A stretch of 64,000 bases of DNA from a virus, in the IMG/VR virus record IMGVR_UViG_3300036861_000805, positions 22,758 through 86,757 of that record; one strand, 5' to 3'. The position numbers and the translations under genes were made by a program. Every line of letters begins with the position of its first letter. Position 1 is the stretch's first letter. The notes beneath the pieces are model-generated. The model was given only the letters and a program-made list of their open reading frames with translations, made no database searches and was not told where the DNA came from. This document shows positions 1 to 64,000 of this stretch, piece by piece.

Positions 1-2
1 AT

Positions 3-704
3 CCTCCTGGCTGGTACTGCTGGAAGAAGCAGGGCGGGTGTGGCATGAACTTCGCTCACGACGACGAGCGCATCATCTCGCAGTCCGAGGAGAAGATCCC
101 GAATCCCGATCTAGCGGACACCTACAACACCGTGCTCAAGATGGCCGACAAGCGCGCACTGATCGCCGCGGATCTGAATGCCACCGCGGCTTCGGACATC
201 TTCACCCAGGACGTCGAGGATGCTCCCGCCAGCGGGAGTGACACCCCCGAAGAAGTCGCCAAGGACGAAGCCGTGACTGAAGAGAGGGCATTCGATCCCG
301 GCAAGGATTTGCTCGAAAACGCGATCCAGGGTTCAGGAGAAGAGCAAGTCGCGGCCGTCCAGGAGGCCCTGCGAAACCTGAATGAGCGGATCGACTGGAG
401 AGCGCTGATCGGGCAGGTGACGAAGCAGCACTTCAACAAGGCATGGTCCAAGCTGACCAAGGCCGAGAAGACCGAGTGGTGGATCCGAGTTCGCAACGCG
501 GCCGCAAAGCTCGAAGAGATCTCGCCTCCAGATCTCGGAGCCTCGCCCGAGTACATCCAGGATGCGTTCGCGTTCGCGTTCAATAGCCTCGCGGTGGAGA
601 TCGTCACTCTGGAACCGCCAGAGCCGGAAGAAGCCATCGAAGGCGTGTTGTCAGAGGAAGACGTAGAGAGACTGGCCGAAGAAGCCAGGGACACGGAATT
701 CTGA
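3..704 (+). CDS. Phage recombination-associated zinc-ribbon protein, C-terminal part
   Basis: The reading frame is open to the left edge, so the gene starts outside the window; the internal ATG at 45 is probably not the start, because the codons before it read PPGWYCWKKQGGCG, a Cys-containing zinc-ribbon-like stretch. It continues into a block ending NTVLKMADKRAL and TAASDIFTQD, which I recognise from conserved phage proteins found beside single-strand annealing or recombination genes. The C-terminal third is acidic and helical. The role is probably in phage DNA recombination or replication; no catalytic motif is visible. It is followed by tandem hairpins. One copy of the 14-bp palindrome lies inside it at 224-237. 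Confidence 0.6.
   Translation, partial: PPGWYCWKKQGGCGMNFAHDDERIISQSEEKIPNPDLADTYNTVLKMADKRALIAADLNATAASDIFTQDVEDAPASGSDTPEEVAKDEAVTEERAFDPGKDLLENAIQGSGEEQVAAVQEALRNLNERIDWRALIGQVTKQHFNKAWSKLTKAEKTEWWIRVRNAAAKLEEISPPDLGASPEYIQDAFAFAFNSLAVEIVTLEPPEPEEAIEGVLSEEDVERLAEEARDTEF
224..237. repeat. 14-bp inverted repeat, copy 1
   Basis: TCCCGCCAGCGGGA, two 6-bp arms around a CA centre (7-bp arms when the flanking C and G are counted). It lies inside the first gene and encodes part of DAPASGSD. The same 14 bases or their complement occur at 2928, 18147, 36474 and 44425. A regulatory protein binding site is inferred. Confidence 0.7.
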
Positions 705-715
705 TGCCAGTAGCC

Positions 716-739
716 GAAGGGCCCCTCCCGGGGCCCTTC
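716..739. terminator. Strong hairpin terminator
   Basis: A perfect 10-bp stem, GAAGGGCCCC pairing with GGGGCCCTTC, closes a 4-nt TCCC loop just after the stop codon at 702-704. The tail is pyrimidine-rich (TCCCTCC) rather than a pure T run, so termination strength is inferred. It separates the recombination gene from the next operon. Confidence 0.7.
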
Positions 740-751
740 TCCCTCCAGCAC

Positions 752-772
752 CTTTCGCCGCGCCGGCGAAAG
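752..772. terminator. Second tandem hairpin after the first operon
   Basis: CTTTCGCCG pairs with CGGCGAAAG over a 3-nt CGC loop, a 9-bp stem followed by TTGTAGTC. It sits 13 nt behind the first hairpin, giving a tandem arrangement. It could be a backup terminator or a protein-binding dyad in front of the following gene. Confidence 0.45.
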
Positions 773-857
773 TTGTAGTCTCTCGGACGCCTATGAACGA
801 AAGACTGGAAAGACCGTAGCACGTCCGGCGGTTGTTACGCAGCTTGTAGAAGCTGCA

Positions 858-1715
858 ATGCGTGACCGGATGGTGTATCGGGATCGCATCTGCTTCGCAT
901 CGAAAGCGACACTCGCGCAAGCCGCTGGCTGCTCGACGCGCTCGGTGCAACGGGCTTGGCGCGAACTCGAGCTCTCTGGCCGCTGGGAATGTGTCAAATC
1001 CCTACCTTCTGGAAAAGCCCCCAAGACCAGGGTGTGGAGAGCCGTGTCCGAGGAGACCACCGGAATCGTCGAGCGGGCCGTGGTAACCGAGACTACCGGA
1101 GCTGTCGAGCGAGCCGCGAGATCCGAGAACACCGGAGCGTACGAGCGTTATTTTGTCTCCCGACGTACTTCGTACAGAAAACCTCAAACCCCTCGGCCTT
1201 CTGATCTCAGGATCAGCGCTAGCGAAGGACCACGGCCGAGGCGCGCGAGCGCGCCGACCATCCGCTGCGGTAGGAGGAGAAGACTCGTGGAACGACACCC
1301 AGAAAAACTCTCCGAAGGGGTGGTGCGGCGGAATGGCGAGGTAACTCCCTGGAATGCTGGAGACGCCGTAGCTGCCACGGTGGACTTCTGCCGCACACGC
1401 GGCATACCCCTTGCTCCCTCGATCCGAGCGCGACTGGGGAAGGCAGCGAAGGCGCTGCTCGAATCAGACTTCCCTCCGAACGTCGTCGTCGCTTCCTGTG
1501 TCGTTGCGATCAGGACTGGCTGGTTCGGATCTGTGGAGACGATCGCGCAGGAAATGGCTGTAGCTCAGGCGGGGGAGCGGATGACGCGGCAGGCCTATGT
1601 TCAGGCGATGCACGAGACATCGAGGGAGATGGAACATTCAGAGAGCGAAGTGTGGAAAACGCTACGTGAGGAAACGCAAAGACGAGCAGAGAAATCGAAA
1701 GGAGCCGAAGCATGA
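858..1715 (+). CDS. Helix-turn-helix protein, replication-initiator-like
   Basis: The N-terminal region has a winged-helix look (ATLAQAAGCSTRSVQRAWREL, read in two parts around residues 18-38), as in phage O-like replication proteins and helix_turn_helix_36 domains. A linker near residues 66-95 carries about 2.7 copies of a 12-residue repeat, ETTGxVERAxxx. The rest is basic, then helical. The frame is open upstream of the ATG back to the hairpins and reads like protein, but contains no ATG, GTG or TTG, so the true N-terminus is uncertain. It overlaps the next gene by 4 nt. A role in origin recognition is inferred. Confidence 0.5.
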   Translation: MRDRMVYRDRICFASKATLAQAAGCSTRSVQRAWRELELSGRWECVKSLPSGKAPKTRVWRAVSEETTGIVERAVVTETTGAVERAARSENTGAYERYFVSRRTSYRKPQTPRPSDLRISASEGPRPRRASAPTIRCGRRRRLVERHPEKLSEGVVRRNGEVTPWNAGDAVAATVDFCRTRGIPLAPSIRARLGKAAKALLESDFPPNVVVASCVVAIRTGWFGSVETIAQEMAVAQAGERMTRQAYVQAMHETSREMEHSESEVWKTLREETQRRAEKSKGAEA

Positions 1716-2203
1716 CGCAGATCGTGATCGACCTAGGCGAGGTCTGGGCTGATGAGCAAACCGTGGCTGAGGCGATCCTCGAACGGGCCGTGACGAGTCT
1801 GTTCGGAAGATACGAGTTACAGAAAGCCGTCGAGAAACGCGTGGCCGAGATGGCGGAGGAGCAGATCCGCGAGGCTGTCGCGCCGCTTGTCGCCAAGGCG
1901 CTCGAGAGGCCGTACCAGCCGACGAACGCCTACGGCGACAGGGTCGGCGAACCGACTGAACTCCGCGAAGTCATCGTCACGAGGGTCGAGTCGGAGTTAA
2001 AGCAGTCGCGCGCGGATTCTGGTGGTTTCAGCAGCTCTCGCCGCGAGACGCTGCTCGATGAAATCATCGGGCGCCAACTCGGGAAGGTGGTCGGCGAAGA
2101 CCTGCGTCAGGCGATGGATGCTGCGCGCAAGAAGGTTCGGGAGGCGGTAGAAGCAAAAGGCGCAGAGGTGCTAGCGGAGACGATTGCGAGGATGGCGCGA
2201 TGA
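1712..2203 (+). CDS. Hypothetical helical protein
   Basis: 163 residues, mostly amphipathic helix with many Glu, Arg and Ala, for example EKRVAEMAEEQIREAV. A Ser/Gly-rich stretch (GGFSSSRRE) breaks the two helical halves. No family recognised. ATGA overlaps with both neighbours place it in the replication-gene operon, so translation is likely coupled to the HTH protein before it. Confidence 0.6.
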   Translation: MTQIVIDLGEVWADEQTVAEAILERAVTSLFGRYELQKAVEKRVAEMAEEQIREAVAPLVAKALERPYQPTNAYGDRVGEPTELREVIVTRVESELKQSRADSGGFSSSRRETLLDEIIGRQLGKVVGEDLRQAMDAARKKVREAVEAKGAEVLAETIARMAR

Positions 2204-2403
2204 GCCTTACTGCTGAGCAGATCCAGGACCTGCCCTGGGCCACACTGGACGATCTTCTCGACGCGAAAGAAGATGTAGCTGCCTACGGGCGCTGTTACGC
2301 GGAGATCTTGGACATCGAGGGGGACATGCGGATGCGGCGCATCTTGCCGGGGAGTCGCGCGACACCCATTCACCCTCCGCCTCAAGTGGGGGAGACTGGA
2401 TGA
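2200..2403 (+). CDS. Small hypothetical protein
   Basis: 67 residues; the acidic N-terminal half (LTAEQIQDLPWATLDDLLD) looks helical and the Pro-rich tail looks disordered. It starts inside the stop of the previous gene (ATGA) and its own stop overlaps the next start in the same way, so it is part of one translationally coupled set. No function can be assigned. Confidence 0.55.
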   Translation: MSLTAEQIQDLPWATLDDLLDAKEDVAAYGRCYAEILDIEGDMRMRRILPGSRATPIHPPPQVGETG

Positions 2404-2927
2404 AGATCGGAGAGGCAGCAGAGCTTGTGGGCGTGATGGCCGCAATGACGAGCACCCGCTTGCTCGAGCAGGAACGGGAAGTCTGGATCGAGCAGGTATC
2501 GCCACTCGATGCGGATCTGGCGACGAAAGCCGTGCTCGAAGGTCGCCGGGAGTGGAAGCGCTTTCCCTCCTGGGCCCAATTCCATGAGGCATATGCGCTA
2601 CAGAAGAAGCTCTCCGAGCCCGTCGGCGAGCAGCGGGACATGATCGAGGTCCAAGGTAAGCGAGGCATAGCGACGCCGGAATGGGTCTACGTGTGGTGGT
2701 GGGCGCGCCGTTCGCGTACGCCCCGTTCTCTCATCCCCTTCCCGCAGGAGAAGGGTTTCGCGGACGACGCTGACATCATGTCCCAGGAACGCTACGACAA
2801 GCTGCTCGCAGAATGGGTAGCCGCCGGCTCTCCGAAGAAGGATGTCGCTGAGGCGATGATCGGAAAGACCTCGAAGGGATCCACAGTCGACGACACGATC
2901 GCCGTGCTGAAGGAGACTGCGGAATGA
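2400..2927 (+). CDS. Possible replicative helicase loader (G39P-like)
   Basis: 175 residues. The first 70 carry a pattern like that of phage SPP1 G39P-type helicase loader/inhibitor proteins: a helical start, a central W (VWIEQV), an Ala-rich helix, then FPSWAQFHEAY, similar to the family's FPP/FPS ending. The second half is basic and Trp-rich (WVYVWWWARR), then acidic. Position behind the initiator-like HTH gene fits a helicase-loading job. The similarity is weak and from memory, so a generic helix-bundle protein is also possible. Confidence 0.4.
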   Translation: MKIGEAAELVGVMAAMTSTRLLEQEREVWIEQVSPLDADLATKAVLEGRREWKRFPSWAQFHEAYALQKKLSEPVGEQRDMIEVQGKRGIATPEWVYVWWWARRSRTPRSLIPFPQEKGFADDADIMSQERYDKLLAEWVAAGSPKKDVAEAMIGKTSKGSTVDDTIAVLKETAE

Positions 2928-2941
2928 TCCCGCTGGCGGGA
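2928..2941. repeat. 14-bp inverted repeat, copy 2 (intergenic)
   Basis: TCCCGCTGGCGGGA sits directly between the stop codon at 2925-2927 and the start at 2944, so the GGCGGGA half may also act as ribosome binding site. A protein bound here could block translation or transcription of the next gene. A degenerate right half (CGCCGGCGGGA) follows at 2951-2961. Confidence 0.7.
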
Positions 2942-2943
2942 CA

Positions 2944-3669
2944 ATGAGTGCGCCGGCGGGACCCATGACAGCACAGGAGGTGAAGGATCGCCTGCGTGTC
3001 CACTATCCAGGGGGTGTCTTCGCAGGGATGCCCGGGCCGTGGACGGTGATCGAGGAGTGGCGCAACATCGATTTTCTTGCCTGGAGCGCATGGGGGTCAA
3101 AAGGAAAGTTCATGCGTATCGGCCACGAGATCAAGGTGAGCCGCGCGGATCTGCGATCTGAACTTTTAGATCCAGGCAAGCGTGTGCTGAACGTGAACTG
3201 GTGCCACGAGTTCTACTTCGTCGTTCCCAGCGGACTTCTCACAGAGGAAGAGTTGGACTATCAGGAGCCTGAGTGGGAGGGCACGGACTTCCTAGGTGAG
3301 CGCTGCCCGGGGTTGTGGGGGAAGCAATGCCAGACATGGGGGCGACGAAGGACGCACTACGTCTACGTGCCGCTCCCGTACGTCGGCTCATGGACTCACG
3401 CCTGGGACTACATCGTCTGCCCCACCTGCAAGGGCAGGGGCGTCGTCCAGATTTCCCGTGTCGAGCGCGAGGCTCCAACATGTTGGGTTCCTCGAGACGT
3501 GGGGCTCCTGCAAGTCAGCAGGCGCGGGGTGTCGATCTTCAAGCGGAGCCCAAGACGTACCGAGGTTCCGCATCTGAGTGATCGCGAGTTCGGACAACTC
3601 GTTCGCTGGATCAGCATGCGTCCGGATTTGCGGCACCATCAGCAAACCGCCCTTTCACTGGCCGTGTGA
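2944..3669 (+). CDS. PD-(D/E)XK-like nuclease protein (MmcB-type)
   Basis: The core reads NIDFLAWSAWG, then GHEIKVSRADLRSELLDPGK, a D...ExK arrangement, followed by HEFYFVVPSGLL and, later, GLLQVSRRGVSIFKRSPRR. This series matches MmcB-like and VRR-NUC-like PD-(D/E)XK folds known from phages and DNA repair proteins. An insert with CPGLWGKQC and CPTCKGRG may bind zinc. Activity on phage recombination or repair intermediates is inferred. An alternative ATG lies at 2965. The palindrome at 2928-2941 lies where its ribosome binding site should be. Confidence 0.55.
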   Translation: MSAPAGPMTAQEVKDRLRVHYPGGVFAGMPGPWTVIEEWRNIDFLAWSAWGSKGKFMRIGHEIKVSRADLRSELLDPGKRVLNVNWCHEFYFVVPSGLLTEEELDYQEPEWEGTDFLGERCPGLWGKQCQTWGRRRTHYVYVPLPYVGSWTHAWDYIVCPTCKGRGVVQISRVEREAPTCWVPRDVGLLQVSRRGVSIFKRSPRRTEVPHLSDREFGQLVRWISMRPDLRHHQQTALSLAV

Positions 3670-3720
3670 TGAATCTCTCCGTTTGGCAGCGCATCGCGAT
3701 CGAGAACTAGGGATGCTGCC

Positions 3721-4044
3721 GTGAGCAAACTCACCTGTGGAGGTGGCATCTTCGGCGAGGACCGCAGCGCGCTGTGTCTGGAGGAGCCGTTCCTGCACGC
3801 GCTTTTCTTGGACGAGACCGACACTTTGTGCTGTACGAAGCATGTGCGGGTACTGAAGTACATGCGGATCATGGAGTTCAACGGGACGCCTCAGGTGCAC
3901 GAGGTGACGTCAGAATGCCTTGATCCCGAGTCCGTCTGGGACGTTGAGGAGAACTGCTGCGTGCTCGAGGAGGACGAGCCGCTGGAGATCTCCGAGCGAG
4001 AGCAGATGCTCGCCCAAGCGCGACGTCGATACCTACACAGATGA
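3721..4044 (+). CDS. Hypothetical Cys-containing protein
   Basis: 107 residues from a GTG start preceded by AGGGA. It has scattered Cys (LTCGGG, LCCTKH, ENCC) and an acidic centre with the run EENCCVLEEDEPLEISE. It may bind a metal, but no known zinc motif is complete. It overlaps the following methyltransferase by 4 nt (ATGA). No family recognised. Confidence 0.5.
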   Translation: MSKLTCGGGIFGEDRSALCLEEPFLHALFLDETDTLCCTKHVRVLKYMRIMEFNGTPQVHEVTSECLDPESVWDVEENCCVLEEDEPLEISEREQMLAQARRRYLHR

Positions 4045-4556
4045 CGCGGAACAGAAAGATTCCGACCGAAGTGTGGGTGCTTCCGCGCCCTCGTCGCGAC
4101 GCCTATGTCGGCTCCTTCCCGCTCCATTTCGAGCAGCGCTGGTGGCGTGTCGTCGGCAAGCCCGAGAGAGTGCTACAGCCGTTCGGCGGGCTGTGCGAGA
4201 TCGGGGACTCTGTGGATCTGAATGAGAGCACCGCGCCTACCTGGGTCGGTGACGCACACGATCTGCACTGGATCGCCGACGATACATACGACGCCGTGCT
4301 CCTCGATCCGCCGTACTCGGACGAGGAGTCGGAGGAGCTCTACGGCACGCCGCCGCTTCGCTACGGGAAGTTCGTTCAGGAGGCGGTGCGGGTGTGCAAG
4401 CCAGCGGGGCATGTGGCGATCTACCATAAAATCATGGCGCCGCGGCCGAAGGGCACGATCCTCGTCCATCGCATCGTTGTCCTCACCCGGGTCTGGCACT
4501 CCGCCCGCATTTGCATGATCTTCCGGAAGGACGACCGACTCACCCTTGACCTATGA
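4041..4556 (+). CDS. DNA methyltransferase, N6-adenine/N4-cytosine type
   Basis: The catalytic motif DPPY is at residues 89-92, after DAVLL, as in N6-adenine and N4-cytosine DNA methyltransferases, and QPFGGLCEIGDSVDL upstream may form the S-adenosylmethionine pocket. At 171 residues it is short, which is common for phage enzymes of this type. The likely role is modification of phage DNA against host restriction, or an orphan regulatory mark. No cognate restriction enzyme is adjacent. It overlaps both neighbours (ATGA). Confidence 0.7.
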   Translation: MTRNRKIPTEVWVLPRPRRDAYVGSFPLHFEQRWWRVVGKPERVLQPFGGLCEIGDSVDLNESTAPTWVGDAHDLHWIADDTYDAVLLDPPYSDEESEELYGTPPLRYGKFVQEAVRVCKPAGHVAIYHKIMAPRPKGTILVHRIVVLTRVWHSARICMIFRKDDRLTLDL

Positions 4557-4711
4557 CACTCTGCTCCGTCTGCCGTACTCCAAGACAATGCCTGCAAGAG
4601 GGCTGCTTCGTCGGGCGCGGGAAGAAGCGGCCCCCGAAAGAGGACTTGAAACGCGAGCCAGATCGCGCGAGGATGCGCTGGCACAACCGCCACAAACGAT
4701 TCATTCACTGA
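4553..4711 (+). CDS. 52-residue Cys-rich basic protein
   Basis: A short gene starting in the ATGA overlap with the methyltransferase stop. It encodes a Cys cluster (CSVCRTPRQCLQEGC), then a strongly basic tail ending HNRHKRFIH. Four Cys in a C-x2-C-x5-C-x4-C spacing suggest a small zinc finger that could bind nucleic acid. It fills the gap before the next gene. Confidence 0.5.
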   Translation: MTLCSVCRTPRQCLQEGCFVGRGKKRPPKEDLKREPDRARMRWHNRHKRFIH

Positions 4712-4729
4712 CGACCCTTGGGAGGGGGA

Positions 4730-5074
4730 ATGTCGCTGTCAGATCTCCGCCCGGACCCACCCGCCTGGGCGCTCGAAGCAGGACTGCCAGAGCCAGAAGA
4801 GAACGAGAGCTTCGTCGCCTACACTAGGCGTCTCGGGCTCGACGTCGAGAAGCTGCTCGCCGATCTCACCGATCAGACGGCACCACTCGCCAACGTGCGC
4901 CTCGGCTCACGCCTCATGCGCCTGATACCGGACGCGTACGAGAGACACTTGGCGCAGCTCGTCGCGAAACATGGTGTCTCCTCGCCAGAGCGCAAGAGGC
5001 GGACGGAGAACCTCGCTCGCTCTCTCTTCGGCAAAGACTACCGTGCGAGGAAGTCCATCCGAGACAGCGCGTAA
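4730..5074 (+). CDS. Hypothetical small helical protein
   Basis: The ATG at 4730 follows a strong ribosome binding site (GGGAGGGGG), so it is preferred over the TTG at 4718. The product has 114 residues: an acidic, Pro-rich N-terminus (RPDPPAWALEAGLPEPEEN), then a helical centre, then a basic C-terminus (ERKRRTENLARSLFGKDYR). No known family recognised; the basic tail could contact DNA. Confidence 0.55.
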   Translation: MSLSDLRPDPPAWALEAGLPEPEENESFVAYTRRLGLDVEKLLADLTDQTAPLANVRLGSRLMRLIPDAYERHLAQLVAKHGVSSPERKRRTENLARSLFGKDYRARKSIRDSA

Positions 5075-5103
5075 AGTTACCGTCATCCACGAAAGGAGAA
5101 ACG

Positions 5104-5370
5104 ATGTACGACGAGGGATATGCCGACAAGTCGACGCCCGAACGCGAGAGTTCCGGGCTCCAGCTCCAGTACGTCTGTGCGGAGCTCTCGAAGGAAGTCG
5201 AAATGCTTGAGCAACGACTGGTACCGGTACTGCGGCGAGTCCCGGAGGACCAGGTAATGCCCTCAACAATGCTGCGGGATTCCTCCGATTCGCCGCTCGC
5301 AGATCGAGTGGCCGAGCTACGTGAGGTCCGCGCGAAAATCACCAATCTGATCCAGCGTCTCGACGTCTAG
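5104..5370 (+). CDS. Small coiled-coil protein
   Basis: 88 residues behind a good ribosome binding site (AAAGGAG). Two helical segments with heptad-like spacing (YVCAELSKEVEMLEQRL and DRVAELREVRAKITNLI) suggest a coiled-coil hairpin. No catalytic motif or family recognised. It is followed after 3 nt by a ribbon-helix-helix gene. Confidence 0.5.
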   Translation: MYDEGYADKSTPERESSGLQLQYVCAELSKEVEMLEQRLVPVLRRVPEDQVMPSTMLRDSSDSPLADRVAELREVRAKITNLIQRLDV

Positions 5371-5373
5371 GGA

Positions 5374-5703
5374 ATGAAGCTCGTCGTCAACGAATCGCTC
5401 CCGCGCGCGCTCCGCCGGGCTCTCGAGCGGGATGCGCGCGGAAAGAACACTACGCTGAACGACGTCGCCGGCGAGATTCTCGCGGAGCACTATGGCATCG
5501 AGTGGGTGCATTCCGGGAGGAGCTACGAGCGCACCTCGGATCGCTTTCGGCTCAAAGTCCCCGACGCGATGCACCGCTTGCTCCTGATGGAGGCGGCGGA
5601 TAGGCTCGGCACCCTCCGAGGCGTCGCGATCGGGACGCTTGAGGCTCACTACGGAACAAGGAAGAACATCAACGTTGGGCGGAGACCCAGAGGAGGCAAG
5701 TAG
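5374..5703 (+). CDS. Duplicated ribbon-helix-helix DNA-binding protein
   Basis: 109 residues made of two similar halves. Each has a short beta strand (KLVVNESLP; RFRLKVPDA), a helix (RALRRALERDA; MHRLLLMEAADRLG), then a second helix ending in EHYG/AHYG (DVAGEILAEHYGI; VAIGTLEAHYG). This is the Arc/MetJ-type fold, here as an internal dimer in one chain. Such proteins bind short inverted repeats in the major groove, so it is a reasonable candidate reader of the 14-bp palindrome; that link is inference. Confidence 0.6.
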   Translation: MKLVVNESLPRALRRALERDARGKNTTLNDVAGEILAEHYGIEWVHSGRSYERTSDRFRLKVPDAMHRLLLMEAADRLGTLRGVAIGTLEAHYGTRKNINVGRRPRGGK

Positions 5704-5705
5704 AC

Positions 5706-5954
5706 GTGGCCGAAACGATGTACGTGATCTTGAAGCAAAACGAGCTCGCCTCGGTACCGACAGAAGCGACATTCGGCGATACTGGTTGGGTCGAGATCGG
5801 CAAGCAGGCTGCGAGCAACCGCGAGGGTGCCATCCGAGCATTCATGAACGAAGGCGAGAACGGCGACATGTTCGGCGAGGGCTCTTACCGTGCCGTCTCC
5901 GAGACTTCCTGGGGCGAGCCTGTTCCGATCGCGAAGAAGATCTCGTTCGGCTAA
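5706..5954 (+). CDS. Hypothetical protein
   Basis: 82 residues from a GTG start just behind the previous stop. The sequence resembles a small alpha/beta fold (MYVILKQNE, then REGAIRAFMN, then GSYRAVSETSW), as in small phage proteins of unknown function. No nuclease, kinase or DNA-binding motif is visible. Co-transcribed with the ribbon-helix-helix gene. Confidence 0.5.
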   Translation: MAETMYVILKQNELASVPTEATFGDTGWVEIGKQAASNREGAIRAFMNEGENGDMFGEGSYRAVSETSWGEPVPIAKKISFG

Positions 5955-5957
5955 CCG

Positions 5958-6581
5958 GTGGCGGGCGTTCCTGCCATTCTCCAAGCTGAGGCTTTTGAGG
6001 CCGCAGGGATCACGTTTACCGAAACCTCCCTGCAGATCGCGAACCCAGAAGGGCTAAGCCGCGACGCCTACCTCCGCCTCGGAGCGTTCCTTGCGACGAT
6101 CGGACGCGGTTACTGCTTCTGGGTTGGCGATCTTCTCAACAGTGCCGAAGACAATATCGAGGAGTGGGCACAACTCGAGGCGATCCTGCCTCATTCTCCG
6201 CATACCCTCGTCAACTACAAGTCGGTCGCATCCCGCATCCCGCGCACGCGGCGCCGCAAGATGCTCTCCTTTTCGACCCACGCGGAGGTCGCCTATCTCG
6301 ACCCTCGAGTGCGAGACCAGTGGCTCGACAAGGCTGAGCGCTATGACTGGAAACGAGAGGACATGCGCGCAGCGCTGAACGATGCGGGGCTGAAACCGAA
6401 AAGCTCGGGCTCGGTGGGCAATGAGGCCTTAACGAGCAAGAGCGATCCCTTAGGACGAGCAGGACTGGATCGCGAGGAACGCCTCGGTGCGAATGAGGCG
6501 CCTGCCCTTGGTCGCAGGGGTGAACTCGTGCCGAGCCCGAAGATCTGCCCGCACTGCGGCCACGTGCTGGAGGAAGAGTGA
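5958..6581 (+). CDS. Hypothetical protein with C-terminal zinc ribbon
   Basis: 207 residues from GTG. The N-terminal 140 are helical (RDAYLRLGAFLATIGRG, then WVGDLLNSAEDNIEEW, then HTLVNYKSVASRIPRTRRR), which resembles phage DNA-binding proteins with HTH-like repeats. The tail is disordered and ends CPHCGHVLEEE, half of a zinc ribbon. A transcription or replication accessory role is possible. No confident family assignment. Confidence 0.5.
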   Translation: MAGVPAILQAEAFEAAGITFTETSLQIANPEGLSRDAYLRLGAFLATIGRGYCFWVGDLLNSAEDNIEEWAQLEAILPHSPHTLVNYKSVASRIPRTRRRKMLSFSTHAEVAYLDPRVRDQWLDKAERYDWKREDMRAALNDAGLKPKSSGSVGNEALTSKSDPLGRAGLDREERLGANEAPALGRRGELVPSPKICPHCGHVLEEE

Positions 6582-6779
6582 ATGCCTAGCCATTGGGAAC
6601 GACTGCTCGCTCAGATCGGACTGTCTGGCCGCACGCGGATGACGCCAGCCGGGCCGCGACACGCCTCGCGTGACATCGTGGAGAGCACGAAACCCAATTG
6701 CTCCTCAAAGCAGCGAACACGGGATCGTGCTCGCGCCAAGTGCGCGAAGCAGGCACGCAAGAGGAATCGGAGGCGATAG
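6582..6779 (+). CDS. Small very basic protein
   Basis: 65 residues starting directly after the previous stop. It is rich in Arg and Lys, ending CAKQARKRNRRR, and would bind nucleic acid non-specifically. No fold recognised. It ends 2 nt before the GTG of the ATPase, which suggests coupled translation. Confidence 0.4.
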   Translation: MPSHWERLLAQIGLSGRTRMTPAGPRHASRDIVESTKPNCSSKQRTRDRARAKCAKQARKRNRRR

Positions 6780-6781
6780 CA

Positions 6782-8539
6782 GTGCTGAAGGTCAGCAAGG
6801 ATCTCTCGCTGCCGCTTGATCTCGCTGGAGAGGCCACAGCGATCCTCGCAAAACGAGGTGCTGGTAAGACGAATACAGCCACCGTCTTCGCAGAGGAACT
6901 CATCCGTGAGGGCGTGCAGACGGTGATCCTCGATCCGGTGGGCGCATGGTGGGGCATTCGCTATGGATCAGATGGCGAATCTCCGGGCCTGCAGGTGCCA
7001 GTGCTCGGGGGCGCACACGGTGACGTGCCGCTCGAGCAGACTGCCGGCGCGCTCATCGCCGACGTCGCAGTCGATTCCGGCCAGTCGCTCCTCCTCGATC
7101 TCTCGGATCTGCCCTCCAAGGCAGCAGTCGGCCGCTTCGTCACCGACTTCGCGGAGCGCCTCTTCCGACGCAAGGCTCGGGACCACTCGCTCCTGCATCT
7201 GATCCTCGAAGAGGCTGACAGCTTCGCTCCGCAGAAGGTGAAGGGCTCCGAGCGCATGCAGGGCGCGATCGAGCAGATCGTGCGCCGCGGCCGAGCTCGC
7301 GGACTCGGTGCCACACTCATCACCCAGCGCTCCGCTGTTCTCTCGAAGGACGTGCTGACGCAGGCTGACACGCTCGTCGTCATGCGCACGACGGGCCCGC
7401 ATGATCTGCGCGCAGTGAAGGAGTGGATCGACTCGCGCGGAGACGAGCGCGGCGCCGGCGTCATGGATTCACTGCCTTCACTCGCCACAGGAGAAGGATG
7501 GATCTGGAATCCCGAGAACGACGTGCTCTCGCGCGTGCAGTTCCGGGCGCGCAAGACGTTCGACTCCTCACGCACGCCGAAGGCAGGCGAGCACCGGGCG
7601 GAACCCGAGAACGCGGCCTCGATCGACATCGCTGCTCTGGGTGAGAAGATCAAGGCGACGGCCGAGCGCGTGAAGGCTGAGGATCCGCGAGAGCTGAAGA
7701 CACGCATCCGAGAACTTGAGTCCGAGCTCGCACACAAGAATGACGTCACAGTCGTGACGGAAACCGTCGAGGTGCCTGTCTTCAACGGAGAGATCGAGAA
7801 TCTCGAGACCCTGATGAGACAGCTCAAGCTGCGAGTCGACGACGTCGCTGAATTTCAGCATACGATCCACGATTCGTACGAGAGCCTTGTCGCACGCATT
7901 GCCGAACTGAAGGGAGTATCGAATGTCCGATCTGACACCCGAGCAGGAAGAACTGCTGCGCGAGATCGAAGCGCGGCTCGGCCGGATCGAGGGCGTGCTG
8001 AACGTCATGCTCATCGCCCGCGGCATCGATCCGAAGACGCTCAAGCCGCTGAAGGCTTCGAGCCGACCGTCCCGCAGCAGAAGGTCCTCGACGCCCTCGC
8101 TTGGCTCGAGTCGATAGAACTCGAAGGAGAGCGTCGCCGCGTCGGCTTCATCGCGGGCTACTCTCCGAACTCGGGCAACTTCAACAACCTACTTGGGCAG
8201 CTCCGTACAGCGAGCATCGTCGACTATCCGAAGGTGGGCACAGTCGAGCTCACGGATGCAGGACGTGCTCTCGCGCAGGCTCCTGAGGAAACGCCCACAA
8301 CGTCGGCCCTGCACGCAAAGGTGCTGGAGAAGCTCCCTGGTCCGCAGCGACGTGTTCTGGAGGCACTGCTTGCTCGCTACCCACATGACGCATCGAAGCA
8401 GGAGATCGCCGACGAGGTCGGCTATTCCGCAAACAGCGGCAACTTCAACAACATCCTCGGCAAGATGCGCACGCTCGGCATCATCGAGTACCCCGCTCCT
8501 GGCTACGTGCGCGCCGAAGACGTGCTCTTCCTCGAATGA
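6782..8539 (+). CDS. HerA-like ATPase with C-terminal winged-helix repeats
   Basis: 585 residues from GTG 6782. Walker A AKRGAGKT is near residues 23-30 and Walker B LHLILEEAD near 138-146, followed by RGRARGLGATLITQR, all typical of HerA/FtsK-like DNA translocases (DUF87). After a coiled coil come two related winged-helix units sharing GYSxNSGNFNNxLGxxRT. The protein probably binds and pumps DNA in replication or repair. Between about 7920 and 8055 the main frame reads as an Arg/Ala-rich, shadow-like stretch while another frame looks coding, so the gene may contain a nested gene, a recoding event or two indels. Confidence 0.65.
   Translation: MLKVSKDLSLPLDLAGEATAILAKRGAGKTNTATVFAEELIREGVQTVILDPVGAWWGIRYGSDGESPGLQVPVLGGAHGDVPLEQTAGALIADVAVDSGQSLLLDLSDLPSKAAVGRFVTDFAERLFRRKARDHSLLHLILEEADSFAPQKVKGSERMQGAIEQIVRRGRARGLGATLITQRSAVLSKDVLTQADTLVVMRTTGPHDLRAVKEWIDSRGDERGAGVMDSLPSLATGEGWIWNPENDVLSRVQFRARKTFDSSRTPKAGEHRAEPENAASIDIAALGEKIKATAERVKAEDPRELKTRIRELESELAHKNDVTVVTETVEVPVFNGEIENLETLMRQLKLRVDDVAEFQHTIHDSYESLVARIAELKGVSNVRSDTRAGRTAARDRSAARPDRGRAERHAHRPRHRSEDAQAAEGFEPTVPQQKVLDALAWLESIELEGERRRVGFIAGYSPNSGNFNNLLGQLRTASIVDYPKVGTVELTDAGRALAQAPEETPTTSALHAKVLEKLPGPQRRVLEALLARYPHDASKQEIADEVGYSANSGNFNNILGKMRTLGIIEYPAPGYVRAEDVLFLE
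7923..8117 (+). CDS. Nested ORF inside the ATPase gene (different frame)
   Basis: An ATG with a good ribosome binding site (AGGGAG, 6 nt upstream) opens a frame that reads MSDLTPEQEELLREIEARLG and continues with natural-looking helical sequence to about GIDPKTLKPL, after which it becomes Ser/Arg-rich and looks like a shadow. The main frame shows the opposite pattern over the same bases. It is either a real overlapping small gene, or its first 43 codons belong to the winged-helix protein through a -1 shift near 8055. Confidence 0.4.
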   Translation: MSDLTPEQEELLREIEARLGRIEGVLNVMLIARGIDPKTLKPLKASSRPSRSRRSSTPSLGSSR

Positions 8540-8760
8540 TGTACTCAGTCGGATATGCAATCCGCGATGCTCGCCAGACGCGGGGCATGTCGCAAGTCGC
8601 TCTCGCCAGGACAGCAGGTGTCACTGATCGTGCGATCAGCTACTGGGAGGCAGGTGTAAAGATCCCCAATCTCATGCTGCTCGTGAAGCTCGCTGGCGCT
8701 CTCCACGTGGAGTTCGTATGCATCGGCGACGGAGTCCTCTGGCGAGAAGATCCACGATGA
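8536..8760 (+). CDS. XRE/Cro-type helix-turn-helix regulator
   Basis: 74 residues with a classic lambda Cro/C1-like HTH: IRDARQTRGMSQVALARTAGV, read as helix 1 and helix 2, then TDRAISYWEAGVKIP as recognition helix and turn. It lacks a dimerisation or cleavage domain, so it is Cro-sized. ATG 8536 and ATG 8539 are both possible starts in the overlap with the ATPase stop. It likely represses a phage promoter; an inverted repeat and a weak promoter lie just downstream at 8993-9020. Confidence 0.75.
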   Translation: MMYSVGYAIRDARQTRGMSQVALARTAGVTDRAISYWEAGVKIPNLMLLVKLAGALHVEFVCIGDGVLWREDPR

Positions 8761-8981
8761 GTGTGTTCCCGCTCGAGTGGCGCTGTGCTTGCGGCGCGAG
8801 GGGACGATCGGTCAGCTCCGGCTTCGTGGGAGGAAGCATGGCCGCTCACCTACGGCGCTGCAAGCAGCGTCGGCGGAGCAAGCGCCCGTACTTCCGGCTC
8901 GCTCTAGACGATGTCTGGGAGTGCGCGTGGCTTGAGCGCAAGGATGATTGGTTCTCGTTCTCGAAACATGCATTCGCCTGA
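8757..8981 (+). CDS. Small zinc-finger-like protein
   Basis: 74 residues from ATG 8757, overlapping the HTH stop. The Cys/His set CACGARG plus HLRRC could hold a zinc ion, and a basic run (KQRRRSKRP) follows. The C-terminus is hydrophobic and aromatic (WFSFSKHAFA). It could be a partner of the HTH regulator, but nothing proves this. Confidence 0.5.
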   Translation: MSVFPLEWRCACGARGRSVSSGFVGGSMAAHLRRCKQRRRSKRPYFRLALDDVWECAWLERKDDWFSFSKHAFA

Positions 8982-8992
8982 CAGACGGTTTG

Positions 8993-9020
8993 TTGTCTGC
9001 CCTCTCAGGCAACATTAGAT
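8993..9020 (+). promoter_or_regulatory. Weak promoter with internal dyad
   Basis: TTGTCT and TTAGAT are spaced 16 nt apart in the gap before the HNH gene. The spacer contains the imperfect dyad TTGTCTG-CCCTCT-CAGGCAA, a natural site for a repressor such as the HTH protein encoded just upstream. Both boxes are weak matches, so this is tentative. Confidence 0.25.
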
Positions 9021-9032
9021 TCGTGATCTTCG

Positions 9033-9332
9033 ATGAACGAATCCTGGGAGAACATCCGAGCGCGGATCATCGATCGCGACCGCGCTTGTAGCGGCCGCTT
9101 CCTGGGCGGGCCCTGCTCGCCGCTCATCGACGTCCATCACATCGTCCCGCGCGACGAGGGCGGGACGGACGAGGATGAGAACCTGCTCGCGCTCTGCCAC
9201 CGCCACCACCCGATGCTGGAGTCCATGCGCAGGCAGATCCTGCGCCGCCGGGGATGGAAGACGTGCCCGCACGATCACCGTTATTCGTGGGCTCGCGAGG
9301 AATGCGAGGCAAAACTGAACCGTGCGGCATAG
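9033..9332 (+). CDS. HNH endonuclease
   Basis: 99 residues. The core DVHHIVPRDEGGTDEDENLL followed by ALCHRHHPM is a standard HNH nuclease motif with the His pair, Asn and final His; upstream CSGRFLGGPC and the CH of ALCH supply possible zinc-binding Cys. Stand-alone HNH genes in phages act as homing endonucleases or help terminase. It is far from the terminase genes here, so a homing or DNA-processing role is more likely. Confidence 0.8.
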   Translation: MNESWENIRARIIDRDRACSGRFLGGPCSPLIDVHHIVPRDEGGTDEDENLLALCHRHHPMLESMRRQILRRRGWKTCPHDHRYSWAREECEAKLNRAA

Positions 9333-9368
9333 GTGGGTCGGGGGGCGGCAGCGGTGTTCATCCCGAGA

Positions 9369-9395
9369 GACCGGAGTGGGGCGGGGCGTCCGGTC
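9369..9395. promoter_or_regulatory. Inverted repeat before the ligase-like gene
   Basis: GACCGGA and TCCGGTC pair across a 13-nt GC-rich spacer in the 105-nt gap between the HNH gene and the ligase-like gene. There is no T tract, so it is either a weak attenuator or an operator. The remaining gap holds only the ribosome binding site AAAGGAG of the next gene. Confidence 0.35.
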
Positions 9396-9437
9396 GATGC
9401 GATAACTTTACGCGACCCTAATCGTCAAAGGAGTCCC

Positions 9438-10013
9438 ATGAAGAAGATTCCAACCATCTTCGAACGCGACTGGGAAGGAGATCGGTCCCGCGTGCTCGAC
9501 GAGGTTGTGCCCGGCTGCATGTGGGTGATCGCTGGCGAGGGAGTTGCGACTCGCAAATACGACGGAACGGCCTGTCTCGTCGAAGATGGCAAGCTCTGGA
9601 AGCGTCGTGAGCAGCGCGCGGGAACCGGGGCCCCTCCCGAAGACTTTAGGCTCGTCGAGCACGATCTGACGACAGACAAGATCATCGGCTGGGTGCCCGT
9701 CGGGGATGGCCCCGACGACAAGTGGTATCGCGAGGCACTCAACAACGCTGGCGGTATTGGAGGACTCCCAGATGGCACCTATGAACTCCTGGGCCCTAAG
9801 GTGCAGGGTAACCCCGAACGCTTCGAGCAGCACACGCTGCTCCGACACGTGGACGCCGAGCCGTACATCGTTCCTCGCACCTACGCGGGCATGAGAGACC
9901 TGCTCAAAGAGCTCGATGTCGAGGGCTTCGTCTTCCATCATCCTGACGGACGCATGGCGAAGATCAAGGCCCGCGACTTCGGGATCAAGCGCCGGCGGCT
10001 TGAGCGTGTCTGA
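9438..10013 (+). CDS. RNA ligase-like nucleotidyltransferase (DUF5565-type)
   Basis: 191 residues from ATG 9438 behind AAAGGAG. Motif I, RKYDG, is at residues 39-43 with Lys40 as the expected AMP acceptor; YELLGPKVQGNPE near 115-127 resembles motif III/IIIa; EGFVFHHPDG near 162-171 is motif IV and MAKIKARDF near 173-181 is motif V. The order and spacing fit ATP-dependent RNA/DNA ligases, most like small phage RNA ligases. It may repair cleaved tRNA, a known phage answer to anticodon nucleases; that role is inferred. Confidence 0.75.
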   Translation: MKKIPTIFERDWEGDRSRVLDEVVPGCMWVIAGEGVATRKYDGTACLVEDGKLWKRREQRAGTGAPPEDFRLVEHDLTTDKIIGWVPVGDGPDDKWYREALNNAGGIGGLPDGTYELLGPKVQGNPERFEQHTLLRHVDAEPYIVPRTYAGMRDLLKELDVEGFVFHHPDGRMAKIKARDFGIKRRRLERV

Positions 10014-10446
10014 GCCAGGCTCAGAACTCGTTCTCGCGCACTCCGGCGAACTTGTCGACCTCGAGGACGTTACCCAAGTCGCGGTCGCGCTGCGTAACGT
10101 GCAGGACATGGAGAAGCAGCTCAGGGAAGCCGTGCGCGTCCTCAAGAGCGCGCTCGTCTATCACTCGGGAGAAGCGGGCACGAAGACGCTCCACCTGGAC
10201 GGTGTCGGCACAGTCCAGCTGAAGAACGACACGGTCGTCGAATGGGACATTGTCGGGCTCGAGCGGCGCCTGCGGCGCGCCGGCGCACCGGACGATTTGA
10301 TCGGTGAGATCATCGTGACGACGATCTCGCAGAACGTCGACGCGAAGCGCGCGAAGCAAGCGGCGAGCGCGAACAAGAAGTACGCGCGCGCGGTCGAACT
10401 CTCGCGCAAGGAGATTCCGAAGGTTCCTACGGTCTCGTTTGCTTGA
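10006..10446 (+). CDS. Hypothetical helical protein
   Basis: 146 residues from GTG 10006, overlapping the ligase stop by 8 nt. The N-terminal half has a helix (LRNVQDMEKQLREAVRVLKS), and the middle has a beta-rich patch (TKTLHLDGVGTVQL), a layout seen in phage proteins near recombination genes. The C-terminus is basic. No function can be assigned, though coupling to the ligase suggests a nucleic acid role. Confidence 0.5.
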   Translation: MSEPGSELVLAHSGELVDLEDVTQVAVALRNVQDMEKQLREAVRVLKSALVYHSGEAGTKTLHLDGVGTVQLKNDTVVEWDIVGLERRLRRAGAPDDLIGEIIVTTISQNVDAKRAKQAASANKKYARAVELSRKEIPKVPTVSFA

Positions 10447-10522
10447 CGAACGTCCGAGAGACGTGCGAGGATCCGGCAACCTACAAGTTCTCCTGATGGG
10501 CTTCGCTTGGAGACAGCAAGCC

Positions 10523-10553
10523 GGACCTGCCGTCAGCAAAGGTCCGAGGACCT
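10523..10553 (+). promoter_or_regulatory. Possible attenuator with mutually exclusive hairpins
   Basis: In the 140-nt gap before the lysozyme-like gene, GGACCTGCC occurs twice (from 10523 and from 10548) on either side of AGGTCC (10540-10545). AGGTCC can pair with either copy, so two alternative hairpins compete. This could control the secreted enzyme downstream. No promoter is obvious in the gap. Confidence 0.3.
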
Positions 10554-10586
10554 GCCCCCGTCGAAAGGATCGGAGACATTCTCAGA

Positions 10587-11267
10587 GTGTTCACGACACT
10601 CGTCATCTGCATACTGATCGCATCGCTCAGCATCGCGGCCTCGAGCCGCACAAGTGCTGCGCCGAAGGCAGCCGCAGGCCTGAAGGTGCGGAAGGGAGCC
10701 GGGCCGGACTTCCCAGTTCTCCGGCCCCGCTGCAGCTCTGCCCGCAGAGCTGTGCCATGGTACCGCTCCGCTACGCATTCGTGGCAGCGTCTGAGAGACG
10801 CCGTGCGCCTCGCAGGACCCAGCCCGAAGGTCAGAGGCCACTCCTGCGGCTTCGCTCGCTACGCGGCCGGAGAATGGCAGAGTCGTGCCCGCACGGCTCG
10901 CTTCACATACAAGAAGTGGCTCACGGAGCGTGTGCTCCAAGAGCAGGAGTCATATCTCGAAGCCGTCGAAGAAGTGCAACGCGTCTATCTAGGAAGCAGA
11001 GGCTGGCTTCAGTCTTGCCCTCGTTCAGAGGGCGGTTGGGGTCGCTGGGTCCTGAACCGCGAGGGCTCTGGTGCAGGCGGTTGGCTTCAGTTCATGGAGT
11101 CGACTTTCTGGCGCATGTTCTACGCGGCCAAGGCTGAAGCTGAGGCAAAGGGATTCGTCGTGCCACGTTCAGCAGCTTCTTGGTACTCGCCGCTCGGACA
11201 GGCTCTCGCCGGTGGCTGGGCTCTGACACACGGCGCGACTCATGAGTGGAGCGGGAGCACCTGTTGA
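10587..11267 (+). CDS. Secreted lysozyme-like/transglycosylase protein
   Basis: 226 residues from GTG. The start has a hydrophobic segment (FTTLVICILIASLSIAAS), a likely signal peptide or anchor. The C-terminal domain carries EGGWGRWVLNREGSGAGGW, split here, then LQFMESTFWRM and WALTHG, a layout seen in lysozyme-like and transglycosylase-like domains of actinobacteria and their phages. It probably cuts peptidoglycan during lysis. It is on the strand opposite the main lysis block but next to it. Confidence 0.6.
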   Translation: MFTTLVICILIASLSIAASSRTSAAPKAAAGLKVRKGAGPDFPVLRPRCSSARRAVPWYRSATHSWQRLRDAVRLAGPSPKVRGHSCGFARYAAGEWQSRARTARFTYKKWLTERVLQEQESYLEAVEEVQRVYLGSRGWLQSCPRSEGGWGRWVLNREGSGAGGWLQFMESTFWRMFYAAKAEAEAKGFVVPRSAASWYSPLGQALAGGWALTHGATHEWSGSTC

Positions 11268-11671
11268 CGATCCCCGATCCTCGGCCAGCAGGACGCATCC
11301 GTGATCCAGATCTTCTGGCTGTCCTGCATCGGGAATGGGAGGAATGCGCGCTCTGCTACGAGACCGCGTACTCGTTCGGGCGGCTCTCACTTCACCACAT
11401 CCACAAGCACCCACGGAACGATGTGCGCGCAAATCTCGTCATGCTCTGCGGGGACGGCGTGCGCGGCTGTCACGGGCGCATCGAGGCACACGATCCTGAG
11501 ACGCGTGCCGCACTCTGCGTCTACATCCTGGCCGAGCGGCCAGACACGATCCTGTACCTAAACGATCTTCTCGGCGGGGAAGAGCCGACTCGTGAATGGC
11601 TTCATCGCGATGTTCGGCTACCATCCCGAGCGGGAAGGGCTGTCGCTTCTGCCGACGCCCCTTTCGGTTGA
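11264..11671 (+). CDS. HNH endonuclease
   Basis: Two starts are possible: TTG 11264, in a TTGA overlap and with GGGAG upstream, or GTG 11246 six codons earlier. The core has CALCYE, then SLHHIHKHPRNDVRANLVML, then CGDGVRGCHGRIE, an HNH fold with a structural Cys4 zinc site. It is the last gene of the left plus-strand arm and is followed by a strong terminator. A homing or DNA-processing role is likely. Confidence 0.75.
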   Translation: MTIPDPRPAGRIRDPDLLAVLHREWEECALCYETAYSFGRLSLHHIHKHPRNDVRANLVMLCGDGVRGCHGRIEAHDPETRAALCVYILAERPDTILYLNDLLGGEEPTREWLHRDVRLPSRAGRAVASADAPFG

Positions 11672-11682
11672 AAGGGCTGGGG

Positions 11683-11705
11683 GAGGCTCCGCTTTGCGGG
11701 GCCTC
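11683..11705 (+). terminator. Rho-independent terminator of the left arm
   Basis: GAGGCTCCGC pairs with GCGGGGCCTC (10 bp, one G-T wobble) over a TTT loop, followed by TCTCTTTATC. It lies 12 nt behind the HNH stop and ends the plus-strand transcript before the convergent late operon. Confidence 0.8.
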
Positions 11706-11730
11706 TCTCTTTATCAGTCTGAGAATGCAA

Positions 11731-11752
11731 AGGCCCCGCTGGGACGGGGCCT
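11731..11752 (-). terminator. Rho-independent terminator of the late operon
   Basis: Read on the minus strand, AGGCCCCG pairs with CGGGGCCT (8 bp) over a 6-nt loop and is followed by TTGCATT. It lies downstream of the holin gene and faces the plus-strand terminator 25 nt away. Confidence 0.7.
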
Positions 11753-11803
11753 CCGCACATCACTTGGGGAGAAGATGCGGCTTTCGCCGAAAGCGTACTC
11801 CCT

Positions 11804-12238
11804 TCAGACACCTTTCGCTGGCGCCGGACTCTCACCCTTCGTCCCGAGAGCAACCACAGCGCGGAAGGCTGCGGCGATGGCCCCCGTGATCGCGGCCGTC
11901 ACCAGGGCACGCCAGGTGCCGAGATCGGGCGCCTGGTTGATGAGATCCGTCGTCGAGACGATCAGCGTTCCGACAAACGTCACCGAGAAGAGATCGATCC
12001 TCGAGACCCACGCTAGCGGCACTCCCAGAGGAGTGAGCAACGTTCCCCAGGAGAACTCCGAGAGGAAGGCCTTGATGACGAGTAGGCCTGCGGCGATGGA
12101 CGCTCCCAGAGCGGCCACGCCGAGGGCCCGTGCATCAGCAAGATTGGGCGCCTCCCAGATGCCGGGCATATAGGTCAGAAGTGAAGCGAGAAACGCGAGG
12201 ATGAACCCCTTCCCCGCCTTCTCGAGCCATACGGACAC
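11804..12238 (-). CDS. Holin-like membrane protein
   Basis: 144 residues. Hydrophobic segments include FILAFLASLLTYMPGI, LGVAALGASIAAGLLVI, LFSVTFVGTLIV and a final Ala-rich helix, so about three to four membrane passes. The basic/amphipathic N-terminus and charged C-terminus fit a phage holin, which opens the cell membrane so the lysins reach the wall. It is the last gene of the late operon, next to peptidases and a wall-hydrolase-like gene. Confidence 0.65.
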   Translation of the reverse strand: MSVWLEKAGKGFILAFLASLLTYMPGIWEAPNLADARALGVAALGASIAAGLLVIKAFLSEFSWGTLLTPLGVPLAWVSRIDLFSVTFVGTLIVSTTDLINQAPDLGTWRALVTAAITGAIAAAFRAVVALGTKGESPAPAKGV

Positions 12239-12288
12239 ACCGACTCCTTTCGTTGGCTAGCCGAAAGGAAGTCTGACGTGTCTGGCGG

Positions 12289-12717
12289 CTAGATGATCGA
12301 GCCGCGACGAAAAAGGAGAGCTACGGCGTGCACGGTATTGCGAGCACCGAGCTTGCGCGCCGCCTTCTGCTGGTGAAACTTGACGGTCTGAATGGCCAAG
12401 CCGAGCTGCGCGGCGACATCCTTCATCTGGTAGCCGTCAGCGAGCAGCATCATCACTTCTAGCTCACGGGCTGTGAGATCCTCTTCATCAACGCTGGGAG
12501 AACGGCGATGAGGCAGTGCCGCCTCGCCATACGCCTCGATAGCTTTGATTGCCCCCACGATCGCGTCCGTAACCTTCGCGCCAGGATCCGGAGGGTTCCA
12601 GCCAGCCTTGAGGAACGCCTTCACTACACGGCCCCAGAAGACGCGCGGATTCTGCTCCAACAGTCTCTGGAGATCTTCTTGACTCAGGAAGTGGTCTCCA
12701 TTCTCGAGAGCACACAC
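12289..12717 (-). CDS. LuxR-type helix-turn-helix regulator
   Basis: 142 residues from GTG 12717, overlapping the previous gene by 34 nt. Residues 81-138 are a clear LuxR/GerE C-terminal HTH: LTARELEVMMLLADGYQ, then VAAQLGLAIQTVKFHQQK, then LGARNTVHAVAL. The first 75 residues are helical and match no receiver or autoinducer-binding domain that I recognise. Such a regulator inside a phage lysis block is unusual; it could time lysis or act on host genes. Confidence 0.75.
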   Translation of the reverse strand: MCALENGDHFLSQEDLQRLLEQNPRVFWGRVVKAFLKAGWNPPDPGAKVTDAIVGAIKAIEAYGEAALPHRRSPSVDEEDLTARELEVMMLLADGYQMKDVAAQLGLAIQTVKFHQQKAARKLGARNTVHAVALLFRRGSII

Positions 12718-13403
12718 GCCTCGCCGTACTCGCCGAGGAGTCTCTCCAGAATGGTGAGTTCGAGCCAGACGACGCGCGGGTAGTCCTCGCCCCAGGAATT
12801 CAGAAGAGGCACGCCACCTATCTCCGCATAGTTCGGAGAGGCGAGCGCCTCAAGAATCTCGTCTACGCTTCCAGCCCAGCGGTACTCCCCGATTCCGTAA
12901 ACGGGATTCGGTTCCTCTTTTTCCCGTCTGCTCCAGAGCACAGAACCCTGCGAGTTGAGGATGCGTGCGCCGGCGTCGATCGAGGTGCCGTTGTTATCGC
13001 CAGGATTGGTGTCGTCCCATTCGTCCGAGGCCTTGGCCTGGTTCCAGAGCCACGCGCCATCAAAGAGCACCTTGTAGAACTGCGTGATCGCCCTCGAGAG
13101 CGAGAAGCCGACGCAGGCCGACAGGCGTCCCTGGTTGTAGAAGTGGTACCAAGCGTCGCGATCCGGGAGTTGGCCGTTATCGACGAGGATCGCGTGTCCT
13201 CCTTCGATTATGCCCAGGTTCGGCCGCCTGACCCACCAACGGTTGTCGAAGAATTCTGGCTTGTCGCAGCTTGAGTACCAGTTGATCCCGAGGACAACGG
13301 GGGTGCGTCGGAAGCGCTCGGGCTCGGGCGCAGCCGCAAGTGGGTAGCGCTCGACGTGCCGCCAGGTCGTCGGGGTTCTCCTGCCGAATCCTGTTTCGCT
13401 CAC
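12684..13403 (-). CDS. C1-like cysteine peptidase with permuted motif order
   Basis: 239 residues from GTG. Papain-like signatures are all present but shuffled: TPVVLGINWYSS and GGHAI (His70) come first, then NQGRLSACVGFS (Gln91, Cys97), then LNSWGEDYP (Asn202). In classic papain the order is Gln, Cys, His, Asn. I recall phage and actinobacterial proteins with this order, so it is probably a family trait. It starts in a GTGA overlap with the NlpC-like gene and may act in lysis or virion maturation. Confidence 0.65.
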   Translation of the reverse strand: MSETGFGRRTPTTWRHVERYPLAAAPEPERFRRTPVVLGINWYSSCDKPEFFDNRWWVRRPNLGIIEGGHAILVDNGQLPDRDAWYHFYNQGRLSACVGFSLSRAITQFYKVLFDGAWLWNQAKASDEWDDTNPGDNNGTSIDAGARILNSQGSVLWSRREKEEPNPVYGIGEYRWAGSVDEILEALASPNYAEIGGVPLLNSWGEDYPRVVWLELTILERLLGEYGEACVLSRMETTS

Positions 13404-14248
13404 AGCAGCTTCAACTCCTCGTTCGTGAGAGGTGGACGGACGGTGAACATGTATTCCCCCGGAAAACGGGAGTAACCGCGCAGCGACTCGATTAGCTCCG
13501 GCGCTCGCTCAGATCCGTTTGAGCCCCATTCGGCGGTATCGAAGGTCCCGGGCTTGATGCACTGGATGACGTGGCGCTCGCTGTGGAAGTGAGCCAGGTC
13601 CCCAACCCGGAAGGGGCTCCCGATCTTGGGCCAGTCATCCTCGTGGTCGTCTGTATTCCCTGCGCCCGAGTAGTTGTACTTCGAGGGATCGGGAACAATG
13701 ATCCCGCTCTTCGTCTGCGCATAGCGGCTCGACTGCACGACCATCGCCGAGCAGTCACTCTCACCACCGGCTTCGGGATCGACCGTGGGATCAAACAGCC
13801 GATGCTGATCGTAGTGCCAGCGGTCAGCGTTGGCGATGGTCTTGCGCCAGAAATCGTTGATCCAGAACTGCACCTTGGCAAGAGCCGTTCCCACGGCGAT
13901 GAGCCCCGCCTCGTCCTGGACGATCTTGCGCGAGTAGAAGTCGAGCGCATACTCGCCCTTGTGCGGGCCCGTGGGCACGCGTCGCGTGCGGATGTGCTCC
14001 CACACCTCCTTGCCATAGCTGCCGTCCCGCGGATCCGTCTTCTTGCGGATCCCCTGGTTGATCTTGAGGTCGGCAACGAGTTCCCACAGATTGCGGTTGT
14101 AGTGCTGGTCGTAGTCCGTCCACTCGAGCTTGCCGATGCGCCCGAAGAAGCGTTTGAGCGCCTCCGCCGTCGGCCCCTTGGACTTGAGCGGCCCCGCCGC
14201 CAGACCATAGGGGACGGTGAACGGGAACTGTTCGGGCGTAAGACTCAC
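13400..14248 (-). CDS. NlpC/P60- or CHAP-like peptidase, probable endolysin
   Basis: 282 residues from GTG. Two parts: a helical N-terminal region to about residue 150 and a C-terminal region with GGESDCSAMVVQSSRY (Cys166) and VGDLAHFHSERHV (His near 220-226), the Cys-then-His order of NlpC/P60 and CHAP wall peptidases. Cleavage of a peptidoglycan stem peptide is inferred. The position, next to a TIM-barrel protein and upstream of the holin, fits an endolysin. Confidence 0.6.
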   Translation of the reverse strand: MSLTPEQFPFTVPYGLAAGPLKSKGPTAEALKRFFGRIGKLEWTDYDQHYNRNLWELVADLKINQGIRKKTDPRDGSYGKEVWEHIRTRRVPTGPHKGEYALDFYSRKIVQDEAGLIAVGTALAKVQFWINDFWRKTIANADRWHYDQHRLFDPTVDPEAGGESDCSAMVVQSSRYAQTKSGIIVPDPSKYNYSGAGNTDDHEDDWPKIGSPFRVGDLAHFHSERHVIQCIKPGTFDTAEWGSNGSERAPELIESLRGYSRFPGEYMFTVRPPLTNEELKLL

Positions 14249-14853
14249 AGGACGTACTCACCGAGGTAGTCCACGCCCGGCCAATCGGCCCACTGTGCAT
14301 AGGACGGAGCCGGTTTGCCTTCGACCGGATAAACCCCGAAGACGGGCTGCGAGGTCGGCCATCCGAGATCACGCGCGATCCGATCCATGCTGTCGGGAGT
14401 CGCGTTTGGGTTCTCGTTCAGATACGCCTCCACGAGACACGTGAAGCCCGCGTCGATAAGCGGCCGCGCCGCCTCGCGCGACTGCAGGGGCGTGTTGAAG
14501 TTCGTGCAGATGGCGAGCGGACACGAGGGAAGCGATCCACCCCCAGCGCCCTTGATGACGTTCATGATGCCTTCGTAGTCTCCCGGACCTTCGAGCTCGG
14601 CGATCGCGAGATCGGCGTTCCCCGGTGTCTTGTAGATACTCCCGCCCTCCGTGAACCAACACCCCGCGAGAATGCCGCGCGCGTGGAAAGCGGCCACGTA
14701 TTCGTTCCAGATCGAGCGGTTGTAGGCCTCCGTCGCAGGGTCGTCCAGCTCAAGCACGACCCATTCGTAGCCCTTCTGCTGAGCGAGCGCCGCCGTCTCG
14801 GCTAGTGAGTGGCGGCCGGAGGTATAACCCTTCATCGGCCCCCACGCGAGCAT
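14245..14853 (-). CDS. TIM-barrel protein, glycoside hydrolase-like
   Basis: 202 residues. Repeating strand-helix units (WVVLELDD, GILAGCWF, PLAICTNF, FTCLVEAYLNE, PVFGVYP) look like a TIM barrel, as in phage GH25-type muramidases and related glycosidases. Acidic residues at strand ends (ELDD, EAYLNE) could be catalytic. It overlaps the peptidase gene by 4 nt, so both probably act on the host wall. The exact substrate is unknown. Confidence 0.45.
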   Translation of the reverse strand: MLAWGPMKGYTSGRHSLAETAALAQQKGYEWVVLELDDPATEAYNRSIWNEYVAAFHARGILAGCWFTEGGSIYKTPGNADLAIAELEGPGDYEGIMNVIKGAGGGSLPSCPLAICTNFNTPLQSREAARPLIDAGFTCLVEAYLNENPNATPDSMDRIARDLGWPTSQPVFGVYPVEGKPAPSYAQWADWPGVDYLGEYVL

Positions 14854-14860
14854 TACGCCT

Positions 14861-15184
14861 CTACGGAAAGGGGCGGGAGGGCGGCGCCTCCTTCAACGCC
14901 GCGATCTCTGCTCGCATTTCGATGATGGCCTGCCCGTGTGCGTCGACGTCCCGCTTGATCGCGTCCGTGAAGTCCGCGTTTGCCTTGACGACATCGCGCA
15001 GGCCAGTCACGTCGTATTCCTTCTCGCCGCCGACCCAGCGCTTCCACAGCGGTAGCTTCGACGTGAAGCCCTTGCCGAGCACCTTCTTCGAGAGGTCGTC
15101 GATGCGTACCACGAGCGCGTTCATGTCCGCGCCGGTGGGCGGCTGTGTCGGCTTAGCGCTTGCCTGAAGCTTCTTCTTCGGCAC
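14861..15184 (-). CDS. Small helical protein of the lysis block
   Basis: 107 residues, probably from GTG. A Lys/Pro-rich start is followed by helical segments with heptad spacing (MNALVVRIDDLSKKVL and IIEMRAEIAALKE). The look is of a coiled-coil protein. No enzymatic motif. The 59-nt gap upstream holds nothing else recognisable. Confidence 0.5.
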   Translation of the reverse strand: MPKKKLQASAKPTQPPTGADMNALVVRIDDLSKKVLGKGFTSKLPLWKRWVGGEKEYDVTGLRDVVKANADFTDAIKRDVDAHGQAIIEMRAEIAALKEAPPSRPFP

Positions 15185-15243
15185 GAGGAGAAGAGTAGTC
15201 CTAGTTCAGGACGACGATGGAGGGCACGTCATGCTTATGTGCC

Positions 15244-15927
15244 CTACTTCGACTTGCAGGGTGGCGGCTTCCCGTTCGTACAGGGCTTCGGCGAGGGTGG
15301 GTTGGGCGGCTCCGGTGTCCCCGGAGGGCCCGGGTTTCCCGGCGGCCCCGGCGGCCCGGGTGTCCCCGGCGGCCCCTGACCCTCGGCCCCCGGCGGGCCC
15401 TGTGGTCCCGCTGGTCCTGTCGGCCCGGCCGGTCCTGCGGCGCCCGCTGGCCCCTGTACCCCCCTGCAGATCATCGGGTGCGCCAGGCAGAAAGTGCGAA
15501 TGGCGACCGCGAGCTCGCGTTCTGTTGGAGCGCGTCCTACCGCACCGGTCGTACCCATGCGCCCTCGGCAGGGATCGCTGGCGCTGTTGCAGAAGACCGT
15601 GATGGCGCGTACTAGCTGCGCCCGCGTCGGATCGGGCCCGCGTGCTCCTTGCGGACCTGCCGGCCCGCGCGCCCCGACTTCCCCCGGCTTCACTTTCTTG
15701 GCGGCAAAGCGGCGCTCGAGCGCGTCGATACAGGCTTTCTCCCTCAGTCCTGCGCACACGCCTGTCCGAATGATCCGCTCGGTCGTCTGTACGCGCCGCT
15801 CCGTCTGCCACTGCTTATACGCACTCGCCGCCTGGGCGGTGGCTACGAGAACGAACAGCGCGACAATGACGATGCCTAGGGCATTGCGCGCTCGCATCTC
15901 TCCCTGCTCGAACTCAGGTGCGCTCAT
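15244..15927 (-). CDS. Membrane-anchored collagen-like protein
   Basis: 227 residues. One membrane helix ([18 protein letters not shown], near residues 16-33) is followed by a helical stretch with Cys residues and two collagen-like blocks: a short [13 protein letters not shown] and a long Pro-rich run of GPP/GPA/GTP triplets in the C-terminal third. It ends in a Cys/Lys-rich tail. Unlike the two fibre proteins, its triplets are Pro-rich rather than Thr-rich. It may stick out from the membrane or virion. Confidence 0.65.
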
Positions 15928-16333
15928 TCGAACCTTTCAGGATCCGACGAATGACCTTTCTGTCGTGCCAATCAAGGGAGCTTTGAACCGCGACAAGCAG
16001 AGCGATGGCGATCAGTCCTGCCGTGATGATGAGCCCTACGGTACTCACGCGGGCTGGGCCTGGAATAGCTGGAGGCTGGAGCCCAGCGTAAAGACCGATC
16101 GAGACAACAATCACTGCCTGTGCGATCCGCAGAACCTCACGGCGCAAGTAGCCGCGCGCGAGCAAGTGCAAGTCCTCCGCTCCTAGCGCTCTCGCATAGC
16201 GGTAGTCCAACCAAAGCGCACGAACACGCAGGCTCGCGACGCAGAGAGCAAGGAGCCCTGCACCAAACCAGATCGCTTCGATCAGCGTCCAATCGCCCCA
16301 TTGCGGTATCTCGATCAAGGTCGTCGCCATCAT
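15914..16333 (-). CDS. Membrane protein
   Basis: 139 residues with about three membrane segments ([35 protein letters not shown] and [18 protein letters not shown]) and a basic C-terminus. It overlaps both neighbours and could be a second holin or a holin partner, given nearby small membrane proteins. No family recognised. Confidence 0.5.
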
Positions 16334-16497
16334 TCGCTCGCGCTTTTTCTGCGCCGGGGATCGAAGAGATCACGCTCCCGACGCAGATGCTCTACGCGGG
16401 CCAAGCGGCGCTCGTGGTCATGGAGCTGCTGCTCATGTTCAACGAGCCTCTTCTCAATTGCCTCGTCGCTGATGCGGCGCTTGCGTACTAGTCTCAT
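16330..16497 (-). CDS. 55-residue coiled-coil protein
   Basis: A short gene linked by ATGA and ATGATG overlaps to its neighbours. It is rich in Glu, Arg and His, with heptad-like KRLVEHEQQLHDHERRLARV, so a basic coiled coil. It sits between two membrane proteins and might pair with them. No family recognised. Confidence 0.5.
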   Translation of the reverse strand: MRLVRKRRISDEAIEKRLVEHEQQLHDHERRLARVEHLRRERDLFDPRRRKSASE

Positions 16498-16709
16498 CGT
16501 TTTCGCTCCGCAGCCTCCAGGGCCCTTTGCGCGATTTCAGCCTGTTTGTAGACAAGATCCATTGCTCGGTCTCGCTCGGCCAGCACTCTCCCGTGTGCGG
16601 CTCCGCTGACGATCCAGCCGCGGATGAAAGCGAGCGCAAAGAAGGCGAGAATTCCAAGCGCGCCCGCATTCGAGAGCCACTGAAGCAGTGGATCGGGCGT
16701 TTGTGCCAA
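16494..16709 (-). CDS. Small single-pass membrane protein
   Basis: 71 residues, probably from a TTG start. One membrane helix (AGALGILAFFALAFIRGWIV) is followed by a charged helix (ERDRAMDLVYKQAEIAQR). This shape is seen in phage holin-like and spanin-like proteins. The 96 nt upstream hold only a ribosome-binding-like GGGGAGG and a 13-codon frame, nothing convincing. Confidence 0.5.
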   Translation of the reverse strand: MAQTPDPLLQWLSNAGALGILAFFALAFIRGWIVSGAAHGRVLAERDRAMDLVYKQAEIAQRALEAAERKR

Positions 16710-16805
16710 CTCACTGATCAGGGCTTGTCTTTGACACCGGCTGCCTCCCCATTATCTCCCCGGAAGCGTATGCTCGCCTGCGGACGCCTCTAGTCGGGTT
16801 CGGGA

Positions 16806-17399
16806 TCAGCGGTTACTTGCGAAGACCCCATAGAAGCAATCGCCTACTGCTCCGTCCTCGTTGAGATGAGCCACGAACCCGGGGGCTCCAAGCCATTCCT
16901 CAAGTTGCTCTCGATGAAGTTCCTGGGGATGGCCTTCCCTCGCCGGCATGTTGAGCCACTCGAAGATTCTGATCGTCGCAGCGGCGGCTTTAGCTCGAGC
17001 AATGATTCGACCCGGATCTTTCGCATGGGTCAGCACGTTGTAGATCCAGGCGTCATCAAATGCTTGCCGCCCGGTGGTGCCGTTCTTGCTCGCAACGAAG
17101 TCCTCTCCCTCTTCGGATTTCAAGGCAACTCCATGAGCCTTGTAGCGAGCCTTCACCCAAGGCGGGTAGGGGGCGGGATCGACTACCAGCACCCGGCCAA
17201 AGTTCACGCACTTGAGAAGAAGCGAGACGGGCCCGCCGCCGATGTCAACGACAGAACGTCCGCCGAGATCGAAGGTCGGAGGATGCGCACAGTTCCAACT
17301 CGCGAGTAATCCCATGCGGGGCGCGTATGCGAGTTGCTTCTGCTCCTCATGAAAGCTATTGCAACAGTCCCCGAACCACTCAGCGTCGAACGAAGGCAA
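16806..17399 (-). CDS. SAM-dependent methyltransferase
   Basis: 197 residues from a TTG start. The S-adenosylmethionine motif I is VVDIGGGP at residues 50-57 and the acidic motif II is VLVVDP. The rest fits a class I fold, and a late IRIFEWLNMP segment resembles small-molecule methyltransferases. It sits beside a second methyltransferase and a glycosyltransferase, so a sugar or glycan is a likely substrate. It overlaps the next methyltransferase by 20 nt. Confidence 0.7.
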   Translation of the reverse strand: MPSFDAEWFGDCCNSFHEEQKQLAYAPRMGLLASWNCAHPPTFDLGGRSVVDIGGGPVSLLLKCVNFGRVLVVDPAPYPPWVKARYKAHGVALKSEEGEDFVASKNGTTGRQAFDDAWIYNVLTHAKDPGRIIARAKAAAATIRIFEWLNMPAREGHPQELHREQLEEWLGAPGFVAHLNEDGAVGDCFYGVFASNR

Positions 17400-17958
17400 G
17401 GCCGCTCCATCTCCAGTAGCCGTGCGGAACGAATTCCATCGTCTTGCGCGTCAGACGTTTGTCGTGACGGAAGCCGATCTCCGCCAGATGCTCGATCCAG
17501 TAGCCGTCATTCTTGCAATTGACGTGGTGGTGGCCGCCTTGCCCAGGTTGTCCATGCGTCATGAGCAGAATCTTCGCGGCCCGGAAAGTGGCGAAGAAGT
17601 TCGACATATAGCGCTCTTCGACGTGCTCCACGAATTCGCATGACCAGCAAAGATCGAACTCGCGGCCAGGGACGTAGGGGCCCTTCGTGTAGTCGTGCTG
17701 CACAATCCAGGGATCGCCTTGTGGCATACCCTCGACTCCGAGAACGTCGCAGCCGAGATCGCGGAAGTAGCGGAGCGCATGCCCCTCACCGCAGCCGACG
17801 TCGATCACGGAGCGGACCTTGCGACGCTTCACGATCCAGGACCACAGCTGCGGACAGTAGCTTCCGGCGTCTCCTCCGACGAGATAACCGCCGAGATGAC
17901 CAGCCTTGAGCATGTTGCTGACCATGATGGGCTTCCGAGGAGTTCCGAATTCACTCAC
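17380..17958 (-). CDS. SAM-dependent methyltransferase
   Basis: 192 residues from GTG behind AGAGGAGAAG. Motif I VIDVGCGEG is at residues 51-59, motif II GVEG follows, and FDLCWSCEFVEHV is the usual post-motif of small-molecule methyltransferases (UbiE-like). Neighbours are a second methyltransferase and a GT4 glycosyltransferase, so methylation of a sugar on a phage-made glycan is inferred. Confidence 0.75.
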   Translation of the reverse strand: MSEFGTPRKPIMVSNMLKAGHLGGYLVGGDAGSYCPQLWSWIVKRRKVRSVIDVGCGEGHALRYFRDLGCDVLGVEGMPQGDPWIVQHDYTKGPYVPGREFDLCWSCEFVEHVEERYMSNFFATFRAAKILLMTHGQPGQGGHHHVNCKNDGYWIEHLAEIGFRHDKRLTRKTMEFVPHGYWRWSGLAFVRR

Positions 17959-17970
17959 CGACTTCTCCTC

Positions 17971-19086
17971 TTACTCGAAGAATCCCGTCGCCCAGAGTGT
18001 GTCAAGTTGATCGAACCAACGCATGAACATCGAGCCGACAGCCTCAAGCGAGAACCGCGTAATCGCATAACTTCGGATCGCCTGTCGGTCGAGACTGACC
18101 ACCTCCTCGACTGCAGCTGCGCCCTGCTTGGGGGTGCGAAAGAGTCTCCCGCTGGCGGGACTAAGAAGTTCGGGGAAGGCCCCCCAGTCCGAAGCTACGA
18201 CCGGCGCACCGGCAAGCATGGCCTCGACGGCGACACCACCGAAGGGCTCGATGTACTTGGTGGGCACGAGTACGGCTGCGGCTTTGGCCATCAATTCCGC
18301 ACGTTCGGCGAAGTGCACTTCTCCCACGTATTCGAGATCGCCTGTGATCTCGTCCCCTTCGTAGTTCACGACCCTGCCCTTGCTCCACTCTCGAGCGCCA
18401 GGGCCCGCGATGATGAGCTTGCGTCCTGCACGTTCGGCGATCATGGCCGCGATGTCGACACCCTTACGCTGGATCACGCGGCCCATGTAGAGGAGATAAT
18501 CGCCGGGTTCGGCGAGGTAGAACTGCGCCGGCTCGAAGAAGTTCGGGATCACCTGGTGGTAAGCGGGGCCATCGGTGATTCGGCGCAACCCGTACACGTG
18601 GTGCATCCAGGCATAGCTCTCGAAAGCGGAGAAGGGACTCCAGAATCCCTCGTAGCCGATTCCGTATTCGACGCAGAGCGGGCCGCGCCGACAGTCATCT
18701 CCTGAGATCGCCTGCCCGATCGGCTGCTGCGTTCCGGTGATGAGGCATAGATAGTCGCGCTCGCGCATGCGTTCTCGGATCGCATCGATGGCCTTGACTG
18801 CGGGCTCTTGCCAGTACGGTAGGGCGGCGTCCCACTCGAAGGGTGTGCCCGCAGTGTTGAAGCCTTCCCCGAAACCCCAGCGCTCGCGGTCGGCTTGGGT
18901 CGTGATGACGACGTGCTCGGTCGCGCGGAAGTAGTCATCCGTGATGTCCGGTCCGTACGAGAAGACTTCGCAACCCTGATCGAGCATCATCGGACAGAAG
19001 CGATGGTGCTTCATGGTGTAGGCACAAGTCGAATGTTGCTCGGTCAGCGTTGTGTGCGGCAACGAGATGACATGCAGGCGTCTCAT
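17971..19086 (-). CDS. GT4 family glycosyltransferase
   Basis: 371 residues from ATG 19086, 13 nt behind the previous stop. The C-terminal half has the GT-B pattern of GT4 enzymes: LLYMGRVIQRKGVDIAAM, KLIIAGPG, LEYVGEV, then IEPFGGVAVEAMLAGAPVV and GAFPELL, with the EPFGG...E nucleotide-sugar signature. It probably moves a sugar from a nucleotide donor to a glycan or protein. Placement after tail genes and before two methyltransferases suggests virion decoration. A palindrome copy lies inside. Confidence 0.85.
   Translation of the reverse strand: MRRLHVISLPHTTLTEQHSTCAYTMKHHRFCPMMLDQGCEVFSYGPDITDDYFRATEHVVITTQADRERWGFGEGFNTAGTPFEWDAALPYWQEPAVKAIDAIRERMRERDYLCLITGTQQPIGQAISGDDCRRGPLCVEYGIGYEGFWSPFSAFESYAWMHHVYGLRRITDGPAYHQVIPNFFEPAQFYLAEPGDYLLYMGRVIQRKGVDIAAMIAERAGRKLIIAGPGAREWSKGRVVNYEGDEITGDLEYVGEVHFAERAELMAKAAAVLVPTKYIEPFGGVAVEAMLAGAPVVASDWGAFPELLSPASGRLFRTPKQGAAAVEEVVSLDRQAIRSYAITRFSLEAVGSMFMRWFDQLDTLWATGFFE
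18147..18160. repeat. 14-bp inverted repeat, copy 3
   Basis: TCCCGCTGGCGGGA inside the GT4 gene, where the minus strand encodes SPASGR. It is an exact match to the other four copies; the coding-frame context resembles copy 1 but differs from that of copy 5. Confidence 0.7.
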
Positions 19087-19099
19087 GCCCGCCAGCAGT

Positions 19100-19585
19100 T
19101 CAGCTGGCCCGGATGAAGCCCGCGGACAGATCGACGATGATGTCGTCCCCGTTCGGAACGGCGTAAGAGCCATTCACGATCAGATCATGGGCGCTGACAG
19201 GGACGAGGTTCGCATCCGTACCCGCCGTCGTGTCGTTGTCGTAGGCGATGAGCATCTGCGCCCAGATGTCACCCGCGGAGATGATCGCGAAGGTCTGCAC
19301 GGGGATCGCGATGGTGATCGAGTTCGTGGTGTCGTCGACCGTGTAGGCCGCGAGATCGACATCCGTCAACGTCTTGCGGCCGTACCCCACATTCGTGACC
19401 TCGTTCGTTGTGCCAGCCAGAACATCGGCGACGGTGTCCTTCGTCTTCAGGACTGAGGGCTGCTCGAGTCCAGACTCCGCGAGCACCAGCAGGATGAAGG
19501 CGCTGTTCGTGGGATCGTTGTTGTTGACGCGGTTGTAGAGCTCGACCTCGCGTCCCAGAGAGACATTCGCCTGCCACTGGGGCAT
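19100..19585 (-). CDS. Virion structural protein
   Basis: 161 residues, beta-rich, with alternating Thr, Val and Asn runs (TNEVTNVGYGRKTLT; TTNSITIAIPVQTFAI) typical of phage tail proteins. I recognise similar proteins among actinophage minor structural genes. It overlaps the preceding 50-residue gene by 1 nt. Exact position in the tail is unknown. Confidence 0.55.
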   Translation of the reverse strand: MPQWQANVSLGREVELYNRVNNNDPTNSAFILLVLAESGLEQPSVLKTKDTVADVLAGTTNEVTNVGYGRKTLTDVDLAAYTVDDTTNSITIAIPVQTFAIISAGDIWAQMLIAYDNDTTAGTDANLVPVSAHDLIVNGSYAVPNGDDIIVDLSAGFIRAS

Positions 19586-19737
19586 TACTTCACCGGCCTG
19601 GGCGTGATCGTCTGCGGGCCCTTGATCGTGACCTTGGCGGGTAGCACAGTGCGCCTGGTTAGAACGAGCTCGGGCCGCATCTGCTGTTCGTTGCCGCTGC
19701 GAGTTACGGTAGCCTCAAGAACTTCGCTCTTGGACAC
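19585..19737 (-). CDS. 50-residue hypothetical protein
   Basis: A short GTG-started gene filling the gap between two structural genes, with a TAATG junction to the next. It is basic and beta-like (MRPELVLTRRTVLPAKVTI), ending TPRPVK. It may be a small tail accessory part. No family recognised. Confidence 0.5.
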   Translation of the reverse strand: MSKSEVLEATVTRSGNEQQMRPELVLTRRTVLPAKVTIKGPQTITPRPVK

Positions 19738-19746
19738 GTCAGGATC

Positions 19747-21072
19747 CTAGACTCCGTCACGGACGCCGTCGAAGCCTCTGAGACCTCTACCGAAGCCGAG
19801 CCCAGCTCGCCGATCCGCATATCTCCAGTTCATGCCCACGATGGGCTGGAAATCCTCGCCCACCAACTCCGTTACCGTGCCACGATCGCGTGCGCTGTCG
19901 TGCGCGAGCCCGCCCGACTGCCGCTGGAAGCTGCCGAAGGCCTGTGAGTGCCGGTTACCTGCAGTCTGCGGATGACGAAACGGCGGCGCGTCCACATCCT
20001 GGAATGAGACGACGCCTTGGTTGAGGGCTGCATCGCAGACCCCGAAGCCGATGGACGAGCCGTTCGTCGCTGGACTGTACTCCGTTTCCGCGGACTCGTG
20101 GGCCAGATCGTTGGCGAAGAACACCAGTCCGCGCGGCAGGTACGGCGTCGTGACGCTGCCCGTCTGGCCGCTCGTGTGGTGGTAGACCCAGCGCCCGACG
20201 GCGGCATCCTCGAAGGCCATCCACGCGTACTGTCGCGCGATGCTCCCCTCAACCTTCGTGAAGTTGAGCGTGAAGCCGTCGGCATCCATGGAGTCCAGCT
20301 CGGCTGTCACCTGCAAAACGGGGTGATAGTCGGTCACGCCAGGGATGGGAGCGAAGACGTTTGCATCGCGGGTCATGGCGATGCACTTATCGCCCTGGGC
20401 GATCTGGTTCGTGTAGACGTCACCTGAAAGTGAGCCGCACCAGATACTGAACTGGTTATTGGCGTCGTCGGCCGCACCGATCATCACCCGCGCCATGCTC
20501 GCGTCCGCGATCTCCAGCGTCGTCACTTGCGTCGTTACGAACAACACCGCCCCAGGCGTGAAGCCAAGGCCGCTGATGGACTGCAAGCCGGGAGCGCTCG
20601 GTGACAACTCAACGCCGCAGTCGTAGCCACCCTGCCCGGCGAGCGCCAGGTAGAGCACATCTAGGTCGAAAGGCAGCGGGTTCGGCACATTGAAGGCGAA
20701 ACCATCATCCGCGAAGCCGTTGAAGTCGGCCAGCTCGGGCAAGATCTGAAGCTCGCTGAGCCAAGCGCTGCGCTGCGTCGTCGTGAGATAGGGATGGAAG
20801 ACCTTGGCCCCAAACTGATGCCCCCTGGCTGCCCCGCCGAGGAAGAAATAGTTGGAGGCCGCGACACCGTTGCCCGGATAGTGCGCAGTGACGATCAGGG
20901 CCTCCGGGCGAAAGGCGAGACCCGTCTGCGCCGGGTAGCTCTCCTCCGGCAACGCACTGCTGAGAGTAATGACGCCAGCCGCCGACTGCCGCTCGCTTCC
21001 CATGAGTGCGAGCCAGTGGCGATAGCGGTCGGCGTTCGAGGCATTGACTGCCGTGTACTCGAAGCCACTCAT
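19747..21072 (-). CDS. Tail or virion surface protein
   Basis: 441 residues from ATG 21072, in an ATGA overlap with the previous gene; upstream in-frame codons look like shadow. The sequence is beta-rich with two related-looking units (SALPEESYPAQTG... and LSPSAPGLQSISGLGFTPG...), as in phage receptor-binding or decoration proteins. The C-terminus is Gly/Arg-rich and probably disordered. No enzyme motif. Confidence 0.5.
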   Translation of the reverse strand: MSGFEYTAVNASNADRYRHWLALMGSERQSAAGVITLSSALPEESYPAQTGLAFRPEALIVTAHYPGNGVAASNYFFLGGAARGHQFGAKVFHPYLTTTQRSAWLSELQILPELADFNGFADDGFAFNVPNPLPFDLDVLYLALAGQGGYDCGVELSPSAPGLQSISGLGFTPGAVLFVTTQVTTLEIADASMARVMIGAADDANNQFSIWCGSLSGDVYTNQIAQGDKCIAMTRDANVFAPIPGVTDYHPVLQVTAELDSMDADGFTLNFTKVEGSIARQYAWMAFEDAAVGRWVYHHTSGQTGSVTTPYLPRGLVFFANDLAHESAETEYSPATNGSSIGFGVCDAALNQGVVSFQDVDAPPFRHPQTAGNRHSQAFGSFQRQSGGLAHDSARDRGTVTELVGEDFQPIVGMNWRYADRRAGLGFGRGLRGFDGVRDGV

Positions 21073-21842
21073 CCGATGATCGTCCCGAAGGTGTAGCCGG
21101 CGGCGGAAATGTTCTCCATGACTACCTCGACAGGTACCTGACTCACGCGCGCCTTTCCAGTTGTCGGCGAGACAACCGCCTCCGTCGGTCCCTGCGACAG
21201 TCGCGCCCGCGTATTTGCGGTATAGACGGCAACCGTCCACATCATGTTCTGGACCGCAACGGAGACCGCCCACGTACCGGGATCTTCCGTCCCGTCGTCG
21301 CTAGTCACCTGTTTCGATGCGCCGAGCACGCCGATGATCGCACCTGAAGCGGTGCCGACGAACAAGGTCGCATTGGAGTAGCCGCTTGGCCCCGATGTCA
21401 GGGTGGCTGAACGATCGAAGCCTCCGACTGAGAGCCAAAGAACGTCATAACCCGATCGAAGCGCATCGAGAGAGGGAGAATTTGGGTTGGCATTGGCGCT
21501 GTTCGATGCGGGCGTCCCGATTACAAGCGAGTCGCCCCCCGTGATGCGGTAGCAGAGGGCGACGATGGGCCGCGACGTCCCGAGTGTGACGGTGATCGTC
21601 GCACCCTCGGTCCCATCGGCGATTCGCCAGGCGCAAGATTGCGTGTCGTCCGAGGCATCGAGACTTGTCTCGTCTAGCTCCGTCCATCCAGCCGGCCAGG
21701 AGATTGTGGTTCCGGCTGTGGCACGGACGACAGCAAAAAGAATGTCGCCAGAGGAGATGCTCCCCGGAAGGTTGACCGCTTGACTCAGACTCCCAGTGGG
21801 CTGATCGGTCGTCGCTCGAGCGGCATCTACCGGAGCGGCCAT
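21069..21842 (-). CDS. Beta-rich tail protein, paralogue of the 33976 gene
   Basis: 257 residues with a beta-sandwich look: GSISSGDILFAVVRATAG, WPAGWTELDET, CYRITGGDS, and a tail repeat RLSQGPTEAVV/RVSQVPVEVV. The order matches the protein at 33976-34755 (GDLIVIIAASSG, LHVYRLSGM), so both likely share a fold used in tail tips or decoration. Function beyond that is unknown. Confidence 0.5.
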   Translation of the reverse strand: MAAPVDAARATTDQPTGSLSQAVNLPGSISSGDILFAVVRATAGTTISWPAGWTELDETSLDASDDTQSCAWRIADGTEGATITVTLGTSRPIVALCYRITGGDSLVIGTPASNSANANPNSPSLDALRSGYDVLWLSVGGFDRSATLTSGPSGYSNATLFVGTASGAIIGVLGASKQVTSDDGTEDPGTWAVSVAVQNMMWTVAVYTANTRARLSQGPTEAVVSPTTGKARVSQVPVEVVMENISAAGYTFGTIIG

Positions 21843-21846
21843 CTAA

Positions 21847-22881
21847 CTAGACAGAAACCTTCGCACCGAATTCAGCGCTGTTCACGTCACTGATTGACCA
21901 CGCCCCTCCACCCGGCTTCGTCTCACGAATATCCGGGTAGTAGGAATAGCCGACGCTAAGCGCCTTGTCCGAGCTGTCAACCTCCGTTCCCGCAAGCCTT
22001 GCGACACTGACGATCGAGCGTGTGCCCGCATCTGTCTTAGCGGCGTAGGGAAGCGGTTGCACACCGAATACCGTTCCGGCAGTCGGGGTCAGATTGGTCA
22101 TGGCGTAGGTGTCCTTGTCGCCAACGTCAGGAGATTCGACGTAATCCGTGTCGCTGTTCGGCGTAGCCTCGTCGACGAGCAGGTAATTGTCCGTCGAGTT
22201 GCCATCTGATCCATCGAACTGGCTGGAATTGCCGTTGCCGTTCGGGAAGAGAGCCTCGACGCGGACGTCTCCGAGAAAGCTGTTTGTCGGCGAGCCCCCG
22301 GTGCCGTCGCAGAGATAAAGATCGTCGAAAAACCAGGTACTCTGCGCTCCCCCAGAGGATGCTCCCGCCGCATAGAGCCGGAGACGGTCGGCACTTGCGT
22401 TTGCCGCGTTCCGCGTATCTCCGGAGAAGTTGATGTCGGTGACTCCGTTCACCTTGACGATCGCCACACCGTTGACATCATCGATAATGACCTTCATTTC
22501 TATGTAGTACCAAGTGTTCAGGGAGAGCGGAATCGTGCCGGTCGCGAGCACAGTTCCGTTCCGCGTTGCTTGGAGGAAGGTTCCGTTGAAGCGGAGATCG
22601 ACGTGGAGTGTGCCGCCGTCGAAGAAGCCGAACAGTCCGCCAGGGTTGGTGCCCGGCGAGCCGAAGTCGGAAGACGTAAGCGCCGCGCCGACGATCCAGG
22701 TCGCTTGCGCGTTGAGGACTTTGATGAGACTCCCGTTGCTCTGTAGCTGCAGTCGGCTACCGCCAAGTCGTCCCGCTCCGACTACTGCCGGGGCTCCGCC
22801 GGAGGTACCCGCAGAAGTCCATTTCTGTGCGAGTTGAGCGGTCGCATAATGATCCCACCCGTCGATAAAACGAAGCGCCAT
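21847..22881 (-). CDS. LamG-like tail protein
   Basis: 344 residues. The first 200 look like a concanavalin/LamG fold (LRFIDGWDHYATAQL; LNTWYYIEMKVIIDD; GVAIVKVNGV), often used for glycan binding on phage tails. The rest is Asp/Asn-rich and beta (GDVRVEALFPNGNGNSSQ), a pattern familiar from actinophage tail proteins. It could bind host surface sugars. Confidence 0.6.
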   Translation of the reverse strand: MALRFIDGWDHYATAQLAQKWTSAGTSGGAPAVVGAGRLGGSRLQLQSNGSLIKVLNAQATWIVGAALTSSDFGSPGTNPGGLFGFFDGGTLHVDLRFNGTFLQATRNGTVLATGTIPLSLNTWYYIEMKVIIDDVNGVAIVKVNGVTDINFSGDTRNAANASADRLRLYAAGASSGGAQSTWFFDDLYLCDGTGGSPTNSFLGDVRVEALFPNGNGNSSQFDGSDGNSTDNYLLVDEATPNSDTDYVESPDVGDKDTYAMTNLTPTAGTVFGVQPLPYAAKTDAGTRSIVSVARLAGTEVDSSDKALSVGYSYYPDIRETKPGGGAWSISDVNSAEFGAKVSV

Positions 22882-22884
22882 TTA

Positions 22885-24504
22885 TCAGCTCCTTTGCACC
22901 GTAAGCGAAACCGTAACGCGGGTAATGGTCGTCACCGAATCGACATTGAAGCCGAGAATGTCGCCGGCGGTGATGCTCGTAGTCCAGCCGGAGAGAGTCG
23001 TGTCCTGTGATTTCGTCGCCGAGGAGATGGTGGGTGGCGTCGCTGAGGTAATCGAGTCCGGGTCCGTTGGAGGATAGTTAGCGTAAGTGTCTTTCCAGAT
23101 ATCGATGACGATGCTCCCACTCTGGTCAGCGAACAGCCGCGCAGCGGTAATCGTGCAGTTGAAGGGCACTTCCAGATATCCCTTCTGGCCCGTCGTAATC
23201 ACTACCCCGCCGCCGTCGATGACGAACTCGATGGCCAGAACCGTTCCGCCAGGGCCTGTCGCGCCAGTAGCTCCGTTCGCTCCAGTCGCTCCCTGTGCCC
23301 CGGTCGCTCCAGCGCTTCCGGCCGTACCGGTGGCGCCGGTAGCTCCCGGCACTCCGGGAGCGAAGGCGACGACGGTGTCGCCGAGCGCAGTCGAGAGCGC
23401 GATACCCGAATCGTCGATGTAGGTGACGTGGATGCGGCGGTAGCCGGAGACAGTGTCGATGGCGTCGATGCGGTAGACGACCCAGCGCGTCGGGTCCGTC
23501 TCGCTGAGGATCTTCAGATAGCCCGGGACGGTCGCAAAGAGGTCGAGCCACGCGGTAACGTCGCTGCCCCACGTGTCGAGCAGGTCTATATACAGCTCCG
23601 TGACTGCGGAATAGGTCGCGCTGTTGAAGCGCAGGTTCCCGGAACCGGGATCCGCGTCAGTCGTGGAGGAGTCGTCGAAGTTGAACTCGAAGGCGTCTGA
23701 ACCAAGCGCGCCCTGCGCGCCGGTCGCTCCGGTGGCCCCGCCTGGCGAGCCAGTCGCCCCTGTCGCGCCAGAATCGCCGTCCGAGCCGTCAATGCCCGCC
23801 AAGCCAGTCGCTCCAGTTGCCCCGTCAGGAGGGCCTGCTGGCCCCGTAGCACCCGTGGCACCCGCTCCGGTCGCTCCGGTTGCGCCTGTGGCTCCCGTGG
23901 CTCCTGCGACGCCCGTAGGCCCCGTAGCACCGCCTGGCGAGCCCGCCGCTCCGGTAGCACCTGTCGCTCCGATGCCGGTCGCGCCAGTGAAACCGCGCAC
24001 GCCAGTTGCGCCGGTAGCGCCACTTGCACCCGTGTAGCCGCGAGGCCCGGCGCTTCCCGCCGGGCCTGCCGGGCCCGTTGCACCCGCACTGCCCGAGGCG
24101 GGCCAGTAGATGCGCACCTCCCCGTCGTCGTAGTCGATCGTGACCCGGCCAACCTGGAACTCAGACGTTGCCGGATCCCAGACGTCAACGAGGAAGGAGA
24201 CGTTGTGTGGAGGTCGGAAGGTGGGTTCGACTCCCACGACGTCGGGCAGGATGCAAGCAACTGTTCCCGAGACTCCGGGGATAAGTGTGCCCTTGAACTC
24301 GAGCGAGTTGTCCGCATGCAGCCGGTACTGAAAATCTCCGAGGGAGAGCTCGGGATGCGTGTCGGAGGGCTGCGTCCACGTTCCGAGCAGCGTGGGCGTA
24401 TTCCAGCGACCGGCGAGCGGCCGGCGCTCCTGTCTCGTTACTCGCTGATCGACGTATCGCTGACGGCGTTCCGGGTCGTTCTCGTCGTAGACCGGGCGAC
24501 TCAT
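22885..24504 (-). CDS. Collagen-like tail fibre protein
   Basis: 539 residues. Residues 1-135 are a beta-rich head domain that could attach to the tail. Two collagen-like blocks (about residues 140-270 and 395-425) consist of Gly-x-y triplets, mainly GAT, GPA and GFT. Between and after them are compact beta domains, the last likely a trimerising or receptor-binding tip. Thr in the third triplet position recalls glycosylated bacterial collagens such as BclA. Confidence 0.75.
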
Positions 24505-25812
24505 CTAAATTGAATCCTGGTCGGGGGACGTCTCGAACTCACCAAGCGTCTCGACATCGTCGTCGTCGACGTCCACCGTGTATCCGTAGATGCGCATGCC
24601 GCCGGACTCTGTCATGCGGCTCTTCTGACCCATGTTTACGGTCACGAGATCGCCGACGTCGAAGTCTCCGGGAAGGAAGATGTCCATGCCCGCGGGCACC
24701 GTCGTGAACTGGCTCTTGCGCACGGGCGTGATGTAGAGCATCTCGCGCGGCTTCGCCCGCAACAGGCTCTCCACCTGCCACTGGCGTACGAACAGAGGAT
24801 AGGCCGAATCCTCGGAGCCGAAGTTGTCGTAGACGTTGATCAGCATGAAGACGCCGATTTCGCTGCGGGAGGTCCAGATGAGGTTTCCAAGCGGACCGAC
24901 GACGGGATACACGCGACCACCGGGAGGGTTGAAGGCGGCAGTGATGAGGTCTGGATGATCTGCCGTCACGTTTGCTCGCCAGTGCTGCTGATCCATGCGC
25001 TGGCCGAGGAAGTACCAGAGCTTGGTCGCGATCGAGCTCATGTCCTCGGAGCGACGGAAGCGCGAGATGTTGTCCGCATCCGCCTCGATGCCGTAGTCGA
25101 AGTGCACGCTCGAGGTGCGATCGGTGCCGAAATCGCCGTTGTAGCAGTGCACGATTCCCATGTTCTGAAAGCCTTCGGCTCCGATTCCTCCCACGACCGG
25201 CTCGATGTAGATGTCGAGCTCTCCGCTGTTGGTCAGAAGGGTCGCCACCTCAGCGATCGACATGGGAAAGTCTGTGGGCGCACCCCGGAGATCCGCCCCT
25301 CCTGTCGCGTAGGTCGAGGCTGCGAGATCTAGGAAGAGTTGCCCCTCCGCATCGTCGGGGATCTCCGCGGGGTTTTCCGAGGCGAGGAGGATCTCCTCCA
25401 TGATCTGCGGCCCTGTCTGGTTGCGGACGATGAACTGCGGGTCCGAGAAGTCCCCGACCGTGTGCCCGGGAGAAGCGACGCCGTCACGCGCCGGGCGGTA
25501 GGGCCAGACCCTCATCGGATCGTAGGACGTGACGCGTGTATAGGCGATGTCCTCATCCCCTTCGTCCTCCACGATCCAGCAGAGGCCGTGGTGGAAGAGC
25601 CCCATGGAATCGAGGTTGAACTCGATCTGGCGATAGCCCGCACAGATCAGCGGGCGGCCGTCATCCTGAGTCTCGCCTGCGATCGAGGAAGGAATGCGGA
25701 AGGTGCAGGAGCTGGGTCGACTCAGCCGGCGCCTGCCCTGTTTGTCGAAAGCGTAGGTGTAGATGTCTCCCAGCGAGGTGCCATCTCGCTTCCTAACGAC
25801 GAGCGAGCCCAT
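24505..25812 (-). CDS. Minor tail protein (ReqiPepy6 Gp37-like)
   Basis: 435 residues from ATG 25812 (TAATG junction). The order of motifs LVVRKRDGTSLGDI, RPLICAGYRQIEFN, TVGDFSDPQFIVRN, TSYDPMRVWPYRPA and GDFDVGDLVTVNMG matches the siphovirus ReqiPepy6 Gp37-like family, tail-tip proteins that sit after the distal tail protein. It probably forms part of the baseplate hub. Confidence 0.75.
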   Translation of the reverse strand: MGSLVVRKRDGTSLGDIYTYAFDKQGRRRLSRPSSCTFRIPSSIAGETQDDGRPLICAGYRQIEFNLDSMGLFHHGLCWIVEDEGDEDIAYTRVTSYDPMRVWPYRPARDGVASPGHTVGDFSDPQFIVRNQTGPQIMEEILLASENPAEIPDDAEGQLFLDLAASTYATGGADLRGAPTDFPMSIAEVATLLTNSGELDIYIEPVVGGIGAEGFQNMGIVHCYNGDFGTDRTSSVHFDYGIEADADNISRFRRSEDMSSIATKLWYFLGQRMDQQHWRANVTADHPDLITAAFNPPGGRVYPVVGPLGNLIWTSRSEIGVFMLINVYDNFGSEDSAYPLFVRQWQVESLLRAKPREMLYITPVRKSQFTTVPAGMDIFLPGDFDVGDLVTVNMGQKSRMTESGGMRIYGYTVDVDDDDVETLGEFETSPDQDSI

Positions 25813-26324
25813 TAGACGGGGAAGCTGCCCGAAGGTGGATAGGTGACGTAATCCGGATCGGCCGCAATCAGCCCGAAGTTGAAGAGTCGCCACTGGATCC
25901 CGGTGAAGCCGACGGGGGGATCGTGGGCGCGCACGATGAGCTGGTGCTCGCTGAGACCTCGCGGCGTCCAGGTGAGGGTCCCGTCCGCGCGCTCGATGGA
26001 CTTGAGCGCCGCCTTCAGATACTGCTCCATGAGATTGCGCGCGATTCCCGTGGCGTTCGAGTTCGAGTTGCGCGTCGATCGGATGATGATGACGCCGGGG
26101 ATCGTCAGTACACGAGGGCCCTCAAGGCGACCGTGCACAAGGCCTCCGTCTGTATTCGGACGGTTGTCCGTCGGGATCCGCAAGGGGGCGCCATCGAGCC
26201 CGTCGATCTCATCCCCGATATAGAACTCGTCCTCGCCGTAGGAGTTGAAGCGATCGAGACCCGTGTGGTTGAAGGTGATCGTTCCCCAAGGGGTGTCGAG
26301 CACATACGGAACGGTGACGTCCAT
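25812..26324 (-). CDS. Distal tail (Dit-like) protein
   Basis: 170 residues between the tape measure gene and the Gp37-like gene, the usual place of Dit. The content fits: N-terminal WGTITFNHTG, ITIPGVIIIRSTR-like strands, then a helix (NLMEQYLKAALKSIE) and RLFNFGLIAADPDY near the end, a common closing motif of Dit-like proteins. It joins the tail tube to the tip. Confidence 0.65.
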   Translation of the reverse strand: MDVTVPYVLDTPWGTITFNHTGLDRFNSYGEDEFYIGDEIDGLDGAPLRIPTDNRPNTDGGLVHGRLEGPRVLTIPGVIIIRSTRNSNSNATGIARNLMEQYLKAALKSIERADGTLTWTPRGLSEHQLIVRAHDPPVGFTGIQWRLFNFGLIAADPDYVTYPPSGSFPV

Positions 26325-26327
26325 CTC

Positions 26328-29300
26328 TTACTCCGTGTCCATGAAGGCGCTCGAAGCTCGCTCGGAGCGACGCGCCTCCGGATGACCCGCACGACGGTTC
26401 AAAAGCATGAGCTGGTGCACCATCTGCACCATCAGGGTGATCATGCGGGAGGCCTGCGCATGCGAGGAGCCGCGCTCCTGGACTGCAGCTCTCGCAGCCT
26501 GATCTTGCAGTGCATTCGTAGGAAGCTTGGCGGCCGCGCCCGCCATTCGCTCCTGAATGAAATGCTGCGCCGCGATGCCCGAGATCCCAGCCGCCGTGGC
26601 TGAGCTAGGTGAAGGAGCCGTCCCGCGCAGGCCGGTACTTGCTGAGGAGGTGCCGCCAACTGTTCCCGAAAGCGCCTGAGCGGGGAGCAGATTCCCGAGA
26701 AGCGTCGCGGCGAATCCCTGTTGTGTCGTCAGGAACTCAAAGGCCATGGCCCTGAACTCCTCCTTGACCTTCTTCTGCTCGTCCCGCAGGTCCTTCAGCT
26801 CCTTCTGCGCCTGACGCAGGGCGAGGATCCAGCGCTTGCGCTCGAGGCTTCCCGCCCGCGTGGCCTTGATCCGCCCGCGGTAGAAATCGATCTCGGCCTT
26901 CAGGGCGCGAGCCAGCGCAGCCTTATTGCCGGTGGTCTCCGCGATCTGAACGTCGAGCTCGAGTGATTCCTGCTCACGTTCGAGGGCGGCCCTGCGCTTC
27001 TCGCGTGCAGCCTCGTTCTGCTGGCGGATGAGATCCGCGCGTCGCGCCCTCTCGTCGTTTAGCTGGCGAGTGAGATCGAGGATGACCTCATTGGCAGTCT
27101 TCGCATCCCGAATCCGCTTCTTTGCCTCCCGAATCTCAGACTGATAGAGCTTGATCAGCGCGTTCGAGAGGTCGAGGTCGTCGGAGAGCTTCTTCGAGGC
27201 TTCGATCTTTGCCTTGTTGAGAGTGAGCCTCGTTTCGGCGCGTGCGAAGGAGTCGATGACGGCCTGGTCGTGCTTGTTGTTGGCCTGGATGATCTTGTTC
27301 TTCGCCGTCTCCGCGTCGCGCGCAGCCCGCTCTCTCGCCTGTGCACGATCATCCAGGATCCCGGTGATTTCGTCGTCCGTCTTCTTGAGCGCATCCGCAG
27401 CATTCCGGATCTTGTTCCCTTGCTCTCTGCTGATCCTCCCCGCCTCCGTTGCGGCTCTCACATCTTCAGCGGTCGCGCTCGGAGGAAGCCCGGCGCCTAC
27501 AAGAAGTGCAGCAAGTCTCCTCTGCTGTCTTTCGCGTCTTGTTCTAAGGAGCGCGAGACGTCCGGCTTCATCTCCCCTGGCCTCTGCGATCGCAAGTGCC
27601 GTATCGAGCCCGGTTGTAAGTGCTGCTCCGATATCTTCGCCAGCGGTCTCGGCAGTTGGCTTCGTCGCGTTGGCGAGGTTCGTCAGTAACTCGTTGGTGG
27701 TGTCAACGAGATCAGGAAAGGCCGCCCTAAAGGAATCATCGATTCCCTTGACGACTCCCTTACCGATGTCCTCGCCTGCCTTCGGTGCTGTGAGCGCGGC
27801 GGCGCGCAGCGCGCTCACCATGTCGAGGAGCTTTTCCCGGAGAGAAGCTGCACTTGGATTGCTGCGATCGAGACCCGCTGCGAGTTTCTGGATCGCGTCC
27901 GCCGATCTCTCGAAGGATTCTGCAGTACCTCGTTCTGCCGGAAGGGCTCTGACGATCTTCTCCACCCCAAGCACGGCATCCTCGAGATTCCCGTCAAGAT
28001 CTCGCACGGAAGCGCCCATTCGACCGAGGCCTGCTACTCCGAGGTCGGAGAGACTGATAAATCTCTTTTTCAGCTCTTCGGTCTGCTGTTCGAGACCCTC
28101 GAACAACTGCTGCCGGGGGATCTCCAAAGCGACCGGGATCCTGATGTCGGGAACGCTGGCTCCGGCCTGTAGTTGCTCGATGACCCCCTGGATATCTCGC
28201 GCCAACTGCTGCGCTGCGGGGCTTCCCTTTTCGAGCTCCGTGACGATCTTCTGCAGTCCGACTACGGTCTCGTTGAGCCCGACTATCGGTGCACCCTGAC
28301 CAAAGGGAACATTCTGAGCCTTCTGCAATTCGAGAATGAGGAGAGCAACTTCCTGACGAGCACTTTCGGCGCTCACTTCCACAGGCTCGAAAAGATCGCG
28401 AAGACCAGCGATGGCGAGTCTCGGGATAAGGCCGCCAGAAGCGGCTGTCTTGAGACTTTCTCGTATGCCTGTCCCGATTCCTTCGCCTAGGAACCCGAGG
28501 CCAAGATCGTCGAGGGTTCGGTTGAGATCGCCGAGCACCCCGATCCCCTCGTTGGCCGTCGAGATCAGCTCGCTGAGGCCTTCGATGAATCCACCGAGCG
28601 GGCCCAAGGTGACGTTTCCGAGATTGACCCCGAGTGTCGCGAGGCTGTTCTTCAGGGCTTCGAGCTTGCCGTTGAAGCCGGCGGTCTGCGCCCCAGCCAA
28701 TTCCTGCGCGGCGCCGGCGCGGTTGACTGCCTCGATTTCTTCCTGCAACTCCTGGGCTGTGACTCGACCGAGAATCCCCTGCGCGACGATCGAACGGGTT
28801 GTGAAGATCGTCCCCAGTGCACGGCGCCTCTCGGCTGCACCGAGACGGTCCGTGGCCTCCTGGATTTGACGGAAGATATTGATGTTCAGGCGCCCAGCGG
28901 AGTCAAGAACACGAACCGATGCGCCGCTCTCGAGGCGCAGTTTTTCGAGTACCGCTCGTGCCTTGTCCGCGGGATTGAGGAGACGCAGCATTGCATTGCG
29001 CAGCGTCGTACCAGCTTCGCCACCCTGGCGACCTGCACGAGCCATTTCTGTGATGAAGGCCACGAGTTCGTCGATCCCGACCCCGGCGATGCGGGCGACG
29101 GCCGCAGAGTTCTCAAGTGCCTCGCCCATTTCGGTGATGCCGCCCTGCGCTTCTTTGGAAGCATTCGCGAGCAGATCGGCGACATGAATCGCCTCGGTCC
29201 CGGATTTTCCGAACGCGTTGAGGGCGGAAGCGACAAGATTTGCTGCCTGGGCCTGGTCGATCTCTCCAGCCGTCGCGAGCTGAAGTGTGCCTCTCGCCGC

Positions 29301-30698
29301 CGCAATAGAGTTTTCGACAGAGAGGCCCGCTTTGGAGAGCTCCGTCATGGCAGTTGCCGCGTCTCCTGCGTTGACGGCCGGGAGCGTGATGTCTGCACCA
29401 AGGGCGACTGCTTGCGCGCGCACACGCTCCATCTCGTCGGCGGTCGCTTCAGCAGTGACGCGGAACACGTTCAGCTGCTGCTCGAGGTTCGCAGCCGAGC
29501 CGACAGCCTTCACGAAGCCGATCGCCGCAGCCGTACCCACGAGGAAGGGACCACTCGCCGCCAGAACTGCTCCTCGCAGGCCAAGCGTGCCAAGCGAGGC
29601 GGCAAGGGCTCCCTTGGCGAGCTGGCGATCTTGGCGGATCCGCTCATTCAGTGGGCCGAGACCTCTGAGGCGCTCAACAGTCAGGGCCCGCTCGGCCTGC
29701 ACTTGCTGAAGAAGCGCGGCGTTAGTAGCTTCGAGTTCTGCGGCTTCCTGCGCCATGACGGTGTTGCCGAGACGTTCAGCCGCGATACGAATCTCCTTCG
29801 CCTCGGCGACGGCGGCCTCCAAGGCTCGCTCTGCCTGCAGCTGCGCGTTGTTCACGGCACGTACTTCCGCGACTTTACGAAGCGACGCCGTTTCGACTCC
29901 CGTCGCCGCAGCGGCTGTGCTCGTCGCATCGGCACTTGCGATCTTCAGTGCGGCATGTCGTGCCTCCGTACGATCTGCAAGCTGCGTCGTTTCGATGCGT
30001 TCGAGCTGAGCGGCAAGAGCCTGTCTATCTGTCGCTAGACCCTCTTGGATCGTGGCCTGACGACGAGCTTCGGCTTCATTCCCGGCATCGAGCGCAGCTT
30101 TCCGACGTACCTCGGCGCTGAGTTCCGCGGCGCTCGCCTGGGCAAGTCCGGCCGCGGATGTCTTCCTGGCGCTTTCGAGCGCGACGGCTCGTTCGTCGGC
30201 CGTGGTAACTGATCCCAGAGCGGTTGCATATGCGCGCTCGGAGGCAATGAGGGCGGCCTGTGTTCCTTGCCGTGCCCTCTGAACATCGCGCAGGATTCGT
30301 TCCTCTTCGCTCAGCTTTGCCGCAGCAGCGGCAGCAGCTGGCCCGGCAGCTCCCGCCGCCGCGGCAGCTGCGCTGACACCCGCAGCCTGCCTTGCCGCAG
30401 CAGCCTGCGTGACACCGACGGGAGTGACCTTGACGGGAATCTCGAGTCCGGCCAGCTGCTCGCGCAACTTGGTGCGGAAACCAGTAACGTCCGGACGAAC
30501 GGGGACGTCGAAGGCAGCCCGTCCGATCTCCCGCTTCAGCTGCCGCCGAAAGGCTTGCAGCTCGAGCTTGACGGGGATCTTGAAAACGCCCGCCCGCTTG
30601 ATCGCACTGTTGACATCAGCCTTTAGCTGCTCGCGGAAGGTGCTCGCGTCCGGCTTGAGCTTGACCCTGGCGGTCGCGAAATATTCCGTGTTACCCAC
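26328..30698 (-). CDS. Tape measure protein
   Basis: 1,456 residues from a GTG that overlaps the stop of the chaperone extension. The N-terminal third is coiled coil rich in Ala, Glu and Arg. A TP901-type domain follows with GFVKAVGSAANLEQQLN, MTELSKAGLSVENSIAA and LANASKEAQGGITEMGEALE. A long helical C-terminus with charged repeats completes it. At the usual 1.5 Angstrom per residue it would set a tail near 220 nm. Confidence 0.95.
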   Translation of the reverse strand: MGNTEYFATARVKLKPDASTFREQLKADVNSAIKRAGVFKIPVKLELQAFRRQLKREIGRAAFDVPVRPDVTGFRTKLREQLAGLEIPVKVTPVGVTQAAAARQAAGVSAAAAAAGAAGPAAAAAAAKLSEEERILRDVQRARQGTQAALIASERAYATALGSVTTADERAVALESARKTSAAGLAQASAAELSAEVRRKAALDAGNEAEARRQATIQEGLATDRQALAAQLERIETTQLADRTEARHAALKIASADATSTAAAATGVETASLRKVAEVRAVNNAQLQAERALEAAVAEAKEIRIAAERLGNTVMAQEAAELEATNAALLQQVQAERALTVERLRGLGPLNERIRQDRQLAKGALAASLGTLGLRGAVLAASGPFLVGTAAAIGFVKAVGSAANLEQQLNVFRVTAEATADEMERVRAQAVALGADITLPAVNAGDAATAMTELSKAGLSVENSIAAARGTLQLATAGEIDQAQAANLVASALNAFGKSGTEAIHVADLLANASKEAQGGITEMGEALENSAAVARIAGVGIDELVAFITEMARAGRQGGEAGTTLRNAMLRLLNPADKARAVLEKLRLESGASVRVLDSAGRLNINIFRQIQEATDRLGAAERRRALGTIFTTRSIVAQGILGRVTAQELQEEIEAVNRAGAAQELAGAQTAGFNGKLEALKNSLATLGVNLGNVTLGPLGGFIEGLSELISTANEGIGVLGDLNRTLDDLGLGFLGEGIGTGIRESLKTAASGGLIPRLAIAGLRDLFEPVEVSAESARQEVALLILELQKAQNVPFGQGAPIVGLNETVVGLQKIVTELEKGSPAAQQLARDIQGVIEQLQAGASVPDIRIPVALEIPRQQLFEGLEQQTEELKKRFISLSDLGVAGLGRMGASVRDLDGNLEDAVLGVEKIVRALPAERGTAESFERSADAIQKLAAGLDRSNPSAASLREKLLDMVSALRAAALTAPKAGEDIGKGVVKGIDDSFRAAFPDLVDTTNELLTNLANATKPTAETAGEDIGAALTTGLDTALAIAEARGDEAGRLALLRTRRERQQRRLAALLVGAGLPPSATAEDVRAATEAGRISREQGNKIRNAADALKKTDDEITGILDDRAQARERAARDAETAKNKIIQANNKHDQAVIDSFARAETRLTLNKAKIEASKKLSDDLDLSNALIKLYQSEIREAKKRIRDAKTANEVILDLTRQLNDERARRADLIRQQNEAAREKRRAALEREQESLELDVQIAETTGNKAALARALKAEIDFYRGRIKATRAGSLERKRWILALRQAQKELKDLRDEQKKVKEEFRAMAFEFLTTQQGFAATLLGNLLPAQALSGTVGGTSSASTGLRGTAPSPSSATAAGISGIAAQHFIQERMAGAAAKLPTNALQDQAARAAVQERGSSHAQASRMITLMVQMVHQLMLLNRRAGHPEARRSERASSAFMDTE

Positions 30699-31109
30699 GC
30701 TCGAAGCTCCTCAGGCCTCCGCCACTCATGCCAGACATGCGAGCTTCGAGCCAAGAGAGCGCGCGATTGTTCATGGCGACGATGTCTTCCTCGGACATCT
30801 CCTCGGCCGGTCTCTGGCCCTCGTTCTGTCTGCGAGGGCGAGCCGCGACAGAACGCTCTCCCTCAAGATCAGGAGGTGGCTCAGAGCTTGGATCGTAGCC
30901 TTCGGCCCAGAAGCGGGCCGCGTGAATCGCATCCTCGAGCGAGAGTCCAGAGATGTTGATGCCGCCAACCTGCCGGGAACGCTGAAGTTCCTTGACGAGC
31001 GCTGCGTATGCCAGATTGAGCCACTCGCGGAGGGAAAGGGCATTCGGATCCCCCCCTGCGAGCGTTACGCTACCTGCGAGATAGGTGCGGATTCCCCAGG
31101 CCCAGCTTC
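30691..31109 (-). CDS. Tail assembly chaperone, frameshifted C-terminal part
   Basis: This frame lies -1 to the upstream chaperone and has no start of its own. It reads naturally from about PYAYARALGSWAWGIRTYL, through AGGDPNALSLREWLNLAYA, to LEARMSGMSGG and a stop at 30691. The arrangement matches the gpG/gpGT scheme of long-tailed phages. The slip must occur before the first protein's stop at 31065; T_GGG_GAA at 31092-31098 is one weak candidate. The end overlaps the tape measure start. Confidence 0.75.
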
Positions 31110-31553
31110 CGAGGGCTCTGGCGTACGCGTAGGGCGCTCGGGGATCTGGACCTCCTGCAGCCAGACGAGAAGCAACTGCAGCTGCTCAATCGAGATGTGT
31201 TTGTCCTTGTCCTCGATGATTTCGGTGAAGCGTGCGCTGTCCGAGGATTCGATGAGCATCTTGACTCGCTTGACGACGTATTCGAAGCTCTCGATGACCG
31301 TCCCACGATCCTCGAGCACGACCGTTTCCGGATCTTCGCCCTTCGCGGCTGCAGCAGCCTTGAGCTTCGCAAGCTCGGCGTCTCGCTTGCGCTGCTCCTC
31401 TTCTTGCTCCGACTGCTGCTTGTCGAGAAATTCGCCCCAAACCCGCCAGTGCATCTGCACCCAGTGAAAGCGCTGCCCACCCAGAATAAAGTCCCGCGGC
31501 GCCGTGAAGACTTCGTCGAAGTTCGGCGCCTCAGCGGTCTCAACCTGTGACAC
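31065..31553 (-). CDS. Tail assembly chaperone (gpG-like)
   Basis: 162 residues from GTG 31553 with GAGGAGGGT upstream. It begins with a short beta segment (FDEVFTAPRDFILGGQRF), then is helical and very charged (DKQQSEQEEEQRKRDAEL). Its tail after residue 145 is Pro/Ser-rich and looks non-coding, as expected where most ribosomes end while a few shift -1 into the longer product. It folds and holds the tape measure during tail assembly. Confidence 0.8.
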   Translation of the reverse strand: MSQVETAEAPNFDEVFTAPRDFILGGQRFHWVQMHWRVWGEFLDKQQSEQEEEQRKRDAELAKLKAAAAAKGEDPETVVLEDRGTVIESFEYVVKRVKMLIESSDSARFTEIIEDKDKHISIEQLQLLLVWLQEVQIPERPTRTPEPSEAGPGESAPISQVA

Positions 31554-31567
31554 TCTTACCCTCCTCG

Positions 31568-32140
31568 TTAGGAGCCGATGAGCAGCTCTTCGTAGCCTTC
31601 GAGCCCGACTCGAATCACCGCTGTCCAGCCAGCGCACCCGCCGGCGGGAATCATGGGGATGAGCCCGTCGAAGAACACTTCGTCACACAGGCTAACGAGG
31701 TGTTCGGCGCGCACAAGGTTGTGCAGATGGTTCCAGAGTGCCCACGCGTCCGCGTAATGTTGTCGGGCGGAGGTCGTCAATGCATCGGCGCTTGGGGGGA
31801 CGAAGACCGCCGTGGCGCTGCTTGTGCCAGTCGGAATGCACCGAAAGATGTGAGCGACCATCGTCACGGAGTTTTTCCAGGCCTCACGCACAGCACGTCG
31901 CCCGGCGTCGAGACCGCCCGGTGTCGTGTCGAGTTCTCCGATCGGATCTACTCGGACGACAAGCTGAGTGCAGCAGTCCCGGCCAACGAAATCCGCGACC
32001 GGCATCCCCGGCGAAAGGAACTGCCGCTCCGGCGCTCCCTCGAGTTCGGGGATGAAGTCCGGAATGGTGTCGAGGGCTTCCGCACAGTCGTCGAGGTACG
32101 CCTGCGCGATCAGGTAGAGATCGTCAGGGCCCGTCGACAT
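31568..32140 (-). CDS. Tail terminator/completion-like protein
   Basis: 190 residues in the slot between the HK97-gp10-like gene and the chaperone, where siphoviruses keep the tail terminator. The sequence mixes beta and helix, with CTQLVVRVDPIGELD and WTAVIRVGLEGYEE as likely strands. Such proteins cap the tail tube and join it to the head. The assignment rests on position and size more than on motifs. Confidence 0.55.
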   Translation of the reverse strand: MSTGPDDLYLIAQAYLDDCAEALDTIPDFIPELEGAPERQFLSPGMPVADFVGRDCCTQLVVRVDPIGELDTTPGGLDAGRRAVREAWKNSVTMVAHIFRCIPTGTSSATAVFVPPSADALTTSARQHYADAWALWNHLHNLVRAEHLVSLCDEVFFDGLIPMIPAGGCAGWTAVIRVGLEGYEELLIGS

Positions 32141-32500
32141 CTAGGCTCCACGTCTGAATCCGGCAGCAATGAGCGCTGGCGCGAGGAAGGGATACTGATA
32201 GAACGCGCCCTGAGGGGTCACGCCGCCGAGTTCGAGTGCGATCGGGTAATTGAAGTCCGGATGCCCTCTCCAGGGATGAGCCGCATCCGCCAGGACGACG
32301 GAATAGAGCGAATCCGCCTCCTGGAAGATGCCAGCGTCGCGAAGAGACTGGATCGCATCTCCCGAGCGAACATGCGCACTCAGGTTGTTGTGCGCGTACG
32401 TCACGATCTCCTGGGACTTGCGGGAGATGTAGCGCCCAAGCTCTCCTTCCTCGGAGTGGAAGAACTGACGGATCACTCCGTCGTGCAGGATCACACTCAT
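32141..32500 (-). CDS. HK97 gp10-like head-tail protein
   Basis: 119 residues from ATG 32500, in an ATGA overlap; in-frame codons upstream look like shadow. The helix RYISRKSQEIVTYAHNN with a later HPDFNYPIALELG fits the HK97 gp10/neck family, in which an N-terminal helix and a small beta domain sit at the head-tail joint. Confidence 0.6.
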   Translation of the reverse strand: MSVILHDGVIRQFFHSEEGELGRYISRKSQEIVTYAHNNLSAHVRSGDAIQSLRDAGIFQEADSLYSVVLADAAHPWRGHPDFNYPIALELGGVTPQGAFYQYPFLAPALIAAGFRRGA

Positions 32501-33600
32501 ACGGGATGCCTGGGCGCGTAGCGCAATCTCGATGCGGGGCTCATGACGGTCGGCGATCGGAGGAGCCCATGCGGATTCACAGTGTTCAGGAAGTAGTCCA
32601 CCTCGCCGATGCCCGTGGCCCAGACGCCATCTCTGTTGCGCACAAAGTAGCTGCGTTCCACGGTGATGCCTTGACGGGTGACGCGGGTCACGCCGCGCGG
32701 GAGAGCGCAGGACTCGTCGTTCTGGCAGGACTTGATGATCTCGCATGCAAGCGCCGCGGCCGCAAGCTGACCCATGACCGGAGGTGCCTTGCCGTAGGTG
32801 TAGGTGACTGCGAACGCTCCCGCAGCATCGTCGTCGACATCCGTGGACTGGCAGCGCGGCCAGAGTGCCCCGTCCTTGCGCACCAGATCGCGATTTCGGC
32901 GAACGAAATACGTGTCCGGCTCCACGATCTCGCCGTCAATCAGTACCTCGGTGATCTCCCGGACATGGCCAGCAAGCTTCACGACAGACTCTGCTCGGCA
33001 GCCGCAGACGAACCCGCTCCAGCAGCCTCGCCATTCGTCCCATCCGACGAGATGACCACGGGAGAGCACCTGCAGACCGCAGAGGCAGCTATCGGTCCCG
33101 CAAGGGCGCACGGTCGTCTCACAAACTCCGGCCCAGCGCTTGCCGGATGCCAGGTAAAGCAGTTCGCTCGAGCCGACGATCGCAGAGTCAAGTAGGACGA
33201 TGTCGGAGCCGAGATTGTCGGTATTGCAGCATTCGAGGACGTTCTCGCTCGTCGTCCAGGCCGAGCACAGAACCGAATCTGAGACGTCAACTCCCAAGGA
33301 GGGAAGCGAGAGGCTCGTATCCTGAACTAGGAGTTCATCTTCGCCCCCGGTGCCCGGATCAAAGCTGCCGTCGTTCGACCAGATGATCGTGTATTGCCCT
33401 TCCGTCGCCGGGGCTGTGAGCATGGCCCGGTAGCTGCCCGTCGGATTGCCGGCGATCGTCAGCTCGATGATGCCGACTGTAGTCGGCCCGAGCACGGTGT
33501 TGTTCTGATTATCGTTGATCGCGACGGCAAGTGCACCCACGAGACCACTGACGCCGGCGTCGTAGGTCGCCTCGAAAACCGCACTCGGTTCCTGCTGCAT
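32497..33600 (-). CDS. Head-tail connector with N-terminal extension
   Basis: 367 residues. Residues 1-100 form a separate beta-sandwich-like domain (VGIIELTIAGNPTGSYRA; EGQYTIIWSNDG). The rest is a connector: helix-rich start (LLYLASGKRW), Cys-rich middle (CGTDSCLCGLQ; GCWSGFVCGC), then VVKLAGHVREITEVLIDGE and GQLAAAALACEIIKSC. That second part matches actinophage gp6-type connectors. The extra domain could decorate the neck. Confidence 0.65.
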   Translation of the reverse strand: MQQEPSAVFEATYDAGVSGLVGALAVAINDNQNNTVLGPTTVGIIELTIAGNPTGSYRAMLTAPATEGQYTIIWSNDGSFDPGTGGEDELLVQDTSLSLPSLGVDVSDSVLCSAWTTSENVLECCNTDNLGSDIVLLDSAIVGSSELLYLASGKRWAGVCETTVRPCGTDSCLCGLQVLSRGHLVGWDEWRGCWSGFVCGCRAESVVKLAGHVREITEVLIDGEIVEPDTYFVRRNRDLVRKDGALWPRCQSTDVDDDAAGAFAVTYTYGKAPPVMGQLAAAALACEIIKSCQNDESCALPRGVTRVTRQGITVERSYFVRNRDGVWATGIGEVDYFLNTVNPHGLLRSPTVMSPASRLRYAPRHPV

Positions 33601-33610
33601 GGCGCTCCTT

Positions 33611-33919
33611 TTAGGCGCTTGCTCGGCTTGCTGCGGCGGCGATCGACCGCTTCTTCGTCAAGGCAGTCGCGTCGCCTGTGAGATCGGCGAAGACGGCCAC
33701 GTTGTTGAAGGCCCCGAAGGCATTGTTCGCAAGTAGCGCGGCGAGCTCAGTGTTCGTGAGTGTGACACCGTCCTTGTAGGAGTAGGCGTCCACGTCCGTC
33801 CCGCCCGCGTTCACGTTCACGAGCTGCTCGTCGCTTCCATTCACGATCGTGTAGTTGACGTTGAAGACCTCGAGCCGACCGTCAATATCGAACTCGTCGA
33901 AGTGATGCCAATGCTCCAT
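33611..33919 (-). CDS. Small structural protein
   Basis: 102 residues between the connector and a beta-rich tail protein. A short acidic start (HWHHFDEFDIDG) leads into beta-like and Asn/Asp-rich sequence (VNYTIVNGSDEQLVNVN), then an Ala-rich helix. It could be a head decoration or accessory protein. The 56-nt gap upstream holds only a 15-codon frame, not called. Confidence 0.45.
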   Translation of the reverse strand: MEHWHHFDEFDIDGRLEVFNVNYTIVNGSDEQLVNVNAGGTDVDAYSYKDGVTLTNTELAALLANNAFGAFNNVAVFADLTGDATALTKKRSIAAAASRASA

Positions 33920-33975
33920 CTTTCCTCCTAGCTTTCGCTGCTATTGCCGTCGAGTTTGACATTTGTGGCGGACAT

Positions 33976-34755
33976 TCAGATCACCGCTCTCTCGGGAACC
34001 CACAGATCCGGTACGAAGATCCCACTCTTGCGACGATGCCAGGATTCGCGTGCCTTGCGGAGTCCTCCCATGAAGACGGCGGTGGAAGCGAAGCCGAGCC
34101 CGTGATAGCTCCGCTCCTGTGATTCAAGCTCGACGCCGACACTGGCGAATGCGGTGGAAGTGGTACCGCCGAAGGTCAATGTGGCGGCGTTCTCGCCGCT
34201 GTCGAGGACAGCCGAGCCGAGGCCGGTCGCCGGGGTGTTATAGCCACCATCAGCTCCCTCGATGTATCCCGTGCGCGGATTCATCACGGCGGCGTTCGCG
34301 CCCGCTGCAACGGCAATCAGCATGGGATTGCGATCATGTGGCGTTTGGTTTAGGACCGGCGCAGGTGTCGTGCCCGCTACGCCGCTCGACTCTCCGCCAT
34401 TCGAGCGGACGGCCGAAGCTCCTGTAAGCGTCATGCCCGACAGTCTGTAGACGTGTAGCCCGCCGCCGGTCGATCCCGCCTGCGCCGCCGTGAAGATCGT
34501 GCTGCTCGCTGCCGGGATGAGCGCAGTCCGCACCCAGACCGTGAGAACGCCAGTGGTCGAAAAGCCCGTGCGGTCGGAGTCGGCCTGCGTGTAAGTGCCC
34601 GAGGAATTGTTGTCGGTGACGGCCGTGGTACCGCCCGACAGGCCCGAGGATGCCGCGATTATCACGATCAGGTCACCTATCGCAGGCGTAGCGGTAACGG
34701 TCTTATCCCCCGCCGCAGTCGTCCAGGTCGATCCCGCGAATGTCCAGGCAGGCAT
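33976..34755 (-). CDS. Beta-rich virion protein, paralogue of the 21069 gene
   Basis: 259 residues starting TWTTAAGDKTVTATPAIGD, then LIVIIAASSG and LHVYRLSGMTLTG, in the same order as the 21069-21842 protein. The C-terminal 40 residues are basic. Located beside a collagen-like fibre gene, it could be an adhesin, head fibre base or decoration protein. The shared fold suggests an ancient duplication. Confidence 0.5.
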   Translation of the reverse strand: MPAWTFAGSTWTTAAGDKTVTATPAIGDLIVIIAASSGLSGGTTAVTDNNSSGTYTQADSDRTGFSTTGVLTVWVRTALIPAASSTIFTAAQAGSTGGGLHVYRLSGMTLTGASAVRSNGGESSGVAGTTPAPVLNQTPHDRNPMLIAVAAGANAAVMNPRTGYIEGADGGYNTPATGLGSAVLDSGENAATLTFGGTTSTAFASVGVELESQERSYHGLGFASTAVFMGGLRKARESWHRRKSGIFVPDLWVPERAVI

Positions 34756-34758
34756 CTC

Positions 34759-36609
34759 TTACGTCCTCGTGTAGTTGATGACCACGCCGATCAGCTTGGC
34801 ATCGACCGCGAGGTTGTCGTTCGCCACGTCACGCCGGATTCGGATCACCACAAGTTCGCCCGCGGCCGCACCAGTGAGTGTGACCGCGGGTGTAGCGTCC
34901 GACTTCTGCGCCTGAAGAGCTGTCGCCGTGTGAGCATCGGAGATCACCTGTGCCGTGCCAGGAGCCGCATCGATTGTTTCCGAGTCACCGTAAGAGCGCC
35001 CAGCAATCTCCCACTGCACGTTGTTGGTCGAGACGCCAGTCGCGGTCCACCAGAATTCGGCCGTGACCGTGCCGCCATCCCAGTCCGAGGGCATCGCGAA
35101 CGTCGCCCACGCGATCTCCTGCGTCGTCGTGTCGAAGTCGAGCGTGTAGTAGTTGAGGACGTTCGTGACCTCGACGTTCTTGACGAGCTGCGGACCGTTT
35201 GTCGTTGCCGGAATGAGACCCTGTGCGCTCAGATAGATGACGCCACTCGCCTTCGGGCCAGTTGCTCCCTGTGCCCCGGTCGCTCCCGTTGCCCCGGCAG
35301 AACCCGTTGCCCCGGTGGCACCCTGCGCACCGGCTGTCCCCGTGGCACCCGTCGCCCCATCGAGACCGTCCAAACCATCGAAGCCCGTTCCCCCCTGCGG
35401 ACCAGTAGCGCCCGTCGCCCCCTCTACCCCTGTTGCCCCTGCTGCTCCTGTGGCTCCTTGAGTGCCTGTAGCCCCGGTAGCTCCATCCAGGCCGTCCAGA
35501 CCGTCGGATCCGGTAGCTCCTGCGGAGCCGGTGGGACCAGTCGCACCCTGGATACCGGTCGCCCCCTGGGGGCCCGAAGCTCCAGTCGCACCATCAGCAC
35601 CCGTGGCCCCGGTGCTGCCCTGAGTTCCGGTAGCCCCTTGGGTTCCCGTTGCTCCGGTAGCACCTTGGATTCCGGTAGCACCTGTCGACCCCTGAGTGCC
35701 CATCGCACCTGTACTACCTGTCTCTCCTTGCGCACCGGCTATCCCCGTCGCGCCAGTAGCTCCATCCGGTCCCTCAAGGCCATCCATACCCGTAGCCCCT
35801 GTTGCTCCAGCACTACCCGCAGTGCCGGTAGCTCCGGTTGCGCCCTGCGTGCCCACGATTCCCGTCGCCCCCGTCGCTCCATCGACCCCTGCGCTTCCTG
35901 TAGCGCCGGTCGCCCCCTGGGTCCCCGTGGCTCCGGTCGAACCCGTACCCGTTGATCCTTGCGCACCAGTAGCTCCCGTGCTTCCCTGGATTCCCGTCGG
36001 GCCAGTCGCACCCTGCGGCCCCGTAGCTCCCGTGAATCCGTCGAGACCATCAAGCCCGTCGAGGCCTGTGGCGCCTTGCAGGCCTGTCGCACCTGTTGCT
36101 CCCGTCGTTCCCTGAGTACCCGTTGCACCCGTTTCTCCCGCGCCAGTAGCACCGGTGTTTCCGGCCGCTCCCTGCACACCCGTGGCACCAGTGGCTCCTG
36201 CTGTTCCTGCCGTACCCGTCGCGCCGGTAGATCCCTGCGTCCCCGAGCCTGTAGCACCTGTAGCACCCGTCGCCCCCGTCTCTCCATCGGCACCATCCAG
36301 ACCGCCGAGACCAGTCGCACCTGTTTCGCCAGCTCCCGTCGCTCCCGTGATTCCGGTCGCGCCAGTTGCCCCCGCAGTACCGGTTGCGCCAGTAGAGCCA
36401 GAACCGGTTCCTCCTGTCGCTCCCGTTGCACCATTAGCCCCGGTAGCACCCTGGGACCCGGTTGCTCCGGTATTCCCGCCAGCGGGAGGATCGATATAGA
36501 CGTGCGTCAGACCGTCGCCAGCAACTTGCAGGATCTTGCCCGCGGCCTGGGCCGAATTGTCGACATCGAACAGAGCTTGCAGGAAGCGAATGACTTGAAT
36601 CGCTGCCAT
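34759..36609 (-). CDS. Large collagen-like fibre protein
   Basis: 616 residues. The first 45 ([16 protein letters not shown]... [14 protein letters not shown]) form an attachment segment. About residues 45-455 are an almost unbroken run of Gly-x-y triplets dominated by GAT and GPQ/GTQ/GLD types. The last 160 residues are a beta tip ([14 protein letters not shown]... VVINYTRT). Very many Thr sit in the third triplet position. It is encoded between connector and tail genes, so a head or neck fibre is as likely as a tail fibre. Confidence 0.8.
34780..36480 (-). repeat. Degenerate tandem DNA repeats encoding GAT triplets
   Basis: Most of this gene is built from 9-nt units coding Gly-Ala-Thr and close variants, with varied third codon positions. 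The varied codons suggest that the protein pattern is selected while the DNA is kept from being too repetitive. Repeat units start about 44 codons after the gene start and end about 160 codons before its stop; the span given covers the gene's repeat-bearing region generously at the low end. Confidence 0.6.
36474..36487. repeat. 14-bp inverted repeat, copy 4
   Basis: TCCCGCCAGCGGGA near the 5' end of the large collagen-like gene, where the minus strand encodes PPAGGN. Exact match to the other four copies. Confidence 0.7.
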
Positions 36610-36671
36610 CAGCGCTCCTTATCCGCGGGTTGCACGACCATGCCGCGGAGAGTCGCCTTATCCCGAGCCGT

Positions 36672-37571
36672 CTACTGGAGGCTCCAGTCGATGAGGACGC
36701 CGACCTGGAGAGCGGTGTCCCAGTCATAGACGACGAAACGCTCGGGATAGACCGTGACCAGGTTGATCGAGCGATCGAGAGACTCACCGATGGTGACCCT
36801 CGGCCCGTCCCCAATCCTGACCTCGAGCGGCCCTGTCGCGAAGACCCAATCCTTCGTGTCATCCGGCCCGGGCAGGCCTCCACCACCGAGGGGATGAACT
36901 CCGATATATCCGGATCCCGAGACGACGGGGGTCCCGTTACGTGTGCGGATCCCGGCTTCCGGCGTCTCCTCGTTGATATCCGAGTTGTCGTTCAGAAGCT
37001 CGGAGCCGAACCCCCAAGCTGCGACGACAGCGGGGGTCGCATGGATCATGAACTCTCGCCCTGTGCGGCTGGCGCCTGCGTTCTCGAGATAGCCGAGACC
37101 GACTGCCGGACTGACTGCTGCGCCCGCCAGCGCAACGAAATTCGTGTCTCCGAGAAAACGGTTATTCGACTGCGCGACGCCTCCTGCGATCGCAGCCTCG
37201 ACACCGTGTGAAAGTGTGGCGTTGAGAGCCAACCGCGCGCGCTCGATGAAGGACTCGTCGCGTGCGTCGAAGCTCGAGCACTCGAGCGGGAAGTAGATCG
37301 CGATCGGATCGAAGCGATCTCCCGGCTGAGGATCCTCGTCCGCCGCGGTCTCCTTGGTGCGAAACGTTCCTACGGAACAGGGTTCCCAGTCGAAGGGCGT
37401 CCCGGCGGGATAGCCATAGACATTGACCCCCGCCATCCACCGGGGCTCGCCCTCGTCCTCTCCTACTTCTTCGACGACGACCCCGGGTGTCTTTAACAGG
37501 CTGTACCGACGAGCAACGGGAAGGGGGCCGTTGATGGCCTGAGCTTCCCCTACTCCGGTCAACGTTGCCAT
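36672..37571 (-). CDS. Conserved actinophage structural protein
   Basis: 299 residues. A central helix region (ARLALNATLSHGVEAAIAGG) precedes AAVSPAVGLGYLENAGA, EFMIHATPAVVAAWGFGSELL and DWVFATGPLEVRIGD. I recognise this order from actinophage virion proteins next to the major tail protein, which have no firm function. It may be a second tail tube or a head component. Confidence 0.55.
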   Translation of the reverse strand: MATLTGVGEAQAINGPLPVARRYSLLKTPGVVVEEVGEDEGEPRWMAGVNVYGYPAGTPFDWEPCSVGTFRTKETAADEDPQPGDRFDPIAIYFPLECSSFDARDESFIERARLALNATLSHGVEAAIAGGVAQSNNRFLGDTNFVALAGAAVSPAVGLGYLENAGASRTGREFMIHATPAVVAAWGFGSELLNDNSDINEETPEAGIRTRNGTPVVSGSGYIGVHPLGGGGLPGPDDTKDWVFATGPLEVRIGDGPRVTIGESLDRSINLVTVYPERFVVYDWDTALQVGVLIDWSLQ

Positions 37572-37598
37572 CTTGCGGCCCCCTTACTCGTCGATTCA

Positions 37599-38267
37599 CT
37601 AGCTCCCCGGCGTGACGGCGCCGGTAGCGCAGTCAGCTGCGGGGATGGTGTCGGCCGTCTTCCAGTACGCGCCTTCCATCCCGACGTCGGAGCCGTCCGG
37701 CGGACCATCGCCGTACGGGCCCCCACCCCAGAGATCGTTGGAACGCGAGAAGCCGGTCAGCACCGGATTCATGTAGTCCTCCTCGGCCGTGTTGTCCGAC
37801 CACTGCCAGACCGACGCAGGGAAGACCCAGTGGATGTATGGCAGGGACGAGTCCTTCTTCGATCCGAAGAGGTGCTGCGTCCAGATCTCGACCGCGACCA
37901 TCTGCGCCTGCTCGTCACAGTCGAGGGCCGTCGGGAAGTGCTGTCCGACGACTCCATTGCCTTCGGTGGGATCCGTGATGCTCGTCCCGCCCACCATGAG
38001 AACCGTCAGCTCAGGCTCGACGGCCCCGTCGGTGAAGGTGAACTCCCACCAGTTGAAGATGTCCTCCGACTTGAATCGAGACAGGGAACAGCCACAGCCG
38101 TTGCGCTGGCTGAAGGTCGCCCCGGTATCGATGTTCGGAGAGAAGGCAAACGAGATCTGCTTGTCCGTGACATACGTGTTGTCGCCTGCGGCGACGTTTC
38201 CGAGATCGTCGAGCAGAGTGACTCTCAGACCACACAGCCCGAAGCTCGGCCCACAGCGGATCGCCAT
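37599..38267 (-). CDS. Major tail protein
   Basis: 222 residues directly behind the capsid gene. The sequence is beta-rich with VTDKQISFAFSPNIDTG, GCGCSLSRFKSEDIFN and WEFTFTDGAVEPELTVLMVGGT, the type of strand pattern used by siphovirus tube proteins. Its size and abundance-suited ribosome binding site (AAGGAGGTG) fit. Several Cys (CGPSFGLC; CGC) are unusual for a tail tube. Confidence 0.65.
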   Translation of the reverse strand: MAIRCGPSFGLCGLRVTLLDDLGNVAAGDNTYVTDKQISFAFSPNIDTGATFSQRNGCGCSLSRFKSEDIFNWWEFTFTDGAVEPELTVLMVGGTSITDPTEGNGVVGQHFPTALDCDEQAQMVAVEIWTQHLFGSKKDSSLPYIHWVFPASVWQWSDNTAEEDYMNPVLTGFSRSNDLWGGGPYGDGPPDGSDVGMEGAYWKTADTIPAADCATGAVTPGS

Positions 38268-38339
38268 TTAGAGCACCTCCTTGTTGTGCATGGCGGTCGC
38301 GAGGAGAACGGGAGAGCCGCTTGCCTTTATGGCTTTCAT
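38268..38339 (-). CDS. Possible 23-residue leader or small protein
   Basis: MKAIKASGSPVLLATAMHNK... runs for 23 codons in the gap between capsid and major tail genes. A GGGAGAG ribosome binding site precedes it, and its TAA abuts the next ATG. It may be a translated leader that couples the two genes. Too short to judge by sequence alone. Confidence 0.3.
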   Translation of the reverse strand: MKAIKASGSPVLLATAMHNKEVL

Positions 38340-38371
38340 CGCGTCTCTCCCGTCCTTCGTTCCTCGAGTCC

Positions 38372-40219
38372 CTATGCGCACGTCGGCGCGGTCCCCAGTG
38401 CCGGGTACACGCCGTTCGGGCAAATGTCCTGAGTGATCCAGAGAGCGGCCTGTGCTGGGCCGATGCGAGCCACGTTCTCGAAGGACTCCCCAAACAGCTG
38501 GAAGTCGTTCGTCGAGTTGAGCGTCGAATCACGGACGAGGCCGAGCTCGAGCACGCCCATGTCGAGGTGGATGAACTCGCCCTCCGGGAAGAGCGGGTAC
38601 TGCACCTCGGCCGGAAAGAGCTCCAGCGGGCCCACGGCCTGCGTGGCCCCGAACGTGTCCGCACCCGTGACGTCGTCGAGCGAGTACGAGATGCGGATGC
38701 CATACTGAGCGAGCTTGGCGGTCAGAGCCGCGCGTGCGCGGTCTGCCGTGTCGAGCTGCTTCAGTGCGTCGTCGGCAGCCAGGATGTCGCCGATCCAGGA
38801 CGGCATGATCGTCCGGAAGACGACGTTGTCGTCCATCCGGAGACGTCGCTTGATGCCCGCCGTCGCCGCGGTGATGGCGTACACGAGGCTCGCGAACGCG
38901 TTCATCGTGGCTCCGACGGCTGCCTGCGTGACCTGCACCGACTGCGTCTTGATCCCGTCGAGCAGGAAGGTGTCCGCCGTTCGTGCCCAGGCGGCCATCG
39001 TCAGATCGTTCTCGTGCGCGATCCGCTCCGGCCACGCCCGGGCGTTCAGATTGCCGTACTCACGGCAGTGGCTGATCACGACAACGGAGGTCTCGACGTA
39101 ATCGACGCAGTCGAGGTCCTGGCAGGACTTCGTCGCGAAGGTCCCGCCGAGGGCATCCTCGTCCGCCGTGATCTGCGAGATCGCCGTGGTGATGTCACCG
39201 ATCGTGGGCGACTCGGGAACGTTCACGCCGCCGCGATCCGCCTGGAAGGACGCGAGTGCTTCCCGCACCGGCCGCGCCTGCGAGGCGAAATTGACGAGCG
39301 TGTAGATGTTCTCGAGCGGTGCACAGAGACCACCGGACGCGATCATCCCCATGAGACCCGGAATGCCCGCCGGAATCACCGAGCGGATCTTGCGAGCATT
39401 CGCATCCGGATCGCCCGGGAACAGTCTTCGCTCCTCGGGGAAGGGGAAGTTCGCCGACGCGACGAGGAAGCGCTGCTCGATCCCCGCCTCATGCTTGGTC
39501 TGCGGCCCGAGTGAGCGAGCCACCGTCTTGATGGCCTCGGCGAGGCCCATCCGGTCGAGCATGGTCCCTCCGCGGACACCGGCCTGGCCGGCGACTGCGA
39601 TCAGGCCCGCACCCGTGGATTCGCCACGGCGCTCGGCAGAGGGAGCGGGCGGGCGACGAAGCGGCGTACGCTTCGGCGACCGTGGCGTACCGGCCGATGC
39701 CGTTGCGGCCTCCTCTTCCTTCTCCTTCTCCTCTTCCTTCTCCTCGTCTTCCTCGGCCTTGCCTTCGCCCTCGGCAGCGAGCGACTCAGAACCCTCCTCG
39801 GAGCTCTCTCCCTCGCCCTCAGACGCCTCGGCTTCGGCTCCGGCCTCTTCGCCTTCGCCGGCACCTTCCTCTTCGCCTTCGCCGCCGGCATCCTCTTCGC
39901 CGCCCTCAGCCGCTTCGTCCTCCTCGACTGCAAGCGCCTGGGCCGCGCGCTCGGCGAGCTCGTTCTTGCGATCGACGTATTCCTGCGCGAGATCGTCGCG
40001 GCGCTTCTGCTCCGCCTTGATCGCCTCGATCTGCCCAATCCCACGCTCCATCTCGGCGAGCTCCTCGTCAGGGGAGACGCCCTTCAGGAACTCCTCGTTG
40101 CCTTCGTTGATCGCCTCGAGGGCGACCTCGTGCTCCTTCAGTAGAGCTTCCAGCCTCTCGTCGGTGACGTTCTCGACATCCGACAAGTCCTCAGGAAGCT
40201 CGGGGAACAGTGGGTCCAT
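38372..40219 (-). CDS. Major capsid protein, HK97 fold, with acidic delta domain
   Basis: 615 residues. Residues 1-90 are helical (a scaffolding delta domain). About 95-175 form an extreme Glu/Ala/Gly run, then a basic Pro-rich linker. From about 205 the shell domain begins: AEAIKTVARSLGPQT, IPAGIPGLMGMIASGG, AWPERIAHENDLTMAAW and LEWTQ-like late strands match actinophage HK97-type capsids. The delta part is presumably cut off by the protease upstream. The gene opens a long late operon. Confidence 0.85.
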   Translation of the reverse strand: MDPLFPELPEDLSDVENVTDERLEALLKEHEVALEAINEGNEEFLKGVSPDEELAEMERGIGQIEAIKAEQKRRDDLAQEYVDRKNELAERAAQALAVEEDEAAEGGEEDAGGEGEEEGAGEGEEAGAEAEASEGEGESSEEGSESLAAEGEGKAEEDEEKEEEKEKEEEAATASAGTPRSPKRTPLRRPPAPSAERRGESTGAGLIAVAGQAGVRGGTMLDRMGLAEAIKTVARSLGPQTKHEAGIEQRFLVASANFPFPEERRLFPGDPDANARKIRSVIPAGIPGLMGMIASGGLCAPLENIYTLVNFASQARPVREALASFQADRGGVNVPESPTIGDITTAISQITADEDALGGTFATKSCQDLDCVDYVETSVVVISHCREYGNLNARAWPERIAHENDLTMAAWARTADTFLLDGIKTQSVQVTQAAVGATMNAFASLVYAITAATAGIKRRLRMDDNVVFRTIMPSWIGDILAADDALKQLDTADRARAALTAKLAQYGIRISYSLDDVTGADTFGATQAVGPLELFPAEVQYPLFPEGEFIHLDMGVLELGLVRDSTLNSTNDFQLFGESFENVARIGPAQAALWITQDICPNGVYPALGTAPTCA

Positions 40220-40281
40220 TTCGGTCTCCTTCGACTCGAACTAATGAGCGTCGGAGTCCTAAGGACCCAACTGACACGAGA

Positions 40282-40355
40282 GGTCTAAGCCGTCTCAGCG
40301 CTTGCGCAGCAGATTAGACCACCCAGCGGATGTGCGCTAGTATCGGTGCCGATAC
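40282..40355. promoter_or_regulatory. Divergent control region with operator-like dyads
   Basis: The 227-nt gap between the divergent capsid and plus-strand genes contains GGTCTAA (40282-40288) and TTAGACC (40314-40320) as an inverted pair, and a perfect dyad GTATCGG-TG-CCGATAC at 40340-40355. A plus-strand promoter, TTAGAC (40314) and TAGTAT (40338) spaced by 18 nt, overlaps both elements: the dyad covers the -10 box. Repression of the two small plus-strand genes is inferred. Confidence 0.5.
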
Positions 40356-40446
40356 GAGAGCTGCCGAGCTCCCTCCGTCCCTCGACTTCGATAGCCGAAC
40401 CGCCGAGTTCGAGCAGCCCACTCAGACGACATAGGAGGTAAAACCG

Positions 40447-40908
40447 GTGAGCACTCACACGCTCGACGCGAGCGGATCGCGTCCCCTCACTACCATGATC
40501 AACGACCCGGCGAGAACGGCGGCGACCGTCGGCGCGAAGCTCGGAGACGACGTCGTCGCGACGCTCGGCAACTTCGCCTACGTCGAAATTCCGATCCCGA
40601 CGACTCCCGGCGCGTGCGAGATCGTCGTCCGCCAGCGCGTCGAGAAGCAGATGAAGCGTGACGAGAAAGGCGACCCGGTCCGCGACGCGGACAAGAACGT
40701 CGTCTATGAGGAGGTCGAGGTCGAGAGCCGGACGCTTCGGCTTCGCGCATTCACCTACGTCATCGGCCGCACCGAGAGCGAGACGCCGCACTCGACCTTC
40801 CGTGTCGTCAACCTCGACAAGGATCCCAACCCTCCGATGGCGCTCTGGGGCGACGTCGTCGCCGAGGCGAAGATCGACCTCGGCTACGGGACGGAGCCGA
40901 CGCCGTGA
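40447..40908 (+). CDS. Hypothetical protein, moron-like unit, gene 1
   Basis: 153 residues from GTG behind a perfect AGGAGGT. Beta-rich core with LGNFAYVEIPIPTTP, EIVVRQRVEKQ, EEVEVESRTLRLRAFTYVIG. No known domain. It lies on the strand opposite the late genes, with its own promoter, so it resembles a moron. It overlaps the next gene by 4 nt. Confidence 0.55.
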   Translation: MSTHTLDASGSRPLTTMINDPARTAATVGAKLGDDVVATLGNFAYVEIPIPTTPGACEIVVRQRVEKQMKRDEKGDPVRDADKNVVYEEVEVESRTLRLRAFTYVIGRTESETPHSTFRVVNLDKDPNPPMALWGDVVAEAKIDLGYGTEPTP

Positions 40909-41126
40909 GCGAGGAGACCGTCATCGGGGGCCCGCTCGACTCTCGCGGAAGCAAGGCTCACGGAGGATCGCTCTACCTGGACGGATGCGACGTCGATCTC
41001 TCGCGCGAGGCGCTTGTCCTCGACGTCCGCATCTCGAAGGTCGACTCCAGCAAGCTGGAGACGATCGTCGTCACGATCAAGGGAGTCGAGGTCGCGAGTC
41101 TCCCGGCGACTTTCGTCTTAGTCTGA
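40905..41126 (+). CDS. Hypothetical protein, moron-like unit, gene 2
   Basis: 73 residues from GTG, in a GTGA overlap with gene 1. Beta-like sequence (GGSLYLDGCDVDLSREALVLD; LETIVVTIKGVEVA). The stop overlaps the end of the convergent glycosyltransferase gene by 9 nt, with no terminator between. Function unknown; the pair may form a complex. Confidence 0.5.
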   Translation: MSEETVIGGPLDSRGSKAHGGSLYLDGCDVDLSREALVLDVRISKVDSSKLETIVVTIKGVEVASLPATFVLV

Positions 41127-41702
41127 CCAGTCGAGCTCAAGCGGATTGCGCTCGCCGATGAAATTGAGCGCACAGCGCCCGCGGTCTTTCCCCCAGAGCG
41201 CGTTCTGACGTCCCTTCACCGATTCGACGGTGTCCGGATGCTCGACGAGAGAGGGAAGCGCGACCCACACTGTCTCTTTCTTGCGGCGGATCCAGTCGCC
41301 CAGACAGGCGTCGTCGGAAGCCACTCGGTCGGGGTAACCGGGGAGTTTCACGCCGCTCTGGGCCCAGGAGAGAAACCTGCGAGCTGCCTCGACAGGCCAG
41401 AGCACCGCTACGACGGAGCAAAACTTCGCGGGCCGGTGACGGAAGTAGCGATCTCCGCGGATCATGGCCTCACGAGCGTCCTTCGCGACCGCGGGAGGAA
41501 GCCAAGAGAGGAAGAGAACGACAGGCTCGTCCTGCTTCGCAGCCGCGATGCGCAACAAAGTGCGCGAAAAGTTGCGGCAGACGATGGTGTCCTCCTGGAT
41601 CACCAACACGTGCGTCGGATTCTCCGGAGCATCGAGCCCGGAGAGCAGCGCGCGCTGATAGCCCTCCCATGGATTCGGGGGATCCGAGGAATGGACACTC
41701 AC
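41118..41702 (-). CDS. Glycosyltransferase-like protein (GT25/GT2-like)
   Basis: 194 residues from GTG 41702. HVLVIQEDTIVC resembles the D-x-D-type sugar-nucleotide site of GT-A enzymes, and SDDACLGDWI plus FCSVVAVLWPVEAARRFL fit the rest of the fold. The frame stays open and protein-like upstream to about 41792 (VVARIQAHPARSHLWPALLE), just what the family's first strand should look like, but no ATG, GTG or TTG occurs there. A CTG at 41790-41792 is the only in-frame near-start seen. Confidence 0.6.
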   Translation of the reverse strand: MSVHSSDPPNPWEGYQRALLSGLDAPENPTHVLVIQEDTIVCRNFSRTLLRIAAAKQDEPVVLFLSWLPPAVAKDAREAMIRGDRYFRHRPAKFCSVVAVLWPVEAARRFLSWAQSGVKLPGYPDRVASDDACLGDWIRRKKETVWVALPSLVEHPDTVESVKGRQNALWGKDRGRCALNFIGERNPLELDWSD

Positions 41703-41782
41703 TTCGACTGCGAGCGGCTCAAGGCTCTCAAGTAGCGCGGGCCAGAGATGGGAGCGCGCAGGATGCGCCTGGATGCGAGCTA

Positions 41783-43612
41783 CTACTTGCAGCCGAGTGC
41801 GTTCGCCCGCTTGGCGATGTGGCGACGAACAGCGGCCCGCCTGGCGGGTGGTGTCCGCCCGATCGCGCGCCGCGCGTTGTTGACATCCTCGCAGTCGGCG
41901 ATGGGATAGGAGCCGTCGGGCATCGCGGTCCCGGACTTCGCCATTCGCTTGCGCGTCTCCTGCGGGTACTCCTTGAGATCTGAGTACCAGGCCTTGTGCG
42001 AGACATCCTTCGCGATGACCATCTCGCGACGCATCCTCGCTCGCGATGAGGGACGATGGCCGAGTGCTGCGGCCGCGCGTTCGACGAGCATCGTGCGCTG
42101 GCGGAAGCGGCGCTTCGCGCCGAGCTCGTGATCGATGACGAGCGGGGCGGAGATGATTCCGCTGATGAGCCCGTCAGCCGAGGCGACAAGAGCGCGCTGG
42201 ATCGGGAAGCCGGGAACGGGAACCGCGAACGCAGCGAGCAGATCGTTCTGTCCCTTGATCGGGCGCCAGTCGCCGGAGGGCGGATGCGTGCGCAGGTGCT
42301 GGATCTCGAGATCGTTGAGATCTGAGCGCAGGGCTCCTGCAAGCCAAGTGCCGAACTTGTCCTCCCCGGCGCGCACAAACGCGCCCACACAGGTCGCGTT
42401 GTCGTAGTGGGCCCGAACCTCCTCGGCCGTGATCTCCCGATTCAGAGGAGCATGCCCAACGCCGTCGCGCGAGAACATGAGCTTGCCGTGAGGCATGAGG
42501 GAGCCGTCATCGCACTCGATCTCCCCCACGTTGAAGTTGGCGTAGTTCGATGGCGAGCGAAATGGAGGCATGCAGATCCCCTGGAAGCCGACATGGCAGC
42601 CATCCCAATCGCAGAGATGGCCGAAGACGCGGCCTTCCTTCGTGATCTGCAGCGGCGTGAGCTCCGTCAGATGCGGGTTCTCGAACCACAGACGCGGAGG
42701 CTTGAGCGGGCCTCCCGTAGCGACGAGTCCGAGGGATCGCTTCTCTTCGGGAGTGAGGATGCGAAGGCTTCCGCTGGCGGTTACGATGACGCGAGCCTCC
42801 TCAAAGGCCCCGATGCCGACTACCGTGACGCCGCCGATCTTGCCGACGACGCCGTTCAGATATTCACCCTCCATGCTGCTCATCATTACGTCGCCGAGGT
42901 CCATCTCTGAGATGTCGATCTCCTCGAAGCTGGTCGGGTCGTAGAACTTGCCGTTGTAGCGAAGACCGTCAAGCGAGACATCCGCGCCGTTCTGGATCTG
43001 ACGTAACGCCTCTTCTCCCCACTCTGAATCGTCGATGCTGCCGACACCCCAGATGACGACGGCGTCCGCGGGGATTTTCTCGAGTTGATCCTCCGCGTAG
43101 AACTCTTCCTTGCGCTCGAAGTCATCCCAGGGGATGTACTCGATCTCCTCGATGCTTCCCGCGTTGCGCGCGCCCTTGTGGGCCTCGTCCAGAGCAGGCT
43201 GCACATTGAAGTGAACGGGCAGATCTCGATTCGTGATCTCGCCGGGAACGAGATAGCGGCCATCGCTCGTTGGCGAGCCGATGGTGCCGAGCACGCCCTC
43301 CCAAGGTTTACGCTCTGCAACGGCCTCGGTCTCAGGTACGGCTTCGGCAAGCGCGCTCATGGCGGGCATGTTGCCACTCTCATCGGCCGGAGTCGAGGGG
43401 AAAAGGTGTCCGACAACCTCTCCATCTTCCGCACAGATCGCATTCTCAAGGCCGAGGACAGTGCCATCCTCAAGCGATTCAGGAGCGTTCCTATAGAGAG
43501 CGCGCTGCTGACGAATCGCTTTCGCGCGCGAGGAATGACAGCCGTGCGTCCTACCGGACGTCGTGGACTTGACGCACCACTGGCTACCCCTCCGCTCCAA
43601 GATGTACGGCAC
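41783..43612 (-). CDS. Capsid maturation protease
   Basis: 609 residues from GTG 43612, overlapping the portal end by 29 nt. The start (VPYILERRGSQWCVKST... RQQRALYRNA) and the centre with GYLVPGEIT-like and FGHLCDWDGCHVGFQGI... and LRTHPPSGDWRPI motifs match actinophage maturation proteases that are fused to extra domains. It lies between portal and capsid genes, the normal order. It would cleave the capsid delta domain. Confidence 0.7.
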   Translation of the reverse strand: MPYILERRGSQWCVKSTTSGRTHGCHSSRAKAIRQQRALYRNAPESLEDGTVLGLENAICAEDGEVVGHLFPSTPADESGNMPAMSALAEAVPETEAVAERKPWEGVLGTIGSPTSDGRYLVPGEITNRDLPVHFNVQPALDEAHKGARNAGSIEEIEYIPWDDFERKEEFYAEDQLEKIPADAVVIWGVGSIDDSEWGEEALRQIQNGADVSLDGLRYNGKFYDPTSFEEIDISEMDLGDVMMSSMEGEYLNGVVGKIGGVTVVGIGAFEEARVIVTASGSLRILTPEEKRSLGLVATGGPLKPPRLWFENPHLTELTPLQITKEGRVFGHLCDWDGCHVGFQGICMPPFRSPSNYANFNVGEIECDDGSLMPHGKLMFSRDGVGHAPLNREITAEEVRAHYDNATCVGAFVRAGEDKFGTWLAGALRSDLNDLEIQHLRTHPPSGDWRPIKGQNDLLAAFAVPVPGFPIQRALVASADGLISGIISAPLVIDHELGAKRRFRQRTMLVERAAAALGHRPSSRARMRREMVIAKDVSHKAWYSDLKEYPQETRKRMAKSGTAMPDGSYPIADCEDVNNARRAIGRTPPARRAAVRRHIAKRANALGCK

Positions 43613-45518
43613 GCGGTCCACCTCTTTCTGCGATCTGGCGCTCGACCTCAGCGAGCGCCTCGTTGTTTCGCTCGACGAGTGCCTTCTCAGAGAGCATGCT
43701 CGAAGTGTCCTGCATTCGCTCGACCTGCGCGAGGAAACCCGAGGGCAGTGTCGGACCGCGCTTGTCGAAGAGCGTGCGCGCGGCATGCACGAGGAGCATC
43801 TCGGAGAGCGCCTGCGCCTGCGCGTTCGTGAAACCCCATTCGTCGGTGAGGTAGATCACGAAGGGATCCGCACCGCCTTTCACAAGCTCAAGCCCATCGA
43901 AGTTCCCGAGTTGCTGGAGTCGCTGCTGTCCGAGCGCCGGAGCGATCTCGGCATTGGACTTTCCCTTGAACTCCTCCAGGAATGCCTTCAACTCAGGAGC
44001 ACGTCGGTGAGTCGTGCAGATACGGGAGCCCGCGAGCTCGCGGCAGCGATAGAGCGCCGTCCAAGCAGCACCCTGAATCGCCGAGGCGCGTGACTCGCGC
44101 CGCGATGTTCCTCCGGGACCCGGCTCCGGGGGCGTCTCTTCCGCAGGAGGTTTCCCGTCGCTCGACGGATCCGGCCCGGGTGGCTGGTCCGCCGGCTCTT
44201 CCTGCTCCAGTTCCCATTTCGTTCCCTTCAGGAACCCCGGCTCCTTGAGCTTGACCGCGAGATAGACCCGGAACTCTTCCTCGTTCGGCGCCATCGACTC
44301 CGGGATGCCCTTCATCTTGCGATATCCCTCGTCGTTCACGTTTCCGCGATCAAGGGCCTTATCGGCATCGTCGGTGCGATCCGGCGGAACGACGACATTG
44401 GAGTCGTCGTACCCGATGACGACCTCCCGCCAGCGGGAGAACTCCGCATCCCGCAAGGCGGGACGCAGGTATGCGTCCGCGAAATCGTCGCCGGCCTGCT
44501 CGGCGATGACAGAGCCGTGGGAACGCCACGTGTCGTGAAGGATCTGACGGGCGCCCCAATGATTCGCTTCAGCCATCCCCTTCAGAATCTCCGGCGGCAT
44601 GTCCAAGCCCATTGCCGCCCGGTCGATCGCTTCCTTGCGCAAGCCCTGCTCGAGGTAGTCGTTCTGTGGATCGTGCAGCTGCGACCATTCGAGGCGATCC
44701 AGAAACTCATATGCGCCCTCCGCAAGAAAGCCCATCGCAGCTTCGGGCGAGCCAGCGTTCTCCACCACCGAGATCATGTGGTCGAACATCATCGCGAGAA
44801 AGGGGTTCTCCTCCGGATCCTCGTCCAGGCCCGGAGTGTCCGCGCCGAAAGAGAGCTCGCTCGGCACCTTATACATCCCGTTTAGGAGACGGGAGACTGC
44901 GGTCGACTTCACCGATTTCGTCAGCAGATCCAGCTCCTCGGCGATCTCGATGACCGCGCGCATCGGCGACTCAGCTTCACCCGAACGCTGCGGATCCGGT
45001 GTCCACATCCGATAGGCCTGGGCCGAGCCCGCCGAGTAGGTGATCGGCTCTCCCGTCTCGGTCGGGCGATGAAGGATCTTGCCACCGTCGTCGAAGTCGA
45101 GCTCGGCAGGATTGACGATCTTCCAGGCCTCTTGCTCAGTCCCGAGGTCGTAGCCGAAGAGGTAGCACTCCCCGATGATGAACATGAGCCGTCCGTAGCT
45201 CCACAGAATCTGAGAGCGGCCACCTCCCGGATCTTGAATCCGCTCCAGCAGATCGAGGGCCGGACCTTCCGTGATCGGTTCCAGCTCGTCATTCGAGAGT
45301 CGATACGCCGGGAAGATCTTGAGCTTCGAGAGCATCTTCGCGTAGAAGCGAGAGGCGTAGTTCAGCTCCGGGATCAACTTCGTATAGAAGAAGGCTTGCT
45401 TCTGCCAAGACATCTCCCTGCGCTTCTTGATGCCCGATGTCCGTCCCTCTCCGAGTTTGCTGGCTGAGGCGACGAGACCGTGAACAGCAGGCACGTTGCG
45501 TGCAAGCGGAACGGCCAT
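43584..45518 (-). CDS. Portal protein
   Basis: 644 residues. The core has FYTKLIPELNYASRFYAKML, DPGGGRSQILWSYGRLMFIIG split here, then LDLLTKSVKSTAVSRLLNGM and LRKEAIDRAAMGLDMPPEIL, a pattern common in HK97-type portals. Residues 480-510 are a Pro/Glu-rich linker. The last 160 residues add an extra helical domain (LKAFLEEFKGKSNAEI). It forms the ring through which DNA enters the head. A palindrome copy lies inside. Confidence 0.8.
   Translation of the reverse strand: MAVPLARNVPAVHGLVASASKLGEGRTSGIKKRREMSWQKQAFFYTKLIPELNYASRFYAKMLSKLKIFPAYRLSNDELEPITEGPALDLLERIQDPGGGRSQILWSYGRLMFIIGECYLFGYDLGTEQEAWKIVNPAELDFDDGGKILHRPTETGEPITYSAGSAQAYRMWTPDPQRSGEAESPMRAVIEIAEELDLLTKSVKSTAVSRLLNGMYKVPSELSFGADTPGLDEDPEENPFLAMMFDHMISVVENAGSPEAAMGFLAEGAYEFLDRLEWSQLHDPQNDYLEQGLRKEAIDRAAMGLDMPPEILKGMAEANHWGARQILHDTWRSHGSVIAEQAGDDFADAYLRPALRDAEFSRWREVVIGYDDSNVVVPPDRTDDADKALDRGNVNDEGYRKMKGIPESMAPNEEEFRVYLAVKLKEPGFLKGTKWELEQEEPADQPPGPDPSSDGKPPAEETPPEPGPGGTSRRESRASAIQGAAWTALYRCRELAGSRICTTHRRAPELKAFLEEFKGKSNAEIAPALGQQRLQQLGNFDGLELVKGGADPFVIYLTDEWGFTNAQAQALSEMLLVHAARTLFDKRGPTLPSGFLAQVERMQDTSSMLSEKALVERNNEALAEVERQIAERGGPRAVHLGAEG
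44425..44438. repeat. 14-bp inverted repeat, copy 5
   Basis: TCCCGCCAGCGGGA inside the portal gene, where the minus strand encodes SRWRE. The codon frame differs from that of copies 1, 3 and 4, so the repeated element is the DNA site and not a protein motif. Confidence 0.7.
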
Positions 45519-45677
45519 TTACTTTTTCGGCTTCATTCTGGCCTGACGGATGGTCTGCAGGCGCTCCCGCCGTGCGGCGATCTGCTCACGGCGAAGACGC
45601 TGGCGCTCCTCACGCGCCTTGATTTGCTCATCATTGAGCTGGGGCGTCGAACGCCCACCACAACCACCACATGGCAT
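45519..45677 (-). CDS. 52-residue Cys/Arg-rich protein
   Basis: Starts MPCGGCGGRS, then a strongly basic helix (REERQRLRREQIAARRERL). It precedes the portal gene directly. CGGCGG could coordinate a metal, and the helix could bind DNA. Small proteins in this slot are common in actinophage packaging modules but no name can be given. Confidence 0.5.
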   Translation of the reverse strand: MPCGGCGGRSTPQLNDEQIKAREERQRLRREQIAARRERLQTIRQARMKPKK

Positions 45678-45754
45678 GTTCGACCGATTGTAGGAGTCGC
45701 GAGAGGACGGACAAGAGCGCCGACGCAACTGTGGAACTGGTCTGGTCCGCAGCT

Positions 45755-45766
45755 AGCGCCGGCGCT
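45755..45766. promoter_or_regulatory. 12-bp perfect palindrome in the divergent gap
   Basis: AGCGCCGGCGCT, in the gap between the divergent packaging and cargo operons, 20 nt upstream of the -35 box of the plus-strand promoter. A repressor or activator site is plausible. High GC makes chance occurrence less unlikely. Confidence 0.3.
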
Positions 45767-45786
45767 GCGGTCAGTCTAGCCCGACT

Positions 45787-45816
45787 TTGACCATGTGGAA
45801 CAGCCGCTGGTAAAAT
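45787..45816 (+). promoter_or_regulatory. Sigma70-like promoter of the cargo operon
   Basis: TTGACC (45787-45792) and TAAAAT (45811-45816) with 18-nt spacing, the best promoter match I found in the window and strikingly AT-rich for this genome. It lies upstream of the 12-kb plus-strand operon. Confidence 0.7.
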
Positions 45817-45859
45817 TACCCTGTCTGGTTCGCAATCAACTGTGGAGGCGCGTGGCAAC

Positions 45860-46195
45860 ATGGCAGCGAGGGTGATCGAAGAGAGAGACATCGTCTTGTC
45901 GGCGCACGTCGTCGATCGTTACCGCCAGCGCGTACTTAGCCGCGACGACGAGCGCAAGTTCTCGGAGATCGACTCCGAGATCAGGCAAGTCATTCTCGAA
46001 GGGCTCGCGAAGAGTCCGCTCTTGGATCACAAGCCGAAGGTCTTTCGTATGTATGCCGAGCGCCGCCGACAGCTTCCGTCGAGCGATCGTTTCCTCGAGT
46101 GTGGCCGCATCGGCTTCATCCTGCGCGAGACACCGAGCGGCGCCTGGATCGTTACGACCATGCTGCACCGCACGGGCGGAACCCCTCTGCGGTGA
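45860..46195 (+). CDS. DUF4258/RelE-like small protein
   Basis: 111 residues from ATG 45860 (a GTG at 45842 is an alternative), with GGAGG upstream. The order LSAHVVDRYRQRV, IRQVILEGL and RIGFILRETPSGAWIVTTML resembles DUF4258 and RelE-like folds. In phages such proteins can be toxins or RNA-binding factors. It is the first gene behind the promoter, so it would be expressed most strongly in the operon. Confidence 0.45.
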   Translation: MAARVIEERDIVLSAHVVDRYRQRVLSRDDERKFSEIDSEIRQVILEGLAKSPLLDHKPKVFRMYAERRRQLPSSDRFLECGRIGFILRETPSGAWIVTTMLHRTGGTPLR

Positions 46196-46638
46196 GCCCC
46201 GAGAAGCCTGACTCGATCGCACTCTGTCAGTGCGGGAACGTACTGATCTTCACCGAGCACTTCCGCGGCAAGCGCTGGCTCTGTATGACCTGCGGTCGTC
46301 TCTTCGCATCGCCGCCGCGTGTGCAGCCCTGGACGGCCGGGGCTGAATTGCGCTGGCGAGAGCTCGACCGCGAGTTCCATTATCAGTGTGGTAACCACCT
46401 GATCTGTCTCGGCCAATACCGCGTCGACTGTCCACTCTGCAAGGGCCCTCCGCCGAAGGAGCACATTCTCCACGCAACCAAGCACGACTGGCAGCTCTGC
46501 AACGACGCGCTCAAGTGGCTTTCAGAACGGACCGGGCGGGAGTTCATCTTCGTGAACGGAGAGATCGGTCATTCGGGCGTGACGCGACCCGTGACGCGCG
46601 AGAGCTTCACGGACGAGATCCTGCGCGGCGGACTATGA
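46192..46638 (+). CDS. Multi-zinc-ribbon protein
   Basis: 148 residues from GTG in a GTGA overlap. Cys pairs recur: CQCGN, CMTCGR, YQCGNHLIC and CPLCKG, so up to two or three zinc sites. The C-terminal half is helical (WQLCNDALKWLSERTG). It may bind nucleic acid or act as a protein adaptor. No exact family recognised. Confidence 0.5.
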   Translation: MSPEKPDSIALCQCGNVLIFTEHFRGKRWLCMTCGRLFASPPRVQPWTAGAELRWRELDREFHYQCGNHLICLGQYRVDCPLCKGPPPKEHILHATKHDWQLCNDALKWLSERTGREFIFVNGEIGHSGVTRPVTRESFTDEILRGGL

Positions 46639-47189
46639 GGGCGCTCCTCCTCGCCGCCCACAATGATGATGAGGCACTGTTCGCTGCTTACACCTGCCTG
46701 AAGTACAAGCCGCGCATTGTCATCTGCTACCGCTCGATGATCCAGGCGCAGTACGGAGTGACGGCGGTTGAGCGCGAGGACGAAACGAACCTGGTCGCCC
46801 AGCTTTTCGGATGTGGCTGGGACCAGCTTCTCTTCCCCGATGACGGCGACGGCGACATCCATGCACTCACTCGTTGGCTCGAAGGCTATAGCGAATTCGT
46901 CGAGGATCCCGAGATTGTCTTTGCGCCCACCTATGAGGAGGGCGGGCATGAGCAGCACAACATCGTCTCGCTCGCTGGGAGAGATGTGTTCGGTGACCGC
47001 GTTCACTTCTACTACACATACACGCGCAACGGTCGCTCGCGTGAGGGCATGCTCGTCGAACCCGACGACTTCGATTGGATCAGGCTCAAGATGCAGGCGC
47101 TCGCCTGTTACCGCTCGCAGTTCCGGGTGAAAGACTGCCGCCCCTGGTTCTACGACCTGCTCGACTTGAGGGAATGGATAGCGACATGA
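46635..47189 (+). CDS. PIG-L/LmbE-type deacetylase
   Basis: 184 residues from ATG 46635 in an ATGA overlap. The metal-binding signature AAHNDDEALFA is at residues 7-17 (family form AHPDDE), and a distal GGHEQHN supplies the His pair. This family removes acetyl groups from N-acetylglucosamine-containing substrates such as GlcNAc-inositol. Its place among glycosyltransferases suggests deacetylation of a glycan or nucleotide sugar. Confidence 0.8.
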   Translation: MRALLLAAHNDDEALFAAYTCLKYKPRIVICYRSMIQAQYGVTAVEREDETNLVAQLFGCGWDQLLFPDDGDGDIHALTRWLEGYSEFVEDPEIVFAPTYEEGGHEQHNIVSLAGRDVFGDRVHFYYTYTRNGRSREGMLVEPDDFDWIRLKMQALACYRSQFRVKDCRPWFYDLLDLREWIAT

Positions 47190-47578
47190 GCATTCTCAGT
47201 CTGAGAATCCCCTGGCGATACAAGAAGGAGCCATGGGAGAAATGGCCTCCACAGCCTCGACCGGATCCCGAGACATTTGTGCTCCACGGCGACAACATGT
47301 GGGGAGACGCGATTGCCCTCTTCCCAGACGAACAGCCCGAAGAGCCGAACACGCTGACCTGCGTGGGTTGGACAACCCCATTGCCGAAGCCCGGCGACTA
47401 TCTCGTCGTGAAGTGCCAGAGCGGCAAGTGGGGCAGGTTCATCCTCACTAGAGTCGCGCCCGCGCAAGGCGTTTACGACATGTGGTTTGGAACCGCCGTC
47501 GGCCCGCACGAGTATGTCGACGAGCCGAATACTAAGAGCGCGACCGAGTTCGTGAAGCGGCGAGGTGTTTTCAGATGA
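47186..47578 (+). CDS. Hypothetical protein
   Basis: 130 residues with a Trp/Pro-rich start (IPWRYKKEPWEKWPPQPRP) and beta-like centre (GDYLVVKCQSGKWGRFILTRV), resembling a small ligand-binding domain. Tight overlaps with the deacetylase and methyltransferase genes suggest a shared pathway. No family recognised. Confidence 0.45.
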   Translation: MSILSLRIPWRYKKEPWEKWPPQPRPDPETFVLHGDNMWGDAIALFPDEQPEEPNTLTCVGWTTPLPKPGDYLVVKCQSGKWGRFILTRVAPAQGVYDMWFGTAVGPHEYVDEPNTKSATEFVKRRGVFR

Positions 47579-48099
47579 CGACTCTTCGCGACCTCGAGCA
47601 ACAATCCATTCGCACTTTTGTCCAGTCCGCTGCCGATGAAGGCTATCTCTCGGGCCGTGTGCTCGACTACGGCTGCGGGAGGATGCCTTATCGCGGCATC
47701 GTGAACGCAGGATGCGACGAGTACGTCGGCTACGACCGCGCCGAATTCCCGGCGAACCTCTCCGGCGAGGATGTGGGCGAGTACCCCTTCTGGCCGAGCA
47801 AGCCCTGGGACGCGATCCTTTGCACCCAAGTTGTTCAGTACATCCCCTTCCCGGATCTGTTCGATCTGCTGGCGATGATGGCGACGGAGATGCGCGAGCA
47901 TTCCGGTCGTCTCATCCTCACCTATCCGACCAACTGGCCCGAAGTCGAGCCTGAGGACCTGCACCGCTTCACGAAGGCGGGCATGGAGCGGCTGCTGACG
48001 GAGGTGGGGTTCGAGATCATCCGCCATGACTGGCGGCACGGCTTCACCGTCGACGGTATGTCATTCGCGGCAGGCTACGGATGCATCGCGCACGCGTGA
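47575..48099 (+). CDS. SAM-dependent methyltransferase
   Basis: 174 residues. Motif I VLDYGCGRMP is at residues 29-38, the acidic motif II is GYDRAE, and WDAILCTQVVQYIPFP is the class I post-motif. Close relatives act on small molecules or sugars. In this operon a glycan-methylating role is likely. Confidence 0.75.
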   Translation: MTTLRDLEQQSIRTFVQSAADEGYLSGRVLDYGCGRMPYRGIVNAGCDEYVGYDRAEFPANLSGEDVGEYPFWPSKPWDAILCTQVVQYIPFPDLFDLLAMMATEMREHSGRLILTYPTNWPEVEPEDLHRFTKAGMERLLTEVGFEIIRHDWRHGFTVDGMSFAAGYGCIAHA

Positions 48100-48371
48100 C
48101 GAGACTTGCCGTCACCAACTTCCCGCCGCATTCGGGTACGACTGTCTCTCGTCATACATTCGAGCCGGTCGGGCACATCCTTCGCCGCGGCGACTGCAAG
48201 CACTGCTATCTCGCCGAGTCCACACATCGTCTCTACGACCGTGAGTACGGCAGAGAGTGGTGGACTCAGGCTCGGCCCTTGAACGACGCGAAGTCGCACG
48301 ATGGTGCCTTCCTTCTCTTTTCCGCTCTGCTCTTCGCGTTCGTATTCGTGATGGAGGTCATCGTCAAGTGA
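48096..48371 (+). CDS. Small Cys-containing, C-terminally anchored protein
   Basis: 91 residues from GTG in a GTGA overlap. A soluble part with GDCKHCYL and Trp/Arg-rich sequence is followed by one membrane helix (AFLLFSALLFAFVFVMEVIV) at the very end. It would be tail-anchored in the membrane. No family recognised. Confidence 0.5.
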   Translation: MTRLAVTNFPPHSGTTVSRHTFEPVGHILRRGDCKHCYLAESTHRLYDREYGREWWTQARPLNDAKSHDGAFLLFSALLFAFVFVMEVIVK

Positions 48372-48436
48372 ACATCGAACGAGACGGCTTCGTTGGGCAT
48401 GGGGCGGCTGGGGATCTGGCGAGTGGTGCTATGTGA
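48368..48436 (+). CDS. Possible 22-residue linking ORF
   Basis: GTG in the stop of the previous gene opens a 22-codon frame (MNIERDGFVGHGAAGDLASG...) that ends exactly across the start of the next gene. Its main role may be to carry ribosomes across the gap by coupling. Real product uncertain. Confidence 0.3.
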   Translation: MNIERDGFVGHGAAGDLASGAM

Positions 48437-48576
48437 AGGCACCCACTGCCGAACAAGCAGTCGAACTGGCGATCCTGGAACACGCCATGCCCCCGACGGC
48501 TCGGGTGATACGCGTCGTCGCAGACAACAGGTTCACGCGCTACATCATCGGCCGTATTGCTGTGGAGGAGGAATGA
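48433..48576 (+). CDS. 47-residue hypothetical protein
   Basis: GTG start, in overlap with both neighbours. Alpha/beta-like: EQAVELAILEHAM, then RVIRVVADNRFTRYIIGR and an acidic end. A small accessory protein before a glycosyltransferase. No family recognised. Confidence 0.45.
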   Translation: MKAPTAEQAVELAILEHAMPPTARVIRVVADNRFTRYIIGRIAVEEE

Positions 48577-49229
48577 AGGCCGTCATCCTCGTCCCCTGGC
48601 GCACCGACAACGGACCCCGCGCTCGCAGCTGGGCGAACGTGCGCGAGAACCTCGCCACCGTCGGAGTCCCTATCGTCGAGGGGAACAACATCGGCCGCGT
48701 CTTCGAGCGCGCTCGAGCCCGCAACATCGCCGCCGACAATGCCGGCGAGTGGGATGTCGCGCTCTTCTGCGACGCCGATATCCTCGCTCCACGGCAGTGC
48801 ATCGAAGCGGCTCTCATGCGCTCGTATCTGACTGGTGCCTACGTCGTCGTCTATTCGCATCTGCGCTATCTCACGAGACAGGGCACCGAGGAGAGGCTGA
48901 ACGGCCGCTACCCAGAGGAATGCGAGACGGATGAGGAGACGAGCTTGACCTGGGAGTGCGCGTTCGCCGTGCGCCGGGACATCTGGGATGAGATCGGAGG
49001 ATTCGATGAACGCTTCCGCGGCTGGGGCCATCAGGTTGCCGCGTTCTTCTATGCCTACGCGACCTTCGGTGGCCGGAGCCGGATCAACGGAATCGCCTAC
49101 CATCTCGATCATCCGCTCGTCGATCGCTCGCTCGAGCCGAACTTCCAGGCGAATGCAGAGCGCGCCGAGCGCTATAAGGCGGCCGTCGACGATCCGCAGG
49201 GCATGCGCAAGATCCTGGAGGAACGATGA
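48573..49229 (+). CDS. GT-A fold glycosyltransferase
   Basis: 218 residues from ATG 48573. The start KAVILVPWRTDNGPR, the D-x-D-like ALFCDADI near residue 63-70 and WECAFAVRRDIWDEIGGFDE followed by RFRGWGHQ are the signature of GT2/GT7-type galactosyltransferase-like enzymes. It transfers a sugar from a nucleotide donor. The acceptor is unknown; a phage glycan is inferred from its neighbours. Confidence 0.8.
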   Translation: MKAVILVPWRTDNGPRARSWANVRENLATVGVPIVEGNNIGRVFERARARNIAADNAGEWDVALFCDADILAPRQCIEAALMRSYLTGAYVVVYSHLRYLTRQGTEERLNGRYPEECETDEETSLTWECAFAVRRDIWDEIGGFDERFRGWGHQVAAFFYAYATFGGRSRINGIAYHLDHPLVDRSLEPNFQANAERAERYKAAVDDPQGMRKILEER

Positions 49230-49447
49230 CTAAAGACCAGACGGACGCCGTCATTGCCGTGATCAGAATTCTCGGCTTCATCGGAAATGCGCATTATTGT
49301 CCGCACTGCCTCAACCATTTCCATGACGATCGCGGACAACACAAGTCTGACTGTGCGGGACTAGCTGAACTTCAGCAGGATGAAGAATGGTGGGACATCG
49401 AGGAACGTTTGAAACTCCTAGAACACCTGGAGCGCCGTCTCCGATGA
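49226..49447 (+). CDS. Small zinc-finger protein
   Basis: 73 residues. A hydrophobic start (AVIAVIRILGFIG), then CPHCLNHFHDDRGQHKSDC, a C-x2-C...H...C zinc finger, then an acidic coiled coil (DEEWWDIEERLKLLEHLE). ATGA overlaps on both sides. Function unknown. Confidence 0.5.
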   Translation: MTKDQTDAVIAVIRILGFIGNAHYCPHCLNHFHDDRGQHKSDCAGLAELQQDEEWWDIEERLKLLEHLERRLR

Positions 49448-49962
49448 TCGTCATCGACGTCGGCTGCGCCCGTTACGGCGGCGATTTCTCCATCGAGCGG
49501 CTGCTCGAAGAGTTCTGCCCGGACAAGTTGTACGGATTTGACCCGAACGTCGACGGCCTCCAAGAGGCACTCGCACAGGGCAGGGAGCTGCAGGAGAAAT
49601 GCGGTACCGAGATATGGATCGAGGGAAAGGCCGTCTGGATACATGACGGCTTCGTAGGCTTCGAGGGGCAGGGACTCGGTGGGCGCACGTGCGAGGAGTG
49701 CGGCTCTCGGGCTGTTCCCTGCATTGATCTTGCCCGCTTCATCACTGAGCTTGACCAAAACGACATCATCCTGAAGATCGACGCCGAGGGAGCCGAGTAC
49801 ACCCTTCTCGAACATCTGATCGAGACTCGCACGGATGCCCTTCTCAAGCTCGCCTGGGTGGAATGGCATCCAGTCGGAGCCGCAGTCAACAGTCAGCCAG
49901 ACGAGCGGCGTGCGAAGATCGAGAAGGAGATCGCCTGTGAGCTCACGGAATGGCGCTGGTGA
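49444..49962 (+). CDS. FkbM-like methyltransferase
   Basis: 172 residues from ATG 49444. Motif I is IVIDVGCARYGGD, GFDPN follows as the SAM-binding acidic strand, and IILKIDAEGAEYTLLEHL (residues 108-125) is the hallmark of the FkbM family, which O-methylates sugars and polyketides. A C-x2-C pair (CEECG) is inserted. This supports methylated glycan synthesis by the operon. Confidence 0.75.
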   Translation: MIVIDVGCARYGGDFSIERLLEEFCPDKLYGFDPNVDGLQEALAQGRELQEKCGTEIWIEGKAVWIHDGFVGFEGQGLGGRTCEECGSRAVPCIDLARFITELDQNDIILKIDAEGAEYTLLEHLIETRTDALLKLAWVEWHPVGAAVNSQPDERRAKIEKEIACELTEWRW

Positions 49963-50054
49963 ACAGAGACGCCTGGGAGGGTTGCGGGCTTTATCTCTTC
50001 GGCCTCATGGTCGGGCTGGCTATCGGGATCGGCCTCGGAGCGTGGTGGTGGTAG
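49959..50054 (+). CDS. 31-residue single-pass membrane protein
   Basis: GTG in the stop overlap of the FkbM gene. A short soluble start leads into one membrane helix, YLFGLMVGLAIGIGLGAWWW, at the C-terminus. Tiny membrane proteins recur in this operon and could anchor or regulate the enzymes. Confidence 0.45.
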   Translation: MNRDAWEGCGLYLFGLMVGLAIGIGLGAWWW

Positions 50055-50106
50055 ATGGATCAGAACATCGCGGCGACGACCTCTGCGCTTGCTTCCGGGA
50101 GCCCCT

Positions 50107-50763
50107 GTGAACGTCTCGGCGATCATCGTCACTCGCGGTGATGTCGATCTCAGATCGATCCTCGAGTCCATACCGCAGGACTGGCAGGTCATCGTTTGGG
50201 ATAACGGTGCTGGCAACGTGCTGGAGAGAGCCAAGACGCCCTCTCGGCTGATGACGCTCGACGATGACATTCGTGATCTCGCCGTCTACGGCCGCTATGC
50301 GGCGATCGAGTACACGAGTAGCGAACTGATCTATGTGCAGGATGACGACGTGCTGCATAAACCAGAGGGCATCCATGAGATCGTCAATCGCTACTACGAC
50401 GCGCTCGGCCGCGAGTGGGATCACATTTTCGGCGGAGGTGTCGTCTGCAACATGCCCGCCAACTTCCGGCACTCCTTCTATCAAGAGCACGCGCTCGTCG
50501 GCTTCGGCGCGGTCTTCCATCGCGACCTGCCGTTCAAGGCGTTCCGCCGGATACCCCGAGGTCAGTTCTTCTTCGATCAACGGCACTGGTTCTACCGCGC
50601 CTGCGACATCGTCTTCACGGCCCTGACCCCGCGCGTGCTCGTCGACGTTCCTTACGAAGATCTGCCCTGGGCGAGCGCCCCAAACCGCATGTGGCAACAA
50701 CCCTCTCACCGAAAGGAGCGTGGCGACATGCTCGATCTCGTCTTGAAGGTCCGCGATGGGTGA
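50107..50763 (+). CDS. GT2-like glycosyltransferase
   Basis: 218 residues from GTG with GGGAG upstream. The strand-helix start SAIIVTRGDVDLRSIL, VIVWDNGAGN in place of the usual DNGS, and LIYVQDDDVLH with its triple Asp are the nucleotide-sugar and metal site of GT-A enzymes. HERDLPF-like and YEDLPWASAPNRMW sequences complete the fold. One of four such genes in the operon. The 52 nt before it hold no convincing gene. Confidence 0.75.
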   Translation: MNVSAIIVTRGDVDLRSILESIPQDWQVIVWDNGAGNVLERAKTPSRLMTLDDDIRDLAVYGRYAAIEYTSSELIYVQDDDVLHKPEGIHEIVNRYYDALGREWDHIFGGGVVCNMPANFRHSFYQEHALVGFGAVFHRDLPFKAFRRIPRGQFFFDQRHWFYRACDIVFTALTPRVLVDVPYEDLPWASAPNRMWQQPSHRKERGDMLDLVLKVRDG

Positions 50764-50953
50764 GTTGCGCAAGTTTCCAGGACGGCTCGTCACGCCCGGG
50801 AACAATCCCGTGACCGTCGAGGGCCGTGTCATCGAGAAATGCGAGGGCATTATCCACGTCTTCGAGTCTGTGCCGGGCCGCTGTCAGTGCGGCGAGGAAC
50901 TTTGGGCCGAGATCTCTGACGACGCCGTCGGCATCCATCATCCCGATGAGTGA
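50756..50953 (+). CDS. Small Cys-containing protein
   Basis: 65 residues overlapping the glycosyltransferase stop by 8 nt. Beta-like with VEGRVIEKCEGIIHVFE and GRCQCGEELW, a partial zinc ribbon. The fold could be a single-ribbon adaptor. No family recognised. Confidence 0.45.
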   Translation: MGELRKFPGRLVTPGNNPVTVEGRVIEKCEGIIHVFESVPGRCQCGEELWAEISDDAVGIHHPDE

Positions 50954-51689
50954 TCTACTGCGTCAGTACGAGCGGTGGGAATGCGGACGAGATGGCTACC
51001 CGCAAACCTGGCATCGAGCGCACACACTGCTTCCCAAGATGCATGAACGGTTTGGCCGTGATGGTGAAATCGTGGCCGAGGGGAGATATGTCCAGGTGTT
51101 CGGCTCGGAGGGATCGCTCGCCACTTACGGACTCAAGATCATCCCCGCAATCAAAGATCTAATCCGCGAGCAGGCCGGTCATCGCTGCCAGCGCTGCGGG
51201 CACCCGTATCGCAAGGGCGAGCACGGGAATGGCGAGTGGTCTCCATGCGACGCGCAGTGCAGGCATGGAGGGCCCTTGCGTGTCTGGAAGATCGCCGACG
51301 CAGCGGCTCTCGCGCCAACGCAAGCCGGAGACGTCGTGATCGTAGAGATCGACAACGCTTCGCCGGACTGGACTGATCCGCAGTGGGCGGGCTTCACGGT
51401 TGAGGCGCAGTGGCGCATCCTCACCGTTCACCACCTGGACGAGGACAAGACGCACTGCCGCTGGTTCAACCTTGTCGCTCTCTGCCAGCGCTGCCACCTC
51501 CGGATGCAGCGAGCCGTCGTCATGGGACGCCCCTATCACTTCGAGCACAGCGAGTGGTTCAAGCCATATGCGGCGGGCTTCTACGCCTTCAAGTACCTCG
51601 GTGAGGATCTGACGCGCGAGGAGACCATGGCTCGCCTCGATGAGTTGCTCGCGCTCGAGCACCGCTGGACACAGGAGGCGCTGCTGTGA
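50946..51689 (+). CDS. HNH endonuclease
   Basis: 247 residues from ATG 50946. A zinc pair CQRCGHPY, a Cys/His-rich insert, then ILTVHHLDEDKTHCRWFNLV and LCQRCHLRMQ form a complete HNH core with a Cys4 zinc site. The N- and C-terminal parts are helical. It interrupts the glycan operon and may be a homing endonuclease that carried the cassette. Confidence 0.75.
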   Translation: MSDLLRQYERWECGRDGYPQTWHRAHTLLPKMHERFGRDGEIVAEGRYVQVFGSEGSLATYGLKIIPAIKDLIREQAGHRCQRCGHPYRKGEHGNGEWSPCDAQCRHGGPLRVWKIADAAALAPTQAGDVVIVEIDNASPDWTDPQWAGFTVEAQWRILTVHHLDEDKTHCRWFNLVALCQRCHLRMQRAVVMGRPYHFEHSEWFKPYAAGFYAFKYLGEDLTREETMARLDELLALEHRWTQEALL

Positions 51690-51988
51690 GCCACTGGCTC
51701 GTCATTCTGGAGAAGGGCGAGGACTACGATATCGAGCACGAATCCGACTGCCCGCAGATCGACATATTGAACGGGCCTGACGGAGAACTAATCAAGGATC
51801 ACAATTGCCTCATCGGATGGCTCGTCCGCGAGGCTGGCCTCGAGCTCCTTCATGGCGCCCTCGAGGATTCCTGGCGCAGCCTCTCCGTTGGCCGGTACGA
51901 GATCGAAGGATGGACGGCACATTACCCTTCGACTCCCAACGGACCCGAAGAATGGGACGCCGGCATCTACCTTGTGGAGAACGGATGA
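51686..51988 (+). CDS. Hypothetical acidic protein
   Basis: 100 residues from GTG, GTGA overlap. Acidic, with Trp and Cys (HESDCPQID; DHNCLIGWLVREAG; WTAHYPSTPNGPEEWDAG). It looks like a compact alpha/beta domain. No family recognised. Confidence 0.45.
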   Translation: MSHWLVILEKGEDYDIEHESDCPQIDILNGPDGELIKDHNCLIGWLVREAGLELLHGALEDSWRSLSVGRYEIEGWTAHYPSTPNGPEEWDAGIYLVENG

Positions 51989-52188
51989 TCAATCCGAATT
52001 GCCATTTTGGGGACCATGACTGGCGCGGCAGCGGTGTTTGTGTCCATTGTGGAAAGCGGCTCCGGTGTTACTGCGGACAGTTCGTCACTGAAGATGGGAT
52101 CGACAAGCATATTCGCGACTCGTGCCCCATCGCATTCGCTGAGATGGCAGATGAGCGACGCAAGATCGAGAGCACATTCGCGCCGTGA
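51985..52188 (+). CDS. Small zinc-finger protein
   Basis: 67 residues. CHFGDHDW, CVHCGKRLRCYCGQF and HIRDSC give about seven Cys/His ligands, enough for two zinc sites. ATGA and GTGA overlaps on both sides. Nucleic acid or protein binding likely; function unknown. Confidence 0.5.
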   Translation: MINPNCHFGDHDWRGSGVCVHCGKRLRCYCGQFVTEDGIDKHIRDSCPIAFAEMADERRKIESTFAP

Positions 52189-52508
52189 CTCGCCGTTCAC
52201 GTGTGAAGCGCTCTCCGGCGAAGCTCCGCAAACTCGAGAAGAGGGCGGCATTCCGCCGCCGGCAGCCGTTTCTTGAGAAGCTCGTCGCGGCGACCAACGA
52301 CTACAACCACGCCTGCATCCGCGCCTTCTTCTCCGAAGAGAATGTGGAGCCAGGCGTCGTCTGCGAGACGTGCTGGCTCGAGCAGCCCTATGTGAGCGCG
52401 CCGACCTACGAGGATCGCATAGAACCGTGCGTCGGCGCGCTCGGTCTCAACTGCCCCGGCGAGATTTGCATCACCGTCGAGCACTACCGCGAGCTCTGTC
52501 CGGCGTGA
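52185..52508 (+). CDS. Basic zinc-finger-like protein
   Basis: 107 residues from GTG. An Arg/Lys-rich start (RRSRVKRSPAKLRKLEKR) is followed by four Cys in CETCWLEQ and CVGALGLNC. The basic tail may bind DNA or RNA. GTGA overlap with the next gene. Confidence 0.45.
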   Translation: MTRRSRVKRSPAKLRKLEKRAAFRRRQPFLEKLVAATNDYNHACIRAFFSEENVEPGVVCETCWLEQPYVSAPTYEDRIEPCVGALGLNCPGEICITVEHYRELCPA

Positions 52509-52693
52509 AGCTCTGTCCTCACTGTCTCACCGCCATTCCGGAGCAGGACGAGCATTGCGAGGACCAGAAAGCCTGTGGGAAACGAATCGCGAAACAGCTG
52601 AGCAAGAGATTCTCGCGTCTGGCGACGAGGCCATTCATCGGCTTTGATCCCGATCGCGCTTACCGCGAGTCGAGGAGGATGAGCGATGGCTAA
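52505..52693 (+). CDS. Small zinc-ribbon protein
   Basis: 62 residues from GTG. CPHCLTAIPEQDEHC plus a later C (KACGK) form a Cys4-like knuckle, followed by a basic helix. It overlaps the ATP-grasp gene by 8 nt. Function unknown. Confidence 0.45.
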   Translation: MKLCPHCLTAIPEQDEHCEDQKACGKRIAKQLSKRFSRLATRPFIGFDPDRAYRESRRMSDG

Positions 52694-53411
52694 CGGGTTC
52701 TCGTACGATGTCAACTGTCTTTCCTACTGGCAGCCGCGGCTCGAGCAAGCGGGTGTCCTGGTCCCCCGTACCACCATCATCCGCGCTGCGACCGATCTAA
52801 CTGTACTACTGGACGGACTGGCCCCAGAGGGCTGGGCCGAATTCCATGCGCTCGTGCAGGCCGCCTGCTACGACCACGGTCTGCCCTGTTTCCTGCGCAC
52901 GGGTCAAGGCTCCGGCAAACATGACTGGTGCGCGACATGCTTCGTCACGGATGCGGAGAACATCAGTCGCCATATAGGTGCGCTAGTCGAGTGGTCGCAC
53001 TTGGTCGGTATCGTGGGATTACCGCACGATGTCTGGGCGGTCCGTGACTTGATCCAAACGAAGCCGCTCTTCACCTGTCATCGTTACAACAACTTCCCGG
53101 TAACGCGTGAGTTCCGCGTCTTCGTTGAGAATGGTGAGGTAACACATCTCCAGCCGTACTGGCCCCCGGGAGCCGTCGACGAGGGCGAGCCCGACGAGGA
53201 AGACTGGAAGGAAAAGCTCGCGGCCATCTCGGAGTTGGAACATGACGACGAATGGCAGGTGCGCGAACTCGCCGAGCGCGCCTGGAGTGCGATGGAGGGA
53301 CAGGACTGGAGCGTGGATCTGCTGCAGGATGTGCATGGGCGCTGGTGGGTGATCGACATGGCACTAGCCGAACGTTCGTTCCGCTGGGATCCATCGGAGG
53401 CTGTGGGGTGA
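52686..53411 (+). CDS. ATP-grasp-like protein (DUF4343/D123-like)
   Basis: 241 residues. EFRVFVENGEVTHLQPYW, then WSVDLLQDVHGRWWVIDMAL near the end, follow the pattern of ATP-grasp folds with D-x-x-x-x-x-D/N metal ligands, closest to DUF4343 and D123-type proteins. Such enzymes join a carboxylate to an amine using ATP. Here it might link an amino acid or modify a glycan; substrate unknown. Confidence 0.55.
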   Translation: MANGFSYDVNCLSYWQPRLEQAGVLVPRTTIIRAATDLTVLLDGLAPEGWAEFHALVQAACYDHGLPCFLRTGQGSGKHDWCATCFVTDAENISRHIGALVEWSHLVGIVGLPHDVWAVRDLIQTKPLFTCHRYNNFPVTREFRVFVENGEVTHLQPYWPPGAVDEGEPDEEDWKEKLAAISELEHDDEWQVRELAERAWSAMEGQDWSVDLLQDVHGRWWVIDMALAERSFRWDPSEAVG

Positions 53412-54127
53412 CGATCGACATCCTCCTCCTCTGCTGGAACCGTCTTGAGATGACATCCGCTGTCTGGGCCTGGATGATGGCCCACACAAACTGGGATCTC
53501 GTCGAGCGGCTCGTCGTCTACGACGACGGAAGTGAGGACGGCACACTCGAATTCCTGCGCGAAAACGCTCATCCCTTCCGCCGCAAGGACCGCATGATCG
53601 ACGTCGAGCTGCGCCTCTCCAACTTCGGATCCCCGCCGGCGGCAATGAACCACTACCTCGCGACATCCGAGGCCGACGTGTTCGCGAAGATCGACAACGA
53701 CATCGCACTCCCCGGAGGCTGGCTCGACAAGATGGCCGCAGTGATGAAGAAGCATCCCGAGCTCGAGTTGCTCGGCATGGAAGCTGGCATGGTCGCCATG
53801 CAGGGACGTGACGGCGTCGTCTACCCGGACTATGACATCGAGCCGTGTACGAACATCGGCGGCGTCGGACTGATGCGCGTCTCCGCGTTCCGGGCGCGAC
53901 CTGAGATCCCTTACCGCGGCCGCTTCGGCTTCACAGAGTGGCAGGAACGCTACTCGCCGAGCCGCGCCTGGATCGTTCCCGACCTCGACGTGCCACAGCT
54001 CGACCGGCTTCCGTGCGAGCCATGGGTCACACTGACCGAGACATACATCGAGAAGGGCTGGAGTCGACCATGGGGAAAGTACGAGGAGAAGTGGATGGCG
54101 CCCTACTGGGCTTGGATGGAGACGTGA
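53408..54127 (+). CDS. GT2 family glycosyltransferase
   Basis: 239 residues from GTG in overlap with the ATP-grasp stop. DDGSEDGT (residues 39-46) and KIDNDI (94-99, replacing D-x-D) are the donor and metal sites of GT2 enzymes. WIVPDLDVPQLDRLP and a Trp-rich end follow. It adds a sugar to an unknown acceptor. Confidence 0.85.
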   Translation: MTIDILLLCWNRLEMTSAVWAWMMAHTNWDLVERLVVYDDGSEDGTLEFLRENAHPFRRKDRMIDVELRLSNFGSPPAAMNHYLATSEADVFAKIDNDIALPGGWLDKMAAVMKKHPELELLGMEAGMVAMQGRDGVVYPDYDIEPCTNIGGVGLMRVSAFRARPEIPYRGRFGFTEWQERYSPSRAWIVPDLDVPQLDRLPCEPWVTLTETYIEKGWSRPWGKYEEKWMAPYWAWMET

Positions 54128-54375
54128 CCGGCACCGAGGGAGGTGGCGGGAGCGCGGGGGTGCGAGCTGGCCGTTTCGTCCTTCTACACATCGGCTTCGA
54201 GGAAGGAATGGCCGAACCTGAACTCGGTTACGTAACGAGTTGGGATACATGGGAAGAGGCACAGGTCGTGTTTGAGAATGGTCGAATGCCAGTGGGTTTT
54301 CGACTCATCGATGACGCCACAGGACGCACCTGGCATCCCGGCGCTACCTACGACTGGGAATCAGCGCAGACATGA
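54124..54375 (+). CDS. Hypothetical protein
   Basis: 83 residues from GTG. A Gly-rich start, then beta-like sequence (RFVLLHIGFEEGM; VGFRLIDDATGRTWHPG). The look is of a small surface-exposed domain. No family recognised. Confidence 0.4.
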   Translation: MTGTEGGGGSAGVRAGRFVLLHIGFEEGMAEPELGYVTSWDTWEEAQVVFENGRMPVGFRLIDDATGRTWHPGATYDWESAQT

Positions 54376-54406
54376 CGCCCCGCCTCGCACGGAGGGAGGA
54401 GCAGAG

Positions 54407-54523
54407 GTGAACTGGATCGATGTCTTCTTCGCCTTCTTCGGTGGCTTCTTCTGCGGTTATATCGCTGCCCTCTGGCGTGTCTCGAGAATGATGCGCGATG
54501 CATTCAGGAGACAGCAGTGGTGA
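54407..54523 (+). CDS. 38-residue membrane protein
   Basis: GTG behind GGAGG. One membrane helix, VFFAFFGGFFCGYIAALW, then a basic end (RVSRMMRDAFRRQQW). A small integral protein of unknown role. Confidence 0.45.
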   Translation: MNWIDVFFAFFGGFFCGYIAALWRVSRMMRDAFRRQQW

Positions 54524-54846
54524 CCCCCTCACCCCCCGCACGCGGCACAGCGGCCAGGCTAAGGGCGCTGGTGGAGGAGGCGACCGATGGGCCGTGGAAA
54601 GTTGTCGGTCGGGTTGGAATGACTCCGACAAACTGGATCACGATTGCGTCGGGGACACTTGGCTTCGCCTCTGCGGATGAGGAGTCCGACGCTCGTCTTA
54701 TCGCCCTCGCTCCCGAGATGGCGGCGCTGCTCGCGGACATGGCCGACGTGATCTCGGACTACATCGATGACTTCCCGCAGGACAAGGACTGGGCTGATAC
54801 GGATCTCCTAGCCCGCCTCGACGCCCTCCTCGGTGATTCCTCGTGA
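54520..54846 (+). CDS. Ea22-like protein
   Basis: 108 residues from GTG in the stop overlap. LRALVEEATDGPWKVV, then SDARLIALAPEMAALLADM, match the Ea22/ead-like phage family, whose members share TxGPW and DARLIA. Two relatives lie at 62575 and 63373 on the other strand. Function is unknown; genes of this type sit in phage accessory regions. Confidence 0.65.
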   Translation: MTPSPPARGTAARLRALVEEATDGPWKVVGRVGMTPTNWITIASGTLGFASADEESDARLIALAPEMAALLADMADVISDYIDDFPQDKDWADTDLLARLDALLGDSS

Positions 54847-55124
54847 GCGGCGAGAGGGCCAAAAACTCCTTCTGGCTCGACGGCGGATACGACATTGAGC
54901 TGGTTGCTGCCTGCCCGTATCACCCGAATCACAAGTGGTGGACATTCCGCCTCGGAGACGTGGTGACGTACTGCCACAACCCGGATCAGCTAATGACAAT
55001 CTGCGCGGCCTGCTACGTACCTCGCTGCGGCTCGACCGCTGATTCTGACCGCTGCACTCTCTGGCGGCATCACCAGACGGAGCACATCATGGAGAGCGGA
55101 GCCAAGATTCCGGTGGGCGCGTGA
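54843..55124 (+). CDS. Cys/His-rich protein
   Basis: 93 residues from GTG. Ligand-rich sequence CPYHPNHKWW, YCHNPDQLMTICAACYVPRC and CTLWRHHQTEH could hold two metals. It overlaps the next gene by 4 nt. No family recognised. Confidence 0.5.
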   Translation: MSGERAKNSFWLDGGYDIELVAACPYHPNHKWWTFRLGDVVTYCHNPDQLMTICAACYVPRCGSTADSDRCTLWRHHQTEHIMESGAKIPVGA

Positions 55125-55267
55125 GCGACGAGCGAGAGAGAGTCCCAACCTACGGCTGGAGCCGATCGCAGTGGGGGCCATATCACAGGCAAATTGTGCG
55201 CTGGCTCGGTCGCTTATTCGAAGCACTCGGCGCTCGCCTAGATATGTGGTCATGGGGTTGGAAATGA
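55121..55267 (+). CDS. 48-residue Trp/Arg-rich protein
   Basis: GTG in a GTGA overlap. Many Trp and Arg (YGWSRSQWGPYHRQIVRWLG) and a hydrophobic end (MWSWGWK), so an amphipathic membrane-binding helix is possible. Coupled to neighbours by overlaps. Confidence 0.45.
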   Translation: MSDERERVPTYGWSRSQWGPYHRQIVRWLGRLFEALGARLDMWSWGWK

Positions 55268-55704
55268 GCAGCGGAAGAGAAAAAGCCCTGGAGACGCTGC
55301 GCGAAAAGGCCGACCTATTCGTGCATGAGGGATTCCGCGATGAGGATGGGCCGTGGCGTGACGGCCCGCACCGTATTGAGTTCTACGCTGCTCTCGCCGC
55401 CCTCGCCGCCGAGTTCCGGGCGCTGGAGGAACTACTCGCAGAGGCAGATGCGCAGGCGCATCGATACGAAAACACCATCAGGGCGCTGGAGGAGCGCTGT
55501 GAGGAAGCTGAGCAGGAGCAGGCCGCGCTCGGCAAGACGGTCGAGAACACGCTCACTGCGCTCAACGAGGCGCTGGGGGAAGTCGAGCGGCTGCGGGATT
55601 TGCTTGATCAATTGCGGCGCTCCGATCTCTTGCGGGATACGGGCTGGTACTACAAGATCACCGCCGCTCTCGCCAGCGAGCGAGATGAGGGGGGCGCGGA
55701 ATGA
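55264..55704 (+). CDS. Coiled-coil protein
   Basis: 146 residues from ATG 55264. Long, acidic helices with heptad spacing (LEELLAEADAQAHRYENTI; ALEERCEEAEQEQAALG; LNEALGEVERLRDLLDQL). It would form a rod-like dimer. No enzyme motif. The N-terminus has GFRDEDGPWRDGPH, a small conserved-looking patch. Confidence 0.5.
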   Translation: MSSGREKALETLREKADLFVHEGFRDEDGPWRDGPHRIEFYAALAALAAEFRALEELLAEADAQAHRYENTIRALEERCEEAEQEQAALGKTVENTLTALNEALGEVERLRDLLDQLRRSDLLRDTGWYYKITAALASERDEGGAE

Positions 55705-55880
55705 GCCGCCGATCTCGAGGCCGGATGTTCCGCCGATTGTTGGCCGAGATTCACTCGATGAATCCGAGCGTACAAGTGCTCGTGGCGCAAGGAATCCCGC
55801 GCCACATGGCCGAGCGAATCATTCCGTTCGCCCCCGCCTCGGAAGGCAAGCGGGCGAGCGATGGGGAGGGCGGGGCGTGA
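55701..55880 (+). CDS. 59-residue basic protein
   Basis: ATGA start. Basic helix MSRRSRGRMFRRLLAEI, then a mid helix (GIPRHMAERI) and a Gly-rich tail. No family recognised. Likely real because both ends use standard overlaps. Confidence 0.45.
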   Translation: MSRRSRGRMFRRLLAEIHSMNPSVQVLVAQGIPRHMAERIIPFAPASEGKRASDGEGGA

Positions 55881-56032
55881 AGGACATCCAGCTCCTCGGT
55901 CTTGCGCTCCAACTTTTTGGCATAGCGATTTCTGCACGCCCTCCGTTACTTCCGGACTGGCGTATCTGGAGTGTTCTTGGAGGCCAGGTTTCCGGGTTTG
56001 GTTTTGCCCTGGTCGTGATGGGAGCTGCCTGA
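55877..56032 (+). CDS. 51-residue hydrophobic protein
   Basis: GTGA start. Two hydrophobic stretches (IQLLGLALQLFGIAIS and VLGGQVSGFGFALVVMGAA) suggest two membrane passes. Another tiny membrane protein of the cargo operon. Confidence 0.45.
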   Translation: MKDIQLLGLALQLFGIAISARPPLLPDWRIWSVLGGQVSGFGFALVVMGAA

Positions 56033-56283
56033 TGCCCCCTAGCGACAAGAGCCAGAGCGACGAGCTGAGGTTGCTGGAGACTTTGAATCGCGCTCTTTAT
56101 CGCGCCTTCTTCATTGATGCCGAGGCTGCCGCTCGATGGGAGCGGATTGAGGACGAACTTGATGAAGAAACGAAGGGCGCTCTCTGCTTCGACATTGTCA
56201 GTATGGAACCACCTTCCGAAGCCATGATGGAGCAGGCACGACGGATGGCACAAGAACGCGGCTGGAAGGACGTGAAGTCGTGA
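56032..56283 (+). CDS. Helical protein with PSDKS start
   Basis: 83 residues from an ATG overlapping the previous stop by 1 nt. It begins MPPSDKS, then is helical (LRLLETLNRALYRAFF; EAMMEQARRMAQERG). The next small gene starts with the same PSDKS, from a shared 17-nt DNA repeat. No family recognised. Confidence 0.45.
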   Translation: MPPSDKSQSDELRLLETLNRALYRAFFIDAEAAARWERIEDELDEETKGALCFDIVSMEPPSEAMMEQARRMAQERGWKDVKS

Positions 56284-56387
56284 CCCCTAGCGACAAGAGC
56301 TTGGAGGCGCGGGTGCTGCGTGAGCGCGTGACGGGCAAGTATTTCGTTCGTTATGACCGGGATTGGTCCAATGCTCGGTTCTATTGA
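56280..56387 (+). CDS. 35-residue protein, partial copy of its neighbour
   Basis: GTGA start. MTPSDKSLEARVLRERV repeats the PSDKS opening of the upstream gene and then diverges to a basic end. It looks like a recent partial duplication. Its stop lies inside the next 40-codon gene. Confidence 0.4.
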   Translation: MTPSDKSLEARVLRERVTGKYFVRYDRDWSNARFY

Positions 56388-56493
56388 CGAGGCAGCCATC
56401 TTTTCGACGCCTTATTCCGCGATGCAAAGTCCAGCATGGTCATTTCCGCTGACTGTCTTTGAACTCGCCATCCCCCAGGAGCGGGAGGAATGA
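56371..56493 (+). CDS. 40-residue hypothetical protein
   Basis: ATG 56371, overlapping the previous gene by 17 nt in another frame, with its stop in an ATGA overlap with the next glycosyltransferase. Sequence MLGSIDEAAIFSTPYSAMQS then a hydrophobic stretch and an acidic end. Its coupling position supports it; the sequence itself says little. Confidence 0.4.
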   Translation: MLGSIDEAAIFSTPYSAMQSPAWSFPLTVFELAIPQEREE

Positions 56494-57248
56494 AGCTTGT
56501 CGCCTCAGTCATTGCCAAAGACGAGATGGATCGCTACCTCCGATTAGCGATCGAGCACCTGCTCACCTTCTGCGACGAGATCCGGGTGCTCGATGATGGT
56601 TCGACAGACGGCACTTTCGAGTGGCTCGGCGGACTCCGCGAGCCCGTACTCGTGAAGCGGAATCCGGGCCCCGCTTTCTACGAATACGAGTCGAAAGCAC
56701 GCCAGAACCTCCTCGAGTGGACGATGCGAGCCGACCCCGACTTCGTGCTCTCGATCGACGCCGATGAATTCGTCAGTCATCCAGATACGATCCGTCTTCT
56801 CGCGGACCAAGGCCGCAATCCCGTGTACACACTGGATATGGAAGAGGTTTGGGCCTGCGACGCGCAGCACCTGCACATTCGCGTCGACGGGATGTGGAAA
56901 AGCCGTCTCTGCCCGATTCTCTGGCGAGCTCCCGGGACGTGGACGAGGGAATGGGACATACCCGACCGCAAGCTCGCCTGCGGTCGGGAGCCGGCCATCG
57001 TTCGCCGCACCAGGTTCAAGCGCTCCGGCAGCTCGGTCTTTCATTTCGGCTGGGCACAGCGCGCAGAACGACAACGCAGAGCCGAGCGTTACTTCGAGCA
57101 CGACAAGGGCAAGTTCCACGCCGATCGACACCTGCAGTCGATTCTCTGGGACGACGCGCGCGTACATATGCAGCCGCGACCCTGGCCCGCGGGTTTGTCG
57201 GACTTTGCCGCTAATCTCGCTGACCGTGCGCAAGCGGCCAGGACCTGA
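56490..57248 (+). CDS. GT2 family glycosyltransferase
   Basis: 252 residues. A textbook GT2: VASVIAKDEMDRYLRLAIEH, DDGSTDGT (35-42), LSIDADEF (88-94) with the D-x-D metal site, then a late FHFGWAQRAERQRRAERY acceptor-side region. Most similar in layout to enzymes that add sugars to cell-surface glycans. The last glycosyltransferase of the operon. Confidence 0.85.
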   Translation: MKLVASVIAKDEMDRYLRLAIEHLLTFCDEIRVLDDGSTDGTFEWLGGLREPVLVKRNPGPAFYEYESKARQNLLEWTMRADPDFVLSIDADEFVSHPDTIRLLADQGRNPVYTLDMEEVWACDAQHLHIRVDGMWKSRLCPILWRAPGTWTREWDIPDRKLACGREPAIVRRTRFKRSGSSVFHFGWAQRAERQRRAERYFEHDKGKFHADRHLQSILWDDARVHMQPRPWPAGLSDFAANLADRAQAART

Positions 57249-57626
57249 GTGAACTTCGACCCCCTCCTCGCTGCGCCGCTCTGGCTGCATGTTCTGATCA
57301 TTGGAGCCGCGGCCTGGTCCACGTTTCAGCTCGTCGCCTTCGATGACATCCTCGACCGGCCGCGCCGCTATGTGTTGCGCATGGGGAAGGAATGGCAACC
57401 CGGGCTTGATCCCAAAACCAGACGACCGTACGAGGTCCCCGACGACTACCGGCTCGAGTTGGGGATCTTCGTCACCTGTCCCTACTGCGCGGGCTTCTGG
57501 ATCTGGGTCGCCTGGATCACTGCCTGGCTCGTGACATCCTGGACACTGATCCCGGCTCTCATCCTCGGCGGCCGCGCGCTGGTCGTTGCCGGCCACAAAT
57601 TGCTCGCGAAGGAGGAGGACAAATAG
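57249..57626 (+). CDS. DUF1360-like membrane protein
   Basis: 125 residues from GTG. An N-terminal hydrophobic stretch (LWLHVLIIGAAAWSTFQLV), then the DUF1360 hallmark VTCPYCAGFWIWVAWITAW, then another membrane helix. This phage/bacterial family spans the membrane and has no known function. It ends the operon. Confidence 0.65.
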   Translation: MNFDPLLAAPLWLHVLIIGAAAWSTFQLVAFDDILDRPRRYVLRMGKEWQPGLDPKTRRPYEVPDDYRLELGIFVTCPYCAGFWIWVAWITAWLVTSWTLIPALILGGRALVVAGHKLLAKEEDK

Positions 57627-57685
57627 TGCGTCCTCCGATCATCGACGCCGATCCCGGCGACGAGGACGAAGACTTATCAGGCTGA
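57626..57685 (+). CDS. Possible 19-residue terminal ORF
   Basis: GTG overlapping the DUF1360 stop by 1 nt, coding an acidic peptide (MRPPIIDADPGDEDEDLSG). It reaches into the convergent hairpin. Real expression uncertain. Confidence 0.25.
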   Translation: MRPPIIDADPGDEDEDLSG

Positions 57686-57689
57686 TAAG
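57673..57689. terminator. Hairpin at the convergent operon junction
   Basis: CTTATCA-GGC-TGATAAG, a 7-bp dyad that holds the stop codons of both converging genes. It has no T tract on either side, so it may be a weak bidirectional terminator or a simple palindrome. Confidence 0.35.
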
Positions 57690-58366
57690 CGCGCGCGTCG
57701 TCTCTCGCGAATCCAGAGATTGCGGCGGTTCGCGAACAGATGGTGATCTTCCTGCGGCGTCGAAAGGGCCTTCTTGTACGTCGCGTCCATCTTCCCCTTG
57801 TGCCAGAACGGATGCAGGTGCTCGACTCGCGAGTCCTTCGCGAACGCCCACTGACCCCGAGCCTTCGCCGTCTCCACGAGCTCGGTGTCGACCCACTGGT
57901 GCCGGTAACCCTCATGCAAGATCTTCCCGCGCTCGTCGACCGTCCCGTACTCGTCAATGTACGAGCGGCGAACGAGAGGATGGGTCGAATGTTTCCCGGC
58001 CATGACGGTTGCGTTCCCGAGGTCGTTCGTCCCGATGACGCCGGCGCCCGTACGCTCCGCCACTTCGAGTGCCGCGGTATCCCATCCCGAATGAAAGGCG
58101 AGATCGTCAGCTCCGAGAAGCACGAAGGGATCCTCTGAGAGCGTGAAACCGTAGTTGATCTTCCGCGCCCAGTCCCCGTGCCCCGCCTCCCACTCGACGA
58201 TCTGTACCTCCGCACCCGTGCGCTGACAGACGATGATCTCCTCTTCATCTCCCGGCGAGCAGAGGAAGATGACGCGTCTCGAGACGCTCGTCCCCACTCG
58301 AATCGAAGCCATTACCGGATGCGCGTTCTGCGGCCGCGCGAGGACGGGAATGAGAATGGTGATCAC
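57677..58366 (-). CDS. GT2-like glycosyltransferase
   Basis: 229 residues from GTG. ITILIPVLARPQNAHPVM, VIFLCSPGDEEEI, then FVLLGADDLAFHSGWDTAA with its D-D metal pair, and VDTELVETAKARGQWAF are GT-A features. It is the only glycosyltransferase gene on the terminase strand, just downstream of the large terminase gene, so it is probably made late. Virion decoration is again inferred. Confidence 0.7.
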   Translation of the reverse strand: MITILIPVLARPQNAHPVMASIRVGTSVSRRVIFLCSPGDEEEIIVCQRTGAEVQIVEWEAGHGDWARKINYGFTLSEDPFVLLGADDLAFHSGWDTAALEVAERTGAGVIGTNDLGNATVMAGKHSTHPLVRRSYIDEYGTVDERGKILHEGYRHQWVDTELVETAKARGQWAFAKDSRVEHLHPFWHKGKMDATYKKALSTPQEDHHLFANRRNLWIRERRRARLSA

Positions 58367-58584
58367 GGCCGTGCCCGTCTCCGCTGACGCCGGCGCTTGA
58401 GCCAGGGGAAACGCTCGTTCTCGGCCTCCTCAATTGATGCCGCCGCGCGCACTCCGAACTGATCGGCCGTGCGATCGATGACGGGGAAAGAATCCTGGAA
58501 GGCTTGCGTCTCCCGCTTCCCGAGCACGCGGCGGGTGCGGAAGATGAGTTCCTCGAAGGACCCCTCGCGCGGCTTCTCGGCCAT
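58363..58584 (-). CDS. Small basic protein next to terminase
   Basis: 73 residues, with an acidic-helical start (REGSFEELIFRTRRVLGKRE) and a very basic end (LKRRRQRRRARP). It overlaps the glycosyltransferase start by 4 nt and abuts the terminase. A DNA-binding helper of packaging is possible but unproven. Confidence 0.45.
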   Translation of the reverse strand: MAEKPREGSFEELIFRTRRVLGKRETQAFQDSFPVIDRTADQFGVRAAASIEEAENERFPWLKRRRQRRRARP

Positions 58585-60170
58585 CAGGCGACTCGCCGCT
58601 GGCGAAAGATTGTGCCCACACGCCCAGCCTTCACGAGCCGTCCGCGCAGATAGTTCATCGCCTGTGAGTAGGCGTCGACGTCATCGTCATGAGCTGCGTT
58701 CGGGAAGGTAGCGCAGGACTCGATGAACTCCGAAATCTCCGCGGAAATGACCTTCGCGGGCCCGAGCGACTCGTCCGCGCCACCGCCTAGTCCCGGCAGC
58801 CAGCAGTTTCCGGATTCGAGATCGTCCGACGCTGCCTCCGCGCGCATGACCTTGTCGCCGTCGCCCGAAGGATCGATCTTGGTGACGCCGGTCAGCTCCC
58901 GCTTGAGATCGACGATGAGCTCGACCCCGTAGCCGCGGTTCTCGATCAGGACTACGTGCCGCGCCCTCGGGAAGAGCTTGCGCACATAGGCCGCCTGCTC
59001 CTTGATCGCGCGCTTGCATTTCGAGTAGTTCATGTGATCGGTGCGAACGTCGAGCAGGTATCGATCCGCGCCTTTCACTCCCCAGGCCTGGATGGAGACG
59101 AGATCGTTCGACTCCTTGTCCTTGAGCGGCGTGTCGACGGTCTGGCAGACCATGTGGCAGCGTGGGCGACGGGTCTCGTCCTCCATCAGTCTCGGCGGAT
59201 AGAAGCGCCACCACGAGCGCATCAAGAGCTGCCCCTCCCGCGCCGCCGGTCGCTGCTGCTGCTGGCCCGCATAGCGATGTCGAAGCGACTTGCGAATCGC
59301 ATCCGAAACCTCATCCGGGCGATGAGTGGGCCAGAGCAGCTCACCATCGATCATCCGTGGATCCCCGCCTCCGAAAGTCGATCCCAGACTTTGGATGTCT
59401 TGGCGTTTCCCCCGCCAGGCATAGGGATGATTGTGCTCGAAACGTTCGGGCAGACAGAGCACCGTCCAGTCCTCGAGCCCGAGCACATAAGCAGCGAGAT
59501 CGTTCTCGTGCAGGCGCTGCATGATGATGATGCGCGCGTGATTCTCGTTCGTTCCCCGCGTGGAGACCGTTCCGTCGTACCAGATCTCGTTGACGTGTGT
59601 CAGGTTCGCTTTGGAAGTGGCCTCCGCCTGCTGCGCCGAGAGAGGATCGTCGATGAGGATACGGTCTCCATGTTCGCCCGTTCCCGTCGACTCCGGACTC
59701 GTCGCCAGGCGCGTGCCCCCTTGATCGTTCTCGAAGTAGTGCTCGGCGTCGCGGATTAGCGAGACTGGCCAACGCGCCTGATACCACTCGCTCGTGATCA
59801 GGTTGCGCGAGGTTGCTGCGAGACGGCCCGCGAGCCGCGTCTCGTAGCTCGCCCCCCAGTAGCGCATCCAGGGATTGAAGGTCCACTCCCAGGCGGGCCA
59901 AAGGACCGAGACCGTCAATGACTTCATGGAGACAGGCGGCACCCAGATCTGGAGGCGCTTGATCTCCCCTATCGACACTCCCACGAGGTGCTCGCAGATC
60001 GCATCGATGTGCCAGTTATGGGAGTAGATGACATTCTTTTTCACTTCCTTCCACGCCTCGCGCACGAAGTCGCGGAAGGAACCAGAGAGCCGCTCGGACT
60101 CCTCCATTGAGCGGCGCTCGTGGATCTCCCTGCGCAGGCGTTCCTTCAGTTCATCGACGCGATCGCTCAT
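58584..60170 (-). CDS. terL: Terminase large subunit
   Basis: 528 residues. A deviant Walker A, VPPVSMKSL (residues 77-85; family PPGSMKS), a Walker B RILIDDP (170-176), the coupling region IIIMQRLHENDL and the RNase H-like nuclease part with VLIENRGYG and the late HDDDVDA (about 494-500) give the full motor-nuclease layout. It pumps DNA into the head and cuts concatemers. The Val in place of the usual Walker A Gly is notable. Confidence 0.9.
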   Translation of the reverse strand: MSDRVDELKERLRREIHERRSMEESERLSGSFRDFVREAWKEVKKNVIYSHNWHIDAICEHLVGVSIGEIKRLQIWVPPVSMKSLTVSVLWPAWEWTFNPWMRYWGASYETRLAGRLAATSRNLITSEWYQARWPVSLIRDAEHYFENDQGGTRLATSPESTGTGEHGDRILIDDPLSAQQAEATSKANLTHVNEIWYDGTVSTRGTNENHARIIIMQRLHENDLAAYVLGLEDWTVLCLPERFEHNHPYAWRGKRQDIQSLGSTFGGGDPRMIDGELLWPTHRPDEVSDAIRKSLRHRYAGQQQQRPAAREGQLLMRSWWRFYPPRLMEDETRRPRCHMVCQTVDTPLKDKESNDLVSIQAWGVKGADRYLLDVRTDHMNYSKCKRAIKEQAAYVRKLFPRARHVVLIENRGYGVELIVDLKRELTGVTKIDPSGDGDKVMRAEAASDDLESGNCWLPGLGGGADESLGPAKVISAEISEFIESCATFPNAAHDDDVDAYSQAMNYLRGRLVKAGRVGTIFRQRRVA

Positions 60171-60358
60171 GCCGCGATCCTGTACGGCTCTTTCTCAAGC
60201 TCATCCGGCGCGACGAGCTCGAGGTGCCGGATCATATCCTGGGGATCCGGCCAGATGATGAGCGCGAGCGCCGCCTCTCCAGTGATGGCACCCATGCGAA
60301 CGAGCTTCTGAGCATGCGAAGCGAGTGTGGGAATCGAAACTCGCGCGAGATCATCCAT
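60167..60358 (-). CDS. Small protein upstream of terminase
   Basis: 63 residues. Helical (IPTLASHAQKLVRMGAI; PDPQDMIRHLELVAPDELE), ending in the overlap with the terminase start. The pattern recalls small HTH-like proteins next to terminase genes. No clear family. Confidence 0.5.
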   Translation of the reverse strand: MDDLARVSIPTLASHAQKLVRMGAITGEAALALIIWPDPQDMIRHLELVAPDELEKEPYRIAA

Positions 60359-60548
60359 CGCGGACCTTGCGCAGCGCGCGCCAGGAGACGATATGCCGCT
60401 GACCGTTCTCGAACTCGACGAGACAGGAGTTCATGGTCGAACCCTTCGCGAGCACGCGACAGCGCCGTCCGTACAGATGCCGGCGCCGGTCGTTGTTGCG
60501 CCAGCGGTAGATACGGTCAAAAGGAGGATCATCTTCAATCGTCTGCAT
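60351..60548 (-). CDS. Small basic protein
   Basis: 65 residues from ATG 60548, overlapping the small terminase end by 14 nt. Beta-like, basic (YRWRNNDRRRHLYGRR; CRVLAKGSTMNSCLVEFENG; RHIVSWRALRKV), close to an SH3-like or KOW-like barrel. It could bind nucleic acid. No family recognised. Confidence 0.5.
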   Translation of the reverse strand: MQTIEDDPPFDRIYRWRNNDRRRHLYGRRCRVLAKGSTMNSCLVEFENGQRHIVSWRALRKVRDG

Positions 60549-61080
60549 CGAGCAGCTCGCCGTTCTCGTCTCGATGCAAAGGTAGGCCTCCATCTCTTCC
60601 TGGAGGTAGCTCTTCGATTTCTGCTTCCTCGATCTGTTCGGAGTCCATCCAGGCCAGTATCTGCTCGAGCTTATCGGTGGACAGCGTCTTGAAGACACGC
60701 TGGACGATGACGTCGACCGACACGTTGACGTCCTTCTCGCGCAGGACACGCCAGTCAGGGTCGTAGACCATGAGGAATTTCTCGAGCAGGCGATCGGAAT
60801 CGGTGAGAGCTCGCCGTTGGCCCTCGGCTCGAAGACGTTCGAGCCTGTTCTGCTCGAATTCAAGAGATCCGTTCGCCCGCTCGTAGGCGTTGTGAAAATC
60901 CCCATCGTAGAAAGGCGACTGCGGAGAACAGAGTGCGCGCCAGGGCCGCGGGGAGGAGAAACCCATCGAGTGTGCGGCTTCCTGGCGGTTCAGCCCCTGA
61001 TAGATGCGCTGCAGGAACTCGACCTTCTCGGCCTCGCTGATATCGGCCGCCGTGCGTTCCCTTTCCTCCATGGCCGCCAT
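60535..61080 (-). CDS. terS: Terminase small subunit-like protein
   Basis: 181 residues from ATG 61080 (an ATG at 61071 is also possible). The N-terminal HTH FLQRIYQGLNRQEAAHSMG is the usual DNA-recognition part, followed by SPQSPFYDGDFHNAYERANG, a helical oligomerising middle (SDRLLEKFLMVYD) and an acidic C-terminus. Position three genes before terL fits. It recognises phage DNA for packaging. Confidence 0.65.
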   Translation of the reverse strand: MAAMEERERTAADISEAEKVEFLQRIYQGLNRQEAAHSMGFSSPRPWRALCSPQSPFYDGDFHNAYERANGSLEFEQNRLERLRAEGQRRALTDSDRLLEKFLMVYDPDWRVLREKDVNVSVDVIVQRVFKTLSTDKLEQILAWMDSEQIEEAEIEELPPGRDGGLPLHRDENGELLDADD

Positions 61081-61186
61081 GCGCGCGATTGTACGAGTCG
61101 GACGCGACGAACCGCGGGGGAGCGGCCAGCGGGATCCTTTCACTGACCGCCCCCTATGACCGTTCGCTCTATGCGCGTTGGTCTAG

Positions 61187-61260
61187 TGGCGCCGGCGGGA
61201 TTTGAACCCGCGACCTCCTGGTTATGAGCCAGGCGAGCTACCGGACTGCTCTACGGCGCA
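61187..61260 (-). tRNA. tRNA-Met (CAT), initiator-like
   Basis: A complete cloverleaf: acceptor TGCGCCG/CGGCGCC, D-stem GAGC/GCTC, anticodon stem CCTGG/CCAGG with loop CTCATAA, variable AGGTC, T-arm GCGGG-TTCAAAT-CCCGC, discriminator A. The anticodon is CAT. Initiator features are seen: position 1 (T) cannot pair with 72 (C), A11:T24 in the D-stem, and the loop and D-arm closely resemble E. coli tRNA-fMet. Only two of the three usual G:C pairs at 29-31 are present. CCA is not encoded. Confidence 0.9.
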
Positions 61261-61271
61261 ACCGGATCGTA

Positions 61272-61544
61272 CTACTCGTCCCGGCCGTAGGCCTGGTCGC
61301 GAGCGCGGCGGAGCGTCTTGATCAGATCGTTGATCCCGCGGCGATCGAGTGTCACGTACCAGCCGTACTGAGCCGGAATCGTGTTCTCAGGAAGCTCGTC
61401 TCCAGCCATGAAGACTTCGGCCATCGCCTCTTTCGTCGCGATCTGGAAGTAGCCGCTCTCCTGATCCCAGCGAACTTCTACGACGGACTGCTCGGGATGT
61501 TCCTCACCGAACGGCTTGTCGCCGTAGATCTTCTCCTTGGGCAT
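61272..61544 (-). CDS. Hypothetical protein
   Basis: 90 residues. Beta-like with SVVEVRWDQESGYFQIAT and TIPAQYGWYVTLDRRGI, then a helix. The look is of a small phage protein of unknown function. It ends 12 nt from the 5' end of the tRNA gene. The 55-nt gap upstream has only partial GGGC dyads. Confidence 0.55.
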   Translation of the reverse strand: MPKEKIYGDKPFGEEHPEQSVVEVRWDQESGYFQIATKEAMAEVFMAGDELPENTIPAQYGWYVTLDRRGINDLIKTLRRARDQAYGRDE

Positions 61545-61599
61545 CTCGCCCTCCTTGCTCGGCCCTTCACGGGCGACCCATCACGGGCTGAGCAGGATA

Positions 61600-61944
61600 T
61601 TACGCGTCCCGAAGGATGATATGGGTCATGTCCTCGGTGTTAGGACCAAAGGACAGATGGAGTTCGCATACCTGCTTATCGTTCTGGATCATTCCGCCGA
61701 TCTGCAGACCGTCGAGCACGGCCTTGGCATAGTTGTCGATGTCGCCAGTCAGCTTCCGTTTCGCACGAAATTCAATGGCGATAATGCAGGGTGCTCCGCC
61801 CATATCTGCATTCTGCGCCCGGCAGGTCCACGCGACAGCCTCCTCGTAGTTCCGTGTCCGCCGCGGCTTGAAGAAGCGGCCACGATTGGTGCGCACCCGC
61901 TCCCAGGCGACAGGCCGACCCGGAACCTCGAGTCGAATCTCCAT
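61600..61944 (-). CDS. rusA: RusA-type Holliday junction resolvase
   Basis: 114 residues from ATG 61944. The RusA signature GDIDNYAKAVLDGL (residues 67-80) contains the metal-binding Asp triad; EVPGRPVAWERVR and MIQNDKQVCELHLSFG are the flanking conserved parts. It cuts four-way DNA junctions from recombination or replication so that DNA can be packaged. Confidence 0.9.
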   Translation of the reverse strand: MEIRLEVPGRPVAWERVRTNRGRFFKPRRTRNYEEAVAWTCRAQNADMGGAPCIIAIEFRAKRKLTGDIDNYAKAVLDGLQIGGMIQNDKQVCELHLSFGPNTEDMTHIILRDA

Positions 61945-62159
61945 CACGTTCTCTTGAGTGTCCGGACTGCTTTGCGGTGAGCGCGGATGTGCTCGCGCGC
62001 CCACTTGGCTGCTGCCTCGTGATTCGCATCGGACGCGTGCCAGCCTCGCGCGGAGATCTCAACCGCCTCCTTCGCGATGCGAACGACCATGCCGCCCTCG
62101 TGATAGACGAAGTGGACCTCGTATCCGTCTTTCGTGACGATGATCTCATGCCCGCTCAT
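61944..62159 (-). CDS. Hypothetical protein
   Basis: 71 residues. Beta-like start (HEIIVTKDGYEVHFVYHEGG) and a helical basic end (AKWAREHIRAHRKAVRTL). It resembles a small RNA- or DNA-binding domain. Overlaps RusA by 1 nt (TGATG) and its own upstream neighbour by 4. Confidence 0.5.
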   Translation of the reverse strand: MSGHEIIVTKDGYEVHFVYHEGGMVVRIAKEAVEISARGWHASDANHEAAAKWAREHIRAHRKAVRTLKRT

Positions 62160-62296
62160 CGCTGTCCCTCCTTCTTCGGAAGAGGAAAGCGCCCATGGCG
62201 GCGAAGAGCCCGCGCGATCGAGCGCGTGTGCTTGCCGGTCCCATCGGCGATATAGGCGAGTTTGCGGATGCGGCGGTTGCGTGCAGCCTTACCCAT
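62156..62296 (-). CDS. 46-residue basic protein
   Basis: From ATG 62296, overlapping the neighbour by 8 nt. Basic and probably helical (MGKAARNRRIRKLAYIADG; SIARALRRHGRFPLPKK). A nucleic acid-binding or regulatory peptide. No family recognised. Confidence 0.45.
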   Translation of the reverse strand: MGKAARNRRIRKLAYIADGTGKHTRSIARALRRHGRFPLPKKEGQR

Positions 62297-62552
62297 GTCT
62301 CTTCCTGCGCAGGCGTTCCATGCGCATCCCGAGCTCGATCCCAGCGACAGCCGCGCCGGCGATCGCATCGACCATGGTGTGCTCTTTCGCAGCGACGCCC
62401 TGCGCGCCCACTGCACCGATCACCTTCCCGAATTGGAATACACCTTGCGGATCGACGCTCTGAGCTGTGAACCATTTGTTGACGCTCTCAGCCGTCCCGA
62501 TGACACTCTCGGCCTTCGCGTGCAGATCGACCATATCCTGTTCGGTGATCAT
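62289..62552 (-). CDS. Hypothetical protein
   Basis: 87 residues from ATG 62552. Helical with a hydrophobic Gly/Ala-rich section (TMVDAIAGAAVAGIELGMRM) that could insert in a membrane, and a basic end. No family recognised. Confidence 0.45.
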   Translation of the reverse strand: MITEQDMVDLHAKAESVIGTAESVNKWFTAQSVDPQGVFQFGKVIGAVGAQGVAAKEHTMVDAIAGAAVAGIELGMRMERLRRKRHG

Positions 62553-62574
62553 TCGCGCCCCTCCGCGAACTCGC

Positions 62575-62901
62575 TCATGCTTGCTCCTCGAGTCTGACGG
62601 CGAGGGCGGTAAGGACGGGCTGCAACTCTTGCCATGTCGATCCTGCATAGAGGTCAGTACGTTCTGCCGCCTCCACCAGCGCGCGGATCTCGGGGAGGGC
62701 ATTGCGGAGGGCGGCGATCAGGCGAGCATCCTCGGGTGCAATGTCCATCGCAAGCGTCACCTCAGGATCATTCGTGGGGACGATGCCGATGACGGACGAC
62801 TCTCCATCCATCGGGTCATCGACCCTCCAAGGACCCGCCCATGCTTGCTCGTCCAGCTTCCGCAGCAGCTCAGAGGCGGTCGGAGGAACTCTGTCGCTCA
62901 T
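62575..62901 (-). CDS. Ea22-like protein
   Basis: 108 residues. ASELLRKLDEQAWAGPWRVD, then EDARLIAALRNALPEIRALVEAA, fits the Ea22-like family. Its C-terminus (LRNALPEIRALVEAA; VRLEEQA) is closely repeated in the next gene. Function unknown. Confidence 0.6.
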   Translation of the reverse strand: MSDRVPPTASELLRKLDEQAWAGPWRVDDPMDGESSVIGIVPTNDPEVTLAMDIAPEDARLIAALRNALPEIRALVEAAERTDLYAGSTWQELQPVLTALAVRLEEQA

Positions 62902-63170
62902 GCTTGCTCCTCAAGTTTGGCGGAGAGGGCAGCCTCAGTTGAGCAGACCGGACACCACGCGGGCGGCATGTCGCAATGCGACGGCTCCTGTTCGTAATGA
63001 CGTGTCATTGCCGCCTCCACCAGCGCGCGGGTCTCGGGGAGGGCTTCGAGCAGGATCGTCTTACAACAAAGACCATGCCACGCGAACGCACCAAGAGGCC
63101 CCTCGATTTGTGAGCCTTCAAGCAGCGCCTCCTCCAACTCCCGCAGCAGCTCGGAGGCGGGCTTGCTCAT
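62898..63170 (-). CDS. Divergent copy of the Ea22-like gene
   Basis: 90 residues. It shares SELLRELEE, EALPETRALVEAA and AKLEEQA with the gene at 62575, but its centre is replaced by Cys-containing sequence (WHGLCCK; CDMPPAWCPVCSTE). A tandem duplication followed by divergence is the simplest explanation. Possible zinc binding. Confidence 0.55.
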   Translation of the reverse strand: MSKPASELLRELEEALLEGSQIEGPLGAFAWHGLCCKTILLEALPETRALVEAAMTRHYEQEPSHCDMPPAWCPVCSTEAALSAKLEEQA

Positions 63171-63376
63171 GCCAAACCCTTTCGCTTAGCCTCCAGAATC
63201 TGTTCCCCGGAAGCACCGACTGCTCGCAGCATTCGTTCTCCATGCCGCGAGGGATCGAACTCGTCGCCTGTCTCTCTTTCGCGTTGATGTCTGAGCGCTT
63301 CGTATTGCGTGTATGTGAGCGGACCGTAGGTTCTAATGAACCACCAGTGCCCGCGTAGGCGATGGAAGAGCCTCAT
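63167..63376 (-). CDS. Small hypothetical protein
   Basis: 69 residues. Aromatic and basic (LFHRLRGHWWFIRTYGPLTY), then helical. ATGA overlaps on both sides. No family recognised. Confidence 0.5.
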   Translation of the reverse strand: MRLFHRLRGHWWFIRTYGPLTYTQYEALRHQRERETGDEFDPSRHGERMLRAVGASGEQILEAKRKGLA

Positions 63377-63729
63377 TGCGCCTCCAGCTCGGCGAGCTTG
63401 GCGAGGGCAGAGCGATTGTGAGCTGCCACTTCATTGGCACGAGGACGTGTATGACTGAGGTCGGGTTTTAGAAAGCGAATCAGCGAATCCGAGGCATCCA
63501 AAGCCTCCGCCATCTCAGCGCACAGCCGCGCGAGGTCGGGCGCGAGGGCGATGAGGCGGGCGTTCGGTTCCTCGATATTCGTTCCAAGACCGATTGCGGC
63601 CACGGCCTGCTCGCGCCCAGGAGCAAAGCCGAGAATCCAGCCCCAAGTCTCAGCACCTTCGTTCACGCGGTAGCCCCACGGCCCCGGCGTCGCCGCCTCA
63701 GCGAGTTCGCGCAGCTCCGAGGGGGTCAT
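63373..63729 (-). CDS. Ea22-like protein
   Basis: 118 residues from ATG 63729. LRELAEAATPGPWGYRV, then NARLIALAPDLARLCAEM, is a textbook Ea22/ead-like pattern, close to the plus-strand copy at 54520. Function unknown. Confidence 0.65.
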   Translation of the reverse strand: MTPSELRELAEAATPGPWGYRVNEGAETWGWILGFAPGREQAVAAIGLGTNIEEPNARLIALAPDLARLCAEMAEALDASDSLIRFLKPDLSHTRPRANEVAAHNRSALAKLAELEAQ

Positions 63730-63923
63730 CGTGTGGCCCATTTCTCGATCTCGTTGGCGATCGCTGAGGCGGTTTGGCTAGCAACCGGGGTACTGCGCGC
63801 CGCCGTCAAGTGCAACCAGTTTATGAGCGCAACCACGGAGATGAAGTGAACGCCGTTACGAACGATCCCCGGCGCGCTCATCGGCGGCATGTCCACGACT
63901 TCGCCCTTTTTGCTCGCGCTCAT
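63726..63923 (-). CDS. Small hypothetical protein
   Basis: 65 residues from ATG 63923, with AAAGGTG upstream (a GTG at 63932 is possible). A mid hydrophobic stretch (GVHFISVVALINWLHLTA) may be a membrane helix. The 77 nt to the window edge hold no further gene I can support. Confidence 0.45.
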   Translation of the reverse strand: MSASKKGEVVDMPPMSAPGIVRNGVHFISVVALINWLHLTAARSTPVASQTASAIANEIEKWATR

Positions 63924-64000
63924 CCCGAACACCTTTGTCGGTGTAGACAGATGAGAACAGGCTTCCCGCTCTCTGCCTGCGAGACGGTTACGCCTTTCAG

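Follow-up and report, generated by a model that had tools for sequence, protein, structure and literature searches.

A candidate small gene overlapping the linker of a HerA-like ATPase gene in a tailed phage

Standard annotation skips genes nested within another gene on the same strand. The nearest published parallel to the locus described here is the ShiLan domain, an HNH endonuclease encoded out of frame within a mycobacteriophage methylase gene; this homing insertion lacks a ribosome binding site and demonstrates that phage enzyme genes can conceal a second gene in another frame (PMC11855218). In viral overlapping genes, disorder of one of the two products is a recognised trait (reviewed in PMC8227390), and in classical overprinting the older frame keeps genome-like codons (PMC3744397).

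As in ShiLan, an alternative-frame open reading frame (ORF) lies fully inside a phage enzyme gene, the main frame remains open and is predicted to tolerate the shared stretch as a loop, and the arrangement is lineage-restricted. Unlike ShiLan, the nested ORF has a ribosome binding site, gives no evidence of mobility and shows no sign of insertion relative to the closest relative of the ATPase gene, in which the linker is equally long. A homing element of the ShiLan type encodes an HNH endonuclease; the 64-aa ORF encodes no nuclease, and neither an HNH nor any other domain was found in its product with Pfam and PHROGs. The locus shares with overprinted viral genes (PMC8227390, PMC3744397) a +1 internal overlap, disorder in one partner and an orphan small product, and differs from typical overprinting in that genome-like codon usage is found in the nested frame rather than in the linker frame (PMC3744397). 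The main protein matches HerA/FtsK-like ATPases (DUF87/HerA_C; structure 9x1l) in its P-loop ATPase core, and its phage family, unlike solved HerA, adds a coiled coil, a disordered linker and two winged-helix repeats.

The ATPase gene and its setting

The window, i.e., the whole 64,000-nt stretch of DNA that was analysed, is part of an IMG/VR virus record of 86,757 bases (IMGVR_UViG_3300036861_000805). It carries tailed-phage genes for portal, major head protein, tape measure, tail fibre and large terminase, the last of which is separate from the HerA-like ATPase gene. The 86 predicted genes, among them a tape measure ORF of 1,456 aa, occupy ~88% of the window, which contains no N, and no same-strand genes overlap by more than 34 nt. 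The features of the ATPase gene and its downstream neighbours are listed in Table 1.

The main ORF matches DUF87 (3.6e-7) and HerA_C (1.7e-6) in Pfam, both above curated cut-offs. The P-loop (Walker A) motif RGAGKT/S is conserved in its family, and its sequence profile matched HerA structures, with 9x1l as the best. Judged from its sequence, the gene encodes a HerA-like ATPase with the HerA central and C-terminal ATPase domain and a Walker A motif. Its true start is probably ~6782, since residues 1 to 19 are unstructured and relatives begin at about residue 29 or 30.

Table 1. Coordinates of features in and downstream of the HerA-like ATPase gene (window positions)
Feature	Position	Strand	Description
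Main ORF	6698–8539	+	613 aa: HerA/FtsK-like ATPase, coiled coil, disordered linker, two winged-helix repeats
Shine-Dalgarno-like AAGGGAG	7910–7916	+	GGAG core at 7913–7916; 6 nt before nested ATG 7923
Segment with +1 coding signature	7913–8055	+	Best-scoring segment, 22.3 nats
Disordered linker of the ATPase	7919–8044	+	Residues 408–449, pLDDT < 50; composition matches linkers of 115 relatives
Nested +1-frame ORF	7923–8117	+	64 aa, ATG to TGA, MSDLTPEQEELLREIEARLGRIEGVLNVMLIARGIDPKTLKPLKASSRPSRSRRSSTPSLGSSR
Last 20 codons of nested ORF	8056–8117	+	Ser/Arg-rich disordered tail; overlaps start of first winged helix
First winged-helix repeat, main frame	8078–8290	+	Boundaries approximate
Second winged-helix repeat, main frame	8339–8536	+	Boundaries approximate
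Cro-like HTH gene	8536–8760		Downstream of ATPase gene, before RNA ligase
HNH endonuclease gene	9033–9332		Between ATPase gene and RNA ligase
Phage RNA ligase	9333–10013	+	phrog_14301, E 5e-60; close downstream of ATPase

A switch of coding frame over the disordered linker

The initial annotation had described a dual-frame stretch inside the ATPase gene, and both the stretch and its coordinates were confirmed by GC content at codon positions, a triplet model and synonymous codon choice, which agree on the switch; by the last two, no segment of the window is more extreme. In the main frame, GC at codon positions 1/2/3 is.66/.30/.67 in 7700–7920 versus.86/.71/.34 in 7923–8055, and the latter stretch read in the +1 frame gives.71/.34/.86, so that the codon-position GC plot proposed as a check places the normal coding pattern in +1. 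The codon model, trained on 85 other genes of the window and scored as nats per 45 codons, favours +1 by up to 21.7 nats, the top value among 15,019 in-gene windows; the best frame preference elsewhere in window genes is 15.2 nats, and such cases usually lie near an over-long 5′ end. By synonymous choice alone the +1 frame scores 0.394 (genes, 0.182 ± 0.119) and the main frame −0.163, within the lowest 0.2% of gene windows; the two differ by 0.557, and the largest such difference in 1,472 windows is 0.305. As the initial annotation also held, the main frame meets no stop and its coding signal returns, at about 8055–8060. The +1 coding signature exceeds chance over codons 1 to 45 of the nested ORF only, and the 20 C-terminal codons have no coding signature of their own.

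Preferences of 10 to 15 nats for another frame were also seen over the first ~50 codons of the ORFs at 48393–49229 (+), 50826, 53252, 55861 and 10021. The 5′ ends of these ORFs are probably over-long, or possibly represent overlaps instead.

The ATG with a good ribosome binding site claimed for the +1 frame is present at 7923, with AAGGGAG upstream. The nested ORF is therefore complete within another frame of a longer gene, having a start, a stop and a ribosome binding site; a TGA in its frame (7908–7910) lies four codons before the ATG. Window genes contain 321 out-of-frame ATGs; 10 of these combine at least 45 open codons with a Shine-Dalgarno (SD) sequence, and among the 10 only the ORF at 7923 scores positively for coding (+21.5; next, −8.6). 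The start region is weakly structured (183 of 200 shuffles fold at least as well), and an Rfam search found no RNA element. The N-terminal pattern of the nested product, M-[ST]-D-[LF]-T-P-E-Q-E, was sought in IMG/VR, and in four of six distinct cases it marks the apparent true start of an unrelated small phage gene. The +1 signal begins (best-scoring start 7913, flat optimum 7910–7928) at the SD and ATG. Given how often out-of-frame ATGs, and SDs ahead of them, occur in the window, we estimate that a start of this kind would fall within ~6 codons in any one frame with a probability of ~0.5%.

AlphaFold modelling of the main protein, with a 35-row alignment built from the window and the retrieved loci, folded the ATPase, the coiled coil and both winged helices, and the residues below pLDDT 50 coincide almost exactly with the +1 segment. 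Modelled from its single sequence, the 64-aa product has a helix at residues 6 to 32 (block means > 90) followed by a disordered basic tail. A helix predicted in this way agrees with the coding signal, though as evidence that the protein is real it is weak.

A 7-bp direct repeat, CTGAAGG, occurs at both edges of the +1 segment (7907–7913 and 8049–8055; spacing, 142 bp); no other 7-mer is repeated within the 220-bp region. The repeats hint at recombination. An insertion between them was considered and rejected because 142 bp breaks the frame.

Relatives of the ATPase and of the nested product

The HerA-like ATPases with coiled coil, disordered linker and two winged-helix repeats form a large phage and prophage family (200 confirmed viral matches) that is apparently little described. 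Searching with the ATPase alone yielded 11 loci, and searching with a family alignment then yielded 80 viral and 38 genomic ones; one GenBank phage was added. About 115 distinct relatives keep the ATPase, the coiled coil, the linker and the two winged helices in a single uninterrupted frame, and when redundant copies are counted this is true of essentially all full-length proteins. BLAST did not match the winged-helix part of some divergent relatives, yet their ORFs run to the same length. No split ATPase and winged-helix genes were found in the relatives. The single continuous frame indicates that the main frame is the true ATPase frame. According to the initial annotation, relatives with one continuous frame would refute a dual-frame stretch; the relatives do have such a frame for the main protein, but this leaves unexplained the +1 signal, which is absent from them. 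Among 118 family ORFs, no other holds a comparable nested ORF: that of the window alone has an SD start and a positive score.

The linker preceding the winged helices is Pro/Ala/Arg-rich in relatives. The hydrophobicity of the +1 peptide (0.356) lies just above the range of the linkers of 115 relatives (mean, 0.17; maximum, 0.35), and the main-frame linker reading of the window falls within that range, at its low end. In the closest relative (L002, 75% identical in the ATPase) the main-frame linker is Arg/Ala-rich and of the same length, 56 aa. Both observations argue that the +1 peptide is not simply a displaced native linker. GC-rich coding DNA read out of frame is Arg/Ala-rich in any case, so that little can be concluded from the composition of the main-frame reading by itself. 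Neither linker reading aligned significantly with the relatives in residue order, +1 being marginally better (z about 2). An ORF overlapping the upstream part of the ATPase ORF of another relative (L003:3447–3995, +) encodes LLAKGIHPATYRPL and then a Cys-rich zinc-ribbon-like region; LLAKGIHPATYRPL resembles LIARGIDPKTLKPL of the nested ORF.

Searches for homologues of the 64-aa peptide found none: the best E values of tblastn against phages and plasmids were about 1 and 5, and IMG/VR, Pfam, PHROGs and the 88 genomes and records behind related ATPase loci, the window's own record included, gave short motif matches at most. These collections may omit records very near the window, and the case for a nested gene rests on one sequence. 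The pattern ARGIDPKT had 18 matches in IMG/VR, in unrelated proteins. One small basic-tailed protein (L140) resembles the end of the nested ORF, at a length insufficient to establish homology. The one notable DNA match, with a Sinorhizobium (rhizobial) RND pump gene, covers 54 nt at 81% and keeps the +1 phase, as protein-like sequence in that frame would; it was judged to be motif convergence.

Overprinting, displacement and other possible origins of the +1 signal

We consider it somewhat more probable than not, at roughly 55%, that the nested ORF is a lineage-specific overlapping small gene, either overprinted on the ATPase linker or captured by it. Of the three explanations offered by the initial annotation, a nested gene is the best supported. 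Ribosomes would load internally on the ATPase transcript at AAGGGAG/ATG (7910–7925), and translation in the +1 frame would yield a candidate 64-aa protein with an amphipathic helix (residues 6 to 32) and a short Ser/Arg-rich basic tail. Read in the main frame, the same DNA would supply no more than a flexible connection from the ATPase and coiled coil to the two winged helices; the exact residues of such a linker would hardly matter, and the +1 protein could therefore dominate codon choice there. The frame switch, the start signals, the predicted linker disorder and the single frame of the family are observed; that the small protein is made, and that it arose by overprinting or arrived as a captured small gene, is inferred.

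Against a nested gene stand the failure to find a homologue of its product, the absence of such an ORF from other relatives and the last 20 codons with no coding signature. The codon usage also argues against it, in that the odd codons are in the main frame and not in the nested one. By the criterion of Pavesi (PMC3744397), +1 would therefore count as the older frame, as a frame-shifted segment would also predict. Either a nearly free linker leaves the nested protein as the stronger constraint, or the segment was once read in +1 and then displaced. The latter, without any product of its own, is the main rival, and a serious one, that we nevertheless regard as rather doubtful: a segment of this gene, or a piece of another, would have been displaced by two compensating indels or by an illegitimate fragment swap, and the Arg/Ala-rich main-frame reading would be tolerated in the linker. 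The older-looking codon usage of +1, the failure of both readings to align in residue order to relatives (+1 being slightly the better) and the direct repeat marking both edges all fit this history. It requires, however, two shifts within ~135 bp, or a swap, the repeat spacing is not a multiple of 3, and the +1 peptide is unlike the linker of any relative. The coincidence of the first edge with SD and ATG is the main argument against compensating indels.

Two compensating changes, another of the earlier explanations, are conceivable as an evolutionary event. As sequencing or assembly errors near 7920 and 8055 they are improbable: the contig is otherwise intact, and errors would not explain why the first switch coincides with an SD and an ATG. 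Such errors in this single contig would yield exactly the pattern seen, but the absence of N, the dense gene coverage, the small same-strand overlaps and the lack of long homopolymers at the edges all speak against them, and the resulting protein would be without the disordered linker typical of the family. Chance, by which the shadow frame of an Arg-rich linker would merely resemble coding sequence, is very improbable: linkers of several relatives do have weak out-of-frame preferences, up to 14.3 nats, but the window exceeds all of them, is alone among the family ORFs in its start and score, and stands well outside the range of gene windows in synonymous choice.

The remaining earlier proposal, in which ribosomes starting internally at 7923 would pass near 8055 to the winged-helix frame by programmed −1 frameshifting and so make a separate winged-helix protein, found no support and seems hardly credible. 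The return of coding signal to the main frame at about 8055 would suit it, but that return is expected without recoding because the winged helix is conserved. Programmed −1 frameshifting uses a slippery site and a stimulating structure; no X XXY YYZ heptamer was seen by eye near 8055, the RNA fold there is ordinary (z, −0.48), and the winged helices are fused in frame in all relatives.

If the nested ORF is an overlapping gene, its product might act as a small helical partner of the ATPase, co-expressed with it and oligomerising or binding its coiled coil or DNA; this role is a guess. The fuller proposal, that a de novo or captured helical protein inside the linker is co-expressed with the ATPase, regulates it or assembles with it, and that the nested frame is the dominant constraint on the shared DNA, is tentative. 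A nested frame that dominates codon choice exactly over a disordered linker would provide a clean test of linkers as nurseries of new genes. Codon-frame scans are able to find nested-gene candidates in uncultured phages. Hidden out-of-frame genes are already known in phages, and the candidate in the HerA-like ATPase linker would add one more.

Follow-up and report, generated by a model that had tools for sequence, protein, structure and literature searches.

A glycosyltransferase and two methyltransferases form a putative module for decorating collagen-like tail fibres of a phage

The window analysed here is a 64,000-nt stretch of the IMG/VR virus record IMGVR_UViG_3300036861_000805, which is 86,757 bp long, is classed as possibly a fragment and encodes a capsid protein resembling those of actinophages (identity up to about 35%). 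The original prediction had assigned to this window seven glycosyltransferases (GT), four non-DNA methyltransferases (MT), a PIG-L-type deacetylase and two Thr-rich collagen-like fibres. All of these are open reading frames, some with an alternative start; they are listed below with one small neighbouring gene, and each is referred to by its first coordinate.

16806..17399, minus strand: second SAM methyltransferase (phrog_3603), likely partner of GT 17971 (PHROG, predicted fold, neighbourhood, fusion)
17380..17958, minus strand: SAM methyltransferase, likely partner of GT 17971 (Pfam Methyltransf_23, 2e-9; spacing; fusions)
17971..19086, minus strand: GT4-type glycosyltransferase of a collagen-linked family, phrog_3408 (Pfam, PHROGs, AlphaFold fold, motifs, neighbourhood)
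19100..19585, minus strand: small tail-region gene, 13 nt upstream of GT 17971
22885..24504, minus strand: collagen-like fibre A, likely acceptor (Pfam Collagen, 3e-17)
34759..36609, minus strand: collagen-like fibre B, possible acceptor (Pfam Collagen, 5e-53)
41118..41702, minus strand: glycosyltransferase of the Che8 gp110 family, phrog_854, between capsid and portal/protease genes (PHROG)
46635..47189, plus strand: PIG-L-type deacetylase (Pfam PIG-L, 6e-8)
47575..48099, plus strand: SAM methyltransferase of the PIG-L group (Pfam Methyltransf_23, 4e-7)
48573..49229, plus strand: glycosyltransferase of the Che8 gp109 family, phrog_1721 (PHROG, 2e-20; Pfam below cut-off)
49444..49962, plus strand: FkbM-type methyltransferase (Pfam Methyltransf_21, 2e-4, just below cut-off)
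50107..50763, plus strand: GT2-like glycosyltransferase of the PIG-L group (Pfam GT2, 1e-4, just below cut-off)
53408..54127, plus strand: GT2 glycosyltransferase (Pfam, 3.5e-8)
56490..57248, plus strand: GT2 glycosyltransferase, phrog_13126 (Pfam, 1e-10; phrog_13126, 1.8e-7)
57677..58366, minus strand: GT2-like glycosyltransferase (phrog_14945 glycosyltransferase, 3e-10; Pfam GT2 only at E 0.05)

Pfam matches exceed the curated cut-off for six of the twelve enzymes (17971, 17380, 46635, 47575, 53408 and 56490) and fall below it, yet in the correct family, for three others (48573, 49444 and 50107). The remaining three (16806, 41118 and 57677) were assigned through PHROGs or fold rather than Pfam. 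The enzymes had been described as interleaved with virion genes. This holds for 16806-19086, for 41118 and for 57677, which lies one small gene from the terminase gene, but not for the plus-strand enzymes at 46635-57248, whose neighbours are mostly small genes without a recognised virion function. The twelve enzymes fall into three groups: a module in the fibre gene run, a Che8-type pair, and the remaining enzymes including the PIG-L deacetylase.

Counting G-X-Y triplets in runs of at least three, fibre 22885 holds 53, with Thr in the Y position of 28, and fibre 34759 holds 128, with Thr in Y of 73 and a longest run of 61; each fibre exceeds the Pfam Collagen cut-off. Fibre 34759 lies among late minus-strand genes. 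The tail gene run holding fibre 22885 ends with GT 17971, MT 17380 and MT 16806, and the fibre gene is located about 3.8 kb upstream of GT 17971 with four genes between them. A third collagen-like open reading frame, at 15244-15927, is Thr-poor. Many phage fibres contain collagen-like stretches. Because Thr in Y is common in bacterial collagens generally (48.3% in Gram-positives and 31.6% in all bacteria; PMC8968730, partial text), Thr richness alone is no evidence of glycosylation. In one study, a recombinant prophage collagen produced in E. coli was unglycosylated (PMC3368898, partial text).

GT 17971 matches Glyco_trans_1_4 (E 4e-15; 56.6 bits against a cut-off of 27), Glycos_transf_1 (52.1 bits against 26.4) and phrog_3408 (4e-41). 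Its start is more likely at 19086, giving 371 aa, than at 19173, because the N-terminus then resembles those of homologues at loci L014 and L330. The AlphaFold model (pLDDT 87.7), which omits the first 25 residues of the protein with its revised start, has GT4-type enzymes as its best solved matches, namely tll1591 and AviGT4 followed by MshA and BshA, with TM-scores of about 0.6-0.7. The protein contains E-x7-E and GR..RKG motifs, which we take to be catalytic and donor motifs; the first Glu of E-x7-E is Gly in four homologues (L019, L021, L022 and L023). GT 17971 is thus a predicted GT-B (GT4) enzyme, presumably retaining. Twelve NCBIfam families matched it, every one far below its cut-off, and none provides a name.

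The gene for MT 17380 begins 12 nt downstream of that for GT 17971, and an MT 17380 homologue stands beside the collagen-linked GT at L010 and L011. MT 16806 belongs to the unannotated family phrog_3603 (2e-50; Pfam marginal at 0.076), and its model (pLDDT 80.1) has a methyltransferase fold matching UbiG, BamL, NodS and similar proteins. This family is found in 10 of 27 IMG/VR records bearing the GT. At five loci, two of them near-identical, the GT is fused to a methyltransferase: to an MT 17380 homologue at L346, L347, L349 and L350 and to a phrog_3603-type enzyme at L348. Such fusions link both kinds of methyltransferase to the GT 17971 family.

Across phages, the GT family often occurs with Thr-rich collagen-like genes. 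Pfam Collagen was found in 23 of the 27 IMG/VR records retrieved by the GT alone, compared with 2 of 22 control records retrieved by PIG-L or terminase (Fisher p 7e-8, relatedness ignored), and the four GT records lacking it are fragments of 5.4 to 8.3 kb. In stretches around the GT at 30 loci (L010-L039, comprising the 27 IMG/VR records and 3 named phages), a collagen open reading frame with Thr in Y lies on the strand of the GT at 22, on the other strand at 1 and is absent at 7. Clustered at 70% identity with the window included, 17 of 19 clusters carry such a frame on the strand of the GT. Inside stretches of ±10 kb, GT-collagen proximity exceeds chance modestly (Monte Carlo p 0.025, 17 loci), and at L012 and L013 about 11 kb separate the GT from its closest Pfam collagen. 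In the reverse direction, from collagen to GT, the association is weak: pattern scans gave at least 120 (GAT)3 loci and at least 117 GPQGPK loci, and among the matches listed the GT is present at 2 of 120 and 1 of 117, respectively. Generic GT2 genes are infrequent neighbours of phage collagens, accounting for 3 of 140 in one sample (best 25 of 56 families) and 4 of 140 in another (best 25 of 65 families). In Synechococcus phage ACG-2014f, a gene for a collagen triple helix protein is followed in turn by a small gene, a phrog_3603-type methyltransferase, the GT, a PiuC oxygenase, another small gene and a tail fibre; the annotation of the two enzyme homologues goes no further than hypothetical protein and group 1 glycosyl transferase.

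We also scanned bacterial genomes, which gave 92 relatives, with 79 loci retained. A collagen gene with Thr or Ser in Y lies within 400 nt on the same strand for 26 of 38 close homologues (Clostridia and others), compared with 0 of 19 distant GT4s in the same scan. Among Nocardia copies, 1 of 22 is beside a collagen-like stretch, showing that members of the family also occur without a collagen neighbour. This split into close, distant and Nocardia loci was drawn after the results were seen; the unsplit count is 27 of 79. The GT-collagen association spans a deep tree.

From gene neighbourhood, fusion and fold, we infer that GT 17971, MT 17380 and MT 16806 probably constitute a fibre glycosylation-methylation module, with the Che8-type pair and the PIG-L group acting separately. 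In the proposed scheme, whose donor, linkage, attachment residue, order of steps and fibre substrate are all putative, GT 17971 would add a sugar, probably from a UDP-sugar, to Thr or Ser hydroxyls of the G-X-T repeats. Its acceptors would be collagen-like fibres of the tail, the most direct candidate being fibre 22885 from its own gene run. MT 17380 and MT 16806 would methylate the added sugar, or a neighbouring group of the glycopeptide, as a cap. This arrangement suggests a coat of sugar on the fibres of some viruses.

Alternatively, the module might decorate capsid or tail-tube proteins, its proximity to collagen reflecting shared late tail operons only. Mycobacteriophages glycosylate their capsid and tail tube, and Che8 gp110 is reported to be essential for capsid glycosylation (PMC12363180, partial text). 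The modest excess of tail-region proximity over chance is also compatible with this explanation. The Che8 proteins share PHROG families with 41118 (gp110; phrog_854 glucosyltransferase, 1.5e-10, with no match in the Pfam search) and 48573 (gp109; phrog_1721) and not with GT 17971, which has no phmmer match to gp108, gp109 or gp110; residues 214-391 of gp108 match a methyltransferase family. On these family memberships, 41118 and 48573 more likely act on capsid or tail tube, separately from the fibre module. We consider a capsid or tail-tube target for the module itself unlikely, as 26 of 38 close bacterial homologues adjoin a collagen-like gene. At L330 and L345 the contigs carrying the G-X-T collagen/GT gene pair are 589 and 963 kb long, and no virion gene was recognised by eye among five open reading frames on each side.

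Another possibility is that the enzymes alter wall or surface glycans of the host, for example to block superinfection. The PIG-L and GT2 families often have lipid or wall glycans as substrates, and the Nocardia GT copies are mostly not beside collagen. Such a role has been published for phage glycosyltransferases, with DNA-base modification also named (PMC10202952, PMC7029224, partial texts). Against it, GT 17971 belongs to a late run of tail genes and is collagen-linked elsewhere, which makes this explanation quite unlikely for the set. For the PIG-L group, nothing was found against it.

In the original prediction, a single multi-sugar glycan, methylated and possibly deacetylated, would be built by all twelve enzymes on Thr residues of the fibres. 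They do share a genome with two Thr-rich fibres, and some neighbourhoods fit: MT 49444-type genes lie near the collagen-linked GT at L010, L012 and L013 (the GTs of the last two being identical), and L047 clusters a GXT collagen gene, a phrog_13126 GT and PIG-L within about 5.3 kb, with no mutual phmmer match between the two phrog_13126 members, 56490 and the L047 protein. L054 keeps the gene order PIG-L, MT 47575-like, GT 50107-like, and phmmer matches of 50107, for which the PHROG search gave no match, lie near PIG-L at L046, L047 and L054. Collagen is mostly absent from PIG-L records of other phages (Pfam Collagen in 2 of 16), the enzymes at 46635-54127 are on the opposite strand, mostly amid small genes without a recognised virion function, and 41118 and 48573 group with Che8 proteins linked to capsid glycosylation (PMC12363180, partial text). 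A single pathway is therefore decidedly improbable. The idea of a fibre glycan survives for GT 17971, MT 17380 and MT 16806, through their collagen neighbourhood and the GT-MT fusions, and is not supported as one pathway for the whole set. Hypermodification of phage DNA is the least credible alternative: phage glycosyltransferases of known systems modify hydroxymethylated bases and a C5-cytosine methylase is encoded at positions 15531-17360 of the record, but Tet_JBP had no match in the record (the search matched no control genome either, and the record is possibly a fragment) and no base-modifying oxygenase, hydroxymethylase or nucleotide kinase was seen among 95 further predicted proteins.

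Extending the fibre-module interpretation, we tentatively propose, as something possible rather than probable, that this unnamed family of GT4 enzymes is dedicated to O-glycosylating G-X-T collagen triple helices, and is both common to and exchanged among actinophage-like phages, cyanophages and Clostridia. Fused or neighbouring phage methyltransferases would cap the sugar, giving methyl-capped glycan sleeves on host-binding fibres, and the family would represent a second route to collagen Thr with a fold unrelated to that of SgtA. A GT4/methyltransferase module tracking Thr-rich collagen genes in phages and Clostridia offers a direct genetic way to ask whether viruses use sugar to stabilise or mask their fibres, and the GT 17971 family, unnamed in NCBIfam, supplies candidate enzymes for glycosylating collagen-like proteins.

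Among systems already described, cyanophage ACG-2014f is similar in having 16806 and 17971 homologues beside an annotated collagen triple helix protein; it differs in the PiuC-type oxygenase that follows the GT, as the scanned proteins of our record gave no 2OG-Fe(II) oxygenase hit. The glycan of Bacillus BclA has a methylated terminal sugar, and collagen modification in Mimivirus targets hydroxylysine through a bifunctional enzyme. BclA is a collagen-like protein reported to be glycosylated, and Mimivirus is said to modify its own collagen by hydroxylation and glycosylation (PMC8968730, partial text), unlike this phage with its Thr-rich repeats and GT4 and methyltransferase genes. Che8 gp108-gp110 resemble our set through the PHROG families of 41118 and 48573, the reported target of gp110 being the capsid (PMC12363180, partial text). 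The C. difficile enzyme SgtA, encoded adjoining bclA3, transfers O-GlcNAc onto Thr of collagen-repeat peptides in vitro; it is described as a 358-aa GT-A protein with TPR repeats acting in the spore (PMC7157674, partial text). That the demonstrated collagen enzyme has another fold counts against a fibre role for GT 17971, which is a GT-B/GT4 enzyme with no TPR hit in the domain search, is accompanied by methyltransferases and has a virion setting. What the two systems share is a glycosyltransferase gene adjoining a Thr-rich collagen-like gene.

All twelve enzymes (seven glycosyltransferases, four non-DNA methyltransferases and a PIG-L deacetylase) and both collagen-like fibres, which the original prediction had joined into one system for glycosylating the fibres, were present as ORFs in the window, 64 kb of an 86,757-bp IMG/VR virus record. 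Six of the enzymes passed the Pfam cut-off and three more fell below it with a match to the right family; 16806, 41118 and 57677 were assigned from PHROG families, 16806 also from its fold. Fibres 22885 and 34759 both passed Pfam Collagen, with Thr at 28/53 and 73/128 Y positions, respectively. The window also has an identifiable tape measure, major tail protein and portal/protease, and the major capsid protein of the record is at most about 35% identical to actinophage capsids. Neighbour genes were taken from simple ORF calling, with no trained gene finder.

The glycosyltransferase (GT) 17971 lies with two methyltransferases (MTs) in a compact minus-strand gene run that also holds a fibre gene:

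22885, minus strand: Thr-rich collagen-like fibre
17971-19086, minus strand: GT4 glycosyltransferase
17380, minus strand: SAM methyltransferase
16806, minus strand: SAM methyltransferase

The genes from the tape measure to MT 16806, fibre 22885 included, are tightly packed, save one 161-nt gap. Taking the GT start at 19086, as suggested by homologues, the intervals between gene 19100, GT 17971, MT 17380 and MT 16806 are 13, 12 and -20 nt. Pfam and the predicted fold both place GT 17971 among the GT4 enzymes, and its motifs are intact. Two close relatives (L011 and L025) retain the order of tail genes, collagen gene, GT and MT. Elsewhere the GT and a methyltransferase are joined in a single open frame, the partner being an MT 17380-like domain at four loci and an MT 16806-like domain at one:

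GT4-methyltransferase fusions: L346, L347, L348, L349 and L350

The L346 and L350 fusions, two of the four with an MT 17380-like domain, are near-identical to each other; at both loci an MT 16806-like gene adjoins the fusion on the opposite strand. The MT 16806 family (phrog_3603) is present in 10 of the 27 GT-bearing IMG/VR records, and a relative of MT 49444 lies close to the GT at L010, L012 and L013, the GTs of the last two being identical. This gene arrangement suggests that the methyltransferases belong with the GT of this family. A relative of MT 17380 also occurs in Caulobacter phage Cr30, where it is surrounded by replication and hypothetical genes and the 16.5 kb examined contains no collagen-like ORF. 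Viral scans with MT 16806 gave two relatives and zero new loci retained; no loci came from the scans that used GT 48573 or tail gene 24505.

A similar neighbourhood recurs in other phages. GT 17971 matches 53 records of the phage collection, 51 of them Synechococcus; MT 16806 has matches in 45 Synechococcus records. The two homologues adjoin in Synechococcus phage ACG-2014f, where one small gene separates them from a preceding gene annotated as collagen triple helix; after them come a PiuC oxygenase, another small gene and a tail fibre. In Synechococcus phages S-CAM7 and S-CBWM1 a collagen-like gene immediately precedes the GT; its annotation is hypothetical in the former and tail fiber protein in the latter. 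PiuC-type or 2OG-Fe(II) oxygenase genes, which may serve in hydroxylation of fibre residues, are found directly downstream of the GT in ACG-2014f (L037:9992-10585) and two genes downstream in S-CAM7 (L038:10897-11493). Among IMG/VR records recovered through the GT alone, 23/27 carry Pfam Collagen (the four without it are 5.4 to 8.3 kb fragments), compared with 2/22 control records recovered through PIG-L or terminase (Fisher p-values here count related loci as independent). In 17 of 19 sequence clusters the stretch examined includes a Thr-Y collagen ORF on the same strand as the GT. Within +/-10 kb, in the tail region, GT and collagen are only modestly closer than expected by chance (position test, p 0.025; 20 loci entered, three lost because simple gene calling failed to detect the GT or the collagen gene).

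A single scan of bacterial genome contigs gave 92 relatives, of which 79 loci were kept. A same-strand Thr/Ser-Y collagen gene is found no more than 400 nt away in 26/38 close homologues, 1/22 Nocardia loci and 0/19 distant GT4s, a split whose groups and score limits were picked after the results were seen; the unsplit count is 27/79. L368 was counted as close although its match, truncated where the contig stops, has a score of 228 bits, and L332 has a short collagen end upstream yet stands outside the 26/38. Nocardia (L298-L313, L316-L320 and L360; 22 loci) is the clear exception. In nine of the 22 Nocardia loci the contig extends just about 0.4-1.1 kb beyond the GT match on the upstream side; at L309 the gene upstream of the GT is rich in Gly and Ser, and at L298 an adjoining gene resembles type VII secretion. 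By eye, no glycan cluster or virion gene was recognised among five ORFs on each side of the collagen/GT pair at L330 (589 kb contig) and L345 (963 kb). In a quick-method tree of 95 GT members, which carries long-branch warnings and excludes 18/79 bacterial rows for having no matching stretch of 200 residues or more, phage and bacterial members are intermixed and the starred branches force at least seven changes. The gene therefore appears to move between phages and bacteria, and prophages may account for some of the bacterial loci.

The association is one-directional, from GT to collagen. Among the loci listed, the GT 17971 family occurs in the stretches examined in 2/120 (GAT)3-collagen loci and 1/117 GPQGPK loci. 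Median Y-Thr is 0.57 for GT-linked collagens (23/30 loci measurable), 0.18 for the GPQGPK set (80/117), whose defining motif introduces a bias, and 0.62 for the (GAT)3 set (94/120), where the bias runs the opposite way. Since the (GAT)3 set reaches this value nearly all without this GT, Thr content fails to tell GT carriers apart. Thr at the Y position is described as common in bacterial collagens (PMC8968730).

For 41118 and 48573, the capsid or tail tube is the likelier target. They fall in the PHROG families of mycobacteriophage Che8 gp110 and gp109; Che8 gp110 and Corndog gp38 are stated to be essential for capsid glycosylation (PMC12363180), and 41118 sits between the capsid gene and the portal/protease genes. 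Direct phmmer similarity to the Che8 proteins is faint (19.5 and 28.2 bits, with E-values from a 19-sequence set), and neither 41118 nor 57677 had a tblastn match across the phage collection. Che8 gp108 (L293:1172-2347) matches a GT family along its entire length and, at residues 214-391, also a methyltransferase family; a methyl step may thus be part of the Che8 set too. Phage Phrappuccino carries three GTs and a methyltransferase consecutively; sets of GTs with a methyltransferase are thus already known.

PIG-L 46635, MT 47575 and GT 50107 have relatives in the same order at L054, in a longer run where more ORFs resemble GTs and methyltransferases by eye. Pfam Collagen was found in 2/16 PIG-L records. 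In one of these (L047:2533-7825), a 943-aa GXT collagen-like ORF, a phrog_13126 GT2 (the 56490 family) and a PIG-L deacetylase follow one another within about 5.3 kb, possibly a second, unrelated collagen glycosylation set. An R2K-type ATP-grasp protein (52686-53411, plus strand; Pfam R2K_3, just under the cut-off) lies within the enzyme cluster.

A general link of glycosyltransferases to Thr-rich phage collagens was not found: among the families listed (the best 25 of 56 and of 65), Pfam GT2 occurs in 3/140 neighbours of (GAT)3 collagens and 4/140 of GPQGPK collagens, sampled from 212 and 203, respectively; one-member families, such as the L122 GT4 from the first sample itself, are not visible at this depth. 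A Tet_JBP check and Pfam scanning of another 95 proteins led to DNA hypermodification being set aside. Outside the window, a 609-aa protein (L003:3731-5560; record 15531-17360) matches C5-cytosine DNA methylase over residues 29-202 only, and no oxygenase partner for it was found in the record proteins scanned.

Two further features were observed. A third collagen-like ORF (15244-15927, minus strand, 227 aa) has, by eye, a hydrophobic N-terminal segment followed by Thr-poor GPAGPQG repeats, and adjoins genes at 12684-15184 that resemble lysis genes by eye. The 64-base segment 61197-61260 is 89% identical to Xanthomonas phage Elanor, a match that is likely only the tRNA gene because it falls inside tRNA-Met 61186-61260.

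Virion glycosylation by phage GTs has been reported in mycobacteriophages (PMC12363180), and in the C. difficile SgtA/BclA3 system a neighbouring GT gene glycosylates collagen Thr (PMC7157674). We found no earlier description of a collagen-linked phage GT in the open-licence literature. SgtA is described as a GT-A enzyme with TPR repeats, whereas the family here is GT-B/GT4; what is new, as read from the genes alone, is this family with its collagen neighbourhood, its methyltransferase fusions and its distribution across phages and bacteria.
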